Assembly: GCA_016748015.1 (NCBI GenBank)
Contig: JAAOMT010000776.1
Span: 617,496 to 681,495 of the forward strand
DNA: 64,000 bases
Direction of reading: 5' to 3'
Source: Geosiphon pyriformis
Lineage: Eukaryota; Glomeromycota; Glomeromycetes; Archaeosporales; Geosiphonaceae
Positions 1-64,000 of the stretch are shown piece by piece. Below the pieces are notes generated by a model. It saw nothing but the letters and a program-made list of their open reading frames with translations. It did not search any database and was not told where the DNA came from. The first letter of the stretch is position 1, and each line of letters begins with the position of its first letter. The position numbers were made by a program, and so were the translations under genes.

Positions 1-511
1 AAATTTCGGCAATTTTTTCTTGGAACTTGGATTAAAGCAGATCAATCAAGTCAATGAAATAAAAATTTTTCTTTACCCCCATGACCATCATATACAGCGA
101 AAAAGCTATAGCCTTGATGTCCAGCCAATTCAAGCAAAGTTGTATGGGCATCCTCCATACCTATCGTCAATTAATATTGGTTAAGGATCAAAGTAGCACA
201 GAATATATATCTTTTGATTTATTACCATAATCTTGCACAAGAACAATCGCTCAAGGTAGATACAGTCAATAACATTAGTAAATTATATTTGCAAGTTTAC
301 TGAGAATAAGAACGGCCAAATGTGAAGACTCCTTTATTTCATTGTACAATTTAATCAAATCGAATTTAAATTGAGAACAACTTTTGTTTGATATCTGATA
401 AAGGATACTTATACGCCAACCTTGCATTGCCGAAGCAGCATATATAACACGTTGATCGCCTTCAGACGAACTTTGCTTCTCTTTTATCGGTTCAGATAGT
501 GTTTGACCCAT
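1..511 (-). CDS. PP2C-type Ser/Thr protein phosphatase, 5' part
   Basis: N-terminal exons of a metal-dependent PPM/PP2C phosphatase; the rest lies off the left edge. Exon 1 (511-409) starts MGQTLSEP and reads to MQGWRIS. Exon 2 (160 to about 77) gives MEDAHTTLLELAG and then FFAVYDGHG, so MQGWR, the MEDAH block and the metal-binding DGHG motif are all present in family order. The intron is 161-408 (GTATCC...TAG), phase-consistent across an Ser codon. A second donor (GTAAAG) lies at about 76; exon 3 near 1-25 is too short to place. Gly2 after the start Met is a possible N-myristoylation site, as in PPM1A/B and fungal Ptc2/3-like proteins. Start chosen because the motif order and length match the family; an upstream in-frame ATG at 541 gives no recognisable residues. 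Subtype (Ptc2/3 versus others) is inference. Confidence 0.88.
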
Positions 512-1100
512 TTTTACTTCGAACTGTAATATAAAGATCACACAACCAAGTCAAGAGAGTATAACACACGTTCTAAAAAAAAAGGAAATCTTACAGAGTT
601 ACAAAGAGGTCAAATATGGGGACAAAGACAAAAGGATTCGTTTTTTATCGGAGAATGCGGCGATGACGTCCTGAATTCAGTTTTTTGTAACCAAACAAAA
701 ACTTGCAGTCAATCACATTTAAACCTGGATCTTAAATATATTTTAGAAAAACTTTTTTCTTTGTCTTGTAAATTCTATGTTTACAAAATTTTATAAAAGC
801 ATATTTCCTATGTTTAAGAAAATAAAGCTTTAATAAAAATAATTAATTAATTTAAATAACAAAAATAATAACATATTTATTAATTTTATCTAATTTAGAA
901 TTTTAAATAAATTAAGTTAATTTGTGTTAATTTTTAATTTAATAATTTATTTATGTTTTTATACAATAATAATAGCTTAAAAAAATAAAAAATAGTAAAA
1001 AATTCAAAATCAAAAAATCAAAAAAATCAATTAAAATTTTAAAATTTAAAATTTATTAAATAATATGTTTTAATTCAAGTTAATATAAGTAAAAACTTCT
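512..1100. other. PP2C upstream flank and boundary to AT-rich block
   Basis: Intergenic. Bases 512-720 have mixed composition and are the likely promoter of the minus-strand PP2C gene. From about 720 onward the sequence becomes an almost uninterrupted run of A/T words. I see no gene here; 820-1080 is simple AT-rich text. Confidence 0.5.
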
Positions 1101-1169
1101 TTTTCTTCTATGTTTAAAATTCTCTAAAGAATAATTTTTTTGTAGTAAATTTGAAAGCTGTTTCAAATA

Positions 1170-2950
1170 ACAATATGTCCAAGAAAAAAGCACTTAAAAA
1201 AGTCTTTTATGGTCTTGTTAATAGTACTTTTTCTCAAAAAAAAAGAGTATCTGTAAATAATATTAAGTACTTTAATGATAAAAAAAAATTTTTTTGGTCA
1301 AATCTGATTTTGGCAATAATATATATTTAGATATAGACAATAAATTAAGTGATAGTAAAATTAGTAATGTCTTAATAAGTACTATTAGTAGTTTTTTTTT
1401 GGCTTAACTGTAACAACTTCTAAAGTTAAAAGATTTAATACCAGCTTAAATTGTGGTTTTCTTATTAATACACTTAATTATGAAATAAATAAAAATAAAA
1501 AATCTTTTTTTTTTCTTTTAATATCTCTTTAAAAAAAAAGTGGATAGATTCCAAGATTGTAAAAATTCAAATAAAAGTATCTGTTAGAACATTTTTTGCT
1601 TTAAATATCAATCTTTTAGCTATTAAAAAAAAGTCAATAATAGTAAAAACTTAGGTAATTAAGAAACTTTTTTCAATAATCAATAGTTTTAAGAAGATTA
1701 TTAGATCAATATTTGTTTTAAAAAAAATATGAATAAGACTGTATTATTGGCTAAAAAAAAATTAATCAAAGTAAACAATAATCTAAAAAAACAAGGAATG
1801 TATTTAGATCAAATTGTGATAATCAAAAAAATTTTCATGAATATACTAAAAAAAATAATCATTGTTATAATATCTAAGTTTGGTCAAATTGTATTAATTT
1901 ATTTATAACTAATTAAATTGTGACAAAAAACTGTAATAGAATTTGCCAAATCAAGTTAAGCTAATTTGTTAGCATCAAAATAGTTATTTTTAATTAGAAA
2001 AAATTTAATACATGTGGCAAAATCTGTGGAAAATCATGATACTTGGATGTTAAAAATCAATTCAAGACTCTTTTGTTTATTTTTTCAATAGAAACAACTG
2101 CTTATAATTTTGGTGCTCTATTAAAAAAGACTAGTAAAAAAATCTGGTAATAGAGTTTGTTATATTGTAATTGGTTTTGAATTAAATGAAAACTAAAATT
2201 TGCTTTTTATATAGAGCCAATTTTTGGTAGTGTAAAACTCTTTTGGACTAAAATAAATTTGGTTTAATATAAAAAATATGAATATTTTAGTTATTTTGCT
2301 TTGAAGTATAGTGTTTCTGATTTTTTTACTTCTCTATTTTTGAAAATATTTAAAAAGTTTGTTTTAGATGAAAACTGCTTTTAGCTGGTCAAGTTGTATG
2401 CCAAAAAAAACATTTCTATCTATTGTTTTATTGTTTTTAGTAACAAATTATGGGCTTAAATAGTCTTGGCAGCTTCTGTTTTAAACAATTTGTTTTTTGG
2501 TTTTGGTTCTGGCTTTTCTCTTCTTAGTGCTTTGAATTCTAATAAAAAATTTCTTTCTATTTTACCAGATGATTTTTTTTTAAATACTTGTTTAATCTCT
2601 TTAAAATGTTTTTTAAAGTTTTTGGCAAATCAAGTATCTAGTATTATATGAAAATTAAGCTTTATAAATTTAGTATTTTTGGTACTTACTTCTCAATTCC
2701 TCTTTTTTACCATGTTTGTACTATTAAATTCAAATTTAAATTTAGATATAATTCTGAATAATTTATCTGTATTACTTGTTTTTTTTTAGTTGTAAATAAA
2801 AAGATTTTGGATTTGAATTTAAGTAAATCAAAAATTCTGACCACCAAAATAGATGGCTTGAAATTAAAAATGATGGCTTTTAAAGTTTTAATTAATTTAA
2901 TATTGATAAAGTTGGATTAGTTGTGTGCTGGCTCAGGTTTTTCTGTAATT
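1170..2950 (+). pseudogene. LINE A ORF1 remnant (nucleic-acid-binding gag-like protein)
   Basis: Broken ORF1. From 1177 it reads SKKKALKKVFYGLVN; about 1535-1700 reads KKWIDSKIVKIQIKVSV then FALNINLLAI; about 1770-1890 reads NNNLKKQGMYLD followed by VVIIKK-like text; 2466-2648 is a 61-codon open stretch ending FLKFLANQVSSII, like the coiled region near the end of ORF1 in this LINE family; KLDLLCAGSGF-like text closes it near 2930. LINE C at 21954-22640 contains the same blocks (for example LFVLDINFLAI and NNNLKKQEFYLD), which confirms a repeat family inside this window. Several frameshifts and many stops make it non-functional. Confidence 0.7.
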
Positions 2951-4809
2951 GTTTTATTTTAATGCAATTAGAAAGATTTTAAATTTCGTAGATCAATTCT
3001 GGAATAATCCACAAAAAATTCTTGTAATCTAATTGGTGTTTAGCATTATTAGCATAGAGAATTTAATAATACTTTATTGATTAAATACTTCAAATAAAAA
3101 TCAAAACTAACAGTAAAAACATACTTTTATAAACACAAAGTTTCAGAATTCATAAGAATCTACACAATTTTACATAATAGTTTTTTATTAAATTGGATTT
3201 AAAATTATATCTTGCTTTATAATAAATTCCAAAGACTTATCTTGTTTATTTGAATCTTTTACCAGTGAATATGACAAAAGTCAATTAGTAAAATATAAGA
3301 CCAAAAAAAAGTCAAAAATAGCAACATGTATCAGTTAGTATTACAGCAGAAAAAATAATGGAAATAACTAAGTATCTTCCTAGATTAACTATATTACTTG
3401 ACTCTCTAAACAATTACTCTTTATGTAAAAGACATTATAATCAAATTATTATTAAAAAGTTTTTTATTAAACAAATTACTAAATTAAATAATTCAACTTT
3501 TTTAGATTTAGAAAAAACAGAAAGAAAAAGACCAAGACTTTCTAATGATAACAAGTTGTTAAAATTAGAAAAAACTTTTTCTGATTTTGAGTCTAAGTAT
3601 TTTTGTCAGATCCAATATATAAAGTTTATATAAAATGGATACAAGAGCTAGAAGATATTAATCAACAATTATTATCTAAGAATACAACATTAAAGAAACA
3701 ATTAGATAAAGCATTTAATAATCAACAAGATCATATTAAATTCATAATAGAAATTACCAAAAAAAAACAAGATAATTTGTATAATGATATAATAAGTTTG
3801 AAAAAAAATCATAAATGTTTTAGTCTAAACAGTTTTTTAAAGTATTGTCCTTTAATATGGCTTGCAAAACAAAATCCAGTCATTGTAAGATTTATTGAAA
3901 TTCTTACTCATAATGAAGATGAATATTAAAATGAAAAAAAAAACTTTTTAAATGTGCTGTAACAGTTAATGCTATATATGGATCAAGGCACTTAAAATAT
4001 GTTTCTGCTATTAATTTAGCCACTTTAGCAATTAAATATTCAGTAGCAAGATTAAAAATGGTCATTAATATTGATAATTATATTATAAATTCTGGTTGTT
4101 ATAAAAAGTTTATTAACTGATTAGAAAGTTTAACTATAAAACAGTTAAAGCTTTCCAAAGAATTTTTATTTTTAGTCTTTGACAATGAACAAAAAGGTTA
4201 AAAAAATTACTTAATTGGTGTGAAAACGTATTTATTGGGTATATATCAGAATCTTTATGCTTTGAATTTTATTACTGATCATATTTCTTTTCCTAAGGAA
4301 AGGTAAATTCAAACTCCATTTCCAGTTAATTTGCTCAAGCAATATCTTATTAACAAACTTGTTCCTGGAGGATCCCATTAAACCATTATTTTTACTTATA
4401 AGTCTGTTAATTTTTTCTTCCAATACAGAGAAAAAGTAATCTTATTAGCCAAATTTTGATCCAGAGTAACTTCATTAATACCTGCAACAACAGTTTTTAA
4501 AGCACTATCAGTTTCTGAAGCACTACTAGTCTCCAAAGCACCAAGAATAGCAGTATTGTACTATATGTCAACTATTATTAAAACTTTTATAATACCTACA
4601 AACAACAAGCCAAATATAATAGTTCTGTTATTGTTTTCTAATAGCAGTGGCAACTTATAAAGAAGAAGAGTAATTAAATATTGTAATATTTCAGAAATTT
4701 TGTTTAGTGTTCTATAATTATTTTTAGAAACTTCTTTAATTTTTTTTACTACCATAAAAAAAATAATTTCTATTGACAAATTGGGAAATTTTTCTAACTG
4801 TAATAACTG
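2951..4809 (+). mobile_element. Unknown insert splitting LINE A between ORF1 and endonuclease
   Basis: ORF1 of LINE A stops near 2950 and its endonuclease starts near 4810 (text I-TGA-KIVTCNVYDINIS). The 1.9 kb between them is foreign to the LINE. It carries two overlapping plus-strand ORFs (3358-3633 and 3603-3929) and a broken continuation to about 4210. A minus-strand open stretch (4779-4561) is Leu/Ile-rich and unconvincing. No terminal repeats or target duplication could be seen by eye. It is probably a transposon or a relic of a repetitive host-like gene family. Confidence 0.5.
3358..3929 (+). pseudogene. Lysine-rich coiled-coil protein of the nested insert, frameshifted
   Basis: Two ORFs that look like one broken gene. 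The first (3358-3633) begins MEITKYLPRL and contains SLCKRHYNQIIIKK, a Cys/His-containing block, then a basic KRPRLSNDN segment. The second (3603-3929) contains QELEDINQQLLSKNTTLKK, a probable coiled coil, and ends THNEDEY. After 3960 further text (YGSRHLKYVSAINLATLAI, then VFDNEQKG) continues in another frame. I associate similar text with repetitive ORFs in arbuscular mycorrhizal fungi but cannot name the family or function. It is less decayed than the LINE around it, consistent with later insertion. Confidence 0.45.
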
Positions 4810-7800
4810 ATTTGATCTGAAAAATTGTTACATGTAATGTTTATGATATCAATATTTCTACTAAATAAGAAAATATAGTTGTTGGTATACAGAATTAAGT
4901 AATATAATCTCTATTATATGGAAACAAAGTTGAAGTTTAATATTAGATTATAAATAGCAAGTAAGTTTGCTAAGATAAAAATTTTTATATCTGGTTTGAA
5001 TAAAAGCTTTTTTAGTACTAAAGTGCAATTATTATAAACAATTCTTTGGCTTATTATGTTTTAAAAATAAAAAAAATCTTTGGTTAAATCATTTTAGTAC
5101 AATTTTTGTTTAAGAATAAATTATTAATTATGATTTTAGACTTATATATAAGTGCTTCTGTTAAGGCTAAATTTGGTTAAGTATTAAAAATTAACTTTTT
5201 TATTGCTAAAACTGTTAATTTCAGTACTTTTATAATATTGGGCAGAGATTTCAATAAAAAAAGTTCAAAAAAAAATGTAAGTTTTAGGTTTTGTGTGAAT
5301 TTAGACTTAATTAACTTATTTAATAGATATATTTTAGCCAAGAATTCTATTTAGAATAATTTTAAAGACATTAAAAAGATCATCAATTTTATTTTTGTGA
5401 ACCAAAATCTAGTGTTTGCAGTTATTAATTATGGGATTGACATTGTGTTTGAATTTTTTAATATTAATTAAAAAGCAGTTTCAATTATAGTTAATTTGAG
5501 TGGTCTTTTGAATATTTGTCTTAATAATAATTATAAGCAGACTAATAAAGATAAATAGTCATTACAATTTAAAAAATGGTTATTGAAAAAATTTTTGGGA
5601 AAAATAATTGATTTTAATAGTACAAAATATTGTGACAATTTAAATGCTATATGAAAAATTCTAAAGAAGATAATGGTAAGCTTGCTGATAAAATGTTTTT
5701 TAAATTTTGGTTTAGTAAATTTGAATGTTTAAAAAATAGACAATTATTTAGGTTTTTTAAGCTAAAATTGTTGATAGCCAAAATTATGAAGAATTTAAGT
5801 TCAAATCAAAATTCAAATACTGTTTATCTTATTAATATATGAACTAATATTAATAATAAAAAGGCCTCCAGATTGCATATTATGATTAAAAATAATGTAA
5901 GTTTAAAAGAAATTCTATATTATCTGTTAAGAATTAAGAAAAAGTATTATAAATCTAAATATTATAAATTCAAAATTGCTTGGAATGTTTTTATTACAAA
6001 AACTATTAATAAGTATATAAAAAATTTCTGTTCTAATAAGAATAAAATAATCAGAAGCATTTTGGATTAACTATTTCAAAAAATAATACTTAATTATCTG
6101 GTTGTTAATAATAATTTAATTCTAGAGCCATGTAAAATCAAGTTTATGATTAACATAATTATAGAAAAATGAATAAAATAACATATAGTGTTTGGTGCTC
6201 TGTTTAATAGATGATTTAAACAATATGATCTTCTGAATTATATCAATAATAATGCTTTCTCAAAAATAATATGTAATATTAAATTTGATAAGTTTTTGCA
6301 AATTGTCAAGAATTTACCTAATAAAAAAGCTATTGGTCTCTCTAATATTCTTAATAAACTCTAAAAACATAGTAATATGCAAGTTTTGAGTGGTTTATTG
6401 GATATTTTCAATGTATATTTAGCATTAAGCATGATTTCTACATAGTAGAAAAGAGCTTAGATTTTTATAATACTAAAGTCATATAATTAAAAAAAGATTC
6501 ATATAAATACCAGACCAATAGTCTTGATTAAAACAACTCGAAAAATTTTATTTAAGATTTTTTCAGATTGGATCTTTTTAGCTTGTAGTAATTTTAATGT
6601 TTTGTATAATAATAATTTTTTAGTTTTAAAAAACACATCTATTTAAATTCTGATTTTTGCTGTTGGTTTTATTATTAAAAATACATTAAAAAAGGACAAA
6701 AAGTTGTGGTTAGTTTTTCAAAACATACATAAAGCATACAATTTTATTGGGTGATATTATTTAAAAAACAGTTTGACTAAGATCAAGATATATTTCTATT
6801 TTATTATATTTTTTGAAAGTATATACAATAATTAGATCAACTAGGTAATAATAGATTCTGGGATTACAGAGAGGTATATTATTTACAATGAACTAGATCA
6901 GAATAAAGTATTTTTGTCTCTGCTATAAAAAATTTTTTGCAATTTTTTGCTTTGTAAAATTAAGAAACATGACAGTTTATATAGCTACAAATTAAATTCA
7001 AAATTTTTTACATAAATTAAAAAACAAGATTTCAAAAATAGCATAATATCTTTTTTGATAGCAAAAGCTTTTATAAATGATACAATTTGGATTGGAAATA
7101 ACATGGCCACTATTTAGCATATTCTGAATATAGCTAGCAAATTTTTTTAAATTAATAATATTTTAATTAATACAGATAGAACAATTGCCATACTTATCAA
7201 TTAAAAAGTAAAAGTTTTTTATTTAGTAATAAGTGAATTGGATATTTCAATAACTAAGAAGAGTAAATTATATAAATACTTGGATATTTTTTTGTTTACA
7301 AATAATTTTTCTAAACCAAGTCTTACTAAAGCTTATTTGGATATTAAGTTTTTTACAAATCTGGTTTTAAAGAAAACCATATCTAATAAGCAGTTTTTTT
7401 ACCTGATTTTGGCTGTTTTACAACCAATAGTTAGTTACAAATTACAATTTAGTCATGTTTTAACAAATGTTTATAAAAAATAGAACAGAATATTAAGGAA
7501 AAAGCTTAAATTCAAGACCAATTTACTTAAAATTTTTTTCAATAAAGCCATTGTTTATTCTAAATTATATGATTTAAAATCATTTAAATAATTTTAAGCT
7601 GAAAATTTTTTAACAAATTTGGTAATTTTTGTTAACTCAAAAAATATTCGTAGCAGATTGTTTGAATACAGAGCTATAGATTTGCAGATTATTAATTAAA
7701 TATCTTGACAATTTCTTTGCTTTTTAATTAAGTTATTAATTAATTATATAAACTACTTTTTAGTTGGTGTAATTAACACTCTAGTATTATGTATGTTATC

Positions 7801-9295
7801 TTTGAACAATAATATATTTAATATTTTCCAGATTAATAGTAGTATGGTTATTGCAGATGTTTTAAGCTTAAAATAGTATTTGAGTGTAATAAGTTTACTG
7901 AAAAGATTTGGTATTATTTTGCAAATTAGCTTTTGGATTATTATGACACATATTTTACATAAAGTATATTTTACAAGTAGAAAAAACTAAATTTTAAGGG
8001 TCTAGTTCCTAGTTGGTTTAGTTTATTGATCAAATTTATTAAGAGTAGTAGTCTAAATAGTAGTAATGCTTTGGTTTTTTATTCTATTTCTGTTTAATGC
8101 TTGGACAAATTTGGTTCTGTTTATAAATATCTTTTAAAAAGTGTATTTAATAGTATAGTTGTTTATACAAATAATTTGGTTAAGAGTTTGAGATTTGTAA
8201 ATACTTGTAATAATACTGTTGTCTACTTTTTAGACATTGACATAAATATAGGAATTAGGATAAACAGTTTGCTTTTTTAATTCTAATAAAACTATAGGCT
8301 ATTGCTCTTATTTTGAAATGTGTTTTTGTGTTTAGCTCAGTTGTATTATTCACAGATAGTCAGATATTATTAGATATAAGTATCTTAATTAGAAAAAATA
8401 TTAATCTTAATTTTTATAATAAATACTAAATAAAAAAAAAACATATTTATTATATTATTATGTCAAAAAATCTGTCAATCAATTAAAATAAGATCAAAAG
8501 TTATTCTGAAATTATTGACAATGAGCAGACTAATTTTTTTGCCAATACTGTCACCATATTTGATTTTACACTGTTTGTTAAAATGCCATATTGTTTTCTT
8601 ATTATTGAAAGCAAACTTGTCTCTAAAAATGTCCATTATTTTATTAGACATCTTTTTAAAGCAATCAGTATTGTTGATTAAAATTCCAAATGTGTTAATA
8701 ATATTGTGGACAAGTCTTTATATAACCTAATTAATATGTATAAAATTTTTAATATATAGTATCCTAATAGTCAAGTTTATTTAGGTTTTATTAACTTAGT
8801 TTCTACAACACTTCAATATTACTTTATAAAAACTTTACACTATTAGTTGCTTATAATTAAGAGAAAAAAATTATATAATTTAAGTTATTCTAATATGTTG
8901 TGTATTTAATATAAGTTAGTTGAGAACTTTGACAATATGTTTTCTTGTATTCACAATAACTATACCAAGTTGAATTTGATTTTAAAATTTATTGAAATAT
9001 GGACTGATTTGTTAAGTGTCTATGCTATTAACAATATAGTAATTCAGTCCTTGTATAAAACTAAATTTTCTAATTGTTTATATATGTTGTTGACTAAAGA
9101 CTTTATAATAAGAGAATAAGTAACAAACACAGTATATTTATTAAATAACAGATTTAATAATGTGTTGTTAGTTATTAACTTGGTTTAAAGTTTTGCCAAA
9201 AGTCACAAATCTATCATGTAATTGTTAACCACCAAACTGAGAATGCATTATAAAAAACATAATTTTTTGCCATATAATACAAGGGAATATAAAAA
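4810..9295 (+). pseudogene. LINE A ORF2 remnant: endonuclease, RT, RNase H, C-terminal domain
   Basis: Order of recognisable blocks: endonuclease start TCNVYDIN (about 4830); FIILGRDFNKN (about 5235), the catalytic DFN-type box; FKDIKKIINFIFVNQNL (about 5360-5410); RT segment KNLPNKKAIGLSNILNK (about 6310-6360) and NTRPIVLIKTTRKILFK (about 6507-6560); late RT/thumb FLIAKAFINDTIWIGN (about 7055-7100), a changed form of the catalytic DD box region; ISITKKSKLYKYLDIFL (7245-7295); RNase H VVYTNNLVKSL (about 8160) and a C-terminal block 8937-9117. In-frame stops fall where the family has Trp (TGA, TAG, TAA) or Gln (TAA, TAG). ORF2 is interrupted at about 9295 by a Tc1 element. Confidence 0.72.
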
Positions 9296-10620
9296 ATATT
9301 AGATACTTTTATAATATATTATATAAAAAAACTAACTTATGAATCATTAATTTTTTATTATTATATTAAAATACATGTTAGTATTTTGTTTAACTCCTAT
9401 TTGCTTCAAGAATAGCTTAAACTTGACATGATATAGACTTGATCAAATTACAATAGTAATTTACAGGTATTGCATCCCATTTTTCTTTAACCTACTGTTC
9501 CAATTGTACAATATTTGAGGGTTGTAAATTACATTGACAAAATTTAACTTCAATATATGACCAAAAATTTTCTATTGGAGTAATATTAGGATTTTGTGCT
9601 GGCCAAGAAAGTAATTCAACATTTGAAGAGATAAAAAAAGAATGTACAACTTTTGATGTGTGGATTGGTGTATTGTCTTCCTGAAAAAAAAACTTTTTTT
9701 TAGTTTTTTTTGCATAAAGTTTTACCATAGAAATTGTATAATTAGCCAAGGTTTTGTGGTATATAACTTCAGTAATATGACCAACCAAAGGAACTAAAGG
9801 ACCCAAACCAACCCATAAAAAACATTCCCAAAACATGTGACTAAAGCTTTTTCTAACTATAACTGTAATACAATTCTTATAAAACTCTTCAGAAGGTTTA
9901 CACCATACACATCCAAATTCTGTAGTTCTAAATTGTGTATATGTAGATTCATCTGACCAAACAACTTGTTTAAAATCTTCTACTGTTCAATTTTTATAAG
10001 TACAAGCTCATTGTAAACATTTTTCTTTATTTAATTTGAAAATTAATGGCTTGAAACAAGGAATGTACAAGCAAAGTCCTTCTTGAGCTAATCCATTTCA
10101 AATAATTTGTATAGAAATAGATTTGTTGATATCTTTAATAAAATTCAATTGTATTTGAGAAAGAGTTTGACAGCAGGTTTTTTTATTCTCCATTATTAAA
10201 TATTTGAGTTATTTACATATGTATTTGTCAAGAATTTGTGGTTGGCTTGTTTGTTTTTTAGGAAGTTTTTTTTAGCTTGTATGGCTTCCATATACATATT
10301 ACAGAAGAATGTGAACATTCAATAATTGTGGAAATCTTACTGTTTATATGTCCTAACTTTATTGCTGAAATAATCTCTCCTTTTTGATATTTAGAAAGTT
10401 TTTTTCCAAGACATATTTAATGTGGTAAATTTTTTCACAACAAAAATATTTTATATTTTATATATATGCATATAATCTACTGTTGTGTTTTACAAGGACA
10501 TGATTTATGTTAATTTGTAGATTATAACTATATGTAATTATAAAAAAATTATGGCTTAAATTGGTAATAGTATTACAATATATAGTCTTTTTTATATATT
10601 ATATTAAGTATTCAATACTT
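9296..10620 (-). mobile_element. Tc1/mariner DD34E transposon, decayed, inserted in LINE A
   Basis: Minus-strand transposase spans about 10440 to 9400. The N-terminal HTH text is SKYQKGEIISAIKLGH; the core has VVWSDEST (first Asp), FFQEDNTPIHTSK (second Asp) and WPAQNPNITPIENFW (Glu). I count 34 residues between the second Asp and the Glu, so the DD34E triad is retained. The longest open part is 9836-9492. Stops include TGA at three positions where Trp is expected (for example CLQ-TGA-ACTYKN-TGA-TVEDF) and TAA at Gln positions near the C-terminus (SCQV-TAA-AILEA). AT-rich imperfect inverted ends are possible at about 9302-9340 and 10575-10616, but the exact ends and TA duplication are not certain. 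Confidence 0.8.
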
Positions 10621-10659
10621 TTTATACTCTCCTGTAAGTTTGTAATTTTAGTAGTATTA

Positions 10660-11330
10660 TTATGGTTGAAACTCATAATTTTTATTAGTTATCACATATA
10701 TTAGCCACTAATGTCATATAATTAGCCACTCTATTTTTAGATAGTGATCATTAACCTAGTCGCTGACTTGGTCATTGACCACTTTCATTAGCTATATAAG
10801 CAATGAGTCTCTTAGCAGTAGAAAATCATCTCTCAGACAAGAATTAAATAAATAAAAATAACAACTTTTATCTCAATCACTCTCTTATCACTAATTTCCC
10901 TTTCCCTACCTTCAAGTATCTGAACATTTTAGAATAAAAGATTACTTGTTGGCCTTTTCATGACATATATAATTGTAGTATTTGAAGATTATTTGTATAA
11001 ACATGACTGAAGAACACAAGTTGATACCTAATATTGAATTCTAAGAGCACCGACATGAAGCATAAAATTATACCAGTGGTGATCAATTGTTGACAGTACG
11101 AACTATCCTTCTACCTTCAGATTCCCTTGTTATCTTTTGAAAAGAATAGCGACTGAGATATTTTATAAGACTGATCTCACACATTAAATCCATACTCATT
11201 CAATTCACTCATTAAAGTTGAATCCCCTTTGATTATTTCCATCACCCTATAATCCTGTTCTCTCTTGCTATCTATTAGCTTGTTACTCCAACCCGTAACA
11301 GTATCTATCTTAATATTCATATAATCTCTT
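10660..11330. mobile_element. LTR-like, less decayed insertion
   Basis: About 640-670 bp whose composition is clearly less A/T-skewed than both flanks. It begins near TGGTTGAAACTC (10663) and ends near CCCGTAACA (11300). Inside are a TATA-like GCTATATAAGC at about 10790, an AATAAA-rich A tract at about 10845-10860 and a CT-rich run after it, a layout expected of a retrotransposon LTR. I found no second copy in the window, no clear target duplication and no ORF, so this is a suggested solo LTR rather than a proven one. LINE A 3' text resumes directly after it. Confidence 0.35.
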
Positions 11331-11540
11331 AAAATAATTCATAATTTTGGTTTTAGATTGGATGTTTATATTTGTTTTGGTTTATATTCTTATTTATTTA
11401 GTGTATGTTTTAGTTTTTTGTGTGACTTTTTTATTGTAGATAGTTTAAGTGTATAATACTGTTTTAATTGGTCCAAGTAATTGGTTATATATAGAAAAAA
11501 CATGAGTTATATTTAATATAGAATTTTGTATGGTTTTATG

Positions 11541-13979
11541 ATTTTAATTAATAAAAAAATAAAAATACAAGTAAAATAATTTCAAATTAAGCTAAATATA
11601 AATTATTATTATAAAAAACAAAACAATATTTATTTTAATAATAATAAAAATGTTCTTAAAATATTTAATAAAGTTATTATTATTAAAATAAAATTGTTAA
11701 TTTATAATAATATATTATAATTTATTATATAAAAAATCTAAAAAAAACAATTTTTTATTAATTTTTTACTTATAATAAGATTATCAAGATTTAAAAAAAA
11801 TTTTAATTTATCTATTTGTCTTTTTTTTATTTTTTCTTAACTATTTTTTTAATACAAATACTGATAAAAATAATTAAATATTATTTTCAAAATAATAAAA
11901 CTAAAAATAATATAAAAAGTATTAATAAAATATCTGATTTAAATAATTTAAAAAACATAATACTAGAAAAAACCAGTTATATTAATACAAATAGTTCAAG
12001 TAATAACAAATTTATAGACAAATTTACTTTAATAAACACTTATATTAAAGTTTATAATTTGATAAAGTCTTCTAAAAAATTATTTTTTAATATATTAAAT
12101 AATAATAAAATTCTTAATTTTTTATTATTAAGAAGATTTTAATTGATTTTTTAAATTAATTTTAAAATTAGCATTAATTAAATATAGAATTATAAAATTT
12201 ATTAAAATATAACTTATTAGTTTTTAAAAAAAAGTGCTAATTAAATTTAATAATATAGAAGTTATTAACTTAGTTGTTTTTAATAATCAATTTTATTGGG
12301 CAAAAATTTTATCTGTATAGTTAAAATCAATAATAATAAACAAATATAGAATTTAAGTAATTACTATCATATTTTTTTATATATTTTGCTAATAGGTACT
12401 ATTGTTCATAATTTTTTTAATCTTTTGTTGTCTTATAATAGAAAAATATGTTTTATTTTATAAAACTTTGTTTTATATATGTGTGTTTATTGTGCTGTTA
12501 TATATTTTAAGTTTATTAATATCAGGTATATTACTATCTGTTTAATTTTGATTTTCAAGGATATTAGCTTAATTTAAGCTAAATTGTTAATTTTTGTACA
12601 TACTAAATATAAAAATACAGTTATATTTTTAACATCTGTAAGTTAAGTTTAAGATTTTTTGGTTAAAATTTGAAAAAATTTTCTGAATTTAATAAAAAGC
12701 ATTATTATTTATAGAAAAATAATAATAATATAAATAGCCAATAGCAAAATAAAAGATTATTAGAACATATAACACTAAAAATTTTAAAAATATTAGTAAA
12801 GATTTTAAAAATTCTATAAATTGTAGAAATATTGACAAAAATACTAAAAATGTCAGAAATTTCAACAATAATTTAAAAAAATTGTAAAAATTTCAGAAAT
12901 CTTATATTATAAAAATTTATGTATATATATTAATTAATAATTTAAACAAAAAAACAAACAAGCTTATTTTAAATTAGTTTAGTTACTTCTATTTTTATTA
13001 ATAAATTTAAAATCATTAAAATTAAAATTAATATCATAATTATATTAATATTATTTGAATTTATAATAGCTACTTAAATAAACTTAAAACAATAATTTTT
13101 AATTATAGATATTAACAAGATATTAATTATTACAATATTATTTTGTTAATTGTATTTGTTTAAATTATTAACCAATTATAGAAAAACATTAAAATTATAA
13201 TGTTAAAAATTGTCTAATAAAAATATTGTTACCAAAAAATTTTTTATTCATTTTTTAATATTGTAAATACTATTTTGTTATTAATTGTGTTTTTAATAAA
13301 AGTTAATAAATCTTTAATAAGCTAATTTTTTTTTAAAGTATTTTTCTATACTTTAAATTATATATATTATTAGACTTATAATAAAATAACCAATTCTATA
13401 TCAATTATTTGTATAATTACTTTATAGTAAAAATTGATTCTTTTATAAAAAATCTTATTTGTAAGTTTTTTAAAATATATGTAGTTATTTATAGTAAAAG
13501 TCAAATTTTTTACAAAATATTTTGATTGTAGATTATCTAATAATATAAAAAAACAAAAAAAATAAAAAAATATGTTAAAAAAATTATTTTAAATTCAAAC
13601 TTAAAAGTTATTAATAGTTTATTAAATTTAATAACTGGTTAATTTTAAATTATTAGTGTAAAATAATTAAATTTGCAATAAAAATAATTAAAAATTTTTA
13701 TGTTTTCAAAGTAAGTTTTATTAGAATTAATTTATATAAAAGATACTAAAAAAATGTTAATTTTAATTAAAATAAATACTAGTTAATATATTTTTTTTAA
13801 AAAGAAAAGCTTTTTTTTTATACAATTTGTTAAGTATTATTATTTAATCTAATATTTTTTTTTTCTAATATTTTGGCAGATTAAAAATATATTTTATCAA
13901 ACTATAAATAGTTATAAACTCTAATAACCAAAAAAAAACTATTTTTACAATTCAAAATAGCAATTACAAATTTAATATA
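11541..13979. other. AT-rich decayed sequence, no gene recognised
   Basis: No convincing gene. A 108-codon Asn/Lys/Ile-rich open stretch at 11816-12142 begins after a hydrophobic run and has no motif I recognise; low-complexity AT sequence often gives such ORFs. The segment may include the gag/protease end of the gypsy element that becomes recognisable at about 13980, but I cannot read it. Confidence 0.4.
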
Positions 13980-16230
13980 ATACTATTTGAATTAATCAAT
14001 GCTTTTATAATATTCTACTGGCTAATAGATATTATATACTCTAGAATTCTGTAAAAATCTATAGTAGTCTACTTGGATAATTTAAATGTGTTCTTACCAA
14101 TATTTGAAAATATTTTAAATATCTATAGTAAATTTTTGAAAAATTTCAAACCACTGAACTGAAACTTAATCTTAAAAAATGCTTTTTTAAAAAATCACAA
14201 TTTACTTTCCTAAAGCACATTATTGGAAAAAAAAGAATAAAACTTGATTTTGCAAAAATTAAGAAAGTCAAAAATTTTCTTTATCTTTAAAATCTGACTA
14301 AACTTCAAGGATTTTTAAGATTTGCTTTATATTACTAAAGATTTGTCAAAAACTTTTTAATAATAGTTCAACTATTAAATCAATTATTAGCTAAAAATAC
14401 AACATAAAAATAAAGTAAAAAACAAGAATAAATATTTAACTACTTGAAGCAAAGATTTACTAAAGCTCTTATTTTAGTATATTTTAATTTTATTAAAAAA
14501 TTTGTACTTATAACTAATATCTCTAGAACAGATCTAAGTGCTGTATTATTACAACAAAATAAAAAAAAAGAATATGTAGTTGTATATACCAGCAGAAATC
14601 TAAGCATAATTGAAAAAAATTACATAATTTATAAAATAAAATGTCTTATAATATTACAAATTACAAAAAACTTATTTGGTTGATAAACAAAAACTCATTT
14701 AAAAGACATTATGCCAGATAAGTTACTACTTTACAACTTTATATATATAATATTATTTATAAAAAAGGAACCAAAAACACAAATACAGACTGTTTATTCT
14801 AAATAAAACATATATAACTATTAAAAATTACCTACTACTTAATTAAAATAAACACCAAAACACATTAATATCTAATATATTATCTTACAACTCTCTAATT
14901 ACCAATAAAATTATTGTTGAAAAAACAAACAAAAATTCAGAAACAAACTAAACATTATCTAATTAAAAACAATATACTATACCAATATCACTAACATAAT
15001 TTATTCCAAGTGATTACCAAAACTGAAAAAAAAATTATTTTTTACAATATATACTTAGATCTAAATACAAGACACTTTGCAAAAAAAGCCATAATTCAGC
15101 AAACAACTAGTTAGTACTACTGGCCAAAGATACATGTTAATATCATTTAATACATTTACAATTACAATATATGTCAAAGAAAAAAAAATCAAAAGCAACC
15201 AAACTGTTATAATCCATTAAAATAGAAAAACTATTTGACAGAATAAAAATCAATTTAGTAAAACTATTAACTATTATTACCAAAAAAAACTAATATATTA
15301 TAATCACTATGAACTACTTAATAAAATGGCCAAAAGCAAGGATTATTAAAACTGCAGATGCTAAATTAGTTGCTGACTTTGTATATAAAAATTTAATTTG
15401 TAAATATGGTTGTTTAAAAAAGCTACTCTTAAATTAAAAAATTTACTTTGTAAACAATTTGCTTATTAAAATTAGTCAATATTTTGAGATAAAATGACCT
15501 TTTTCATTACTTTACCATCTATAGACAAATGAATTAGTAGAATGTTTTAATAAAATATTATAAAAATTACTGGTAAAAATAACTAATAAAAAAAAAAAAA
15601 AATGGAATTTATTTATCTTTTTAATTTTATTGGCTTATTAAACATTAAAACATAATACTACAAAATTCACATTATTTAAATTAGCATGTAAAAAAAATGC
15701 TATATTATCTATAAAATTAATAATAAATACTTATTCAACAAAACCAATAAATAAGAACAACTTACAAAAAACTATTAAAAAATAGGCTTACAAACTGTTA
15801 GAAAAACTAAAAAACAATTGTCAATATACAACTAATAATATTAAATACTTCCAAAAACAACAAAAAGTTTAACATAATAGCAAACTTCCAGAATAATTTA
15901 TTGTCTACAAAATAAAAAATAAAGTTTTATTATATTAAACAAAAACAGAAAAACAATAAAATAAAAAATTTAACAATAAATAAAACAAACTTTTTTATGT
16001 TTACAATGTCTTAGATAACAAAGCATATAAATTATATTTAGATAATAAAATTTCGAAACAAGTTGTACATAATAACTGATTAAAAATCTACTATTAACAA
16101 CAATTATTTGATCTGTTAATGTTTAAATTAGGAACACATATACTAATTATGTCTTTTGACCAAATTATATAAGACTTAGAGCCAATAGTAATTATTGAAC
16201 ATTATCTAAGAAACAATTAATTCGATTAAC
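13980..16230 (+). mobile_element. Ty3/gypsy retrotransposon remnant (RT, RNase H, integrase)
   Basis: Plus-strand relic with stops throughout. RT end: LKLNLKKCFFKKSQFTFLKH (about 14160-14220), then FLRFALYY (about 14310). RNase H: 14444-14683 is open and contains FVLITNISRTDLSAVLLQQN and VVVYTSRNLSIIEKNY, the expected order for a Ty3-type RNase H. Integrase: MNYLIKWPKARIIKTADAKL (about 15310-15370), CKYGCLKK, TNELVECFNK (about 15525) and LLAY..LKHNTTKFTLFKL (about 15625-15680), which match the order of the integrase core. The tail FYVYNVLDNKAYKLYLDNK (about 15995-16050) resembles the usual C-terminal integrase domain. LTRs were not found. Confidence 0.78.
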
Positions 16231-18179
16231 TACATTTGAATTATCACCATTAATATTTAAAAAAAAAATTAAACCAATTTCAAAAATAGTTAAAAAAATT
16301 AGAAACATTAAATTATTAAAAAAATTTTTTTAAAATTTTAATATATAAAAATAATTCATTTTAGTATTTATTTATTATTTATTTTTATTATTATAAATAT
16401 TGACTCTTTTATTACAGAATCAAAAAGTGGATATAGTAATAAGTAAGAGTTCAGATGTGGTTACTAGTAGTAAGACTGTGATAAAAGTGATATTAATAAA
16501 TTAAGTGATTGTTAAAGAGTTTAAAAAAAAATTGAATAATTTGTCAAATATGATTATAGACTTGTTAGCCAAGTTAAACAATAAAAGTTTGAGTTCAGAT
16601 ATTTTTTTTTATTAATGAATAATTTGATTTGAAATATTATTACATGCAATATTAAAGATATAAACAATTCTGCAAAGCAAAAGGATATTATTTATTAGTA
16701 TAGAAATATGAACAATGTGATTTTGATTATTACTGAAAAGAAAAGTTTGCCCATAGATTACTAATAAGTTTGATGGTATTTGTGTATTCATTTTTGGTTT
16801 GAACTCTGGTTATTTGGATTTTAGTGTTATTATGAATATTGCCTTAGCAAGACATGTATATAAGATTTCTGAGGTTTCTGATTGTCTTCTTTTTATTAAG
16901 TTGCTCTTCAAAAATAAACTTTTTGTTTCAATTTTGGAGCTGTATGATAGTGTTTTACTAACAGTACATTTGTTTTAGACTGAGAAAATTATTTTTTTAA
17001 TTGTTAAAACTGTAAATGAATCTTCTTTTGTTATCTTAAATAGAGATTTTAATAAAAATAGTTCTTGCAAGTGTGTTAATTTTAGAAAATGCCTTAGTTT
17101 GAAGCTGGTCAATTCACTAATTAGAAGTTTGGTTGCAAAAAATTCAACATAGAAAAATTCCAGGAGTGCCAAAAAAACAATTAATTACATGTTTATTTCT
17201 TTGAGTTTAATTAATATAGTAGTGAATCATAATATTAAGAATATTAGAAAGTACTTCAATATTAATCTCCAAGCTATTTTTGTTTTTGTGAGTTTGAGTA
17301 GCTTATTAAATATACAACTCAACTTTTTGTGCAAACAGACAAATAAAAATTATTGGAAGTTTGACATCAAAAATGCTAATGAAGTAAAATAGACCAGATT
17401 TAAAGATACTATAGCAGTTAATACAGTGTTGTTTTTTGGTAAGTTTGTTACATTCAAGAGATTCTTGGACCTAAATACAATATGGAATACTGTTTGCAAA
17501 GTGGTGTGTCTATTAGCTAATGAGATTTTCAGAAAAAAGTGATTTAAGAACTTTGATTGTGTTTTTACTAAAGACTTTTTTAAGTTTCATAAATTGGAAA
17601 TTTTGGTTTTGAAAATTGTTAAGTCTTTATATATTGGTATTATTGGCAAGTTTGTTTCTTTGATGAATTGTTGGGTTTTTTGGACAGTAATAAAGCTTTG
17701 AGTATTCAGGTTTTATTGGATTCTGATGTAGATTTTGATTGTATAAGATCTGTTTTTTTTGGTATAAAAAGATTGTATTATGTCTCTAAGTTTGCTAAAT
17801 TACTAAGGGCTGAGAAATTGAATATTAAATTTGCTATTAAGAAATAGATAGAAAGTTTTATGGTCAATAAAAACCACTGTTATCAGTGGTTTTTGTCAAT
17901 ATTTGGAAACATTTTTTAGTTCAACTGGTAATACATATTACCATAATTATGCCATTAACTATAGCATATTATGGGTGTATGAACTGTTTTAGTAGATGGA
18001 AAAGCAAAAGAAAATACATGATAAAGTCATTAAAAGTAAAAAAAAGTATTGTTATTATTATTTGTTTTTGAACAAAAACTAATCTTAAGTATTTTAAAAG
18101 GAAAAAAAAGTCACATCTCTTTATATGTATCAGAAATACAACTAACAACAAAAGTGAAACCAACTACTCTAATAAATAC

Positions 18180-19340
18180 TTAACTAGAATTTTTTTAATT
18201 AGTTATTGAAAAGGTGTGGTGTTTAAATACCCACTTTGAAAACAAAGTTATAGGAATTATAAAAGAATTGTGAAAGTAAAACATAACTGAAATAGATTTC
18301 AATTAAACTTTTAATTATTAAGACTATTCTCTAACAAGATAATATTTTGTTACTTATTTTTATATTTAACAACTTGTTCAGTGAAACAAAACTTAATGTA
18401 AAATAGTAATAATATATTATTTAAAAGATCAGAAATAATAAAAAAACTTAAAATAATAATAACAAGTAGGTAAAAGATTATAAACAATATAATTCCAAAT
18501 GGTAATAAGGAATATAGAAAGCCATATTTGAGATTGTGATAACAAGTATTTAAAGCATAGAAAAAAGGAAAAAAAAAGTGAAGAGTAGAGAAAAAAACTA
18601 ATTGCTCACTATAAAACTATAGCAAAGAGTTGGCTTAGTATTTAATTGGTACTTTCCTGAACTAACAAAGAGGCTGTATATATAGCTAAATTACATCAGA
18701 TCTATATACTATATTAAGACTATTTAAAATACATCAATTATTTATATATATTAAATTGATTAATTCATAATAAGCTTATTTGGTCTGTTATTTATCCAAA
18801 AACTAGTAATTTAGATAATCAGATTTAGATGTCTGGATTTAGAATATTGATTATAAATCAATAATACCAATTGTAATTATGATCAACATAATTAAAAGTA
18901 AATCAATTGATTACATTTCTTGGTAACTACTTTTAACTATTGATTGCAAATTTGGAATGTTGGATTGTTCTAATAAGGGCATATAAGAATCTTGGAGCAT
19001 AACAAAGTCTATTGTTATTAAATTACATACATCAATTATTTATTTTTATTGGTGTTTCTTAGTTTGCCAAGATTTTTTTGTATCTAACTTAGTTAAACTG
19101 TTGGATTGTAACATATTTTTTTGTTGTAATTGGACTGATTGCTAATCATTTATTTTCAGATTGCCAGCTGATTTTGTTGATTAAATACGATGATATAGGT
19201 TTTTTTTGCATGGTTTTAATGTTAATTTCCATTGTATATGTTGTAATTTTTGCATTAAAAAGTATGAAAATCTTCTGGTAACATCACACAATTAGAAGTG
19301 TATTGGAGCATCCTTTTTAGGAAATGGTTTTAAATTATTT
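18180..19340. mobile_element. Probable insertion within LINE B
   Basis: LINE B ORF2 cannot be followed between about 18180 and 19340, a longer distance than the family should have between these blocks. The interval has no ORF above the noise level and no terminal repeat I could see. Non-LINE origin is inferred only from the break in LINE text. Confidence 0.35.
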
Positions 19341-20209
19341 ATTTGTGAGTAATAAGCTGGTTTTTAATCCAATTAAAGTTAAATCCAAAATTGATGTAAT
19401 AATAGAGGGTTGGACAAAAAAAAAATTAGTGATTGATAAGATTTTTGATATGTAAGATCATTAATATTTGCTTTTGGCTTACATTAATAATACTGCTTTT
19501 TTTGATATTAAGTTTGCTATTAGTTTTGATGATTTGTGATGTATAGTTAAAGATCTGTTTAACAGAAAGACTGTTGGTTTATCTGGTATTATTAATAAGC
19601 TTTAGAAATACTACAATGTCTTTGTTCTTATAATGCTCTTAGATCTTTTAAACTTCTGTTTAGTGAATAAGTCTGTATTTTACCCATAGAAAGAAACTTA
19701 AGTGTCAATAATTCTGAAATCTTATAAATGGGATAAAGTCTTGACTAATACAAGACCAATTGTTATGATTAAAATAATTCATAAGATTCTTTCTAAAACA
19801 CTCTTTAACAGGATTTTGATAACATGTAACAAGTTTGGTATTCTTTATAGTGATAATTTTTCTGTGTTAAAAAGCACTACTACTCAATATTACAGATGTT
19901 TATTTGGGATCTGGAAACAAATAACAAACTTATAACTTGGTGTTCAATTGATATGTTGATATTGGTATCTAAAAATTTTTGTATTTGAAGATTTTGGTTT
20001 GAGTTTTTTATATAATAAACAGAGATTCAATAATTTTTTTCAGTAGCCTCTTAGCATTGCAATTCTGACAAATTTTTTTCTTAGTGTAATGACCAGTAAT
20101 TCTCTTGGTAAGTTATTCTTAATGATGAGTGTTCTATCTTTGTTTTATGGGTCTTTTATTAGTTTTTTTAACATCCATAACTCTGTGCATTAATTTTTAA
20201 TTAATTAGT

Positions 20210-20760
20210 AAATAATAAACAAAACAAAAAAAATAAAATAAAATAAAAAAATAAGCCAAGACAAAAAAGAGTTAATATCCTATTAATAGCCATAATCAAG
20301 AGTTATTGGTTCAGTATAATTAAGTATTAACAATTATCAACATGAATTGTTAATAGTAGAAAGATAAATTGTGATATTAAAAAAGTATTTTATTAATATT
20401 TAATGTTTTCTATTTCAAGTCATAAAATATTATTATATGAAAAGATAGATATGAAATTGGAACTAGAAGTTCTAAAACTAAGAATTCTGTCTTTTTTGTT
20501 TTTAATATTACCACTATATATACCTAAATTTTATTGTACAAGATTTCTTGAATTCCTCAATTTTCTAACCAGAAATTCTGGAATTCTGGAATTCTGTGAT
20601 TTTTTACATGGAAATTCTGAAATTCTCAAATTCTGCAATTCCTCTGAGAAGAATCCTGGAATTTCACTTTACTATTTCTATTCTAATTGGCTAATTATGT
20701 ATTAATATATAATTCCTATATTCTATGAGTAATAGTGTTATTTGGAGCAAGAATTTAAAT
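20210..20760. mobile_element. Probable second insertion within LINE B
   Basis: LINE B text stops near NIHNSVH (about 20185) and resumes after about 20760. The interval includes an A-rich run at 20210-20260 and an ORF (20403-20705) made of short repeated GGAATTCTGNAATTC-like words, which look like a local tandem array rather than a protein gene. Identity unknown. Confidence 0.35.
20560..20660. repeat. Degenerate short tandem repeat of AAATTCTGGAATT-type words
   Basis: Between about 20565 and 20660 the words AAATTCTGGAATTCTGGAA, AATTCTGTGA, GAAATTCTGAAATTCTC and AAATTCTGCAATTCC follow one another with an irregular period of roughly 9-10 bases. A similar sound is heard at 12780-12900 (AAAATATT / AAAATTTCAGAAAT). 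It may be part of the second insertion in LINE B. Confidence 0.4.
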
Positions 20761-21869
20761 GTTAACTAGTATAAAGTAAAAGGTTACTTGGGAGTTCTGG
20801 ATAATAACCATGCTAATACACTTGTTGATATTGCTTTTTTTTCTGATTAATATTTTTTCTCTTATTTAAAAGAATATTTTATTAAGACTAGTGGTAGTAT
20901 TGTTTTTGGTAATTCTAGATATTTTGTTTATGACATCTTTTAGTCTGTACACTACATGCATTGGAAGGTTGGTTCTGGTTTTAGAGTTTTGGTAAAAAGT
21001 TTGGTTTTGGATGTTAATTGGTTGAGTTCATCCTTGGTATGGCATCCTAATTTTTATATAACTGCTGGTTTCACTAATAAACTAACTGTTAGTATTCACA
21101 TTTATTTTATAAAGGCTTTGTATTATTAGCTGCCCATGACTGTTCAAAAATACCTATATAACAAGCACTACTTTAGTATATTGTATATGTTTTGTGACAA
21201 TGTTGAGATCTCAGACCATGTTTTTTCTTGTATATTTGATAATTTTGTTTACTATTAGCTGTTGGACACCTTTACAACTGCTTGGAGTAAACTGTCTGGT
21301 CTTCTTTATTTTTTTTCTTATATAATTCAGTTGTTGTTCTCTTGTGTTTCAAATGTTGCAATGTATACAACTCTTTATAAGAGCTTTGTTTTTAGTAATT
21401 GGCTTCAGAAAGCTGTGTTTGTCTTTAAAAATTCTAAAGTTGTAAGTTTGAAGATTGTGAACTTTGTATGTGATTTCTGTTTTGCTTTTAGAAATAAAGT
21501 TTGGTTGGTTTGTATTACACATCATGCCTTTATAGAAAAGAATGGTCTGATATTACTGAATGGCTTGATATTTGCTTTGGTTTTTGGGATGTCTTCAGTG
21601 CTTTCTGCTGGCATAGTTAAATTGTTTGGTATTGCTAAGACATTTGGTATTAGTTTTGGATTGTATAAGTTTTGTTTGTTTTTTTAGGCATTGAAAATAC
21701 TGTTTTGGTATATATAAATACTTAGTGTTGTCTTAATTGGGTTGAGTGGCTGGTTACATGTAAATATTATATGATTCACACCTAGTTTAGATTACTTATA
21801 TGATGTATTGTATTAGGTAGTGTTTGGATTTCATTTATAAAACATAAAAAAAAAAAATTAACTGTTATT

Positions 21870-22640
21870 ATGAATGGTTTTGTACTTAAAAAAAGATCAA
21901 CAAAAGTTTTGACATTGAATTTAATTAATAAAAATTTGGTTTAGTAACAGAAAATGTCTTTAAAAAATATTAAACATTTAGGTAATAAAACAGATTTGAA
22001 ATTTAAAAAAGCTAAACAGATTTTTGGACAGTTCAATAGAATAAATATAAATAAAAAAATGTTAATAGTTTTTTTTACTAACAATAAAGCTAATTATAGA
22101 GTTAACAGTAAAAGTAAAAGTCATTTTGACTTAAAAATAAATATTTTAAAAACTAAAAAAATAAATATTAATAAAATAGTTGGCTTTTCTATTAGAACAT
22201 AAAAATACAGCTTAGATAATAATAAAGTTATGCTTTTTTTTTATTTTTTAGTGCCTTTAAAAAAATAATTTTAAAATTGTTAAAATTTAAATAAAAGTGC
22301 CAATTAAAAAATTATTTGTTTTGGATATTAATTTTTTAGCAATAAAAGACAAATTGGCTACAACAAAAATTCAATTTATCAGAAAATTTTTTTCAATAGT
22401 CAATAGTTTTGAAAAAGTCATTATTCTTTTAAAATTTGAAAAGATTATTAAATTTACATTTACATCAAAAGAAAATATAAATAAAACTGTTATTAATTAA
22501 AAAAAAAGACATTAAAATAAACAACAATCTTAAAAAACAAGAATTTTATTTAGATTGAGCTGTAATAATCAAAAAAATTCACATAAATATGTCAAAAAAT
22601 ATGATTATTATTGTAGTAATTGAATATTATTATTAATATT
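21870..22640 (+). pseudogene. LINE C ORF1 remnant, 5' part only
   Basis: Directly downstream of LINE B's 3' end, on the same strand. Open blocks 21954-22199 (starts MSLKNIKHLGNKTDLKFKK) and 22297-22497 (LFVLDINFLAIKDKLATTK, then IQFIRKFFSIVNSFEK) share order and wording with ORF1 of LINE A. A third block (NNNLKKQEFYLD-TGA-AVIIKK) follows at about 22525-22575. The text is lost after about 22640, so this is a 5' fragment. LINE B 3' end followed by LINE C 5' end gives a head-to-tail arrangement. Confidence 0.6.
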
Positions 22641-23999
22641 TTATTATTGTAATTTTTAATTTTTTGAAGATTTTAAATCTTGTTATCTTAAAAATTAATA
22701 TTTTATATAAGTATTATAAATTATAAAAAACTTTTAAATATTATTATTGTTATAAATATTAAAATTTAGATTATTTGGTTTTAAAGTACAAAATATTATT
22801 ATTTTTTATTTTAGGTATGTATTTTAATTAATTGTTTTTCTTAAAACTTTTAAATTACATATTATTAAAGCTAAATTATATACTTTAATTTTAAGTTCTA
22901 CTGTTTTATTTTTTTTGTTACTGGTTTTTTTATTATTGTTGCAGTTTTTAATATAAACTTTTTAATTGACTTTTGTTTAGTTTTTTTGAAATTTGAATTG
23001 AATGTTTTAGTTTTTTTAGTTAAATCTGTTATTAAATCAATTAATTTTTTGATTGTTTTAATTATTTTTTTATTAAATACTTTTTTTGTTTTGTATAAAA
23101 AATCAAAAGATATAATTATTATAGTACAAAATAAATATTTAATTTTATAAATTTTTGAATAAAATTAACAAAAAATTAAAACTAAAATTAATATTAAAAC
23201 TGGTTGGACTTCACTCATTAAATGCATTAATAAAAAAATATTAAAACTAATCATATTAATATTTATAATAATAATTTAAATATATTAGATAAAAATATTT
23301 ATATTTAATTATTGACTTTTTAAAAATATTAACCAATTAGTTTTCAATTAAATATTAATAAAACTGCTAAGTAAATAAATATTATTATTATTAATAGTAA
23401 TATTTTGATTATAATTATGTATGAAATATTTTTTCAAAATAAATTTTCTTTTATAGATTTAATGTAGTTTAATTTAAATTAGATTTATGTTTAGTTATAT
23501 GTAAAAAATACATAAATTATGTTTAATTTAAGATATTTAGATTATTATATTGTATTAAGTTATGATTAAATTATATATGTTAAATAAAAAAACAATATTA
23601 ATTTTAATATTAAATTTTTATTTTATTTATAAGTAAAGTTCAATTACTATTTAATATAATATAACTATCTAAAATTCTAAATTAAATATAACTCATGTAT
23701 TTTTTACATATAATCAATTACTTAAATCAGTTTAAGCTATAATATATTAATACTTCAAAAAAAAACTTATTTAAAAAAAACATTTTTTAAACAATCTTAA
23801 ACAATATAGCATTATTATTAACTAATTCAACTAGTTATTTAGCTGTTTTAAAAGCATTAGTCTTAATACTAATAAATTCATGTTTTTATAGCAATATTAA
23901 GTTAAAAAACATGTTATTATTAATAACAGACAGATTTATATAAAGACCAAACATATCAATATTCTTATAATTATATTTAATCTTTAATATAACTATCTT
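22641..23999. other. AT-rich decayed sequence, no gene recognised
   Basis: Nothing beyond A/T-rich text. Short stretches around 22900-23080 may be an overly decayed continuation of repeat coding sequence, but no motif can be defended on either strand. Confidence 0.4.
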
Positions 24000-25100
24000 T
24001 TATTCTAATTTACCAACTGCTTTGCTAAAAGTACTTATATATACCAAAATTTTATTGACTTTAAAACTAAGTACATTATTTAAATTCAGATTATTATTAA
24101 TAAATTGTTTAAGTACAACAATTAAAGATCTAATTGGCTTAATAATAAACTTAACCAAAGCAGAAAGCTTGGCCAAATCAGACTTTAAAAAGGCCAATTA
24201 AAAAAAAACTGCAGAAATATTAACCAACATATTAGTAAAAAAAAGCAAAACTAACTGAAAAGCTAGAAATTAAAAAAGACATCAGAGCAATAATTTTAAC
24301 ATAAAACTTGATACTAATAAAACAAGACATAAAAGTGTTGAAATTTTTAAAAAAAAGAAATAGAAACATTTTATAATCAACAACTAAATAGTTTAAATCT
24401 TAATATCTAAAACAGTATTGACATTTAAAAGTTTTTTATTAAATGTAACACTTTTTTAAAGTACTAATTTTAAAAATAACAGCATTTAAATTATTTTATA
24501 AACCAAACATAACCAGAACAAATTGAAAACAATAACCAGAATTAAATAAATAAAGAATAAAACAAGTTTGATTATCAACTTAAAAAATTATATCACTGAT
24601 TTTATAAGCAATATAACTAAAAAAAATTAATTAACTTGGTCTTGAACTTATTATGAAACAGAATAATTTTATTTAAATTTTTTAAAAAAAATCTTAATAT
24701 TATTTTTGTTTAATAAAACTGATTAATAATTCAAAGCAAATACAACAAGATCTAAAGTTTTGAAGTAAAATATTACATATTGCTAAACACTAACTGGTTT
24801 TAATATAACACAAGAAATTTTATCAAATACACTAAGAACTATCTTAAAATTAGCAGTAGGTATATCTAAAAGCATATTATACAATACAATAGCAGCAAAA
24901 AAAGAACCAAACTCAGAAATTGTCAAGAACTCAACAATTTTAAGAATGATTAAATAAATAAAACTTGTAAGCTTAACCAAAAAAACAGTTTTTAAAAATT
25001 TTTGTGAAACAAATTCCATATAAAAAAGCTTTATATTGTCTTTTAATATTGATTTTATATCCAAAAAACCATATACAAACTAAAAAACAGTTTTAATATA
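24000..25100 (-). pseudogene. LINE D ORF1 remnant (related LINE family), minus strand
   Basis: Minus-strand ORF1 of a LINE related to but distinct from A-C. Block one, 25064-24783, has NIKLFYMEFVSQKFLK and then FKIVLSVFDKISCVILKPV. It continues past a stop as QYVIFYFKTLDLVVFALNY near 24720-24780, which fits an RRM-like nucleic-acid-binding ORF1 of the zinc-knuckle type. Block two, 24197-24000, reads LAKLSALVKFIIKPIRSLIV and NKILVYISTFSKAVGKLE, like the coiled C-terminal end of such ORF1 proteins. Several stops and frameshifts lie between the blocks. Family placement is from recognition, not search. Confidence 0.5.
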
Positions 25101-25930
25101 AACCAATTTAATCTTAAAGATAATACTAAACACCAGAATAAAGACTATTTATTCAGTAAATCTTTAATAATTAGCAATAATTTTTTAATTACCACTAGTA
25201 ACAACATCAAAAATCATTGGAAAAATTGATTCAGTTTTTATTTAATCAGTCCAGTTTTCAAGAACAGATAATCCAACAAAAAACTGTTGTTTTGCTTTTA
25301 AAACTGGTAATAGTCTGCCAAAAAACACTATATTTGGCAATACAATAGTAAAGATGAGTAACTGTTCTTATTTTTTTAAATTTTTAGTCTTTTTGATCAT
25401 TATTTTTAAAGAAGTAATACTAAAAACATCAAGTATAGAAACTATAATCAGAAAAACCAGCTTGTTAATTAATCTATTATTAAAAACTTTTGGGCTTTTG
25501 GAAAATATAAAGACAATACTGAAACTAATTCAAATGTGTTTCTTTGAAAAGACTTTAATTGGTAAAAAACCAGTCAAAAATAAAGAAGATGCTTTAATGG
25601 CCATTAAAAACAGCTTTTCACTATTACTAGCTAAAGAAAAAGCTTCTAAAATGTTTTGTTTAACTGTTTCTACAACAGAAAGAACTTCTTTGATTAAAAC
25701 TTTGTAAGATATTAAAAAAGAGATATTAATTACAGCTTTTTACTCTTTGCTCTCGTTATAGTTATAAAATTAAAAAAACAAAAAGTTTTTTTAATTAGAA
25801 ATTTTTTAAAATTTTTAATATTGTTAATTAAAAATCAGATTTTTAAATTGGAATCAGGATAATGCTTAATTATTACATAAATTACAACTTCAAATCATAT
25901 AATAAAATTAATATAATACTCCATGTTATT
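25101..25930. other. End of transposon block, no intact gene
   Basis: The plus-strand open stretch 25354-25707 (117 codons) lies in text likely to be the upstream, antisense part of LINE D; no motif is visible, so I do not call it a gene. AT-rich wording ends near 25930 and is replaced within about 50 bases by mixed-composition sequence. Confidence 0.4.
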
Positions 25931-26351
25931 TTTATCTTTATATGTTTTGACCATAATAATCCTTTTTCGTATAGACGTTTGGGTGTCACAATTTCATAAG
26001 TACACTAATAACGAAATAATCTGCAGATTGAACCTGTTTGCTCGCCGTTATATTGGTAGTTCGAGAGCGATTCATTTAATCTTTCCACATCATAAAAGTT
26101 AGCGAAAAAATAGATATTCATTTAACTTCCAAAAACCAGTCGATAAAAACCAAGAAAGCGGCGGTGGAACAAGATAACCCTATTTTTAAAAGATGAGTCT
26201 AATTGGATAAAAAAATAAATCGAGAATTTTAATTTTAGCTCCAAAAAAGCGTTCGACCTACTACGTTTTAGACCTTCATTTGAAAGATTCTCGACCTTTT
26301 ATCTATTCAGCAAGTTGCAATTCGCCAATTATTTCCCACTCTTTACAAAAC

Positions 26352-27361
26352 ATGAATTTGTCGTTGACCGACCGTCTTCTGGAACTGAAAAACGCCCATG
26401 AAAGGGGACTTCTTGGTGATGAGGAATATACAAGGATAAGAACTCGTCTATTAGACTCTTTTACCAATATTTTACCTTTAACAACTGTTTGTCGTCCTAC
26501 ACCGCCGCCTATTCCACCGCCACGTTCTTCGACATTGTCTCAGAACATTCCAGGAGCTCCAAAAGTACCACCACGGTCAACCTCAGTTATAAATATGATA
26601 AAAATACGTGCGCCTCCTGAACAACAAAGATTGTTAGAAAACACGTCTGTAGAATTATTTTCTTCTCCTTCACTTCCGCCGACAAACGTTGATTCACCAA
26701 GCTCTTCCCAGCCTTCAATTGCAGGCATCTGTCTGAATACCACACCTACTTTACATGCGTCAACTGGCCGTCAATCATTGAGTGCCTTGACTTTCCTGAG
26801 AAAGCATGATCGTTTAATTGGTGTTACCACCCATTCATTAACGACAGCGCCATCTAACTCAACCGACTTGAGCACAATTCGAGGTTTGAGATTTGTTTCT
26901 AAGTCAATTTTAAAATTATTGACATAAAAAATTAAAATTGCTTTTTTAGAATACGGGCAGACAATACCCGAAATACCACCACCACCATATACACCTCCCG
27001 AGTCGTGTCGTAAGAGCCATTTGTATCTATTTAATACACTGTTACTAAGATTAAGAATGATGTGACTTGACCTTCCAATTTATTGATAGAATCGAGGCGT
27101 TATCGTCCATCTAGTTTTTTCAAAGTAAAATCTTCGGCTGAATTGCGTAAAGAATTAAAGAAACTTACAGATGATGCAAAACGGGAACAGGACTCTTGGA
27201 AAATGCAGGAGGCCACACTTACTACGAAAATGGGTACAAAACCAGAGGAACTCGAGCGAATTCGTAAAAAAATGCGTGATTCTAGTGAAAAATATCAAAG
27301 AAAAATTGAATCAGTGCGTCAAAAAATGAGACATGCTATGCTCACCGAAGAAACCCCTTAG
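26352..27361 (+). CDS. Proline-rich coiled-coil protein, 3 exons, function unknown
   Basis: Exons 26352-26883, 26950-27009 and 27090-27361 join in frame through GT-AG introns of 66 and 80 nt to give about 287 residues. The open frame extends 5' to 26280, but only via a TTG; the first ATG is at 26352 (MNLSLTDRLLELKNAHERG). Residues about 5-40 resemble a SHOCT-like helical hairpin (LLELKNAHERGLLGDEEYTR). The middle is rich in Pro/Ser/Thr, with PPPIPPPR and PKVPPR (SH3-ligand type) and, across the exon 2 junction, EIPPPPYTPPES, which includes a PPxY WW-domain motif. The last about 90 residues (KSSAELRKELKKLTDDAK onward) form a charged coiled coil. An adaptor role is inference. I do not recognise a named orthologue. 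Confidence 0.75.
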
Positions 27362-27693
27362 TTCCGAAGGTTCAATATTTTCCAAAAACATTTTCTTAAT
27401 TCCTAGAGTAAATTTTAATTTAGAAATTTAGATACTCTTTAACTTCAGATCGTGTCACTTATAAAAAAGATACCCAAAAGAGCCTCTGCGAGGCTAATTT
27501 TCCCCTGTATATAATATTTGCTTCATATTTAAATACAAAATATAGTATTAATAGCATCAGTAATTATTATAATCACAGGATATCATATCGCATCTAGAGT
27601 AAGGCCTTAAATATTGCTTTTCATGTTAAATTACTAAGTGTCTGAAAAAAACTCAAAACCCTCGGTCAGACCTGAAAGACATTCATATACAAA
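27362..27693. other. Convergent intergenic spacer
   Basis: About 330 bp between the 3' ends of two convergent genes. It contains A/T-rich runs with possible poly(A) signals on both strands (for example AATACAAAATATAG near 27530). No gene is seen. Confidence 0.5.
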
Positions 27694-29032
27694 CTATGTT
27701 GATGTAAGGGCGGAAAAATTAGAGGATGTCGGATTGGACTTCTCGAGGGTATTGTTATTCAAAGCATCATTCATCTCTTCGAAGGCGGCGAAATGGCGTT
27801 GCAAAATAATTTTGATATCCTCAAAAACTTGGAAAGAGATGAGGATATAGTATCATTATGTAAAAATGCAAATATAAGCATGAATGTATGGTGAGCGTAC
27901 TTTTATCCGCGTATGGTGTGTCTTTTAAATAAACCTTTTGTAAGAAATTAGCCATAGCTCCCGTGATCACAGCACTCTCTTCTAGCGGCAACGTGTCATA
28001 ATATGTATGATCTATTTCAAACGGATTGGCAGGTGGAGGTGAAAGTGAAAGGGAAATGATTTCTGCTATAATATCCCAAAGCATAATATCTAAAGAAAAT
28101 AGGAAAAAATTCTAGTAGGCTTAAATTAAGATATTAAAATCATGCAATCTTACTTTGGTTTTTCCAATCAGCTAAAGTTTCAAGTTTCAATGGATTATCA
28201 GTTTCTATCTTTTGATCGTCTTGTAATTGGATTAGACGTTTGTGGTTTGATCGCAACTAAAAAATAAATTTATTTTAGTCCTGTATTATTATGATTTCAC
28301 ATTAAATTTCAAAATAATTTACTTCAACAGCTTACTGACCCAAACATAAGGTCTTTTGTATCGAGCATATCCTGCAATCAAAAAAACCGTTTTAGATGTA
28401 TCCTAGTATGAAATACAGGTGAACCTAAAAAATCATGGCAATTTTCAGATGAAAATGAAACCCCAGCCACTATTGTAAATCGGACTCACACGTTCTAATT
28501 CTTGATCTAAGGGACTATTGGGTGGTAAAATAGCTTCTGAGATGCTTCCATTGCTAAGACTATTTGAAATTTGAGAGATCAGCTCACTGTGGAGGGAGGT
28601 AAATAATTAAATCGAAAAAAAAATTATTACGAACTTTCGAAAAGTTCTGGGGGAAAATAAAGCGTTACTCCTACAATAATATGAATATTAACACAGACTG
28701 TTGATAAATTAGAGTATGCTCCAATATTCAATATTCGACTTAACTGAGATTTCGCCAAAGACAGTGAATTGTAGCTTCGGCGACTTGTCTCTCGATCTGA
28801 AGTTGGTTTTCCAATGTTATAGACGCGTAAAAGAAGCTCTTCGCGCCCACGTAAATATAATTCAAAATGTTTGAAACCCTACAGGAGAAATTTCAAGATG
28901 CATTAGATGGTTATCTCAAAGTTCAGTTATAAAAAGCAGTGTTCAAGAAGGGTGTACTTTTAAACAACCAAGAGACAGACAGTCAGTCAAAAAGACGTTA
29001 AGTCGTGCAGTCTCAGTCTTGAAAGCTGGCAT
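27694..29032 (-). CDS. Unrecognised 7-exon gene, about 293 residues
   Basis: Exons, in coding order: 29032-28958, 28878-28631, 28586-28490, 28371-28336, 28256-28154, 28089-27901, 27827-27694. All junctions are GT-AG and phase-compatible, introns are 44-118 nt, and the sum is exactly 294 codons including TAG, which supports the model. The protein starts MPAFKTETARLNVFLTDC and continues FKHFELYLRGREELLLRVYN; later blocks are NIHIIVGVTLYFPPELFE, SEAILPPNSPLDQELER, IMLWDIIAEIISLSLSPPP and EESAVITGAMANFLQK, ending FSALTST. No signal peptide or clear domain is visible; it reads as mainly helical and soluble. It lies 171 bp downstream of the lipase gene on the same strand. Function unknown. Confidence 0.7.
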
Positions 29033-29203
29033 CGCCGTCACTTCGAAGAGAGAAATTGTAAGCAATGAGGAAAGAGTGACAATAATTTGATATGTAGAAA
29101 TGTCTAATTTCAGTTCAAATCAGTCACTATTATTTTGACTCAGGGATATTGGTCACAAGATTTTACCACAGGTTTTATCCAATATATTATTATAACTTCT
29201 TTA

Positions 29204-31182
29204 TTAGGACCTATCCGATTGACTATGGACATTATATATACGTAAAAGATCAAATATTTGGGGAAATATTTTTTTATGCACTTCAGATGCCCAAAGAAAA
29301 TCTAATAGGTAAAAAAGCAGAAAATGTAAACCTTTGCCTTCTTTTATTGGTAAGTAAGGCAGAGATATTATGTCGAAAGAAAATTGTTTCTTTACCTAGA
29401 TGTTCGTACTCTTTCACTTCTTGGACAAGTACAGGTTTTGGCAATTGCTTTAGTAGCACTTCGATATTCACCAAGCTATCAGAGCCGCCATAAAATACAG
29501 CAATAGGCGTCTTGATTTGTTGTGTAGGGAATGTATGTATAACCGCACCTTTTGAGGAGTATGTTGGAAGATCATCGTACATTTGAAAGTTACTAGCGCG
29601 CATGATTTGAAACCAATGCTGTATTTAAATGGTAAAAATCGCATTATAAAAGAGTCCAAATCTCAAAGAAAAAGAAGGCTTGGATGGAAATTTATATACC
29701 ACGAGACTCTTTACGCTGGCCAAACTATATAAATGAGAATAAGAGACGGCCCTCTGGACTTCTGTCATGTTTTTTCCTTCCCAACCAAATAAAAATTTCA
29801 TAGATGTGTCAAGAACTTTTGTAAAAATTGGTGGTGAAAGAACCTTTTGCCAAAATAAAGTCATAGGTAAGAAAGCTTTCCGGCCAAAGAAAAGATAAAT
29901 GATGTCTGGTGAGGCCTTAATAAATGCGTCAACAAGAGGATTTTGAAGTCCTAGAAAAAATTTAAATCAAAAAATGAAATCCAAAATGAGAACTAGATAG
30001 GCCAGTCTTCCATTATACTCACCCTTGGGGCTAGTAGCAGGAGCTAGAGCAATGAAGAGATTGACTTTTTTATTGAGTTTTGGGCTCACAGATAATGCCG
30101 CAAATTGCAATGCGGTCCCTTGGGAGAATCCGATATAAGCAAGAGAGGGGGCACCTGTTGTCTCAAGAATATACTGATGGTAAAGGAGAATGAATATGCC
30201 TAGATGGATACTTCATGCATGGAATATTTTACAGCCATTAAAATGAGTATAAAACTTACATCGACCGTGTCTGGCAAATCATAAAGGGCACATTCATCCA
30301 TAGAATATTCCCAGAAACGTCGTTCATTTGGTTTATAATGAGTATGTTTCATCGAATACTTGTTACCACGGGCATTACCAAACCATACATCATAACTAGA
30401 GAAATTATTTATTAGATTAATTTTCTTCTTTTTATCAAGAGATTCAATAATCAAAAACAAATATATATTACCCCGCATCAACTAATAAACAGGCCAGCCT
30501 TCGTTCTTCCTCTAAATTACACATCCATACCTCGCTACACATCATAAGCCCGTGATATAGCAATACAACTGGTTTGACACCTTTTAAAGAATTGCAACCA
30601 TCAATGCGAATAGCTGATACTGGGATCCCGGATCTTTCGAAAATATCAACAATTTTTTGATTGTTAGTTACGAGTTTGTTGCTATGGCCTTCAGGGATAC
30701 GCTGAATCCCAAGAATATATTGATCTTGAGTGCGAACTATATGTTCTTCCGATTTGTAACCCCTTAAAAGAATGATCAAGTAAATGTTAACTTTATGAAG
30801 AAAATATCAACAAATAAAAATGACTGATATTTGCGTAAATCTTCCTAAATACCAATAAGCTGCCATCTCTTTAAAAGTGGTTGTATGCTGCAAAATCTTC
30901 GCTGGTTGCGTACGTTGATCCACATAGAGTTGGGAAAATACTCTGTTTCAAAAACTTGTGAATCCTCTTGAAAAACCACATTAAGATTTGATGTAAAGTA
31001 TAAGTTGATCCAGGCAAAAAATGCTCTCACTTTTGACTTTGCGCTTTACAAAATTCGAGTACTATAGTAGGTAAACACCAAGTAACCACCCGAAGCAAGG
31101 TTTCAAGGAGAAGGAAAGTAATTCCCACAAATAATGCTTGATAATCACGAAGTTGGAGACGGTCAAGTATGGGAACACCCAT
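29204..31182 (-). CDS. Acid-lipase / sterol-ester hydrolase-like alpha/beta hydrolase
   Basis: Eight exons: 31182-31031, 30942-30853, 30762-30472, 30395-30260, 30173-30023, 29950-29700, 29618-29396, 29301-29204; about 463 residues, all junctions GT-AG and in phase. Start is the ATG of MGVPILDRLQLRDYQ; an upstream extension opens only with TTG. A hydrophobic segment follows (ALFVGITFLLLETLLRVV), a membrane anchor as in yeast Tgl1/Yeh1/Yeh2. Then the abhydro_lipase entry MAAYWGYKSEEHIVRTQDQY, VLLYHGL (oxyanion side), YDVWFGNARG, nucleophile elbow GFSQG, Asp in YGGSDSLV and His in YEHLDFLW: complete catalytic triad. Likely hydrolyses sterol esters or triacylglycerol at lipid droplets or endomembrane; substrate is inferred from family. 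Divergent to the DEK/SWIB gene. Confidence 0.92.
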
Positions 31183-31423
31183 CTCTTTATTGGGTCTTAG
31201 TATTCCTCCTTTAAAATTTGGTTGCTTAATGAAGTTCAACTCTAAAAGGTTAAATTTTAACTGGTTACTTCGGTCTGAGATTCAAAATTTCATAATTCTG
31301 AATCTCTTTGATCCTGGTTATTTGTCGTACAGAATAATTATTTTTGTGAAATATTGCATTTTTAAAAAGGTATCTCTAATTTGTTAAGCTCCCCAGTTTA
31401 GGATATTTTTAGCAAACTTAAGT
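31183..31423. promoter_or_regulatory. Shared divergent promoter region (lipase / DEK-SWIB)
   Basis: Only 241 bp separate the two divergent start codons, so both promoters must overlap or abut here. No TATA box can be picked with confidence in this A/T-rich stretch. Confidence 0.5.
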
Positions 31424-32773
31424 ATGGCTGAAGCTAATATAAAAGAATACATCCCAACCATAAAAGAGATTCTTTTGGATTCTGACTTAAAAGCGATCAC
31501 TGCAAAGGCTGTCCGTGTAAAGTTGGAAGAAAAATACAAGGTTGATCTGACTTCAAGAAAAGCCGAGGTTCAAAAACTTATTGAAGAATGTTTTGATGAA
31601 ATGGATTTTGGGGAGGACGGCGAGGATTATGAAGAGGAGGAGGAAGAGGATATGAAACCTGAGTATACTATTCAAGACAATAAGAACGAAACTTCAAAAA
31701 AAACCCTCAAAAACACCTCCAAATCACCAAAGAAGGCAGTTAAACCTAAAGATCGACATCCGAAATCTAAATCAACCATTGTCAACCAATCTGATTATTC
31801 ATCTCCTGAAGATGAAAATCCTTCACAGGCAAAAAAGAAACGGGGGAGAAAACGAAAAAGTGCCAATAAAGGAGCGGATGCATCTGATGCGACAGGTGAA
31901 GAAACTAATAGAAAATCAAAATCAAAGAATGGGGATACTCCGAAAAAGAAGAAGTCGACAACAAAACGGAAAAAAACAGAAGAAATAGATGATGATGACG
32001 AGGCTGGGAAAGCCCCGCCAAAGAAAAGAAAGGGAAATACCGGGATTCATAAACCTCTGCTTCTGAGTCCTGTTTTGTCTGGTTTCCTTGGAGAAAATGA
32101 GGTGAGAAGAAGTTATTGCGCGAAACTTCATCCGACCTATAATTTTACCACAAAATATCAATTACCACTTTAGCTTTCTCGGCTCGAAGTTGTTAAACGT
32201 CTTTGGACATATATTAAGGATAATAATCTCCAGGATCCTAAAGACAAGAGATTCATTGTATGCGATGAGAAATTGATTGAAATATTTGGGAAGGATAGAA
32301 TGCACAGTTTCACCATGAATAAATATCTAACTGCTCATCTAAGAAAAAAAGAGGATGTTCTTGGGGGGAGTGACTTTGCTCAAACTGGGGATTTAGATCA
32401 GGGTCATTCAAGTGGACAAGGGGAAGATCACGAGGAAGAGCAGGAAATTCATGAATACGAACACGAAAATCATGATAGTGAACAAAAAAGTCACGATGAG
32501 CAACAAGAAAATTATGACGATGAACATGAAGATCACGGTGAAGACAACCAGGATCATGATGAGGAACAAGCAGATCATGGTGAAGACCAACAGGACCATG
32601 ATGATGAACAGGAAAAACATAGTGAAGAGGTCGATGAAGAACTTGAAGAATTTGTGGGGGATGAAGACGATAGTCCAATTAAAATGGAAGAAGAATCCGG
32701 AGACTCACCAGATAAGCAGGATGAAGAATATGAAGAGGAGGATTCGAATAAAAATGATTCTGGTGAAGATTGA
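31424..32773 (+). CDS. DEK_C plus SWIB domain chromatin protein with acidic repeat tail
   Basis: Two exons, 31424-32101 and 32174-32773, with a 72-nt GT-AG intron that interrupts the SWIB domain in phase; 425 residues. Residues about 5-58 form a DEK C-terminal-type domain (EYIPTIKEILLDSD ... VQKLIEECFDEM). A Lys/Arg/Ser-rich linker has NLS-like KKKRGRKRKS and KKKKSTTKRKK. The SWIB/MDM2 fold spans about 207-284 (HKPLLLSPVLSGFLGENE, then LEVVKRLWTYIKDNNLQDP and FGKDRMHSFTMNKYLTAHL). The same pair of domains occurs in yeast Tri1 and Uaf30-type proteins, linked to rDNA transcription and chromatin. Residues about 295-425 are an Asp/Glu/His/Gln tail of imperfect 7-9-residue units such as DHGEDNQDHDEEQ. 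Nuclear role is family-based inference. Confidence 0.9.
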
Positions 32774-33464
32774 GATTAGAAATTGTGAACAATTTTATAT
32801 CCCAATAAATCATTGAGTGGTATTGCCGCCACTTCCAATTTTGATGTTTTATTCCCCCTTTTATTCCTTAATCTATTATAAATTCCCGATTATTGCAGAA
32901 ATCTATTGCATTTTCCGCTCTTGTTTTTATCAGAAAACAACTTGGGGACAGCCAAAATTTAACTTCAGATTTTTATTCTTGCGAGAAATTAAGAATTCAT
33001 TCTCAAGTAGATTATGATCCGTTAAAACGTGAGATCACTTATTCTTAGCCTTGTAATTGAAAACACTCATAAAAATTGTACTCACAATCTCTTTTTCAAT
33101 ATGTATTATATTTTTTTGTTTCTTTTGCTTTAATAGCTTTGCTTTTTCATTTCAATGAGGTGTAAAAGTGCTCTAATGAATTTTTGTAATACAGGTCGTA
33201 TAAAGTAATCTGTATGATCGTGCCTTGTCAAGATTTTTCACTTCAAGGCAAATTCACGCTTTTCAAAGCACCCTCCTTCAGCGAAACTGTAATATGTACG
33301 GAAGAATTATGCCTTATTTGAGTTTCAAGCGCCTTTTCCTTTAATTAAACAAAGGAGGAAATAGAAAAAAAAATGTTAATATCAAAAAGCAAGGTTGGTC
33401 AATTGTGGAGACTATTAATTTTTTGCCATTTAAATATAATTTATTTTATACATTTAAAAAAAGA
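32774..33464. other. Intergenic, convergent 3' ends
   Basis: Between the 3' ends of DEK-SWIB (plus) and Pop7 (minus). The open stretch 32817-33017 has no motif and lies in untranslated-looking sequence. No RNA gene was recognised. Confidence 0.45.
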
Positions 33465-33983
33465 TCAAATAACCTCATCTTCCGGTAATATGTCATCGAT
33501 TAATTCTACGGTTCTAGTGATGGCCTTGTATTCGATCTGATTATGGGTGGCTTCTCTTAAATGCATAACCAGATTGATGGATTTCGGGATTGCCTTGCCG
33601 AGCCCATGAATCGTGATAGAAGGAAGCCTAAGAAATATGAAAAAGGCTATGAATGTTTGATTTCAATTTTCTCCAATCCAATTACCAACTGAAATCTAAA
33701 AACGTTTACCTTTCTTTTAGGAGAAGTGATTTCGCGTATTCCAATAGTCCTCTCATTTTCGATTTCTGTGAAACATATATATCTGTCGGTAAAGTAGCGG
33801 GTCGCTGTGGCACGCGTTTCAATATCGTTCCTAAATTGGCAATTATTTTGAGAAATTCTTTATTTTTCTGAAGGCAAATTTTAGATAAAGATCACTTTTT
33901 AGGTTTTTGGCTTGTTCTGATGAATCAGGACAATCCTGGTCCGGTTCTTGGAGAATATCTCTTTTAAAATTTATGGATGACAT
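33465..33983 (-). CDS. POP7: RNase P/MRP protein subunit Pop7/Rpp20 (Alba fold)
   Basis: Two firm exons: about 33867-33710 and 33627-33465, joined through GT-AG in phase across an Arg codon. The first reads KRVPQRPATLPTDIYVSQKS and GLLEYAKSLLLKE; the second reads ITIHGLGKAIPKSINLVMHL and TRTVELIDDILPEDEVI then TGA. The GLGKAI..SINLV motif and TVELIDD close match the Alba-fold subunit Rpp20/Pop7, which binds the P3 stem of RNase P and RNase MRP RNA for tRNA and rRNA processing. The 5' end is not settled: an ATG at 33983 opens MSSINFKRDILQEPD, but the only intron that would join it (33895-33868) is 28 nt and the phase fails by one base, so a missed exon or a sequence error in an A run is likely. 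Confidence 0.82.
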
Positions 33984-34201
33984 TTCGAGGTCTTGACGAT
34001 TTACCAAAGCTAGATCTTTGAGTTGGAACGAAAAATATTGCTAAATTTATTGGGGAACTTCACAATGGAGTGATATATTAATTGATCCATTGATTGCTGC
34101 TCATTTCAGATCTGTCAGATTACTAAAAACTTGTAGAAAATCGAATAAAATTCCAGGATTTTCCTTTAATTAAATCGAAGTAAACTTGTTCCTCTTTTAT
34201 A
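33984..34201. promoter_or_regulatory. Short divergent spacer Pop7 / SART1
   Basis: About 218 bp between two divergent RNA-processing genes, presumably a bidirectional promoter. No element is individually recognisable. Confidence 0.4.
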
Positions 34202-36989
34202 ATGGGAGATTCACAACCAAGTATTGTTCGAAACCTTTCTGAACGAGAAAATGCTTATGATTCTAGTGAGTGCAAATAATCAAGTCTTTTTTTTTACGTT
34301 GTTACCCCAAACCCTTTTTGACAGTATTTTTCTGAGCATCTAGCAAGCCTCGCGGGGTTGAAAGTTGCCCACGCTGTTGAAGACTTCATAGATGGCCAAG
34401 AACGGATCTTGGTACTGAAAGATTCTGGCATTCTTGAAAATGAAGGTATGGTTATCGACGGCTCCCCAATTTTTGCTTTCTTTAATAGCCTTTCAAAATT
34501 TTATAAAAATCCATACGTTTTTCCCGACAGGAAAAATTGATATCAATTTGTAAATACTTTAGAAGAGGGGGATCAGCTCATAAGTATTCAGCTTGAAGAA
34601 GAAGCACGACTTCGAAAAAATATAGAGAATCGCAAAAAGAAGCCTGCTTACACTGCCTACGATGACGAGGAATTTTTATTTGGTGTTGGGCAGAAGCCAG
34701 GTGTCTTGTCACATTATGACGAAGAAATTGAAGGGCCAAAGAGAAACGTATGTCTGATCAGTTTTATGATCTAGATGTCATCCTCAACCCAGTTAATTTT
34801 TTATTGAACCTAGGCTTTCACCCTAAGTAATAATGGGACTGTTCAACTAGATGAAGATGAAAGAAAACAACAAGTTGCCGAGAATTTGAAGGGCCAACCG
34901 ATTTCCCTTACTTTTGATAGTGAGTTGTCAAAATTTTAAAATCTCTCACATTTTACTTTTAACTCATTTCTAAATGTCTTAATTAAAAAGAGATGCGTGA
35001 AATAAAGGATTATTATACCAAAGAAGAAGCTGACACTACTTTGAAAAAATCAAAGGTGTGGAGTGAGAATGCTCTATTATTTAATGATACTGTACTTTTA
35101 CTAAATTGTTTTATATATTATTTAGAGCAAAAAGAAGCGAAAGGTTAGAAAGAAAACGACTGACGAAGAGGATATTGTTGAAAATTCAATTGAAAAGCTG
35201 AAGTCAGATACAAATGGTTCATCCGTGACCCCCGTCTTTCAAAGCCAGGGTCAAATGAAACTTGAAGAAGATATCAATTACGTTGATGACGACGACCTTC
35301 AGCAAGCTTTAGCAAGGGCGAGAAGGATGGCAAACAAAAAAGTGATAAAATCTAGTGTTGAGGAAATCGCAAGAAATTGTAAGCACGATTTTCGTATCTC
35401 TTTTTTTAGACTATAAACGAATCGTTCGATAATTAAAGCTTTTTTTAGTGAAACAAAACAAAAATGAAAGAAATGAGGAGGAAGAATCACTTGCTGGGGA
35501 TCTCGTGATATCAGACACAACGGAATTTGTAAGATCACTCACCATATCGCAGTCAATACCAAAATTGATGGAAGCAGGTTTTACACCATCCGTACCCCAA
35601 AAATCGGTCCAGCAACAGAAAGAAGATGAGGATGAGGATGGAGAATCACCGCAAGATCTAGAAATGGATGAAGCGACCACTCAGGAAAAACATGGTGGTT
35701 GGGAAGCTGCTGGTTTAGTTCAAGATCAAGAAATGGCACAAATTCAAGAAGAGACTAAATTGGTTTGCTATCCGAATGTGTTCTTTGTTTATCAAAACTC
35801 GACATTCTTAATAATTCTACCAAATATTATTATTTTCAGACTGCCGTAGTGGAGGAAGAGCCTTTAGTTAGTAGCGGAATGGCTGCAACCTTGGCGTTAT
35901 TGCAGCAAAAGGGTACTAATTTCAATTCTGGTTCGCTCACAGTGCTTCACTTTTATTAATAAAAACTAAGGTTTTTGCCTAATATTAAAGGGTTCTCAAT
36001 AAAGCCATCTACAGAGCAATTAGATAAGGAGCGTATACAAAGAGAACGGCAGAAGTGGCTTGGGGAACAGCGAAAGAAGGATATTGAAAGACAAAATGAA
36101 CGTGAGCGTGAAAAACAAAAAGCCAAAGAAAAAGGTTATCGTGGAGGTGGCGGAGGAGGTGGTGGAGGAGGAGGTGGAGGAGGTGGTGGTGGTGGTGGGG
36201 GTGGTCGTGATAACGACAGTGCTTACCGTGACCGTGAACATATGAGAGAAATGGAGGCTCGATTTAAAGATTACAAACCAGACGTAAATCTTGAATATGT
36301 CGACGAGTTTGGCAATCAACTTACACCGAAAGAAGTAGGCTATTGTTTCCTATCAATTGCTTGTCTGTTCTGGTTACTGTTTGAGCACAGATTGCATTTA
36401 GCTTATTCCCCATAAAATTCAAGGCTTTCAGGCAACTTTCACACAAGTTCCATGGCAAATCATCTGGGAAAGCCAAAACAGAAAAACGGCTCAAAAAGCT
36501 GGAAGAAGAACGTAAACTCAAAGCAATGAGCAGTATTGACACGCCCTTAAACATGGCAACGGCATTACAAGAACGACAGAAAGCCAGTGGAAGTGCACAT
36601 GTTGTTCTATCCGTCGGTAACAGAGCGTATGTATTTTTATTTAAAGTAGTTCAAAGTTTTTAAACAACTTGAAAAAAATTAATAATTTTTTCGTTGAAAT
36701 TGGTTCTCTTGATGAAAAGTGTTGTCCCGCCTAGCATGGTATTAAATAATGGTAGATCCGGAACATCTCGGATATCAGGGACCAGTTCGGTTATCAGTCC
36801 GAGCATTATAACAGTAAATGGGGGATTAACTGGCCAAAGTATGAATGCGCCCGAACGAGAAAAGGTAATTTCAAACAGGTGTTTCTTTTCATATACTTCA
36901 AAATTTACTTAATAAAGCCTTTTTAGGTCACCTTTGGCTTGAAGCGTAAAGCGGAATCTGAACAAGAGAAGCCTACAAAGAAACGTTGA
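34202..36989 (+). CDS. SART1/Snu66, U4/U6.U5 tri-snRNP-associated splicing factor
   Basis: Exons 34202-34265 (tentative), 34325-34445, 34563-34747, 34814-34919, 34991-35055, 35126-35378, 35449-35762, 35840-35912, 35991-36334, 36424-36626, 36720-36864, 36927-36989. All but the first junction agree in phase; exons 2-12 sum to 624 codons with the stop. Landmarks in family order: LAGLKVAHAVEDF, LSHYDEEIEGPKR, TKEEADTTLKKSKSKKKRKV, DTTEFVRSLTI, VVEEEPLVSSGMAATLALLQ, NLEYVDEFGNQLTPKEAF, RQLSHKFHGKSSGKAKTEK and the C-terminal VTFGLKRKAE. SART1 helps recruit the tri-snRNP to the pre-spliceosome. Exon 9 carries a run of about 22 Gly. The N-terminal region found in other SART1 proteins (ETNKLR..LGLKPL and the following helical part) is missing upstream of 34202. 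Confidence 0.9.
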
Positions 36990-37270
36990 TCCAAGGTCAC
37001 TTCATACATATCTTCAAAATAGTGCCTCTTACACATTTGGTCCTCGAATACATTTTCCCATGATAATTTGAGGGATCGGAGCGCGAACTCAAAATGTGGC
37101 GGACCTAAATAAATGTCTTATTAAGCATGTAGATCTATACTAGTTTTCCAGCATTTTCTTCTCGTTAGCATTTGAAATCAGTACATTATATAGGTTTTAT
37201 TAATTCTAAAACAAAACTCAATATAGGTTATTCCAGAAAACAATCTGAACCAAACACTGCTTGAACTTAG
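36990..37270. other. Intergenic spacer
   Basis: About 280 bp between convergent 3' ends. No feature is seen. Confidence 0.4.
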
Positions 37271-37768
37271 TTAAGTATATGGAGTATTTTTAAATGAACT
37301 AAATTTGAAATTTGAAAAACAAACTGACGCATAAGAAAATAAAGTATTTCCCACAGCAGCTAAAAAAAATATACTACCCCAGATTCCCAAGTTACTGGTT
37401 GCGCTTGGGGAAGAGTTAAGAACAATTGTTTGGGTTACTGTTGCAGGGGAGAATTTTTCAGCTTGTGTGGACTTTGGGGATTCTGTCAAAGAAACTGTTG
37501 GGGAAATAATTGGCTGCATTTGCGGAATTTTTTGCCAATTGTTCGTATCCTTAGTATGTTGCTCTACCAGATTTCCTTGTATAGGTTTGACTATAGGCTG
37601 TGTACTCGGTTTTAGCTTTATTGTTTCTGATGGGATTTCAGATGAAGTTGAGGGGATTAGACCTCTAGTTAAGTCATTTATATCTGGTATTTTTGGTTTC
37701 TTTAATGCTTCAATTCCGAAAGAATTTATCCCTATTGCTAACAACATCAAATTAAAATATTTTTTCAT
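37271..37768 (-). CDS. Small secreted or surface-anchored Ser/Thr/Pro-rich protein
   Basis: Intronless, 165 residues. It begins with a likely signal peptide (MKKYFNLMLLAIGINSFGIEA), followed by a Pro/Ser/Thr/Lys-rich disordered middle (STSSEIPSETIKLKPSTQPI) that should be O-glycosylated if secreted. Residues about 127-150 are hydrophobic (LGIWGSIFFLAAVGNTLFSY), followed by a short polar tail. That gives two readings: a type I membrane protein, or a GPI-anchored precursor with an unusually long tail. No cysteine framework and no known domain. Located convergent with SART1. Function unknown; a cell-wall or host-interface role is only a guess. Confidence 0.6.
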   Translation of the reverse strand: MKKYFNLMLLAIGINSFGIEALKKPKIPDINDLTRGLIPSTSSEIPSETIKLKPSTQPIVKPIQGNLVEQHTKDTNNWQKIPQMQPIISPTVSLTESPKSTQAEKFSPATVTQTIVLNSSPSATSNLGIWGSIFFLAAVGNTLFSYASVCFSNFKFSSFKNTPYT

Positions 37769-37802
37769 TTGGTTAGAGAGGATGCTGCCTTTTCATCTTT
37801 AA

Positions 37803-38283
37803 ATTCCTAATTTATATATACTTCGCATGCCGTGATTATGTCTTCATCCAAATTGATGCTTTAGAGAGAATACTGATGGGTGGTAAGGGACTGATTAATC
37901 TTGGCGAATTCCAATAATCAATTTTCATTCATATTCATTGTTCTGGTTGTGATGCAATTTGTTTTTAGGCAAAGAAGACCAATTCTTTCCTAGCTTGATG
38001 TTGATTAACTTTGATATTGATTAAATGATCAATATGATCATTTTCGAAATTGAAGGAGTATTCAAAGTTCAAAGATTGGTTTCAGGTGAAATAGGTAATA
38101 TAACTACAAGTTTCCCTATTGGGAACAAAGAAAGAAGTATTATATACATATTTGTAATTGGAAAAGGAAAAATTATTATTGCCCCTAGCCTTTTAAGAGC
38201 TACATAATTTGATGGGCACTATAGTAACTAGGATTATTTAATTTCTTTTATCGATACACGTCGGGAATGTTGTGTGAGTGACG
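37803..38283. other. Intergenic, no supported gene
   Basis: Contains a 60-codon plus-strand ORF at 38025-38207 (starts NMIIFEIEGVFKVQRLV) without recognisable features. It may be an exon of an undetected gene or chance. Confidence 0.35.
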
Positions 38284-38700
38284 CATTTACATATTAGCAT
38301 TCCAATCCATTTTGTCGAGCAGGCACTCCAGCATACCATGAATCTGAAAAATACCGAATAAAAATTTGAGGTACTTGGTTGCAACGTAGCTTTTACAGGA
38401 TCGGCACGTCCTCTCGAACAAAGCCAATGACAATTGAATTATCATATATGTCCAATAATAGCTTCGAAAAGGCCCCTTGCTTTCCAGAGTAGTAGTCAAA
38501 TTTTAGCTTTCCAAATCGCATAGCACCATAGAAGGAATTTGGGGTGTGATGAACATAGAATCATAGTAATAACATTGATTTTTCAATCCAACAGGGATTC
38601 AAACCACCTCTAACAGGAATTGTCTTCCAAGGTTTAGTTGTGAAGCCTTTAACCAATTTAGCGTCTAAACCGGTCTCCAAATCTCTCAAAGTTGAAAATT
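38284..38700 (-). pseudogene. C2-domain-like coding remnant
   Basis: Minus-strand text TKPWKTIPVRGGLNPCWIEK (about 38635-38580), then, in another frame, GAMRFGKLKFDYYSGKQGAF and LLLDIYDNSIVIGF (about 38525-38415). The order GG.NP.W.E followed by a L.I.YD..IGF strand matches a C2 domain's central and late strands, but Asp ligands are not convincing, the frame changes and stops intervene. No start or intron model works, so I call it a broken gene. Alternative: exons of an unusual gene with introns I could not find. Confidence 0.35.
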
Positions 38701-40241
38701 ATTAACTCGATTAAAATTTTTTATAAAATGTATGATTTTAATATAAATAAGATTTCAACATATTTTTAATATTAAACATTGCTGCATTACACATTAGGAA
38801 TAGTTTAAGTGAGTGAATAATTATTTTAACAAAAATAAATCAATTATTAATTTATAAGATATTTTGGGGCAATAGAGTATTGTGGCAAAGTTAGCAAAAT
38901 AAATTCGCGTGCGAGAATAAGACATGTGAAAGTATGCCATTGAACAAATGGCATTTTTTATACAACCCATCACAAATTAGTAATACCTCCATCCCCGTTT
39001 TACCTTAAAACATAAAAAATATACTGATTTTGCTCAAACTAATATTAATATTGAAATTGAAGGTTGTTTTTGTAGATTTCTTAATAATAAAATAAAATAG
39101 TCAAACAAAATTTTTATAGTTTCATTCACAAAAAGAGTTGAATTTTTTAGATAAATATTGTTTATTTTAAGTTAATACTGAAATTATTAGAATTATTAAT
39201 TTAATATTTTAGATATTTTAAAAATACAATACTGCATTCAAAAACATACTTATAAATTAAAATAATGATTAATTTTTTTTGATAATAAGTTATTGTAATA
39301 ATTAATTATTTTAAAAATTTTCTAAATGATAATAATATTAAACAATAAAAAAATATAAAAATAGAACGATATATTTTTTAAAACAATGCTTTTTTTTTAA
39401 TGATTTTACCATAATATTTAATTTATTAATAAATTAACTCAATCGTAAAAACTTGGAAAAAGAAAATTGAATTTCGTGTTATTAAATTTCATGTGGGATT
39501 ACTTTTTGCGGATTAAACAAATTAAAAAGACTACTGAGTTTTGAAATAAAAAAATGGTTAAATTATAAATTTATCTGCATTTAAATATTTTTATTTTGCG
39601 TGCTGGTGCTTTCAAATGAATTTCTTGATTTATCTTTATTTTTTATAATATTCTTTTGATTCGTATTCAGAAATTATCATTATTTCATTTCAAAATCTAA
39701 AATAAAGTGATTATTGTGAGTGTGATCATTTAACACTAGAATGTGATTATATAAATATTAAAATTATACTATTTTTATTGTAATGTCAGAAATAAGATTC
39801 ATGTTATAAAATTTTTCTTTTGATTTTATATAATCAATAATTTGTTCAAAGACGATTATTTAGGTGATTTAAAAATAATTTGGAATTACAGTTCTGAATT
39901 GTCCTTAAAGCAAAAAAATGGATAAGCAATGAACGGGATTTCAAATCACATTATATTTTATTTATTTCTCTATATTTTAAATAATGTTAAATATTATCAT
40001 GTTTAGAATTTTTGTATTAAAATAGGCGACTTAATTTTAACTTTTCAGCTGCCATTTACTTTTTATTAATAAATATAAACTTACAAAAAATGTATATACA
40101 TGTATACAACAATACTCTATTAATTAAAAAAATACAAATGTGAATCAATATTTATACAAAAAATAGGATATAAATAGTTTAATGAATTATGGACAGGTTT
40201 CAGTCCAAGTTAGAAATGTTTTTTTTTCCTTGAATCTTCTT
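38701..40241. other. AT-rich intergenic sequence
   Basis: No ORF or repeat is recognisable, apart from a somewhat more G/C-containing patch at about 38865-39005 of unknown nature. It probably contains old repeat sequence. Confidence 0.4.
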
Positions 40242-41667
40242 TTAAAAAAGATTCTGAAATGGTGAAATAATATTATGAATCAATCCGTATAACATTGATG
40301 CTAGTATAGGTGCTACCCAGAAAGTCCAATGATCTGAGAAGGATAATTTTTTGAGATTAAATTTTCGTATAAAATGTTCAAAGGCATACAAAATGCTACA
40401 AAGTTTAGTGCCTTACGTGCAAAATCGGAAACTACCACGGAATAGGCAAAGCATTTAACTGGGTTCAAAGAAGCCCTATTCGTGGGATTAATAAAACCAT
40501 TAGATTATGATATTAACAAGCTGAAGGAAACTCAAGACATTAAAGTATGATCTACAACTCACCCAGCCCATCCCAGATTCAGATTACTACTTAACCAAAC
40601 CAACAATCCAAATGCAGAGCCGATAATAATAGCAACCTCCTTTAATGTAAAATTCTTTTTACAGTGAGGATTAAAAACCACGGAAAACACCATTAAGATA
40701 ATGGCAAAATCAAATGTTGCCTCTGCAATCATTGCCCCGATTGGCGAAATCTCTCGAGTGTCAAAGTTGCAAAGACCGAGTTTAGTTTGCTTTGTAAATT
40801 TCTCAGAGGTTATTGTTTTTAAAAGAAAGGCACCCATTATTCCGCCGAATAATTGAGCAATTATATAAATAAGGCCACGAGGAAGCGACATGAGGCGAGT
40901 GAACATTGTTGCTAACGTTATTAAAGAATTTATATGACCTCCTATAACACGAAAAAATGAACATAAAAGAATGAAAAGTTCCCAAAGAAATTGAGAAATT
41001 AATATTATCTTTTTGAAACGAAAAAGTTTTTTTCAAAATACCTGATATTGGTCCTATAGCAATTATCAGAACAGCAATAATTGGCAAATGTGCAAATCCA
41101 ATCAACAGTGATGGAAAAGGAAATCTGATCAGAGAGGATATTAGAAATCAAGGTTTCAAGCATCAAAAGTTTTATTTCGACAGGTAATACTAACCCTGAT
41201 ACAATTGTACCAACAATTGCAGCACCTACAAAGAATTGCAACAGCAAACTACCCAAGAACTCGACACAAACTTGTCTCCAAAAATTGATAGTATATAAGG
41301 GACGGTAATCACACATGGCTCGTAAACTCAAAAACTCTTCTTCAACAGGAACAGTTGTGTTTTTTAGTGAAGGTATATCAATTACACAAGTCTTTTTAAT
41401 TTCTTCGGGAATGCTAATCATTTGAAGTTTATTTTTATCCTTTGGGAAATCACTTGTCAAAGTGACGACGCTATCTATCGAAACTTCGGTCATGGAACGC
41501 TCTTGGCTTTTCAAGTTAATTGTGCTGACTGGTTCTTCGATAATTCCGTGTTGTTTGATTGGGACCGGATCTTCTGGAATTCTTTCTTCAAACCGGAACC
41601 CATCAGCAACATCTAATGAAGATTGATTTTTACTTTTTGATAAAGGATTATTTTGTCTTTGTTTCAT
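40242..41667 (-). CDS. Divergent aquaporin (MIP family) with altered NPA boxes
   Basis: Five exons: 41667-41195, 41124-41042, 40941-40563, 40475-40417, 40333-40242; 361 residues, all GT-AG and in phase. A cytosolic extension of about 120 residues precedes the channel (MKQRQNNPLSKSKNQSSLDV onward). Channel landmarks: FWRQVCVEFLGSLLLQFFVG (helix 1); GGHINSLITLATMFTRLMSL, where the first NPA box is NSL; LPRGLIYIIAQLFGGIMGAF (helix 3); FDFAIILMVFSVVFNP; GWAGGASLNPVKCFAYSVVV, where the second box is NPV and the usual filter Arg is Lys; and HHWTFWVAPILASMLYGLI (helix 6). Family members move water or small solutes across membranes. With both boxes and the Arg changed, selectivity here cannot be predicted and may not be water. 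No in-frame stop or splice failure, so it appears to be a functional gene. Confidence 0.88.
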
Positions 41668-43120
41668 ACTGAAGTCATTAAGCGTATAGAGAGTCTTTGG
41701 TTACTTGGGCATTCAGCTTTTATATATCCTCCAATTTTTGCAAAAGACTTGATCGTAAGATTTCGGTCTACATTCGCCTTAATTAAATCGCCCCTTTGAG
41801 TCCACCTTTTTTAAAGATTTCCTCATAATGCCGAATGAGGATTGTTATTCTCGAGATTAGATCCGTGTGAAAAAAATTTTTTTTTACATGACGATTTTTG
41901 ATAATCATCGGCTTTGCTTAAATATAGGTCTGCTCGTTTTGTGACAATCTTTGTTATTCGACGATCTTCCTGTCTTATCATTTCATCAACATCCAATTAG
42001 AAATTCAAATTTTGTAAAAAGTAATTTCAGTCTATCACATCAGGACACTCATTGGTTGGGATATTCCCGGTTTATCAACACAAGAAAGTGAAAAAGTTTT
42101 ACTTACATTGAAATAGTAAAAAGTAAAAAATTTTTGTAATTTTTTTAGACAAGATAGTCAAATTTTAAAGAGTCAACTTCAAGTATGCATGCTTCAGTTT
42201 AAGAAAAGTGCTTAATAATAGGGGATAATCGTGACATTTTTGGTTATTACATAAACTTTTTTGTTTTGCTCCAATTCTGGACAGTGATTGAAATCTCAAA
42301 TATTTAGATCGAGATATCAATTTCATTAAGCTACTACTACTTTTTACACTTACTAACAAATTCTTACTTATTTTTATTAGTGGAAAAAAATAAATGTGGA
42401 AATTATGTATTTTACAGATCTTTAGAAACAATTTTCAGCTGTCATAAATTTCATTGTTCTTTAAAAAAAAAAGGAAATAAAGGATCATGGGTACGTCATT
42501 TGAGAATTATTCAATAGAAGGATTCACATAAAAAATTGTGGAATATCATTTCTTTAATTAAAGAACATTTGAGGAAAGGCTGCTCATTGGAATCATAAAG
42601 GATATTTATGTCAAACATTGGAACCATAAATAATATTTATGTCATTCAATCGTGATTGGGTTTTATGGGCGTCATTTCTCTTTACCTTGGCGAGATGACT
42701 CTTTTACCGAGCGAGCCGAAGAGACCTTGCTACATCAAGCTTGTCTCTGAGTTCGACGATCTATATTATGGTATCGGAATGTCAATGTGTCCCCGATACT
42801 TGTGTGAAAATGGTTAGTTCATTAGACTAATTGCCTAGCTCTTAAAGGATGGGCAGCACCTCGATGAAGTTATCTTGATCAATCTTTTAAAGAAAAAAGT
42901 TCAAATATATTGAAATAATCCAATTTATTGAAATGTGATTTCAACTTTTTCTGAAATTAGATTAATATTAGCCAAAAAAATTTCAGTTCAGTATAGAGAG
43001 ACTATGAAGTTATTTTAATAAATTGATATTGCATTTTTGAAAGCCAAGGGTTATAATCATAAAAATAATTTGTTTGGTGAAAAATATAACTTTGAAAGGG
43101 ATAAATTCGAAAAGCCACTC
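41668..43120. other. Intergenic, no supported gene
   Basis: Upstream flank of the aquaporin gene and 3' flank of the O-fucosyltransferase-like gene. The minus-strand ORF 42431-42165 has no motif. The patch 42660-42870 is less A/T-rich and contains a GAGTTCGAC word, but no tRNA cloverleaf can be built around it. Confidence 0.4.
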
Positions 43121-44734
43121 TTACAATATTTTGCCTACCCTCATTGAAGAATCTAACTTTTTCCTTATGGCTTTCCTACCCTTCTTCTTATTCTTCTTCT
43201 TATTTGTAAGAAATGAACTCCCATCCAATTTAACCAGCAAATTTTCCCCATTTGGTACCAAAATATTATGAATATTTGCGGCAAACCCAGAGAATGTGCT
43301 ACCTGGTGTTCCGACAAAATGTTTACTATGAGCAACAACAAGAAGATCTATCATCGGCAAAAGAAATTCTTTCAATGGGGAATTATCAATTGGATTAACA
43401 ATATTATTTAAAGATTCGAGAGTAGAGGTGAAATTTAAAAGGGTCAGGATACAGGGATAGGTATTGAAAATGGGAGATAACGAAGTATCATTTAGCTGAG
43501 CATCTGTGGCTATATAAATTATTTTGGAGGTTGATGATCGTATCGAATCATTCTTTGGAAATCGGCAATTTATCGATGAAGATTGTCGAAGATTATCTTG
43601 ATCAATGTTTGTGACTTCATGTAAAGCCTCCACTATTCTTTCAATTGTCTCTGTTTTGTTTTGTTGAAAGGTCAAATCTCCCATTCTCAAATGTACACCG
43701 ATAAATGACGCCAATCCACCCAGATCATGTATAATGCTCTTGGATATATTGACTAAAGCTGGATGAGAAAATAACATTTTGTCCAATATCGATTTTCGAA
43801 ATTTGAGATTTTCCGAGAATCTTAACCTTAAACGACTAGAGCCGAATATCGAGAACATATGAACCAATTTTTCTGGACGAGATCGTAATTCACACAAATG
43901 TAGTGCTTGTTTGAATGGGACCAGGTTCACAGGTATGTGAGACGAATCATCAAAGAATTGAGGATAATACCTATCTTTATTTTGAATGTAATGTATCTCA
44001 GTTTCAGGATCAACAATTCCTAAACTTGATATCAGCCTCTTGAACGAAAAATCTGGTCGATTAATCATTCGAATGTTATTTCTCACGAATTCCATGTCAA
44101 ACAAGTAATCCCATGGAAGCAGCGTATATGAAGGTTGATTTTGTTGGCATGATAAATCGTCTTCTTCATCACTTAAATATCTACAAGTTTCTGAAACAAT
44201 TTTTCCTGATTTAAATTCGGCCAACAAATGTTGTAGATAAAGTTCTCTTTTCCAAGGTAATGTTTTACCAAGAATTATCGGTGGTACAATTAATGTTCGA
44301 TTCGTGTACCAGGCAAGGATAATTCCATTTATGAGGGAAATTCGTTGATTTGTGAAACCGCTGTGAGGCAAGTAAGTTATATATTTTTCTTGGTGATGAT
44401 TCTTAGAGTTTGATGAAACTTGAGTTTCTTCAGGTTCACATTGAATAGTTGGTTGATGAGTTGATGAATTTTTGATATGATTTTCGAGTTTTTTTGACTC
44501 ATCGGAAATACTCTTATCAAGAAATGTGATATTTACACTCTTATAACTATCCTGACTTTCATTATCAGCAATCGGGTAAGGAAGCAGAGAAATCTTTAAA
44601 ACCTTGTGAATGTAAAATATTGCATAAAAGCTCAAGATTAATCCAATTCCAATTGAAAATTTTCTTTGTAATCTACCAAAATTTCGACGGTTAGAGTTTG
44701 AATAGGATGATGATAAGAATTGATGATTTTTCAT
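43121..44734 (-). CDS. O-fucosyltransferase-like type II membrane protein
   Basis: Single exon, 537 residues. Short basic cytosolic N-terminus, then one membrane anchor at about 26-46 (FSIGIGLILSFYAIFYIHKV), a stem, and a lumenal GT-B-type domain. Motifs of the GDP-fucose O-fucosyltransferase family: YLPHSGFTNQRISLINGI (residues about 121-138, substrate-side loop), GVHLRMGDL (about 346-354, the Arg that contacts GDP-fucose) and HFVGTPGSTFSGFAANIH near the C-terminus. The C-terminal tail is strongly basic (KKKNKKKGRKAIRKK), which is unusual for the family. A Golgi or ER role in glycosylation is family-based inference; donor and acceptor are unknown, and related plant and fungal members of this clan are diverse. 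The gene's 5' flank ends within about 80 bp of an assembly gap. Confidence 0.85.
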   Translation of the reverse strand: MKNHQFLSSSYSNSNRRNFGRLQRKFSIGIGLILSFYAIFYIHKVLKISLLPYPIADNESQDSYKSVNITFLDKSISDESKKLENHIKNSSTHQPTIQCEPEETQVSSNSKNHHQEKYITYLPHSGFTNQRISLINGIILAWYTNRTLIVPPIILGKTLPWKRELYLQHLLAEFKSGKIVSETCRYLSDEEDDLSCQQNQPSYTLLPWDYLFDMEFVRNNIRMINRPDFSFKRLISSLGIVDPETEIHYIQNKDRYYPQFFDDSSHIPVNLVPFKQALHLCELRSRPEKLVHMFSIFGSSRLRLRFSENLKFRKSILDKMLFSHPALVNISKSIIHDLGGLASFIGVHLRMGDLTFQQNKTETIERIVEALHEVTNIDQDNLRQSSSINCRFPKNDSIRSSTSKIIYIATDAQLNDTSLSPIFNTYPCILTLLNFTSTLESLNNIVNPIDNSPLKEFLLPMIDLLVVAHSKHFVGTPGSTFSGFAANIHNILVPNGENLLVKLDGSSFLTNKKKNKKKGRKAIRKKLDSSMRVGKIL

Positions 44735-44790
44735 ATTTTTTTCTTTGAAAAGTGCCTAATATCTGATGTTACGGGTGTTAAAAATGAGGA

Positions 44791-45029
44791 ACACACACAC
44801 ACACACACACANNNNNNNNNNNNNNNNNNNNNNNNNNNNNNNNNNNNNNNNNNNNNNNNNNNNNNNNNNNNNNNNNNNNNNNNNNNNNNNNNNNNNNNNN
44901 NNNNNNNNNNNNNNNNNNNNNNNNNNNNNNNNNNNNNNNNNNNNNNNNNNNNNNNNNNNNNNNNNNNNNNNNNNNNNNNNNNNNNNNNNNNNNNNNNNNN
45001 NNNNNNNNNNNNNNNNNNNNNNNNNNNNN

Positions 45030-45078
<49 letters not shown>
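44791..45078. repeat. (AC)n run, 218-base assembly gap, poly(T) run
   Basis: A CA-dinucleotide run (44791-44811) leads into Ns at 44812-45029, then 49 Ts at 45030-45078. The gap probably failed to assemble because of these simple repeats. It likely hides the last exon of the minus-strand lipase-like gene (analogous to the final 114-nt exon of its paralogue at 59648). Confidence 0.85.
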
Positions 45079-45163
45079 CCAAAAAAAAATTAGAACCATA
45101 ACAATTAATAAATATTTAGGCAATTAAATTTTCGAGATAAATTCTTTTAAAACTTATACTTAC

Positions 45164-45579
45164 GGGATTCTCAAAAGATGATCCTAACCATTTCCATTTA
45201 TCCGGTATAGGAGGACATTCATAAACTTGTATTTTACCCGAATCAATATCTTCTGGACAATCACAGAAATCTTTGTTATTTAGAATCCAATATTCTGTTG
45301 AATGATGAGTCCATGGATAATTGTCTGGTTTTGTTTGAAATCTTGGAACATTATCGTCTTGATTTGTTATTCTATAAACAACTATCTGCCGATTAATGTA
45401 ATTTGCAAATGCTTGATTTCCTATACGTGGTTGTCCATATGTATAGACTGTTATATCTCCAAGGAATGATTGTTTCAATAGTAATGCGGCAAGTACTGCA
45501 AACGCTGGATAAAAAAGTTGATATCAATGTTTTTTGAGATAACAGTATATATATATATATATATATACGACACCCATAC

Positions 45580-45612
<33 letters not shown>

Positions 45613-46579
45613 TAAGTAAATAAGTAAATAAGTACTTACCACCACCTTCTCCATGTCCAGTCAATCGAAAAGCATAAAAAAGTTTTTTAGATTCTAAAAA
45701 TGCCAAAATTTTTTTCAAAAATTTCTCTCGAACTCTCATAAGTTTGGTAAATATATTTAGGTCAACTCTTTTTTGACCCTGATGATACTCTGATTTCGGT
45801 GATTCTCCAATTCTCCTTTTTTCTTGAAAGTTTATTGGTGTACCTTTAAAGTAGATAATAATTTCTCTATTTCTTTTATCCGGTTGAAAAGCATAAGCTA
45901 AAAATATATATATATATATATATATTCAAGGTCAGAAAAATTCTTGATCAGAACATATCTTGAACTGAATTGAAATTTAATCAGATTTCACTTGAAAAAA
46001 AAACATAAATAAAATACATGTACCATAAACACCCTCTCCAATTTTTCCATTCTGTTCTGACAAACAATAAGCTTCTTGAGCATAAAAAGCATATTTGGCA
46101 AAATCTGCCAAAAGTTTACGTTCATGAGATCCTCTTAAAATATTTTTATATTTTGCCTCATATTTTGTAAAATCGTTTTGTAAAGATTTTGACAAAGGTG
46201 AATCTGATTCTTCGTTATTAGATTTTCCACTTTTTGTTTTTGATTTCCATAAAGACCTTTTTGTTTTCGCATTGGAATTCTCAATTATAGTTCGCATGAA
46301 GGATTTGTATTTTCGTAATTTTACTTCAATATCCGTTACTTGTATTTTGAAAAAATTTTCTAAAATTTTTTTACTTGAATGAAATTTTAGGTGTTTATTT
46401 TTCCAATTAAAATGTGCTTGAGAAACGTTCTTGGAATCATTTGAATTTTGAAAAATGAAAACAGTTTCAGATTTTCTCTCGTCTGAGACAAGATCCCATA
46501 AAATTTTGTAAAAACAAAAAGTAAAAATAACAATAACAAAAAATAATAATACAAAAACCGTAGAGACTATATTTTTCAT
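45164..46579 (-). CDS. Class-3-lipase-like protein without catalytic Ser, copy 1 (3' end in gap)
   Basis: Exons 46579-46024, 45897-45640 and 45504-45164, joined in phase by GT-AG introns; a donor (GTAAGT) after SSFENP shows that a further exon is lost downstream. Begins with a signal anchor (IVSTVFVLLFFVIVIFTFCF), then a charged linker and the class 3 lipase start LLADFAKYAFYAQEAYC. FKGT marks the oxyanion strand. The nucleophile elbow reads LTGHGEGGAFAVLAALLL where active members have GHSLGG, so the Ser is Gly. Asp (NQDDNVPRF) and His (TKPDNYPWTHHSTEYWIL) positions persist. YTYGQPRIGNQAFANYIN is the strand after the elbow. Probably a secreted or membrane-tethered pseudo-lipase; a true change of mechanism cannot be excluded. 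Paralogue at 58575-59761. Confidence 0.82.
45545..45635. repeat. Microsatellites (AT)n and (AAGT)n in intron
   Basis: (TA)n at about 45545-45567, then (GTAA)n with drift to AAATAAGT at about 45580-45635; both within or at the edge of intron 2 of the lipase-like gene. A further (TA)n lies at 45903-45925 in intron 1. Confidence 0.85.
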
Positions 46580-47168
46580 GATAAATAGTATTTTTAAACG
46601 GATTAATTTAGTATAGGTAGAGTTTAGGATTGAAATTCGATTTTGTAATTCTTGAAAAAGTGGGCATGTGCTCTAAAAAGAATAAATTCTTTGGCTTATA
46701 TACTTTATTTATTGATGAAAACAGTCTTTTTCCACCATATTAAAGAAAAACATTTATATTCGATTATCCATGGCAAAATGAATTAATATGATTTGTTTAC
46801 TAGTAATTCACCCTACTTTAAAACTTGACCCTTTTAAATTTCTTTTTCGTCTTAAATGATATTTATAGAAAAATTTGATTTTTTTTGACAATTTCAAAAT
46901 TTTTCATATTCATATATTTTGATGTTTCAAGTATCAGTTTTGACGTGATATGAGCACATATCGTTTTTAACTATAGGATATTCTCTATTGGTTAAGAAAT
47001 TTTAAACAGAATAAGTAGTGGCTGTACAATTCGGATAAGACATCAAACCCTTGATATATATATAATATATAAACGTTAGAACGAATAAGACATTTAGAAC
47101 AAGATTTTCTAATGATGAATTTCAGTCTTTTAATCCATTTTTAGCCAGGTCCGTATTCTTAGCTAGCT

Positions 47169-47202
<34 letters not shown>

Positions 47203-47641
47203 ACCTGATCTTTCCTCCTTACGAGACATGTAATTTTTGAGACATAACTGTGCATTGTAACCAATCCAGAATTCTAGAAATTATCTTCATGCCTGGTTAG
47301 ATTAAAACTATTTTATTCATACAATGTGGCTCATTTTCATTCATACAATGTGGCTCATTTATTAGATAAATTTATATAGATCATCGGCGAGAGGACAAAA
47401 TATCAGCCCATGATTTAATGAATCATCGATGAAATAAAAAAAAAATTGATTTTAGAGAAAAAAATTAATTCTTTTCTGATTTTCTCTTTTGAAGTTGATC
47501 TCAAAGAAACTTGGAAATCTTGGTTCCGGGAAAATTAGTACTGTTTTTTTCATTCTCTTGAAAAGATAAATTTTCTTGGAAATGGGAATTTAAAAAATAT
47601 AAAATGAACCAAATTATCTTTATTACATTCGAAAAAATAAG
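46580..47641. other. Divergent intergenic region with poly(A) tract
   Basis: Lies between the divergent lipase-like copy 1 and MATA_HMG copy 1. Holds a pure A run of about 31 bases at 47170-47200 and a 21-bp direct repeat near 47317-47360 (CATACAATGTGGCTCATTT twice). No gene. Confidence 0.5.
47317..47360. repeat. Short tandem duplication ATTCATACAATGTGGCTCAT
   Basis: The word ATTCATACAATGTGGCTCAT occurs at about 47316 and again directly after it at about 47339, separated by 2-3 bases. Probably replication slippage in the promoter region of MATA_HMG copy 1. Confidence 0.7.
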
Positions 47642-48339
47642 ATGTCTCAATTGATTAATAATGATCAAGAAGAAATTATCTCATCCAATGATTTTCAAAA
47701 ATCAATTTCCCCTAGAAAATTTCATGAAGAAATCTTATTCTTTCCGGAGGTGAAAGTTCCATTCCCGCCTAAAATTACCCCCCAAGAAGTTCTCATTATA
47801 GATGGGAAAAAAATCCCTTCAAAAGCGCCAAACAGTTTTATCATCTATCGAAAAGCGTATCAGAAACAAATTCGAGATATTGGATATAGTTTACCATTAG
47901 CAAAAATTTCATCAATGGCATCTAAAGCATGGAAAATAGAACCTGAACATGTGAGAAAAGCTTACAAGGAATTAGCAAAAAGTGTTAATTATTTGTTGAC
48001 TGGTATTCGTGCGAAATCTTTGAAGAAGATAGACTGGAGTGAAAATGAAAATAGTATTAACTTTAATGATAAATTTTCAAGTGAAAAAAATTCTTTAGAG
48101 AATCATTTTGAAAAATTTTGGGAGAATTCTTCAACTAAGGACAAAGATTTATCATTCTCAAATTTCAATATTAATGAGCAAATTGGTTCAAGTTCAAAAG
48201 ATTTTTCAGAGTTTACCGCCGAATCTGATCAATCTAATAGATTTTTTAATGACGACGCTTATGAAGATATTCCTTTTCTAAATTTCATGGATTCACAAAC
48301 TTTTTTCAACAATTTTCAATCTATTCCCGAACAAATCTC

Positions 48340-48370
<31 letters not shown>

Positions 48371-48550
48371 CATCCAGCGATCATTGAAACAAATCCAGTT
48401 TCTTCTGATTTTCAAAATTGGATTGATTCCTCTAATTTATTGTTATACGACAACCAAATGGTTTTTTCCTTTTTAGCCTCAACCACTACGATATGTTCAA
48501 ATCATTTTTCCAACAATTTTTGTGATTTGTGTAATAGTAACTATGTTTAA
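47642..48550 (+). CDS. MATA_HMG-type HMG-box protein, copy 1
   Basis: Intronless, 302 residues. The DNA-binding MATA_HMG box covers about residues 62-118: APNSFIIYRKAYQK, then SLPLAKISSMASKAWKIEPE and VRKAYKELAKSVNYL, with the conserved Trp and the N-F..YR entry. A conserved leader VPFPPKITPQEV precedes the box. The rest is acidic and Asn/Ser/Phe-rich, with a run of ten Asn (AAT repeat at 48341-48370). Such genes are strongly expanded in arbuscular mycorrhizal fungi and are related to sex-locus HMG factors; a role in mating is not shown for most. Starts MSQL like copy 2. Nuclear transcription factor is the likely role. Confidence 0.88.
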
Positions 48551-49349
48551 AAACCGAATAAACAAATAAACAAACAAACAAACAAACAAAAAAACAAAAA
48601 AACAAAAAAACAAGCAAAAAGACCAGACAAACATAAAACAAATCAACTAACTTAATTTTAATAAGCTCTATGATGAAAATTTAATTATATATATATATAA
48701 AAATAAATTCCCTCATATTTTGACAATTTCTAAACTTTCTATGTAAAAATAATGGAAATTATACATTTTTTAAATATTTAAGATAAAGACCTCATTATGG
48801 TAAAAAAATTTTCAAAAAAAAAGTTCAAAGAATATGATAATATTAATAAATATGATTACAAATAGTATGGCTATAAATAGAAAAGTTATTGAATGTTTCC
48901 TTTTGATAAAATTTTTTTTTTAAAAAAAAAACACTCTATAACTATTTGTCTACTTTCTTCATTATTAATCTAACTTGGAAAGCACGGAAGATCAGTTTGT
49001 TAATTATAGGAAAACGCTTTTTAAATTTGTAATTGCTGGAAATTTGAATGTATATATTGTCTTTTTCGAATAATAATTGTTTACAAAAAAACTTTTTGTC
49101 ATAATAAAGAGTTAAAAAATTCTAAAGATTTTTTGAAACTTTTTTGAATTTTTAGAATCAACAAATTCAAACTTTAAGTTTATTTCAGTGGCTATGTAGG
49201 TTGATCGATTACCGAATAGAAACATTCTTTGAATTTATTAGATGTTGTAAAAGTGATTTATGCATTTTGTCAAACTGTTCCCCAATGTCGGCGTGGTGGT
49301 TGAGTTATTTGACGTCAGACACAACAACTAAAACAACAACAACAACGAC

Positions 49350-49386
<37 letters not shown>

Positions 49387-50505
49387 GTAATGAAATTTTG
49401 ATTCATGAAACATGAATATTTCTGCAAGAGTAGAATTCTTGTTCATTAAGAAAACAAGTAAAATCTATTTATAAAATTTATCATAACTCTTGAGTAGCGA
49501 ATGAAACATTTTAGGAAATTGAGGTTGTTCATTTAACTTTCAAATTAGATATTATTATTATTATTATTATTATTCAAATATTGCTGGTAAAAAAGGCTAA
49601 TTTTAGATTTAATATTAAAGACCCATGGGTAATTTAATTTAGTTCTCATTATAGAAAACAAAAAAAAACAAAAAAAACAAAAAGTAAAAAAAGGAACAAA
49701 ACTCATGATAAAAAATTCTGGATTTTTATTGAAATTTAACTTTGAATCATTTGATACCCGTAACTTAACCGAAACTTATTCAGATACAAGTTTTTGATTC
49801 GGTTATAACACAAGTGAAATAACCTGAGTCAAATTTTCAAATATGAAAAAATTTTGATGGGAGACATGGTCAACTAAAATTCCGAGATCCTAATTCAAAG
49901 ACCTTGGATTTTTTTCAAATTCCAAAATTAGTTATTAATCCCCGAATTAAAAAAAAATCACAGCACTGCTAACTAGCCACGCTAAGTGAAACACAATCAT
50001 TCTAAATAGAACTATGCTATTATACATTTCTCTAGTGTTTTATTTTTCATAGGACTTTTAAATTAGAATAATTTTATGTTACCCAACCATTTACTTGGAT
50101 GTACATGTAACAGTAACGCGGTAGATTACTTCCGCTAGAATTCTGGTAATACAAAGTACATTGCCGAATAATAGTTTATGGTACATGTATCCCCTTGATT
50201 AAAGATATTTTTAAACCTAATTTTAAATACACTCACAAGAATATCATTTTTTTTGTTGTTTTTTGTTTGTTTTTTTTTGTTTTTTTTTTTACATACAATT
50301 GATAATATTAAAAAATCGGACTTTGAGCCTTGGCCAAAAAAAAAAATATAAATTCATGGACAATTTTTAACAATGTCTTTAGCGAGAAAAAGAAATTAAA
50401 AATTTCATTATATTTTGATCAAGTTTTGAAATCAAAAAAGAAATTCTCAAAAAGAAAAAATCTTTAACAATTCACAAGAATTGAATTTTGAAATTATTGA
50501 AAAAC
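48551..50505. other. Spacer between the two MATA_HMG genes, with microsatellites
   Basis: About 1.95 kb without a gene. Simple repeats: AAACAAAC-type runs at 48565-48615, (TA)n at 48688-48700, (ACA)n then (AAT)n at 49317-49386, (ATT)n at 49549-49574, and AAAACAAAAAAAC at 49660-49682. The 66-codon ORF at 49201-49401 is created by the (AAT)n run and is not a gene. Confidence 0.6.
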
Positions 50506-51218
50506 ATGTCACAATTAAATGATAAAGAATTCTCTACTCCCTCACAAACCTCAAATATTATCCTTGAATGTCCAATTCCAGATTTAATTGTCCCATTTCC
50601 ACCAAGAATCACCCCCAAAGAATGTATATCAATAAAAGATGGGAAAATTCCATCAAAAGCTCCAAACTGTTTCATTCTTTATCGTAAAGCATATCAAAAA
50701 GCGATTCATGAAGGTGGATATTCGATTCGACTTAGCTCTGTTTCTACCTTTGCATCCAAATCATGGCGACGTGAACCAGAAGATGTTAAAAAAGCTTATC
50801 GTGAATTAGCGAGAAAAGTAAATTTTATTTTAACTGAAATGCATGCTAAAGCATTATTAGTTAAGAAAACGGAAATAAATGAAAACCAAAATTTTGTAGT
50901 AGATTTTGATAATTTATTAATTGATCCGATTGAAATGGAATATACATATAACATGTCTTCTCCTATGGATCCTGCTTATTTTGAAAGTGATTTAGAAATG
51001 TCACCCATGAATGGAGATAAAGAATTCGACTTTGATTCTAATCCCATAATCTTGGAGACAAGTTCAAATTTCGATTTATCTTCAACAAAACCAAATATAA
51101 ACATTCTTGATAATTTAAGATTTAATGATGACATACAAGATACAAATCAAATAATGAATTTCGAAAGCTCTTTTTGTACCGACGAAATCTTGGATTCCTG
51201 TCAAAGTCCCCAAACAGC

Positions 51219-51267
<49 letters not shown>

Positions 51268-51519
51268 GCAATAACAACAACAACAACTTGTGAAAAAAGT
51301 GATCAAATCATTTTTATGGAGGATGAAAGTGATTACTTAAATTATATAAGGAAAAATTCGTATTGTGAATATTACAACGGGGAGCCTATATTAAGTGAAC
51401 AATACTTTACATTCCAAAATTCCTATAGAGTTTCATTTGAGAATACTTATTTTTTAGGACAAGAGCAACAGATTCAATCATCATCCATAATTATTCCATC
51501 TATATTTGGAGAATTATGA
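50506..51519 (+). CDS. MATA_HMG-type HMG-box protein, copy 2
   Basis: Intronless, 337 residues from the ATG at 50506 (an upstream extension to 50488 would need a TTG start). Start MSQLNDKEF parallels copy 1. The leader VPFPPRITPKE and the HMG box at about 52-109 (APNCFILYRKAYQKAIHEGG, SVSTFASKSWRREPEDVKKA, YRELARKVNFIL) align without gaps to copy 1. The C-terminal part is Asp/Asn/Ser-rich and carries a Thr tract of about 20 encoded by (ACA)n at 51220-51266, shortly followed by TTTTT. Same strand as copy 1, 1.96 kb away, so it is a tandem duplication; the tails have diverged and gained different homopolymers (Asn versus Thr). Probable nuclear DNA-binding protein. Confidence 0.88.
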
Positions 51520-52238
51520 ATTAAATAACTTTTTTTTTGGAATATTTTAATACTCTAAATTATAAAACTAAAACCTCAAAAGGTTTAACATTGTCAATTT
51601 TGTTTGTAAATTAAATAGAGAATTTAAACAAAAAAAACCCCCCTTGAATAGAAATAGACTTTTTATTTTATTTTATTTTATTTTAATTTAATTAAGGTTT
51701 CAATTTATGAATAATAAAGATTTAAAAAATAATTTTAATAAGATGAAATGTAATATTGGCAAAATTTATTTTAATTTTTTATTAAATACATGCACAAGTT
51801 GAAATTCTTTTAAATATATAAATATAAATATATATATATATAAAATACCAATAATTTTATTCCATACCCAATTATTTTGAATTCATTTGTCACGTTTACC
51901 AGGAAAAATTCACGGTCCATGTGATTGTTACAATTTTCCGAGAAAAGTTCGGAATAACTGATAACAGAAGATGATTAAAAAATTTTATGATAGATCACAT
52001 CTTAAATGTTCAAAATCACAAATACATGATCATTTCTAATAAATATTGACAGGAGTTGGTCAAAGAGAAATTCAAATTTTCAAAAACTTTGATATTTCCT
52101 TTAAGAACACTGCTACAAAAATTTTATTAAATCTCACAAAAAATATCATTCCTTAACCGCTATTACACTATTTCTCCTTATCGTTTGTCTTTTTGATTCA
52201 AAGAAATTAAATCTTAAAGAAAAAAATCAAAAAACAAC
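51520..52238. other. Intergenic, no gene seen
   Basis: 3' flank of MATA_HMG copy 2 and 5' flank of the next small gene. (TTTTA)n-like run at 51660-51685 and (TA)n at 51830-51842. No other feature. Confidence 0.45.
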
Positions 52239-52565
52239 ATGTCAACCACTCAAAAAATTCATTCATCAACAATCGATGAAAAACATACGGCCGAAATAAT
52301 TAGATCACAAGAAGATCTTACATCGAATATTTATCAAATGAATAGTAGCGTATATACACCACCTTCATCTCTATCTTCACTAGAAAAAGGAACAACAGTA
52401 GTCAACAATTCCTCTGAATCCTCCTCATCTACAGTGACCATGACAACTGCAACATTATTCACCGGTGGCCAGATGAAACAAGTATGGTTGAAAATAGCAC
52501 TATTGATAATTTTCGTTACAGGTACCGGTTTTTTGGTAATTGTCATTTCTTCACGGCCCAGGTGA
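52239..52565 (+). CDS. Small C-terminally membrane-anchored protein
   Basis: 108 residues, intronless. A polar, Ser/Thr-rich N-terminal part (SSLSSLEKGTTVVNNSSESS) precedes one hydrophobic segment near the end (VWLKIALLIIFVTGTGFLVIVIS), followed by RPR. There is no signal peptide, so topology resembles a tail-anchored protein with a cytosolic N-terminus. No recognisable domain. An antisense open frame over the same bases (52546-52334) is a shadow. Codon use is like neighbouring genes. Reality as a gene is supported mainly by the well-formed protein text and the start context AAAACAACATGTC. Function unknown. Confidence 0.55.
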   Translation: MSTTQKIHSSTIDEKHTAEIIRSQEDLTSNIYQMNSSVYTPPSSLSSLEKGTTVVNNSSESSSSTVTMTTATLFTGGQMKQVWLKIALLIIFVTGTGFLVIVISSRPR

Positions 52566-53799
52566 CTTCTTTACATACAAATGAGCTTTAAGGGAAAAAT
52601 TTTTTTTGAGGAGGGGTTATTGATCAAGAAATTTTTTGTAATTAAGAGAAAGTTCATGTGCTGTTTGATTCTTTTGAACTTGGAGGATAAAAAACTTGCT
52701 ATATTTTAAAAGAATCTTTTCCAAACAAGAATATTTTACATTTTGGAAATAAAAATTATATCTAATCACATACTTGACACTTTTTACTCATTTCCCTTAA
52801 AATTTTTTTTTAACCTATAAAAGGATTAAAATCATTACTTTATATAAATATAAATATAAATATATTTCATTTTGCATTATTATTAAATTTTATTCGATTC
52901 AATTCGATTCAAATTGGGATTTTTTATTTTTGAAACAAATGAAACGGTTGTTATTTCATCAAAATATATTAAATAATTTTGGCATATACATAAAAATGGA
53001 ATTTGGTGAAAATTTAAGAATAATTTGAGATTCATTAATTAGGTCATAAAAAAAATCAGCAAGAATAAAATATAACTATTAACCTCCAATATAGAAAAGA
53101 CATGATAAGAATTATACATGAGATTTGAAAGAAAAAATTAAATTTTCATTTTACTTTCTTAGTTATCTAGTTAGTTATTTAATTATTTAATTATTTAGTT
53201 ATTCATTTAATTATTTAATTATTTAGTTAGTTAATCATTTATTTATTTATTTAGTTAGTTACTCATCGTTCAATGAAGAACCCTATTTTTGAAATATCAT
53301 AAAAGAATTTTTTACCAAGATTTTTACTTTTCCTGTGGAGAAAAACATTTTAAAGCAGATTCCTTTTATTTATTTCAAAAAAAATATTGAATTCCGATGG
53401 TATAGTATTAATTCCTTGTCATAAAATATTTTAAGCGAAATTCGTTATGTGCTATTGTATAAGAAATATCTTAACATGTAAAATATTCAAAAAATTTAAT
53501 TTTTATTTTTGTATATTATTGAATATTGTGACATTGATACAGGTATTTTCAATTGATTTTAAATCTAATGTGAAATTAGGGCATAGATAAACAAAAAAAT
53601 TCAAATTTAAAAAAATTTAAAACATTTGACTGGACAAAAATAAATTGAATTTCAGTTATATAAACATTTTTCAATTTTTATACCAAAAGAATGAACTTGA
53701 CTTAGCTTCTTTTTCCCCGTATTTATCTTTTTATGCATTATTACAATACTGAAGAAACAAATGAAAAAAGTTATTTTATTTTCTCAATTTAACTGCTTT
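52566..53799. other. AT-rich intergenic sequence with TTAG/TTAT array
   Basis: No gene. About 53160-53265 is an imperfect tetranucleotide array of TTAG/TTAT/TTAA units (for example TTAGTTATTTAATTATTTAATTATTTAG). Confidence 0.5.
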
Positions 53800-53945
53800 C
53801 ACCATTAGAAGCCGAGGTACAAATAAATGTCGGTATCAAGATGTTGATGATAGTATTCAATGCTCGGTGTTCTATCACTCGTCATACTTTTTTTTTAATA
53901 TTTACATAATCTGCAAATGCTTTATTGCCCATTCGTGGGGAATTA
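53800..53945 (-). pseudogene. Class-3-lipase-like fragment, copy 3
   Basis: Minus-strand NSPRMGNKAFADYVN (53940-53896) corresponds to YGQPRIGNQAFANYIN of copy 1 (45420 region). Directly beyond a frameshift is SIEYYHQHLDTDIY (about 53860-53815), which may reflect the HHSTEYWI zone. There is no start, no elbow and no long open frame, so this is a decayed partial copy of the same family. Confidence 0.6.
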
Positions 53946-54169
53946 TAAATTATAAATAAAAGTTCTGATGAAACCTTGTATGAATTGCCAATATTAGAAG
54001 AAGAAAGGATAAAATGAAAAATTGAAAATACCTTAGGGGGTCTAAAGTAAAGCAAGAAACTGAAATGAATCAAAGAAATGGCAAAAATTTAACTTTCAGC
54101 CACCTAAACTATACCCAATGACAACCAATGTCCAATCGGATGTTAACCCAAAGTGGGCCAAGAGAATTT

Positions 54170-55060
54170 ATGATTCTCAATTTCCGCTTGAAGGAAAATC
54201 TTGATAATTTACAGAGTTAAACTGAAAATTCTCATTTTCATCATATGCCATCAGAGAAAGTTTTACTTGTGCTGTATCATTAAAGTAAGATTCATTGGCA
54301 TCAAAATTTAGAATTATTTCATAATTTTTGTCATCTACCATTATAAAACCTATAAATGAGATCAAAAATCTTTTTAAGGAAAAAAAGGAATTTTTTCAAA
54401 ATGCCCCTATATTCAAATTATTGCAAGATTTGTGATCTTTTAAATATTCTCATCATGAAAGTTCGTCGAAAAAGCCATAGGTCGAGCATTTAGGACTAGA
54501 AGAGTCGGTTAAAAACTACGCATAATACTGTAATCGATATCTTGAAGAATCAAAACCCCAAATTGTCTTGTCTGTGACTGAACCTCCAACTGCTGATTCA
54601 AGCAGGGAATAGAATTTGTTGTTCAGCCCAAGTCATGAGATAAGATTTATTCAGTATTTTAGCGGAATATAAAGTTGAAGAGTGTTCAATAGATCCATCA
54701 AAGAAATTAAAATTATGAGTTGGTGAAGAATCCATATTAATATAAGTATTTGCTTCTAAATTATTTCCGGGATTAATGAAATTAGGTTGTAAATCATTAA
54801 TGCTTTAATGATTTGAGGTATCAAATTTGATCATCAGAAATGTTTAATAATTCTGAAGATGAAGAATTTCTCATTATATCAAAAAGTATTTTTAGTTGCT
54901 GGAAATTCCGAAAAAATTTCCTGTTATTTTTGTTTGCTCATTGTCTAAGTTGAAATAATTGTTATCTGTGGAGCATTGAGATTAGAATTCAAGTTTAAAT
55001 TGAAACCACCATCAACTATTTCTGGAATTGGATTAGCATTGCTTTGATAGATGTAATGGT
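54170..55060 (-). pseudogene. Broken coding remnant(s), Asn/Ser-rich
   Basis: Minus-strand protein-like stretches separated by stops and frame changes: 54365-54180 (MVDDKNYEIILNFDANESYF onward, then MAYDENENFQFNSVNYQD), about 54770-54600 (INPGNNLEANTYINMDSSPT, then FNFFDGSIEHSSTLYSAKI) and about 55060-54950 (NANPIPEIVDGGFNLNLNSN). Composition recalls the Asn/Ser/Phe-rich tails of MATA_HMG or similar lineage-specific proteins. No domain found; origin unknown. Confidence 0.35.
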
Positions 55061-55279
55061 AAGAAAAAACAAAAATCTTTTTTACTTGAATATTGAATCT
55101 TAAATTTTGAATTTTGAAAAAAATCGATTGGGCCTTTCTTTTATAGGCAATTTATTGTAACTTTTTTTAAATTACAGTAATATAGATGTAACTAATTTTA
55201 TCAAGTTCAAAGGTTCTGTCGCGAAGCTACTTGTTTATAGTTTCAAGAGCTCGATTCATGTGATGTAGGGTCGAAATAT

Positions 55280-55326
55280 TTGAATTTTGACAACTTGACA
55301 CCTTGACACCTTGACACCTTGATACC

Positions 55327-55387
<61 letters not shown>
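55280..55387. repeat. TTGACACC tandem units followed by (TCA)n
   Basis: The unit ACCTTGACACCTTGACACCTTG repeats with an 10-base period at about 55288-55325, then (CATCAT)n runs for about 60 bases at 55326-55386. Non-coding context. Confidence 0.85.
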
Positions 55388-57003
55388 AATCATTGAAAAT
55401 TCTCCGTTTTTGGTGTGGATAAATGAAAAAGATTTCTAATCAAAAAAAAGTTCAATCTGATAAACCATTAGTTTTTCCTATCGAAATTGAAGCAGATTTT
55501 CTGCAAGTTATAAAAATAGTTGGTAAATATTCATATTCATGTATTTAACTTTAAATGGTTAAATTCTTTTCCAATATAAAATAATAGGTCATAAGCAACA
55601 TTTTTTGTTGCTCAAAAACGTATAGATCTACCAAAGATCTAACCCTAAAAATCTTGAGGACCCAATCGAGATTAAAACCGGGAGTGATTACACAAGTCAC
55701 GGTAAAATCGTTTTTTTTTATAGTCCAAGTTTTCAAAAATATTTTTCCCCTCGAAATGATCAAGTTTTATGTCAATAAAGGCTATGTAAAATACTAAACT
55801 CCTCCTCATGAAGCTCTTCCCTAACGTCATTTAATTTTCAGGAAATGAATGGCAATTCCCCCAAATGATGTAAAGAAACCTAACTTGAACTATTGTTAGA
55901 TACCAAAAAAATGCGAACAAAGATGCAGCTACCTAAATATGTGTGATTAAACAGGAAAAGCTTAAAGATTATTGTTTTTACCAATCTTGACGGTTTTTAA
56001 TAAATTTACTTTTAAAAAGACATTTCGAGCTTGTAAAAAAAAATTATCCCACTATATCTTTTTATTTTCTATAACATGCATCAAATTAATCAGTCATACA
56101 AAAAAGATCTTTTATCAAATTAAGATTTAATGTTGTAATAATCAATCATGTTTTTTTAAAAAAATAATGTTCACCTTTATTTTTTTAACATTCTTTTGGA
56201 CTATTCTAAACAAATTTTCAAAAAGATTGAAAAAACCAAATAATAAATAATTTTACCTTATTTTTTTTTTTTTTCAAAGTCAAAGACTTAATTTCCTTTC
56301 TTATATATATATATAAAAACACATAATTTATAAGTAAGTTAAAATTAATTTATAATTTATAATTGTAACAAAATTTGTAATATATATATATAGAAATGTA
56401 TTTGTATTAATTTTTATTTTTATCTAATTCAACTGTTAATATTGGTTTAATATTGTGTACATAAATTATCTAAAAAATTTTATTTTTAAATAAGTAAAAA
56501 CTTTTTGTCAAAACCCCAATTTTTCAGTCTTATATTTGAATAATAATAAAGAAAATATTATCAGTTTCAAATAATCTTTATTTATGTAATTTTTTATTTA
56601 TTACTACATTTTAACATCAATATTTGAAACATGTGACTCCAAACTTGATACTATTCATAAAGAAAAACTTCATTTTCCATTATCATTCTTATATGTCGCT
56701 TCTTCAATCAGGATTAAAATCGAATTATAGTTTTTTTTTTTGAATCTGCATCTTTGTTGCCCCAGTACCTAATAGACAAAATAGATTTACTAATAATCAA
56801 ATATTCACCTGTTAGTTACCGATTTCTTGGTGCACCTAACTGCAAAGAAAAATGTAACGTGACATTTTTTTACTAAAAAATCTTTTTTTGATGTTTCACC
56901 ACTTTGCCACAGATACATTATATATGTATTCATAAATTGTCAGTTGACTGATTCTTTAAATCGCTTGAAATTTATCCTTTGAAGATTTCAGTGAAGTGGC
57001 ATT
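55388..57003. other. Intergenic; possible orphan exon at about 55423-55521
   Basis: A plus-strand stretch from an ATG at 55423 reads MKKISNQKKVQSDKPLVFPI then EIEADFLQVIKIVG up to a GTAAAT donor at about 55521. It looks like a real first exon, but no continuation could be found, so it may be a relic. The remainder to 57003 is A/T-rich and empty. Confidence 0.3.
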
Positions 57004-57972
57004 ATGAACCTTCCAGTTGATTTATTGAGTCATTTAATCGAACCTTTAAAGAATGATAAAAAATCATTACACTCATGCCTCCTTGTAAACCGCCTTTGGT
57101 GTCGAGCAGTAGTCCCTTGCCTATATCGTGATTCGTTCAACCTTCTTTGGATAGAACCTGACCATCGTCATAGGGATCAAGCTCGTTGTCTTCTTCGTAC
57201 TTATTTTTCATGTCTCTCAAACGAAACTAAAGATCAAATTTCTTCATCGACTAGTATTGATTTATCAAGCTTACGAACCGAAAGATCCCCAATTTTCAAA
57301 TATCAAATTTATTTGGAAAATCTATCTGATAGCAAATTGTTGACGACTGCCGGATCATTTTTTATCAACAAAGAATTTTTCTTGGGAAATTATGTGCTAC
57401 AACCTGTCTTGTTCAAAGCAATTTACGAAATGTTCATTCAAGATGCTCAAGGATTACAAGTTCTTTTGCTTCATGGAATTTTTTGGAATATTCAGATATC
57501 TGTTGAAAATATAAGTAAAATTATTAATTTAATTCAAAAAAAACAAACCCAACTTCAAAAAATCACAATTTCTTTTCGAAGCACTCGAGAAACCAATGAA
57601 AGAGTTATCAAAAATGGCAAGGAAACACTTGAAATTATTAAGGGTCAACAAAAATTGGAAACCTTATTAATAGAGGCTAGCAGTGAGATGTGGACTGAAT
57701 TATTCTTGAATACCATCAAAAAAGAAGAGAAAATTCACAAAGGTTTACGACTGCTTAAATTTGTTGATTGTACCTTTGGAAAAGTTCCTTCCTTAACTAG
57801 AAATTATTTTGAAGGATTCAAGAGCCTGAGAAAGGTCACATTTATAAATTGTGAGGGGTTTAGTGAAGAATTTATAGTTGCTTTACCGGGCAGAGTTGAT
57901 ATTAATATTGACTCAGGTACAATTAATCTCTATCCTACGTTTAGAAAATTCTCTATTCTTTTGTGTAGATAA
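57004..57972 (+). CDS. F-box protein
   Basis: Intronless, 322 residues. The N-terminal F-box is clear at residues about 2-42: LPVDLLSHLIEPLKNDKKSL, then HSCLLVNRLWCRAVVPCLYR, where the LP start, the L..CLLVNR.W core and the VPCLYRD end match the fungal F-box family expanded in arbuscular mycorrhizal fungi. The remainder has Leu-rich segments (LQVLLLHGIFWNI; LRLLKFVDCTFGKVPSLTRN; LRKVTFINCEGFSEEFIVAL) spaced like degenerate LRRs. F-box proteins bind Skp1 in SCF ubiquitin ligases and choose substrates through the C-terminal part; the substrate here is unknown. Confidence 0.87.
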   Translation: MNLPVDLLSHLIEPLKNDKKSLHSCLLVNRLWCRAVVPCLYRDSFNLLWIEPDHRHRDQARCLLRTYFSCLSNETKDQISSSTSIDLSSLRTERSPIFKYQIYLENLSDSKLLTTAGSFFINKEFFLGNYVLQPVLFKAIYEMFIQDAQGLQVLLLHGIFWNIQISVENISKIINLIQKKQTQLQKITISFRSTRETNERVIKNGKETLEIIKGQQKLETLLIEASSEMWTELFLNTIKKEEKIHKGLRLLKFVDCTFGKVPSLTRNYFEGFKSLRKVTFINCEGFSEEFIVALPGRVDINIDSGTINLYPTFRKFSILLCR

Positions 57973-58574
57973 CTTTGTCAAATATTATTATGAGATGTAC
58001 ATTTTGAGCATTCTAAAAAAAACAATTCAAAGAAAAAATGAATGAATTCTATGTTTTATAGTTGCAAAAGGAAAAGCAAAAATGAAAATGAAAAAATTCT
58101 GCTATATTTTCAAAATTATAGGGTTTGTCTTGTTTCTAAACCAAATAGTAAAAAACTGATCACCTTTGATAAACGGCCTAGCGAACAGAAATATTTTTTG
58201 CCGTAATATCTCTTATCGGTGTTTTGCTTTCATACATTGGGTAGTTGGTTGGTTAGATAGAGTTTCCAATATTGTGAAACAAAAAACCTTTCCTATCACC
58301 CGAGGAGGCAAAGAATTTTGATATTTAGCTTGGGTTCACATATGAGAAAAATGGTTAAATTCTTCAAGAAAACTAGCAGTCCACGATAATGTTAGCTGAT
58401 GTTTGCTTAAAAAGAACGCAACTCGTTCTTTACTATTTGCTTCTCTTTTCAAGTTGCTTCATTTTTCATAGGTATTTTATATCCAATTATAAAAAAATTT
58501 CTCTCCATTAAAAGTTTTTCCAGAGCTAAAATTTCAATTTGTTCTAATTCTTTCTTTTAATGATCGTTTTTCAG
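57973..58574. other. Intergenic; may hold the 5' exon of the next gene
   Basis: An ATG at 58081 starts MKMKKFCYIFKIIGFVLFLN, which would make a good signal peptide for the lipase-like gene that begins within an exon at 58575. A phase-compatible donor exists (GTTTGT at about 58122), but it is weak, so the link stays tentative. Confidence 0.35.
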
Positions 58575-59761
58575 CATCAATATCCCTAAAATAGACACAA
58601 GAAACTCTTCATATTCTAATTTTTCTTTATCAAATTTTCACAACTTGGCAAATACAAGAGACATTCTAATGCCAAGAAACGAAAGGGAAAAATCCACTCT
58701 AAATTTCCAAAAAGAACTAGTCACTGACCCTCGAATTTTATCATTTTTAGCCGAAAGTGCATTCTACGCCCAAAAAGCCCTTTGTCTAAGCGAAAAATCT
58801 GATCTTTTGGCTGACGGAATTTTTGGTAATTTTTTCCTTTAAGTCGCTTGAAATATTGAATTTAATTTATTTATTTATTAAATTAAAAATATATATATCT
58901 AATAATTTAGGAAACATAGAAGCAACAGAATCCACAAAAAATTTGCCAAAAAAACATTTTATTTCATATTTCCACGTTACTAGAAGAACAAATACCATAA
59001 GATTAGAAAGATCAAAGAAGATATCGAAGGGGAATGTACTTGTGAACAAAAAAATTTGGGCAAGATGGGCTAGTAGCAGTAAAGAGTTTAAGAAAAAGGT
59101 TAATGCGATTGAGAAACTCAAAGAAGCGGAATATACTTTTACTGGTTTTGGTGATGCTGCAGGTAACAATTGATTTAAAATAAAGAGAAATAATTTCATC
59201 ACATAATTTTTATTTTTTATCTCTTCTCATTATTTGAAACTACATAGCAATTGCAACTCTCGCAGCATTGAACTTTGAAAAAAAATATAAAATTACCCCA
59301 AGAATTGTCACCTTCGGGTTACAAAAAATGGGGAATGAATGGTTTGCAAAGATGATATCTTACAAACAGATTGGGTATCGAGTAACACATGCTGATGAAG
59401 ATGTTGGCCAAATTCCATTTCCTTATAACGGAGAATACAGTCATTTTGGGATGGAATACTGGTTGCCTGGAGAGTCTTGTGAATGCGAACAAGGGACAAA
59501 TATTCATTCTACCATAGAGAGGCCTCAAAATTTTATTCTATATAAATGTCCTCCAGATGAGAAAATGTCTGAAAATCCAGTAAGTTTTCAAGAATTTTGA
59601 TTTTTTTTTTGCAAAGAAAATACTAACAATTTTCAAAATTTTGCAAGGATTGTAATGCTGGTGTACGTTTGAAAACACCCTTTAAAAAAATTGTAAAATA
59701 TTATGGACCATATTTTGGATATTCAATGGAAATATGTCCAAATACAGTTCAGACGAACTAA
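58575..59761 (+). CDS. Class-3-lipase-like protein without catalytic Ser, copy 2
   Basis: Exons 58575-58825, 58911-59162, 59248-59579 and 59648-59761 join in phase by GT-AG; stop TAA at 59759-59761. The first exon starts after an acceptor (TTTCAG at 58574), so an upstream exon with the start codon is missing from the model. Landmarks: ILSFLAESAFYAQKALCLSE (lipase entry helix); elbow FTGFGDAAGAIATLAALNF where GHSxGG is expected, so both the His and the Ser are replaced; TFGLQKMGNEWFAKMI; Asp in HADEDVGQIPF; His in YSHFGMEYWL; Cys-containing C-terminal exon DCNAGVRLKTPFKK, then YFGYSMEICPN. Exon boundaries sit at the same places as in copy 1, proving common descent. Predicted catalytically altered or inactive. 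Confidence 0.82.
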
Positions 59762-61883
59762 GACGAAGTACAAAATATGTTCTGCCTCATGGAAAAAGGT
59801 TTTATCAATCCAGTTTTCTTTTTTTTTCTTTTGATTAAATAGAATTTTTACCATTGAAAGAGAAAGTTTAAAGCCCGAAACTTTTTACATTTCAACAAAG
59901 CTTTGATCTTTTTACTTTTTAGTAGAGAAAAATTTGATATTAAAATCTGTAGGAGCTTTTAACTCTTCGAGAGAACCTTTGAATTTTACCTGATTATCAT
60001 AAACTTTTCCAATACTTTATTGAGATTTTCCAAACTGTGGCTAACACCTTTAAAATTTGTTAAATATTCGGATTTTGGATATAATTGGGTATGTGCAAAT
60101 AAAAATTGGTTTTATAATGTTTAAAATTTAAATTTATTGTTTCCCATTTTTTTTGAATGACATATTAAATAAGTTACATTAATATTAAAAAAATTGGGCA
60201 AGCTAAATTTTAAGCAATAATTTTAGTACTTTTTCAAATTAAAGAATTAAAAGTTATATATATATATATATATATAAATACAATTTTTCCAAATTCAAAA
60301 CTGTTTTTATAAACAAAGTTATTATGAATGTAATAAATATTTTATCTATTTTTCTTCAAAAAAGCGCATAAATTTGGAAATGATTATATAAAAATCAATT
60401 ATTCTAAAATATGTAGTTTGAAAAATAAATGAAATGAAATAATAAAAGAATTGAAAAAAATTGCCGAAAGAATCTAACCAATTAAATCAATATTTTTCAT
60501 TTTATTATGTAAAATAAAAAAAATTATTTTGGCGAATGTGAGTATTGGTAACAAAAGTCAATAAAAATATACAGATTTGTAATACAAAAAACCAGTTTTT
60601 TGTATTACAAATGTTATAAAAGAAATTTGTGTGAGATTAATATGATTATTGAAAAATGTAATCTTTTTTAGTGTGTCAAAAACAAAATAACACATGTGTT
60701 ATCTTGTGCATATATATATTGTTTTATTAATATATTGACTATGTTTATTTTCATTCTTTTTGTTGTAAAAAAAAATAATCACAATTATTCTTTTTCGATA
60801 AAAAATAATTTTGTTGCTTCTTTTTCTTGTTGATCTCTTTGACTATGAAAAAACAAAAGAACTTTTGCACACATTCTTAATATTTTTAGTTAACACTCTC
60901 TAAACAAATAAGTTCAGAAATTTTTGCCCACAAAGTTTTTTCTGATAGCAAAATAAAAGTTAAGTAATAAAAAAACAAGTTAAACAAAGTCTTAAAAGAT
61001 TTGGACAATAAAAAAATTACTTTTGATTTTTTAGTATTAGTAAAAAAATCATATATGAAAATAATAGATAATGTGAAAACATTCAAGCAAGATTTGTTTT
61101 TAAATGAAAGTAACAATATCTCTTTAATAGAATGAATAATAAAGAAAATAATTTGAAAATATTTAAAGCAATACAAAATATAACTAGTGGTTATTATACT
61201 ATTAAAAATACCTAATTTTTATAATAAAAAAATAGTTGAATCATATTAATTCTTATCAATAATATTATTACCAAAAAAACTGTTTATTCTTGAATCTAAA
61301 AAAGTTTTATGTTGTTATTGTAAAAAAAAACATTCAATAGTATCAAGAAATTTGGAAAATTCTAAAAATTTCTTTGTAATATTGCGTACTCTTTTTTTTC
61401 CTGCTGAAAGGTATAGTCTAACCATACACTAATCTCGTATCATACGTTAGATCTGGATCGCACACAAATCACACGTGACTAGCCACCCAGGCGTGTTTTC
61501 TAAAAATAAGTGATTAATTAAAATTTATTTATATTTGAAAATTTGATATTTTTCCAAAGTTTTTGTTATATTGGTATTTAAATTAAATAATAGAGTTTTA
61601 AAACCTTTTTACATTTGAAAGAAAGTATTAAAAATAATCATATTACAGAAACTTCTCAATTATTTTTATTTAATACTAATATATCAAACAAATTACTGTT
61701 GTTTTAAAAATTTGTTCAAATACATTTATTTCGTTTAAAGTGTCAAAAAAATTTTATTTTTTTGGATTTTCTTTCAAACAATATCCTTTAAAATACAAAA
61801 ATCATTGGTTGTAAAAAGTAGATAATGAATAATTTGAAATAAGTATTTATTCGAAACAAAAAGTATAATTAAATTCCAAATTA
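59762..61883. other. AT-rich intergenic sequence
   Basis: No gene. (TA)n at about 60257-60276, a 10-12 bp inverted word around 60590-60612 (ACCAGTTTTTTGTATTACAAA next to TTTGTAATACAAAAAACCAG, i.e. a near-perfect palindrome), and a more G/C-containing patch at about 61400-61500. The minus-strand ORF 61176-60886 is low-complexity. Confidence 0.45.
60569..60611. repeat. Perfect-looking short palindrome
   Basis: ATTTGTAATACAAAAAACCAG is followed directly by its inverse complement-like word TTTTTTGTATTACAAAT, giving a hairpin with arms of about 16 bases around ACCAG. Could be a tip of a MITE or a transcriptional hairpin; no partner ends found. Confidence 0.6.
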
Positions 61884-62489
61884 CAGAGGGTGTCCAAAAG
61901 TTTCCGAACAAGATTTTATTTAACAATAATATTTATTTTTTTATAAAATAAAACAAAATAAACAACATATTTATAATTTTATAGTAATTTTCTAAATTTT
62001 TCCATTAAGTGTTACTAAACGTTTAAGTCGGCGATATTTTTGGTGAGTAAATAAACGTGGACGTCCTGAACGAGGTCTTGAATCAATTGAAACAGTTTCT
62101 TTAAATCGTTTTATTGTATCCGAAACTGTTGTCAAGTTGCAATTGACTATGTTGGCAATATCACGATATTTCTTGCCATGCTGTTGTTATAAGCATATAG
62201 TATTACGTTGAGCAATCGTTAATTCTTTTTTTGCTCCCATTTCGTTTTAATAAAAACGACGAAAAAATTTTATATGCGCGTTACATTTCATTTTTATAAA
62301 AAAACGAGTATGAATAAAATCGATTATGCGCGTCGCGAAAAAACATTATACACGCGTGTTTAAAAAATAAAAAACGCGTAATTAAATAATTAACTAACTT
62401 AATTTAGTAATAAACTCGTGCTTTTCTAATTATTCAAGCATGTGGAATGTTACTCCAAAGTTTGTTCGAAAACTTTTGGACACCCTCTG
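61884..62489 (-). mobile_element. Non-autonomous Tc1/mariner derivative, 606 bp
   Basis: Bounded by inverted ends CAGAGGGTGTCCAAAAGTTT at 61884 and its inverse complement at 62470-62489, each flanked by TA (61882-61883 and 62490-62491), the expected target duplication. Arms continue as TCCGAACAA on the left and TCGAACAAA on the right. It contains only the N-terminal HTH part of a transposase (61992-62240, minus strand) and lacks the DDE domain, so it cannot move itself. Near-identical arms and a single internal stop suggest a fairly recent insertion. This family differs from the Tc1 copy at 9296-10620. Confidence 0.93.
61992..62240 (-). pseudogene. Tc1/mariner transposase HTH remnant with one internal stop
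   Basis: Reads MGAKKELTIAQRNTICL, a TAA at codon 18 (probably from CAA), then QQHGKKYRDIANIVNCNLTT and VSDTIKRFKETVSIDSRPRS, then GRPRLFTHQKYRRLKRL and a TAG after 82 codons. The paired helices and the GRPR hook are the paired-like DNA-binding domain of Tc1 transposases. The GRP(R) minor-groove hook is intact. No catalytic region follows. Confidence 0.88.
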
Positions 62490-62676
62490 TATTATTTCTG
62501 GAGCTCCACGTATTTTGATGGTTAAAATAAATTTTTATTTATAAACCGAGCAAGATTTAAAGTAAACTATATTTTAAACCACTCATCTTTTAAATAATTT
62601 CTAACTTTTGCAGGATTTATCGTGTATCATTAAACAAATCTTATCGTACATTGTTTTACATTTTTGAGAAATACAA

Positions 62677-63759
62677 CTAAAACTGAAATACACTAAAAGT
62701 TTTTNNNNNNNNNNNNNNNNNNNNNNNNNNNNNNNNNNNNNNNNNNNNNNNNCATCCCCAACCGCTTTTGGCCTTATATTTATTACCACTGCCATTGGAA
62801 TTACCATTTCCGGATCCAATGTTTCCATTACCATTACCATTACCATTACCATTATCACCAATAGCGGTTTCGCCGCCTACACCAGAGCCGGAACTAATTG
62901 CAGTTACAACTTGATCAGGAGATTTATTGGTGACAACAACGGTTTTAGTTTGTCCTGGAACATATGAAGTAATAGTGGTTGTGCTTCCTGCGCCAACGGC
63001 AGTTACAACGGCAGTCCTCGTTGGTCCTGGGACAAATGAAGTAATAGTGGTCGTGCTTCCTGCACCAACGGCAGTTACAACAGCGGTCCTCGTTGGTCCT
63101 GGGACAAATGAAGTAACAGTGGTCACGCTTCCTGCACCAACGGCAGTTACAACAGCGGTCCTCGTTGGTCCTGCGACAAATGAAGTAACAGTGGTCACGC
63201 TTCCTGCACCAACGGCAGTTACAACAGCGGTCCTCGTTGGTCCTGGGGCAAATGAAGTAACAGTGGTCACGCTTCCTGCACCAACGGCAGTTACAACAGC
63301 GGTCCTCGTTGGTCCTGCGACAAATGAAGTAATAGTGGTCACGCTTCCTGCACCAACGGCAGTTACAACAGCGGTCCTCGTTGGTCCTTGGACAAATGAA
63401 GTAATAGTGGTCGTGCTTCCTTCGCCAACGGCAGTTACAACGACGGTTTTAGTGCCTTGAGCCAGAGTTACAGTAGTAGTGATAGTCTTTGGTTGTGGCG
63501 CGAAAGTCTCGGTTACATATACAACTCCTTTATTGCCATTTCCATTGCCATTACCATTTCCATTACCAATGTTCCCGTTACCGTTACCGTTACCGTTTCC
63601 ATTGCTACCAAATTGGTAATTCAGGGCTTCACTCAAACCATCCACACCTGAACCGTACGAATCGTAGCTACTACCCGATTTCGATCCTGTTCCAACCGGA
63701 TTGGCGGCGACAAGTAGTGCGTTCAAGAGAAAACCTACGAAAACTGAAGCAGTCTTCAT
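62677..63759 (-). CDS. Secreted protein with seven 24-residue Val/Thr repeats and Asn-Gly tracts
   Basis: Intronless, at least 343 residues plus the gap. Signal peptide MKTASVFVGFLLNALLVAA, then NPVGTGSKSGSSYDSYGSG, an Asn-Gly tract (about residues 52-77), the lead-in VVYVTETFAPQPKTITTTVT, and seven 24-residue repeats at residues 106-273 of the type AVVTAVGAGSVTTITSFVPG plus PTRT. After them come VVVTNKSPDQVV, a second Asn-Gly tract and a basic KYKAKSGWG before the gap. Alternating Val/Thr predicts beta structure; Thr offers O-glycosylation. No cysteines and no catalytic domain. Extracellular or cell-wall role is inference; symbiosis effectors with tandem repeats exist in these fungi, but this protein is not one I can name. 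A long open frame on the opposite strand is a repeat artefact. Confidence 0.85.
   Translation of the reverse strand: MKTASVFVGFLLNALLVAANPVGTGSKSGSSYDSYGSGVDGLSEALNYQFGSNGNGNGNGNGNIGNGNGNGNGNGNKGVVYVTETFAPQPKTITTTVTLAQGTKTVVVTAVGEGSTTTITSFVQGPTRTAVVTAVGAGSVTTITSFVAGPTRTAVVTAVGAGSVTTVTSFAPGPTRTAVVTAVGAGSVTTVTSFVAGPTRTAVVTAVGAGSVTTVTSFVPGPTRTAVVTAVGAGSTTTITSFVPGPTRTAVVTAVGAGSTTTITSYVPGQTKTVVVTNKSPDQVVTAISSGSGVGGETAIGDNGNGNGNGNGNIGSGNGNSNGSGNKYKAKSGWGXXXXXXXXXXXXXXXXXKTFSVFQF
62705..62752. other. Assembly gap (48 N)
   Basis: Falls inside the C-terminal coding part of the secreted repeat protein, probably because repeat units could not be assembled. Its true length is unknown. Confidence 0.95.
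62941..63444 (-). repeat. Seven tandem 72-bp coding repeats
   Basis: Seven 72-bp units lie in register with the reading frame and differ mostly at a few positions: TTC/ATA around the second Thr pair, and the residue before GPTRT (Gln, Ala, Pro). The middle five units are almost identical at the nucleotide level, pointing to recent unequal exchange or slippage; the first and last units are the most diverged, as expected for arrays that expand from the centre. Confidence 0.9.
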
Positions 63760-64000
63760 TTTCTGTCGTGAGATTGAGAATTAAAGCCCGTAAGGTTTCT
63801 CAAAAAGATCAGTTTTGAAGTCCTCTTTGTGAATGATGGAAAGAGTTTTCTTCGAAAGCTTGCTTTTTTATATCAAATTTGTGTTTTTCACCCAGAGGAT
63901 TTTTAAGATTTCAAATGCAATTGTAGTTTCCGTGTTCATCTTTGTCTAAACATTTCTGCAAGCGAGATTCCAATATTGGATTGTTTACTTTTTTAATTCA
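63760..64000. promoter_or_regulatory. Upstream flank of the secreted repeat protein
   Basis: Minus-strand promoter region of the repeat protein. A TATA-like TTTTATATC word lies at about 63868-63876, roughly 110 bp from the start codon; its role is a suggestion only. Confidence 0.35.

Follow-up and report, generated by a model that had tools for sequence, protein, structure and literature searches.

Between gene-bearing stretches of the Geosiphon pyriformis genome lies a block of about 25 kb in which transposons are riddled with stop codons, raising the question of whether a mutation system that senses repeats, the decay of methylated DNA or plain drift has eroded it. The window, i.e., the whole stretch of DNA analysed here, has a length of 64,000 nucleotides (contig JAAOMT010000776.1, positions 617,496 to 681,495 of the forward strand, assembly GCA_016748015.1).

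Limits and content of the block

The first-pass annotation had placed abrupt boundaries at about 720 and 25930, and these were borne out. CpG o/e is 0.05 in 721-25930 (13 CpGs per 25.2 kb) versus 0.91 in 1-720, 0.83 in 25931-39000 and 0.86 in 40000-64000, and CpG positions define the edges to within about 200 bp. The GC content is 20.5% in the block versus 28.5-35.7% in the flanks. The AT-rich parts of the window at 38-40 kb and 60-62 kb still have a CpG o/e of 0.73-0.92, so the CpG loss of the block is not explained by AT-richness alone. Among 20 random 1-kb pieces, drawn from 38 contigs that represent 31.6 Mb of the 124.7 Mb, 13 have a CpG o/e below 0.3; the block is thus not exceptional in this genome. 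Its features are as follows:

667..721, no strand: left edge of the block (the CpG at 667 is the last of the flank, and none follows until 2987)
721..25930, no strand: block depleted of CpG and decayed by C-to-T change, with gene-bearing DNA on either side (CpG o/e, GC, CpG positions)
4801..8460, plus strand: LINE-like element A, named from a motif only (13 copies aligned; frames)
9280..10634, minus strand: Tc1/mariner-like DNA transposon of about 1.36 kb, copy L009 (HTH_Tnp_Tc3_2 and DDE_3 matches)
about 10660..11300, plus strand: LTR-like repeat (copies genome-wide; CpG positions)
11400..14000, no strand: very AT-rich stretch, GC 11-19% in 1-kb windows (composition)
14380..15900, plus strand: Gypsy-type fragment with RNase H-like and integrase zinc-binding domains (PF17919, PF17917, PF17921)
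16600..17870, plus strand: 5′ part of LINE-like element B, named from a motif only (copies 72-76% identical)
17878..18640, plus strand: high-copy repeat adjoining LINE-like element B (copies mostly 83-87% identical over about 620 bp; 21 aligned)
22001..24000, no strand: very AT-rich stretch, GC 12-15% (composition)
25754..25968, no strand: right edge of the block (single CpG at 25754, dense CpGs from 25968 onward)

Element A, which we take to be a LINE from its motif, has a CpG o/e of 0.00-0.07 at each of its 13 aligned copy loci. Read-through frames of the LINE-like blocks had no match in Pfam, and profiles built from their read-through alignments gave nothing useful against PDB (one match with an E-value of 0.43, otherwise none). 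The names LINE A and B proposed at first reading were therefore left without confirmation, the label coming from motif reading. Both domains of the Tc1-like element, HTH_Tnp_Tc3_2 and DDE_3, score under the Pfam gathering thresholds, and its ends and TA target site were read by eye from the sequence. The domains of the Gypsy-type fragment are split over two frames, with no open frame of 90 aa. The LTR-like repeat has 2369 first-look candidates in the genome, including some same-strand pairs about 7 kb apart. The two very AT-rich stretches would represent a late stage of decay.

Spectrum and context of the mutations

Stops at former Trp and Gln codons had been described across every coding block. 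Both kinds are present in L009, and in the LINE-like copies stops sit at positions at which sister copies read Trp. The description does not extend to the whole block: stop-to-stop frames of 103, 110 and 164 aa persist at 3322-3929 and 9492-9986, and the LTR-like repeat keeps 5 of the 13 CpGs (10761-11294), for which reason we read it as younger. Eight stops (four CAA>TAA, two TGG>TGA, one TGG>TAG and one CGA>TGA) interrupt L009 in the frame that the majority sequence of 30 Tc1-like copies leaves open. Over the 30 copies, 140 of the 141 gained stops are of the C-to-T/G-to-A type, with 26 TGG>TGA and 23 TGG>TAG. Since stops at Trp and Gln codons are never CpG events, a non-CpG component of C-to-T change is needed to make them.

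Of 104 first-look candidates, 40 were scored, and these 30 full-length copies are the top-ranking ones by likeness to the decayed query. As the first reading had proposed, their changes are mainly C-to-T (1783 of 2167), 999 of them outside CpG; the claim of directional decay thereby withstands the refuting condition set along with it. In 23 decayed copies, CpG is near saturation and has changed at 0.367 per site versus 0.105 for other cytosines (about 3.5 times), whereas the two values are nearly equal (0.027 and 0.020) in the six least decayed copies, a set chosen by its low decay, which is the pattern expected of unmethylated DNA. CpG and non-CpG loads per copy correlate strongly (rho 0.90) and neither tracks the other changes (rho 0.04 and 0.02); transversions and T-to-C changes are not raised in decayed copies. 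When the decayed copies are taken by themselves, the correlation of non-CpG load with other changes is only weak (rho 0.27, p 0.22), which falls short of demonstrating a clock-like decay and weighs against our main reading. A clear strand bias and strand-coordinated runs (z -2.7 in the most extreme copy) were sought in the 30 copies and not found, and non-CpG changes in the Tc1-like copies do not cluster near CpGs (O/E 0.91-1.16; odds ratio of 1.16 beside a mutated CpG). Two duplicated copies, L023 and L029, have 66 C-to-T/G-to-A changes in common, with 31 shared non-CpG changes versus 14.7 expected by chance. A comparison of the two gives 71 transitions and 5 transversions, indicating that decay continues after duplication. 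Some of the pooled counts exclude L029, since its initial portion is not covered by the duplication in common with L023 and is rich in other changes.

In the dinucleotide check proposed at first reading, CpG is the strongest context, and CpA is not the leading non-CpG site. The order CpG > CpC > CpA > CpT was obtained in both the Tc1-like and the LTR sets, with non-CpG rates per site of 0.14 (CpC), 0.10 (CpA) and 0.08 (CpT) in the 23 decayed Tc1-like copies. The two families agree in the order of the 12 non-CpG contexts (rho 0.73) and in the preference for YpC over RpC (odds of 2.6 and 2.5). Rates at CpG triplets are 0.40 for TCG, 0.43 for ACG, 0.42 for CCG and 0.32 for GCG. Decay of plant-type CHG methylation was considered and rejected, since it would need CHG above CHH and the Tc1-like copies have 0.071 (93/1316) at CHG versus 0.092 (906/9852) at CHH.

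The LTR-like repeat provides a comparison for which no consensus is needed. Between the members of six LTR pairs, inferred from a same-strand spacing of 6.8-7.0 kb with the DNA between them left unread, 286 of 294 differences are transitions and 8 are transversions (36:1), i.e., the pairs diverge by 7.5% through transitions and by 0.2% through transversions. Such a ratio makes transposon ages computed from total divergence unsafe in genomes of this kind. It is higher than the values known to us for 5mC decay of the ordinary kind, whether in plants or in animals, and leaves room, against our main reading, for an active deamination step. The alignments of the LINE-like element (13 copies) and of the 21-copy repeat are saturated and were therefore used mainly for unpolarised transition fractions, which are 0.87 and 0.88, respectively; many of the changes that appear as T-to-C in them (3889 and 520) are very probably C-to-T changes assigned the wrong direction. 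In the LINE-like alignment, in contrast to the Tc1 and LTR sets, CpT (0.33) is not under CpA (0.27) and CpC (0.26). The loss of CpG and of other cytosines is graded between copies and between families.

Location and repeat status

A split of the Tc1-like copies into 6 spared and 24 decayed came from the decay itself, and the deciding test instead groups them by flank CpG alone (9 and 21 copies). The 9 copies with a flank CpG o/e of at least 0.5 have lost 0.02-0.44 of their CpGs and 0.008-0.046 of their other cytosines, whereas the 21 copies with flanks under 0.5 have lost from 0.51 to all of their CpGs and 0.059-0.209 of their other cytosines, without overlap between the groups. The number of other changes is similar, with medians of 12 in CpG-richer and 10 in CpG-poorer flanks (p 0.80); the means are 14.5 in spared and 9.2 in decayed copies. 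The CpG load falls as flank CpG rises (rho -0.71), and the copies in CpG-normal DNA have an ordinary mutation spectrum. Location matters more than repeat status for the decay. Where the first reading had the decay limited to repeats, it is better described as limited to a compartment, the same Tc1-like repeat being largely spared in CpG-richer DNA. The two-state picture is not perfectly clean: L016, L017 and L021 (flanks of 0.58, 0.66 and 1.17) have lost 35-44% of their CpGs, and L055 and L067, two copies of the repeat at 17.88 kb, are decayed like the rest despite flanks of 0.57 and 0.50.

These sequences bear the mark of a mutation pressure on cytosine that is strong and stays within one compartment. 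One transposon in two neighbourhoods with similar other changes amounts to a natural experiment on whether a mutation rate can be set by methylation, and the contrast between the copies predicts where 5mC, including non-CpG 5mC, should occur.

Candidate enzymes, mechanism and alternatives

The genome has seven candidate methyltransferase loci, a pair on C318 included. The best match of the gene on C96 is DNMT1, with two BAH matches nearby, making it a putative DNMT1-like enzyme. For the genes on C355 and C327, the top-ranking PDB chains are those of DIM2 (9BAP, 9BAQ and 9BAZ), with a lead over DNMT1 of only 1-6 bits, which makes their products, narrowly and by ranking rather than by a tree, putative DIM-2-like enzymes. 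DIM2 methylates both CG and non-CG DNA, according to the available part of PMC11315935. One methyltransferase gene on C318 was compared with PDB chains and has DNMT1 as its best match there; a BAH match was sought at both C318 loci and not found. The model of the UDG family has one match in the genome, a presumably TDG/MUG-like exon by its motif, and none to a second glycosylase. Because of this exon, we make no claim that T:G repair has been lost.

The pattern favours methylation of silent DNA over a mutation system that senses repeats. The block is probably a piece of a widespread silent heterochromatic compartment, putatively carrying methylation at CpG and, to a lesser degree, at other cytosines, that decays by deamination. 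The DNMT1-like enzyme would methylate CpG in this compartment and the DIM-2-like enzymes other cytosines, and with time the 5-methylcytosines would turn into T by deamination, those in CpG ahead of the others, so that old elements would end at 11-15% GC. Decay would be set by location and not be triggered by the finding of a homologous repeat.

RIP or deamination of methylated cytosine had been suggested from the hallmark of directional decay. The extreme CpG decay agrees with the second; classical RIP, in which duplicates sensed by homology are mutated before meiosis, mainly at CpA and in dependence on RID, we regard as very unlikely. Strong C-to-T change in repeats, with stops, would suit it, and the unclassified C318 gene without a BAH match could be RID-like. 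However, CpA does not lead the non-CpG sites in either family, TGG>TGA is about as frequent as TGG>TAG where CpA targeting predicts TAG, the block has flat RIP indices (TpA/ApT 1.05, substrate 1.09), clear strand bias and runs are lacking, and 9 of 30 equally repeated Tc1-like copies in CpG-richer DNA kept 56-98% of their CpGs. A bias toward AT is common in eukaryotic mutation, and decayed copies might simply be older; such drift has a negligible probability in view of the similar other changes in spared and decayed copies and of the scarcity of transversions between LTRs. Modified bases can cause errors in long-read assemblies, yet base-calling errors at methylated cytosines are an implausible source of the pattern, as the changes look inherited in L023 and L029, the extent of loss varies by degrees among copies and families, and some stretches are down to 11-15% GC.

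Two further explanations keep the compartment and change the chemistry. Active deamination aimed at heterochromatin in all contexts, by a methyltransferase acting as deaminase or by a recruited deaminase, with or without methylation, would account for the size of the transition excess in LTR pairs, for the YpC preference and for the near independence of non-CpG changes from nearby CpGs. The CpG preference fits methylation, strand-coordinated runs are absent, and we rate this explanation as unlikely. Rather improbable, too, is CpG-only methylation combined with a chromatin or repair state of the compartment that raises non-CpG C-to-T change without methylation. We know of no 5mC preference that the YpC/CpC context would match, which counts in its favour, as does the single UDG-family match. 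Methylation at CG alone is also what the accessible part of PMC8647823 reports for Rhizophagus irregularis. Nevertheless, the flat transversions and T-to-C changes of decayed copies mean that such a defect must hit cytosine alone. A cytosine mutation system addressed to heterochromatin rather than triggered by homology, acting in all contexts with its own signature (CG, CC, CA, CT; pyrimidine before C), active after duplication and yet leaving those same transposons largely untouched in the neighbourhood of genes, is a possibility we entertain with considerable doubt. It would have been strong enough to reduce a large share of the genome to AT-rich wreckage devoid of CpG and would constitute a third route of transposon inactivation beside RIP and simple methylation, perhaps through two DIM-2-like enzymes.

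How AM fungi contain large transposon loads is, to our knowledge, an open question. In the AM fungus R. irregularis, CG methylation is bimodal, with a high median in most transposon families, and no signature of RIP was detected in Gigaspora margarita, as far as the consulted part of PMC8647823 goes. CG methylation was measured there, whereas here a mutation spectrum is read from sequence; that the same portion reports CpG methylation only in R. irregularis stands against the methylated compartment that we favour.

The context signature differs from those of RIP, Microbotryum and Zymoseptoria Dim2, as given in the available portions of PMC4352252 and PMC8016269. In common with Neurospora-type RIP (PMC4352252, in part), repeats are inactivated by C-to-T change, without the CpA context and the homology trigger. 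Basidiomycete transposons have a C-to-T bias of CpG type, at TpCpG in Microbotryum, according to the same portion of PMC4352252; likewise, CpG is the main target here and a DNMT1-class enzyme is present, but there is no TpCpG preference and the non-CpG component is large. In Zymoseptoria tritici, the available part of PMC8016269 describes mitotic, Dim2-dependent C-to-T mutation at CA. There, as here, transposons mutate outside CpG too, in a process linked to DIM-2 that does not need meiosis and that may have a counterpart here. In Geosiphon, CpG is by far the strongest context, followed by CC over CA with a YpC bias. The preference of Zymoseptoria Dim2 for CA over CC, in the same source, is the reverse of the order found here, which counts against our main reading. 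CT is the least methylated site in that fungus, and CpT is the least mutated one in the Tc1 and LTR sets.

The CpG-depleted block and its genomic setting

The sharp limits and GC-to-AT character claimed for a 25-kb block in the first-pass annotation hold: the block (721-25930) contains 13 CpGs, about one-twentieth of the number predicted from composition (o/e 0.05), against a CpG o/e of 0.83-0.91 in its flanks, and CpG positions place its left edge between 667 and 721 and its right edge at about 25754-25968. Other AT-rich parts of the window have retained their CpGs (o/e 0.73-0.92); the block is therefore a different kind of DNA. Its GC content is lowest, at 11-15%, in two stretches. The following elements were recognised within it:

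about 9280-10634, minus strand: Tc1-like transposon
about 10660-11300: LTR-like repeat, with 5 of the 13 block CpGs
14.4-15.9 kb: Gypsy-type fragment, its RNase H domain and its integrase domain spread over two frames
17.88-18.64 kb: high-copy repeat
elsewhere in the block: LINE-like elements, named from motifs only

The LTR-like repeat looks younger because of the CpGs kept there, and its same-strand genomic pairs, about 7 kb apart, are usable for transversion dating. At 3322-3929, two frames running from stop to stop (103 and 110 aa) are less broken than their neighbours; neither gave a Pfam match.

The genome comprises 124.7 Mb in 406 contigs. Among 20 random pieces of 1 kb, drawn from a quarter of it, CpG o/e was below 0.3 in 13, between 0.3 and 0.6 in three and above 0.6 in four, so that the block represents a sample of a large compartment and not an exception. 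The GC content of five CpG-depleted pieces is still 33-38%, which would fit CpGs being lost first and the rest later.

Direction and context of cytosine changes

Thirty full-length Tc1-like copies, ranked by likeness to the decayed query, were aligned and compared with their majority sequence. The decay proved directional, as had been proposed: 1783 of the 2167 changes were C-to-T (784 at CpG, 999 elsewhere), as were 140 of the 141 stops gained in the reading frame that the majority sequence keeps open. Of these stops, 81 replace Trp or Gln, whose codons never contain the dinucleotide at the mutated site, and 59 replace CGA; the examples quoted in the first-pass annotation, all at Trp or Gln, thus belong to the non-CpG part. 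Non-CpG changes shared among copies fit independent mutation, two copy pairs excepted (373 sites, 24 copies), and neither a clustering of non-CpG changes around CpGs nor strand runs of changes were found in the Tc1-like copies. Transitions make up 87-88% of pairwise differences, unpolarised, in three families. Since their segmental duplication, loci L023 and L029 have accumulated 71 transitions and 5 transversions, indicating that the process continued past this event.

The LTRs of one element are identical at insertion. Six same-strand LTR pairs, 6.8-7.0 kb apart and taken as pairs from this spacing, provided a replicate without consensus: 294 of 3820 sites differ, by 286 transitions and 8 transversions, and the polymorphic fraction of cytosines is 0.68 before G, 0.30 before C, 0.165 before A and 0.10 before T. 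The non-CpG context repeats in the two families, with correlated rates for the 12 non-CpG trinucleotides (rho 0.73, p 0.007) and a preference for cytosines after a pyrimidine (odds 2.6 in Tc1 copies and 2.5 in LTR pairs). The saturated LINE-like alignment departs from this 3' order (CpT 0.33, CpA 0.27, CpC 0.26).

Decay load and location of copies

A cytosine-directed mutation pressure, strongest at CpG, is largely confined to a compartment. Per-copy loads of CpG and non-CpG C-to-T changes in the Tc1-like set are correlated (rho 0.90) and independent of the count of other changes (rho 0.04 and 0.02). When copies were grouped solely by the CpG content of their 1-kb flanks, with a cut at o/e 0.5, the ranges of cytosine loss did not overlap: the nine copies at or above the cut lost 2-44% of CpGs and 0.8-4.6% of other cytosines, the 21 below it 51% to all of their CpGs and 5.9-20.9% of other cytosines. 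The split is imperfect, with three copies (L016, L017 and L021) in flanks of 0.58, 0.66 and 1.17 having lost 35-44% of CpGs, and two copies of the repeat at 17.88 kb, in flanks of 0.57 and 0.50, decayed as much as the rest. The six best-kept Tc1-like copies carry on average 9.8 C-to-T changes, against 71.8 in the other 24, and their CpGs mutated like other cytosines (0.027 vs 0.020); in the 23 decayed copies, a set excluding L029, the rates are 0.367 and 0.105.

Plain drift fails as an explanation because other changes are similar in number in spared and decayed copies: their medians are 12 in CpG-richer and 10 in CpG-poorer flanks (p 0.80), and decay does not raise them (means of 14.5 in the six best-kept and 9.2 in the 23 decayed copies). 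Classical RIP, raised in the first-pass annotation for repeat-limited C-to-T decay, also fails, since the mutation context does not fit and some repeat copies are spared. This evidence comes from one genome, in which a single family of 30 copies served as the principal test and six inferred LTR pairs as its replicate.

Candidate enzymes and other genes

The genome contains 10 exon-level matches to PF00145, at seven loci:

C96: best match DNMT1, two BAH matches nearby
C355 (L040): best match DIM2 of Neurospora (PDB), BAH domain found
C327 (L044/L048): best match DIM2 of Neurospora (PDB)
C318:788 kb (L039/L041): methyltransferase gene, best match DNMT1, then bacterial enzymes
C318:821 kb (L043): second cytosine methyltransferase locus, 32 kb from the first
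C346: presumably DNMT2-like, by motif
C307: further PF00145 locus

For the C355 and C327 genes, which lie in DNA of CpG o/e 0.85-0.95, DIM2 outscores DNMT1 by just 1-6 bits. Pfam gave no BAH match for the submitted piece of C327, and neither C318 locus has one; the C318 pair might be RID-like. The sole genomic match to the UDG family model, an exon on C282 (L081, C282:249200-251400), is by its motif what we take to be a TDG/MUG-like glycosylase; no UNG-type match was reported in this search.

Judging from these sequences, a DNMT1-like enzyme probably deposits 5-methylcytosine at CpG and a DIM-2-like enzyme may deposit it more weakly at other sites, both of which would then decay through deamination. 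The closest published case found is the Dim2-dependent mitotic C-to-T mutation of Zymoseptoria tritici, whose context differs from that in this genome (PMC8016269).

Two class 3 lipase-like genes in the window adjoin two HMG-box genes (47603 and 50485):

45119-45925: class 3 lipase-like gene
58564-59600: class 3 lipase-like gene, just under Pfam's cut-off

These HMG-box genes are among 118 HMG-box matches from 150 scored candidates in the genome. Such an expansion is typical of arbuscular mycorrhizal fungi. Finally, an open frame at 62680-63780, in GC-rich DNA and interrupted by a run of N, consists of tandem repeats of the TSFVPGPTRTAVVTAVGAGS type.
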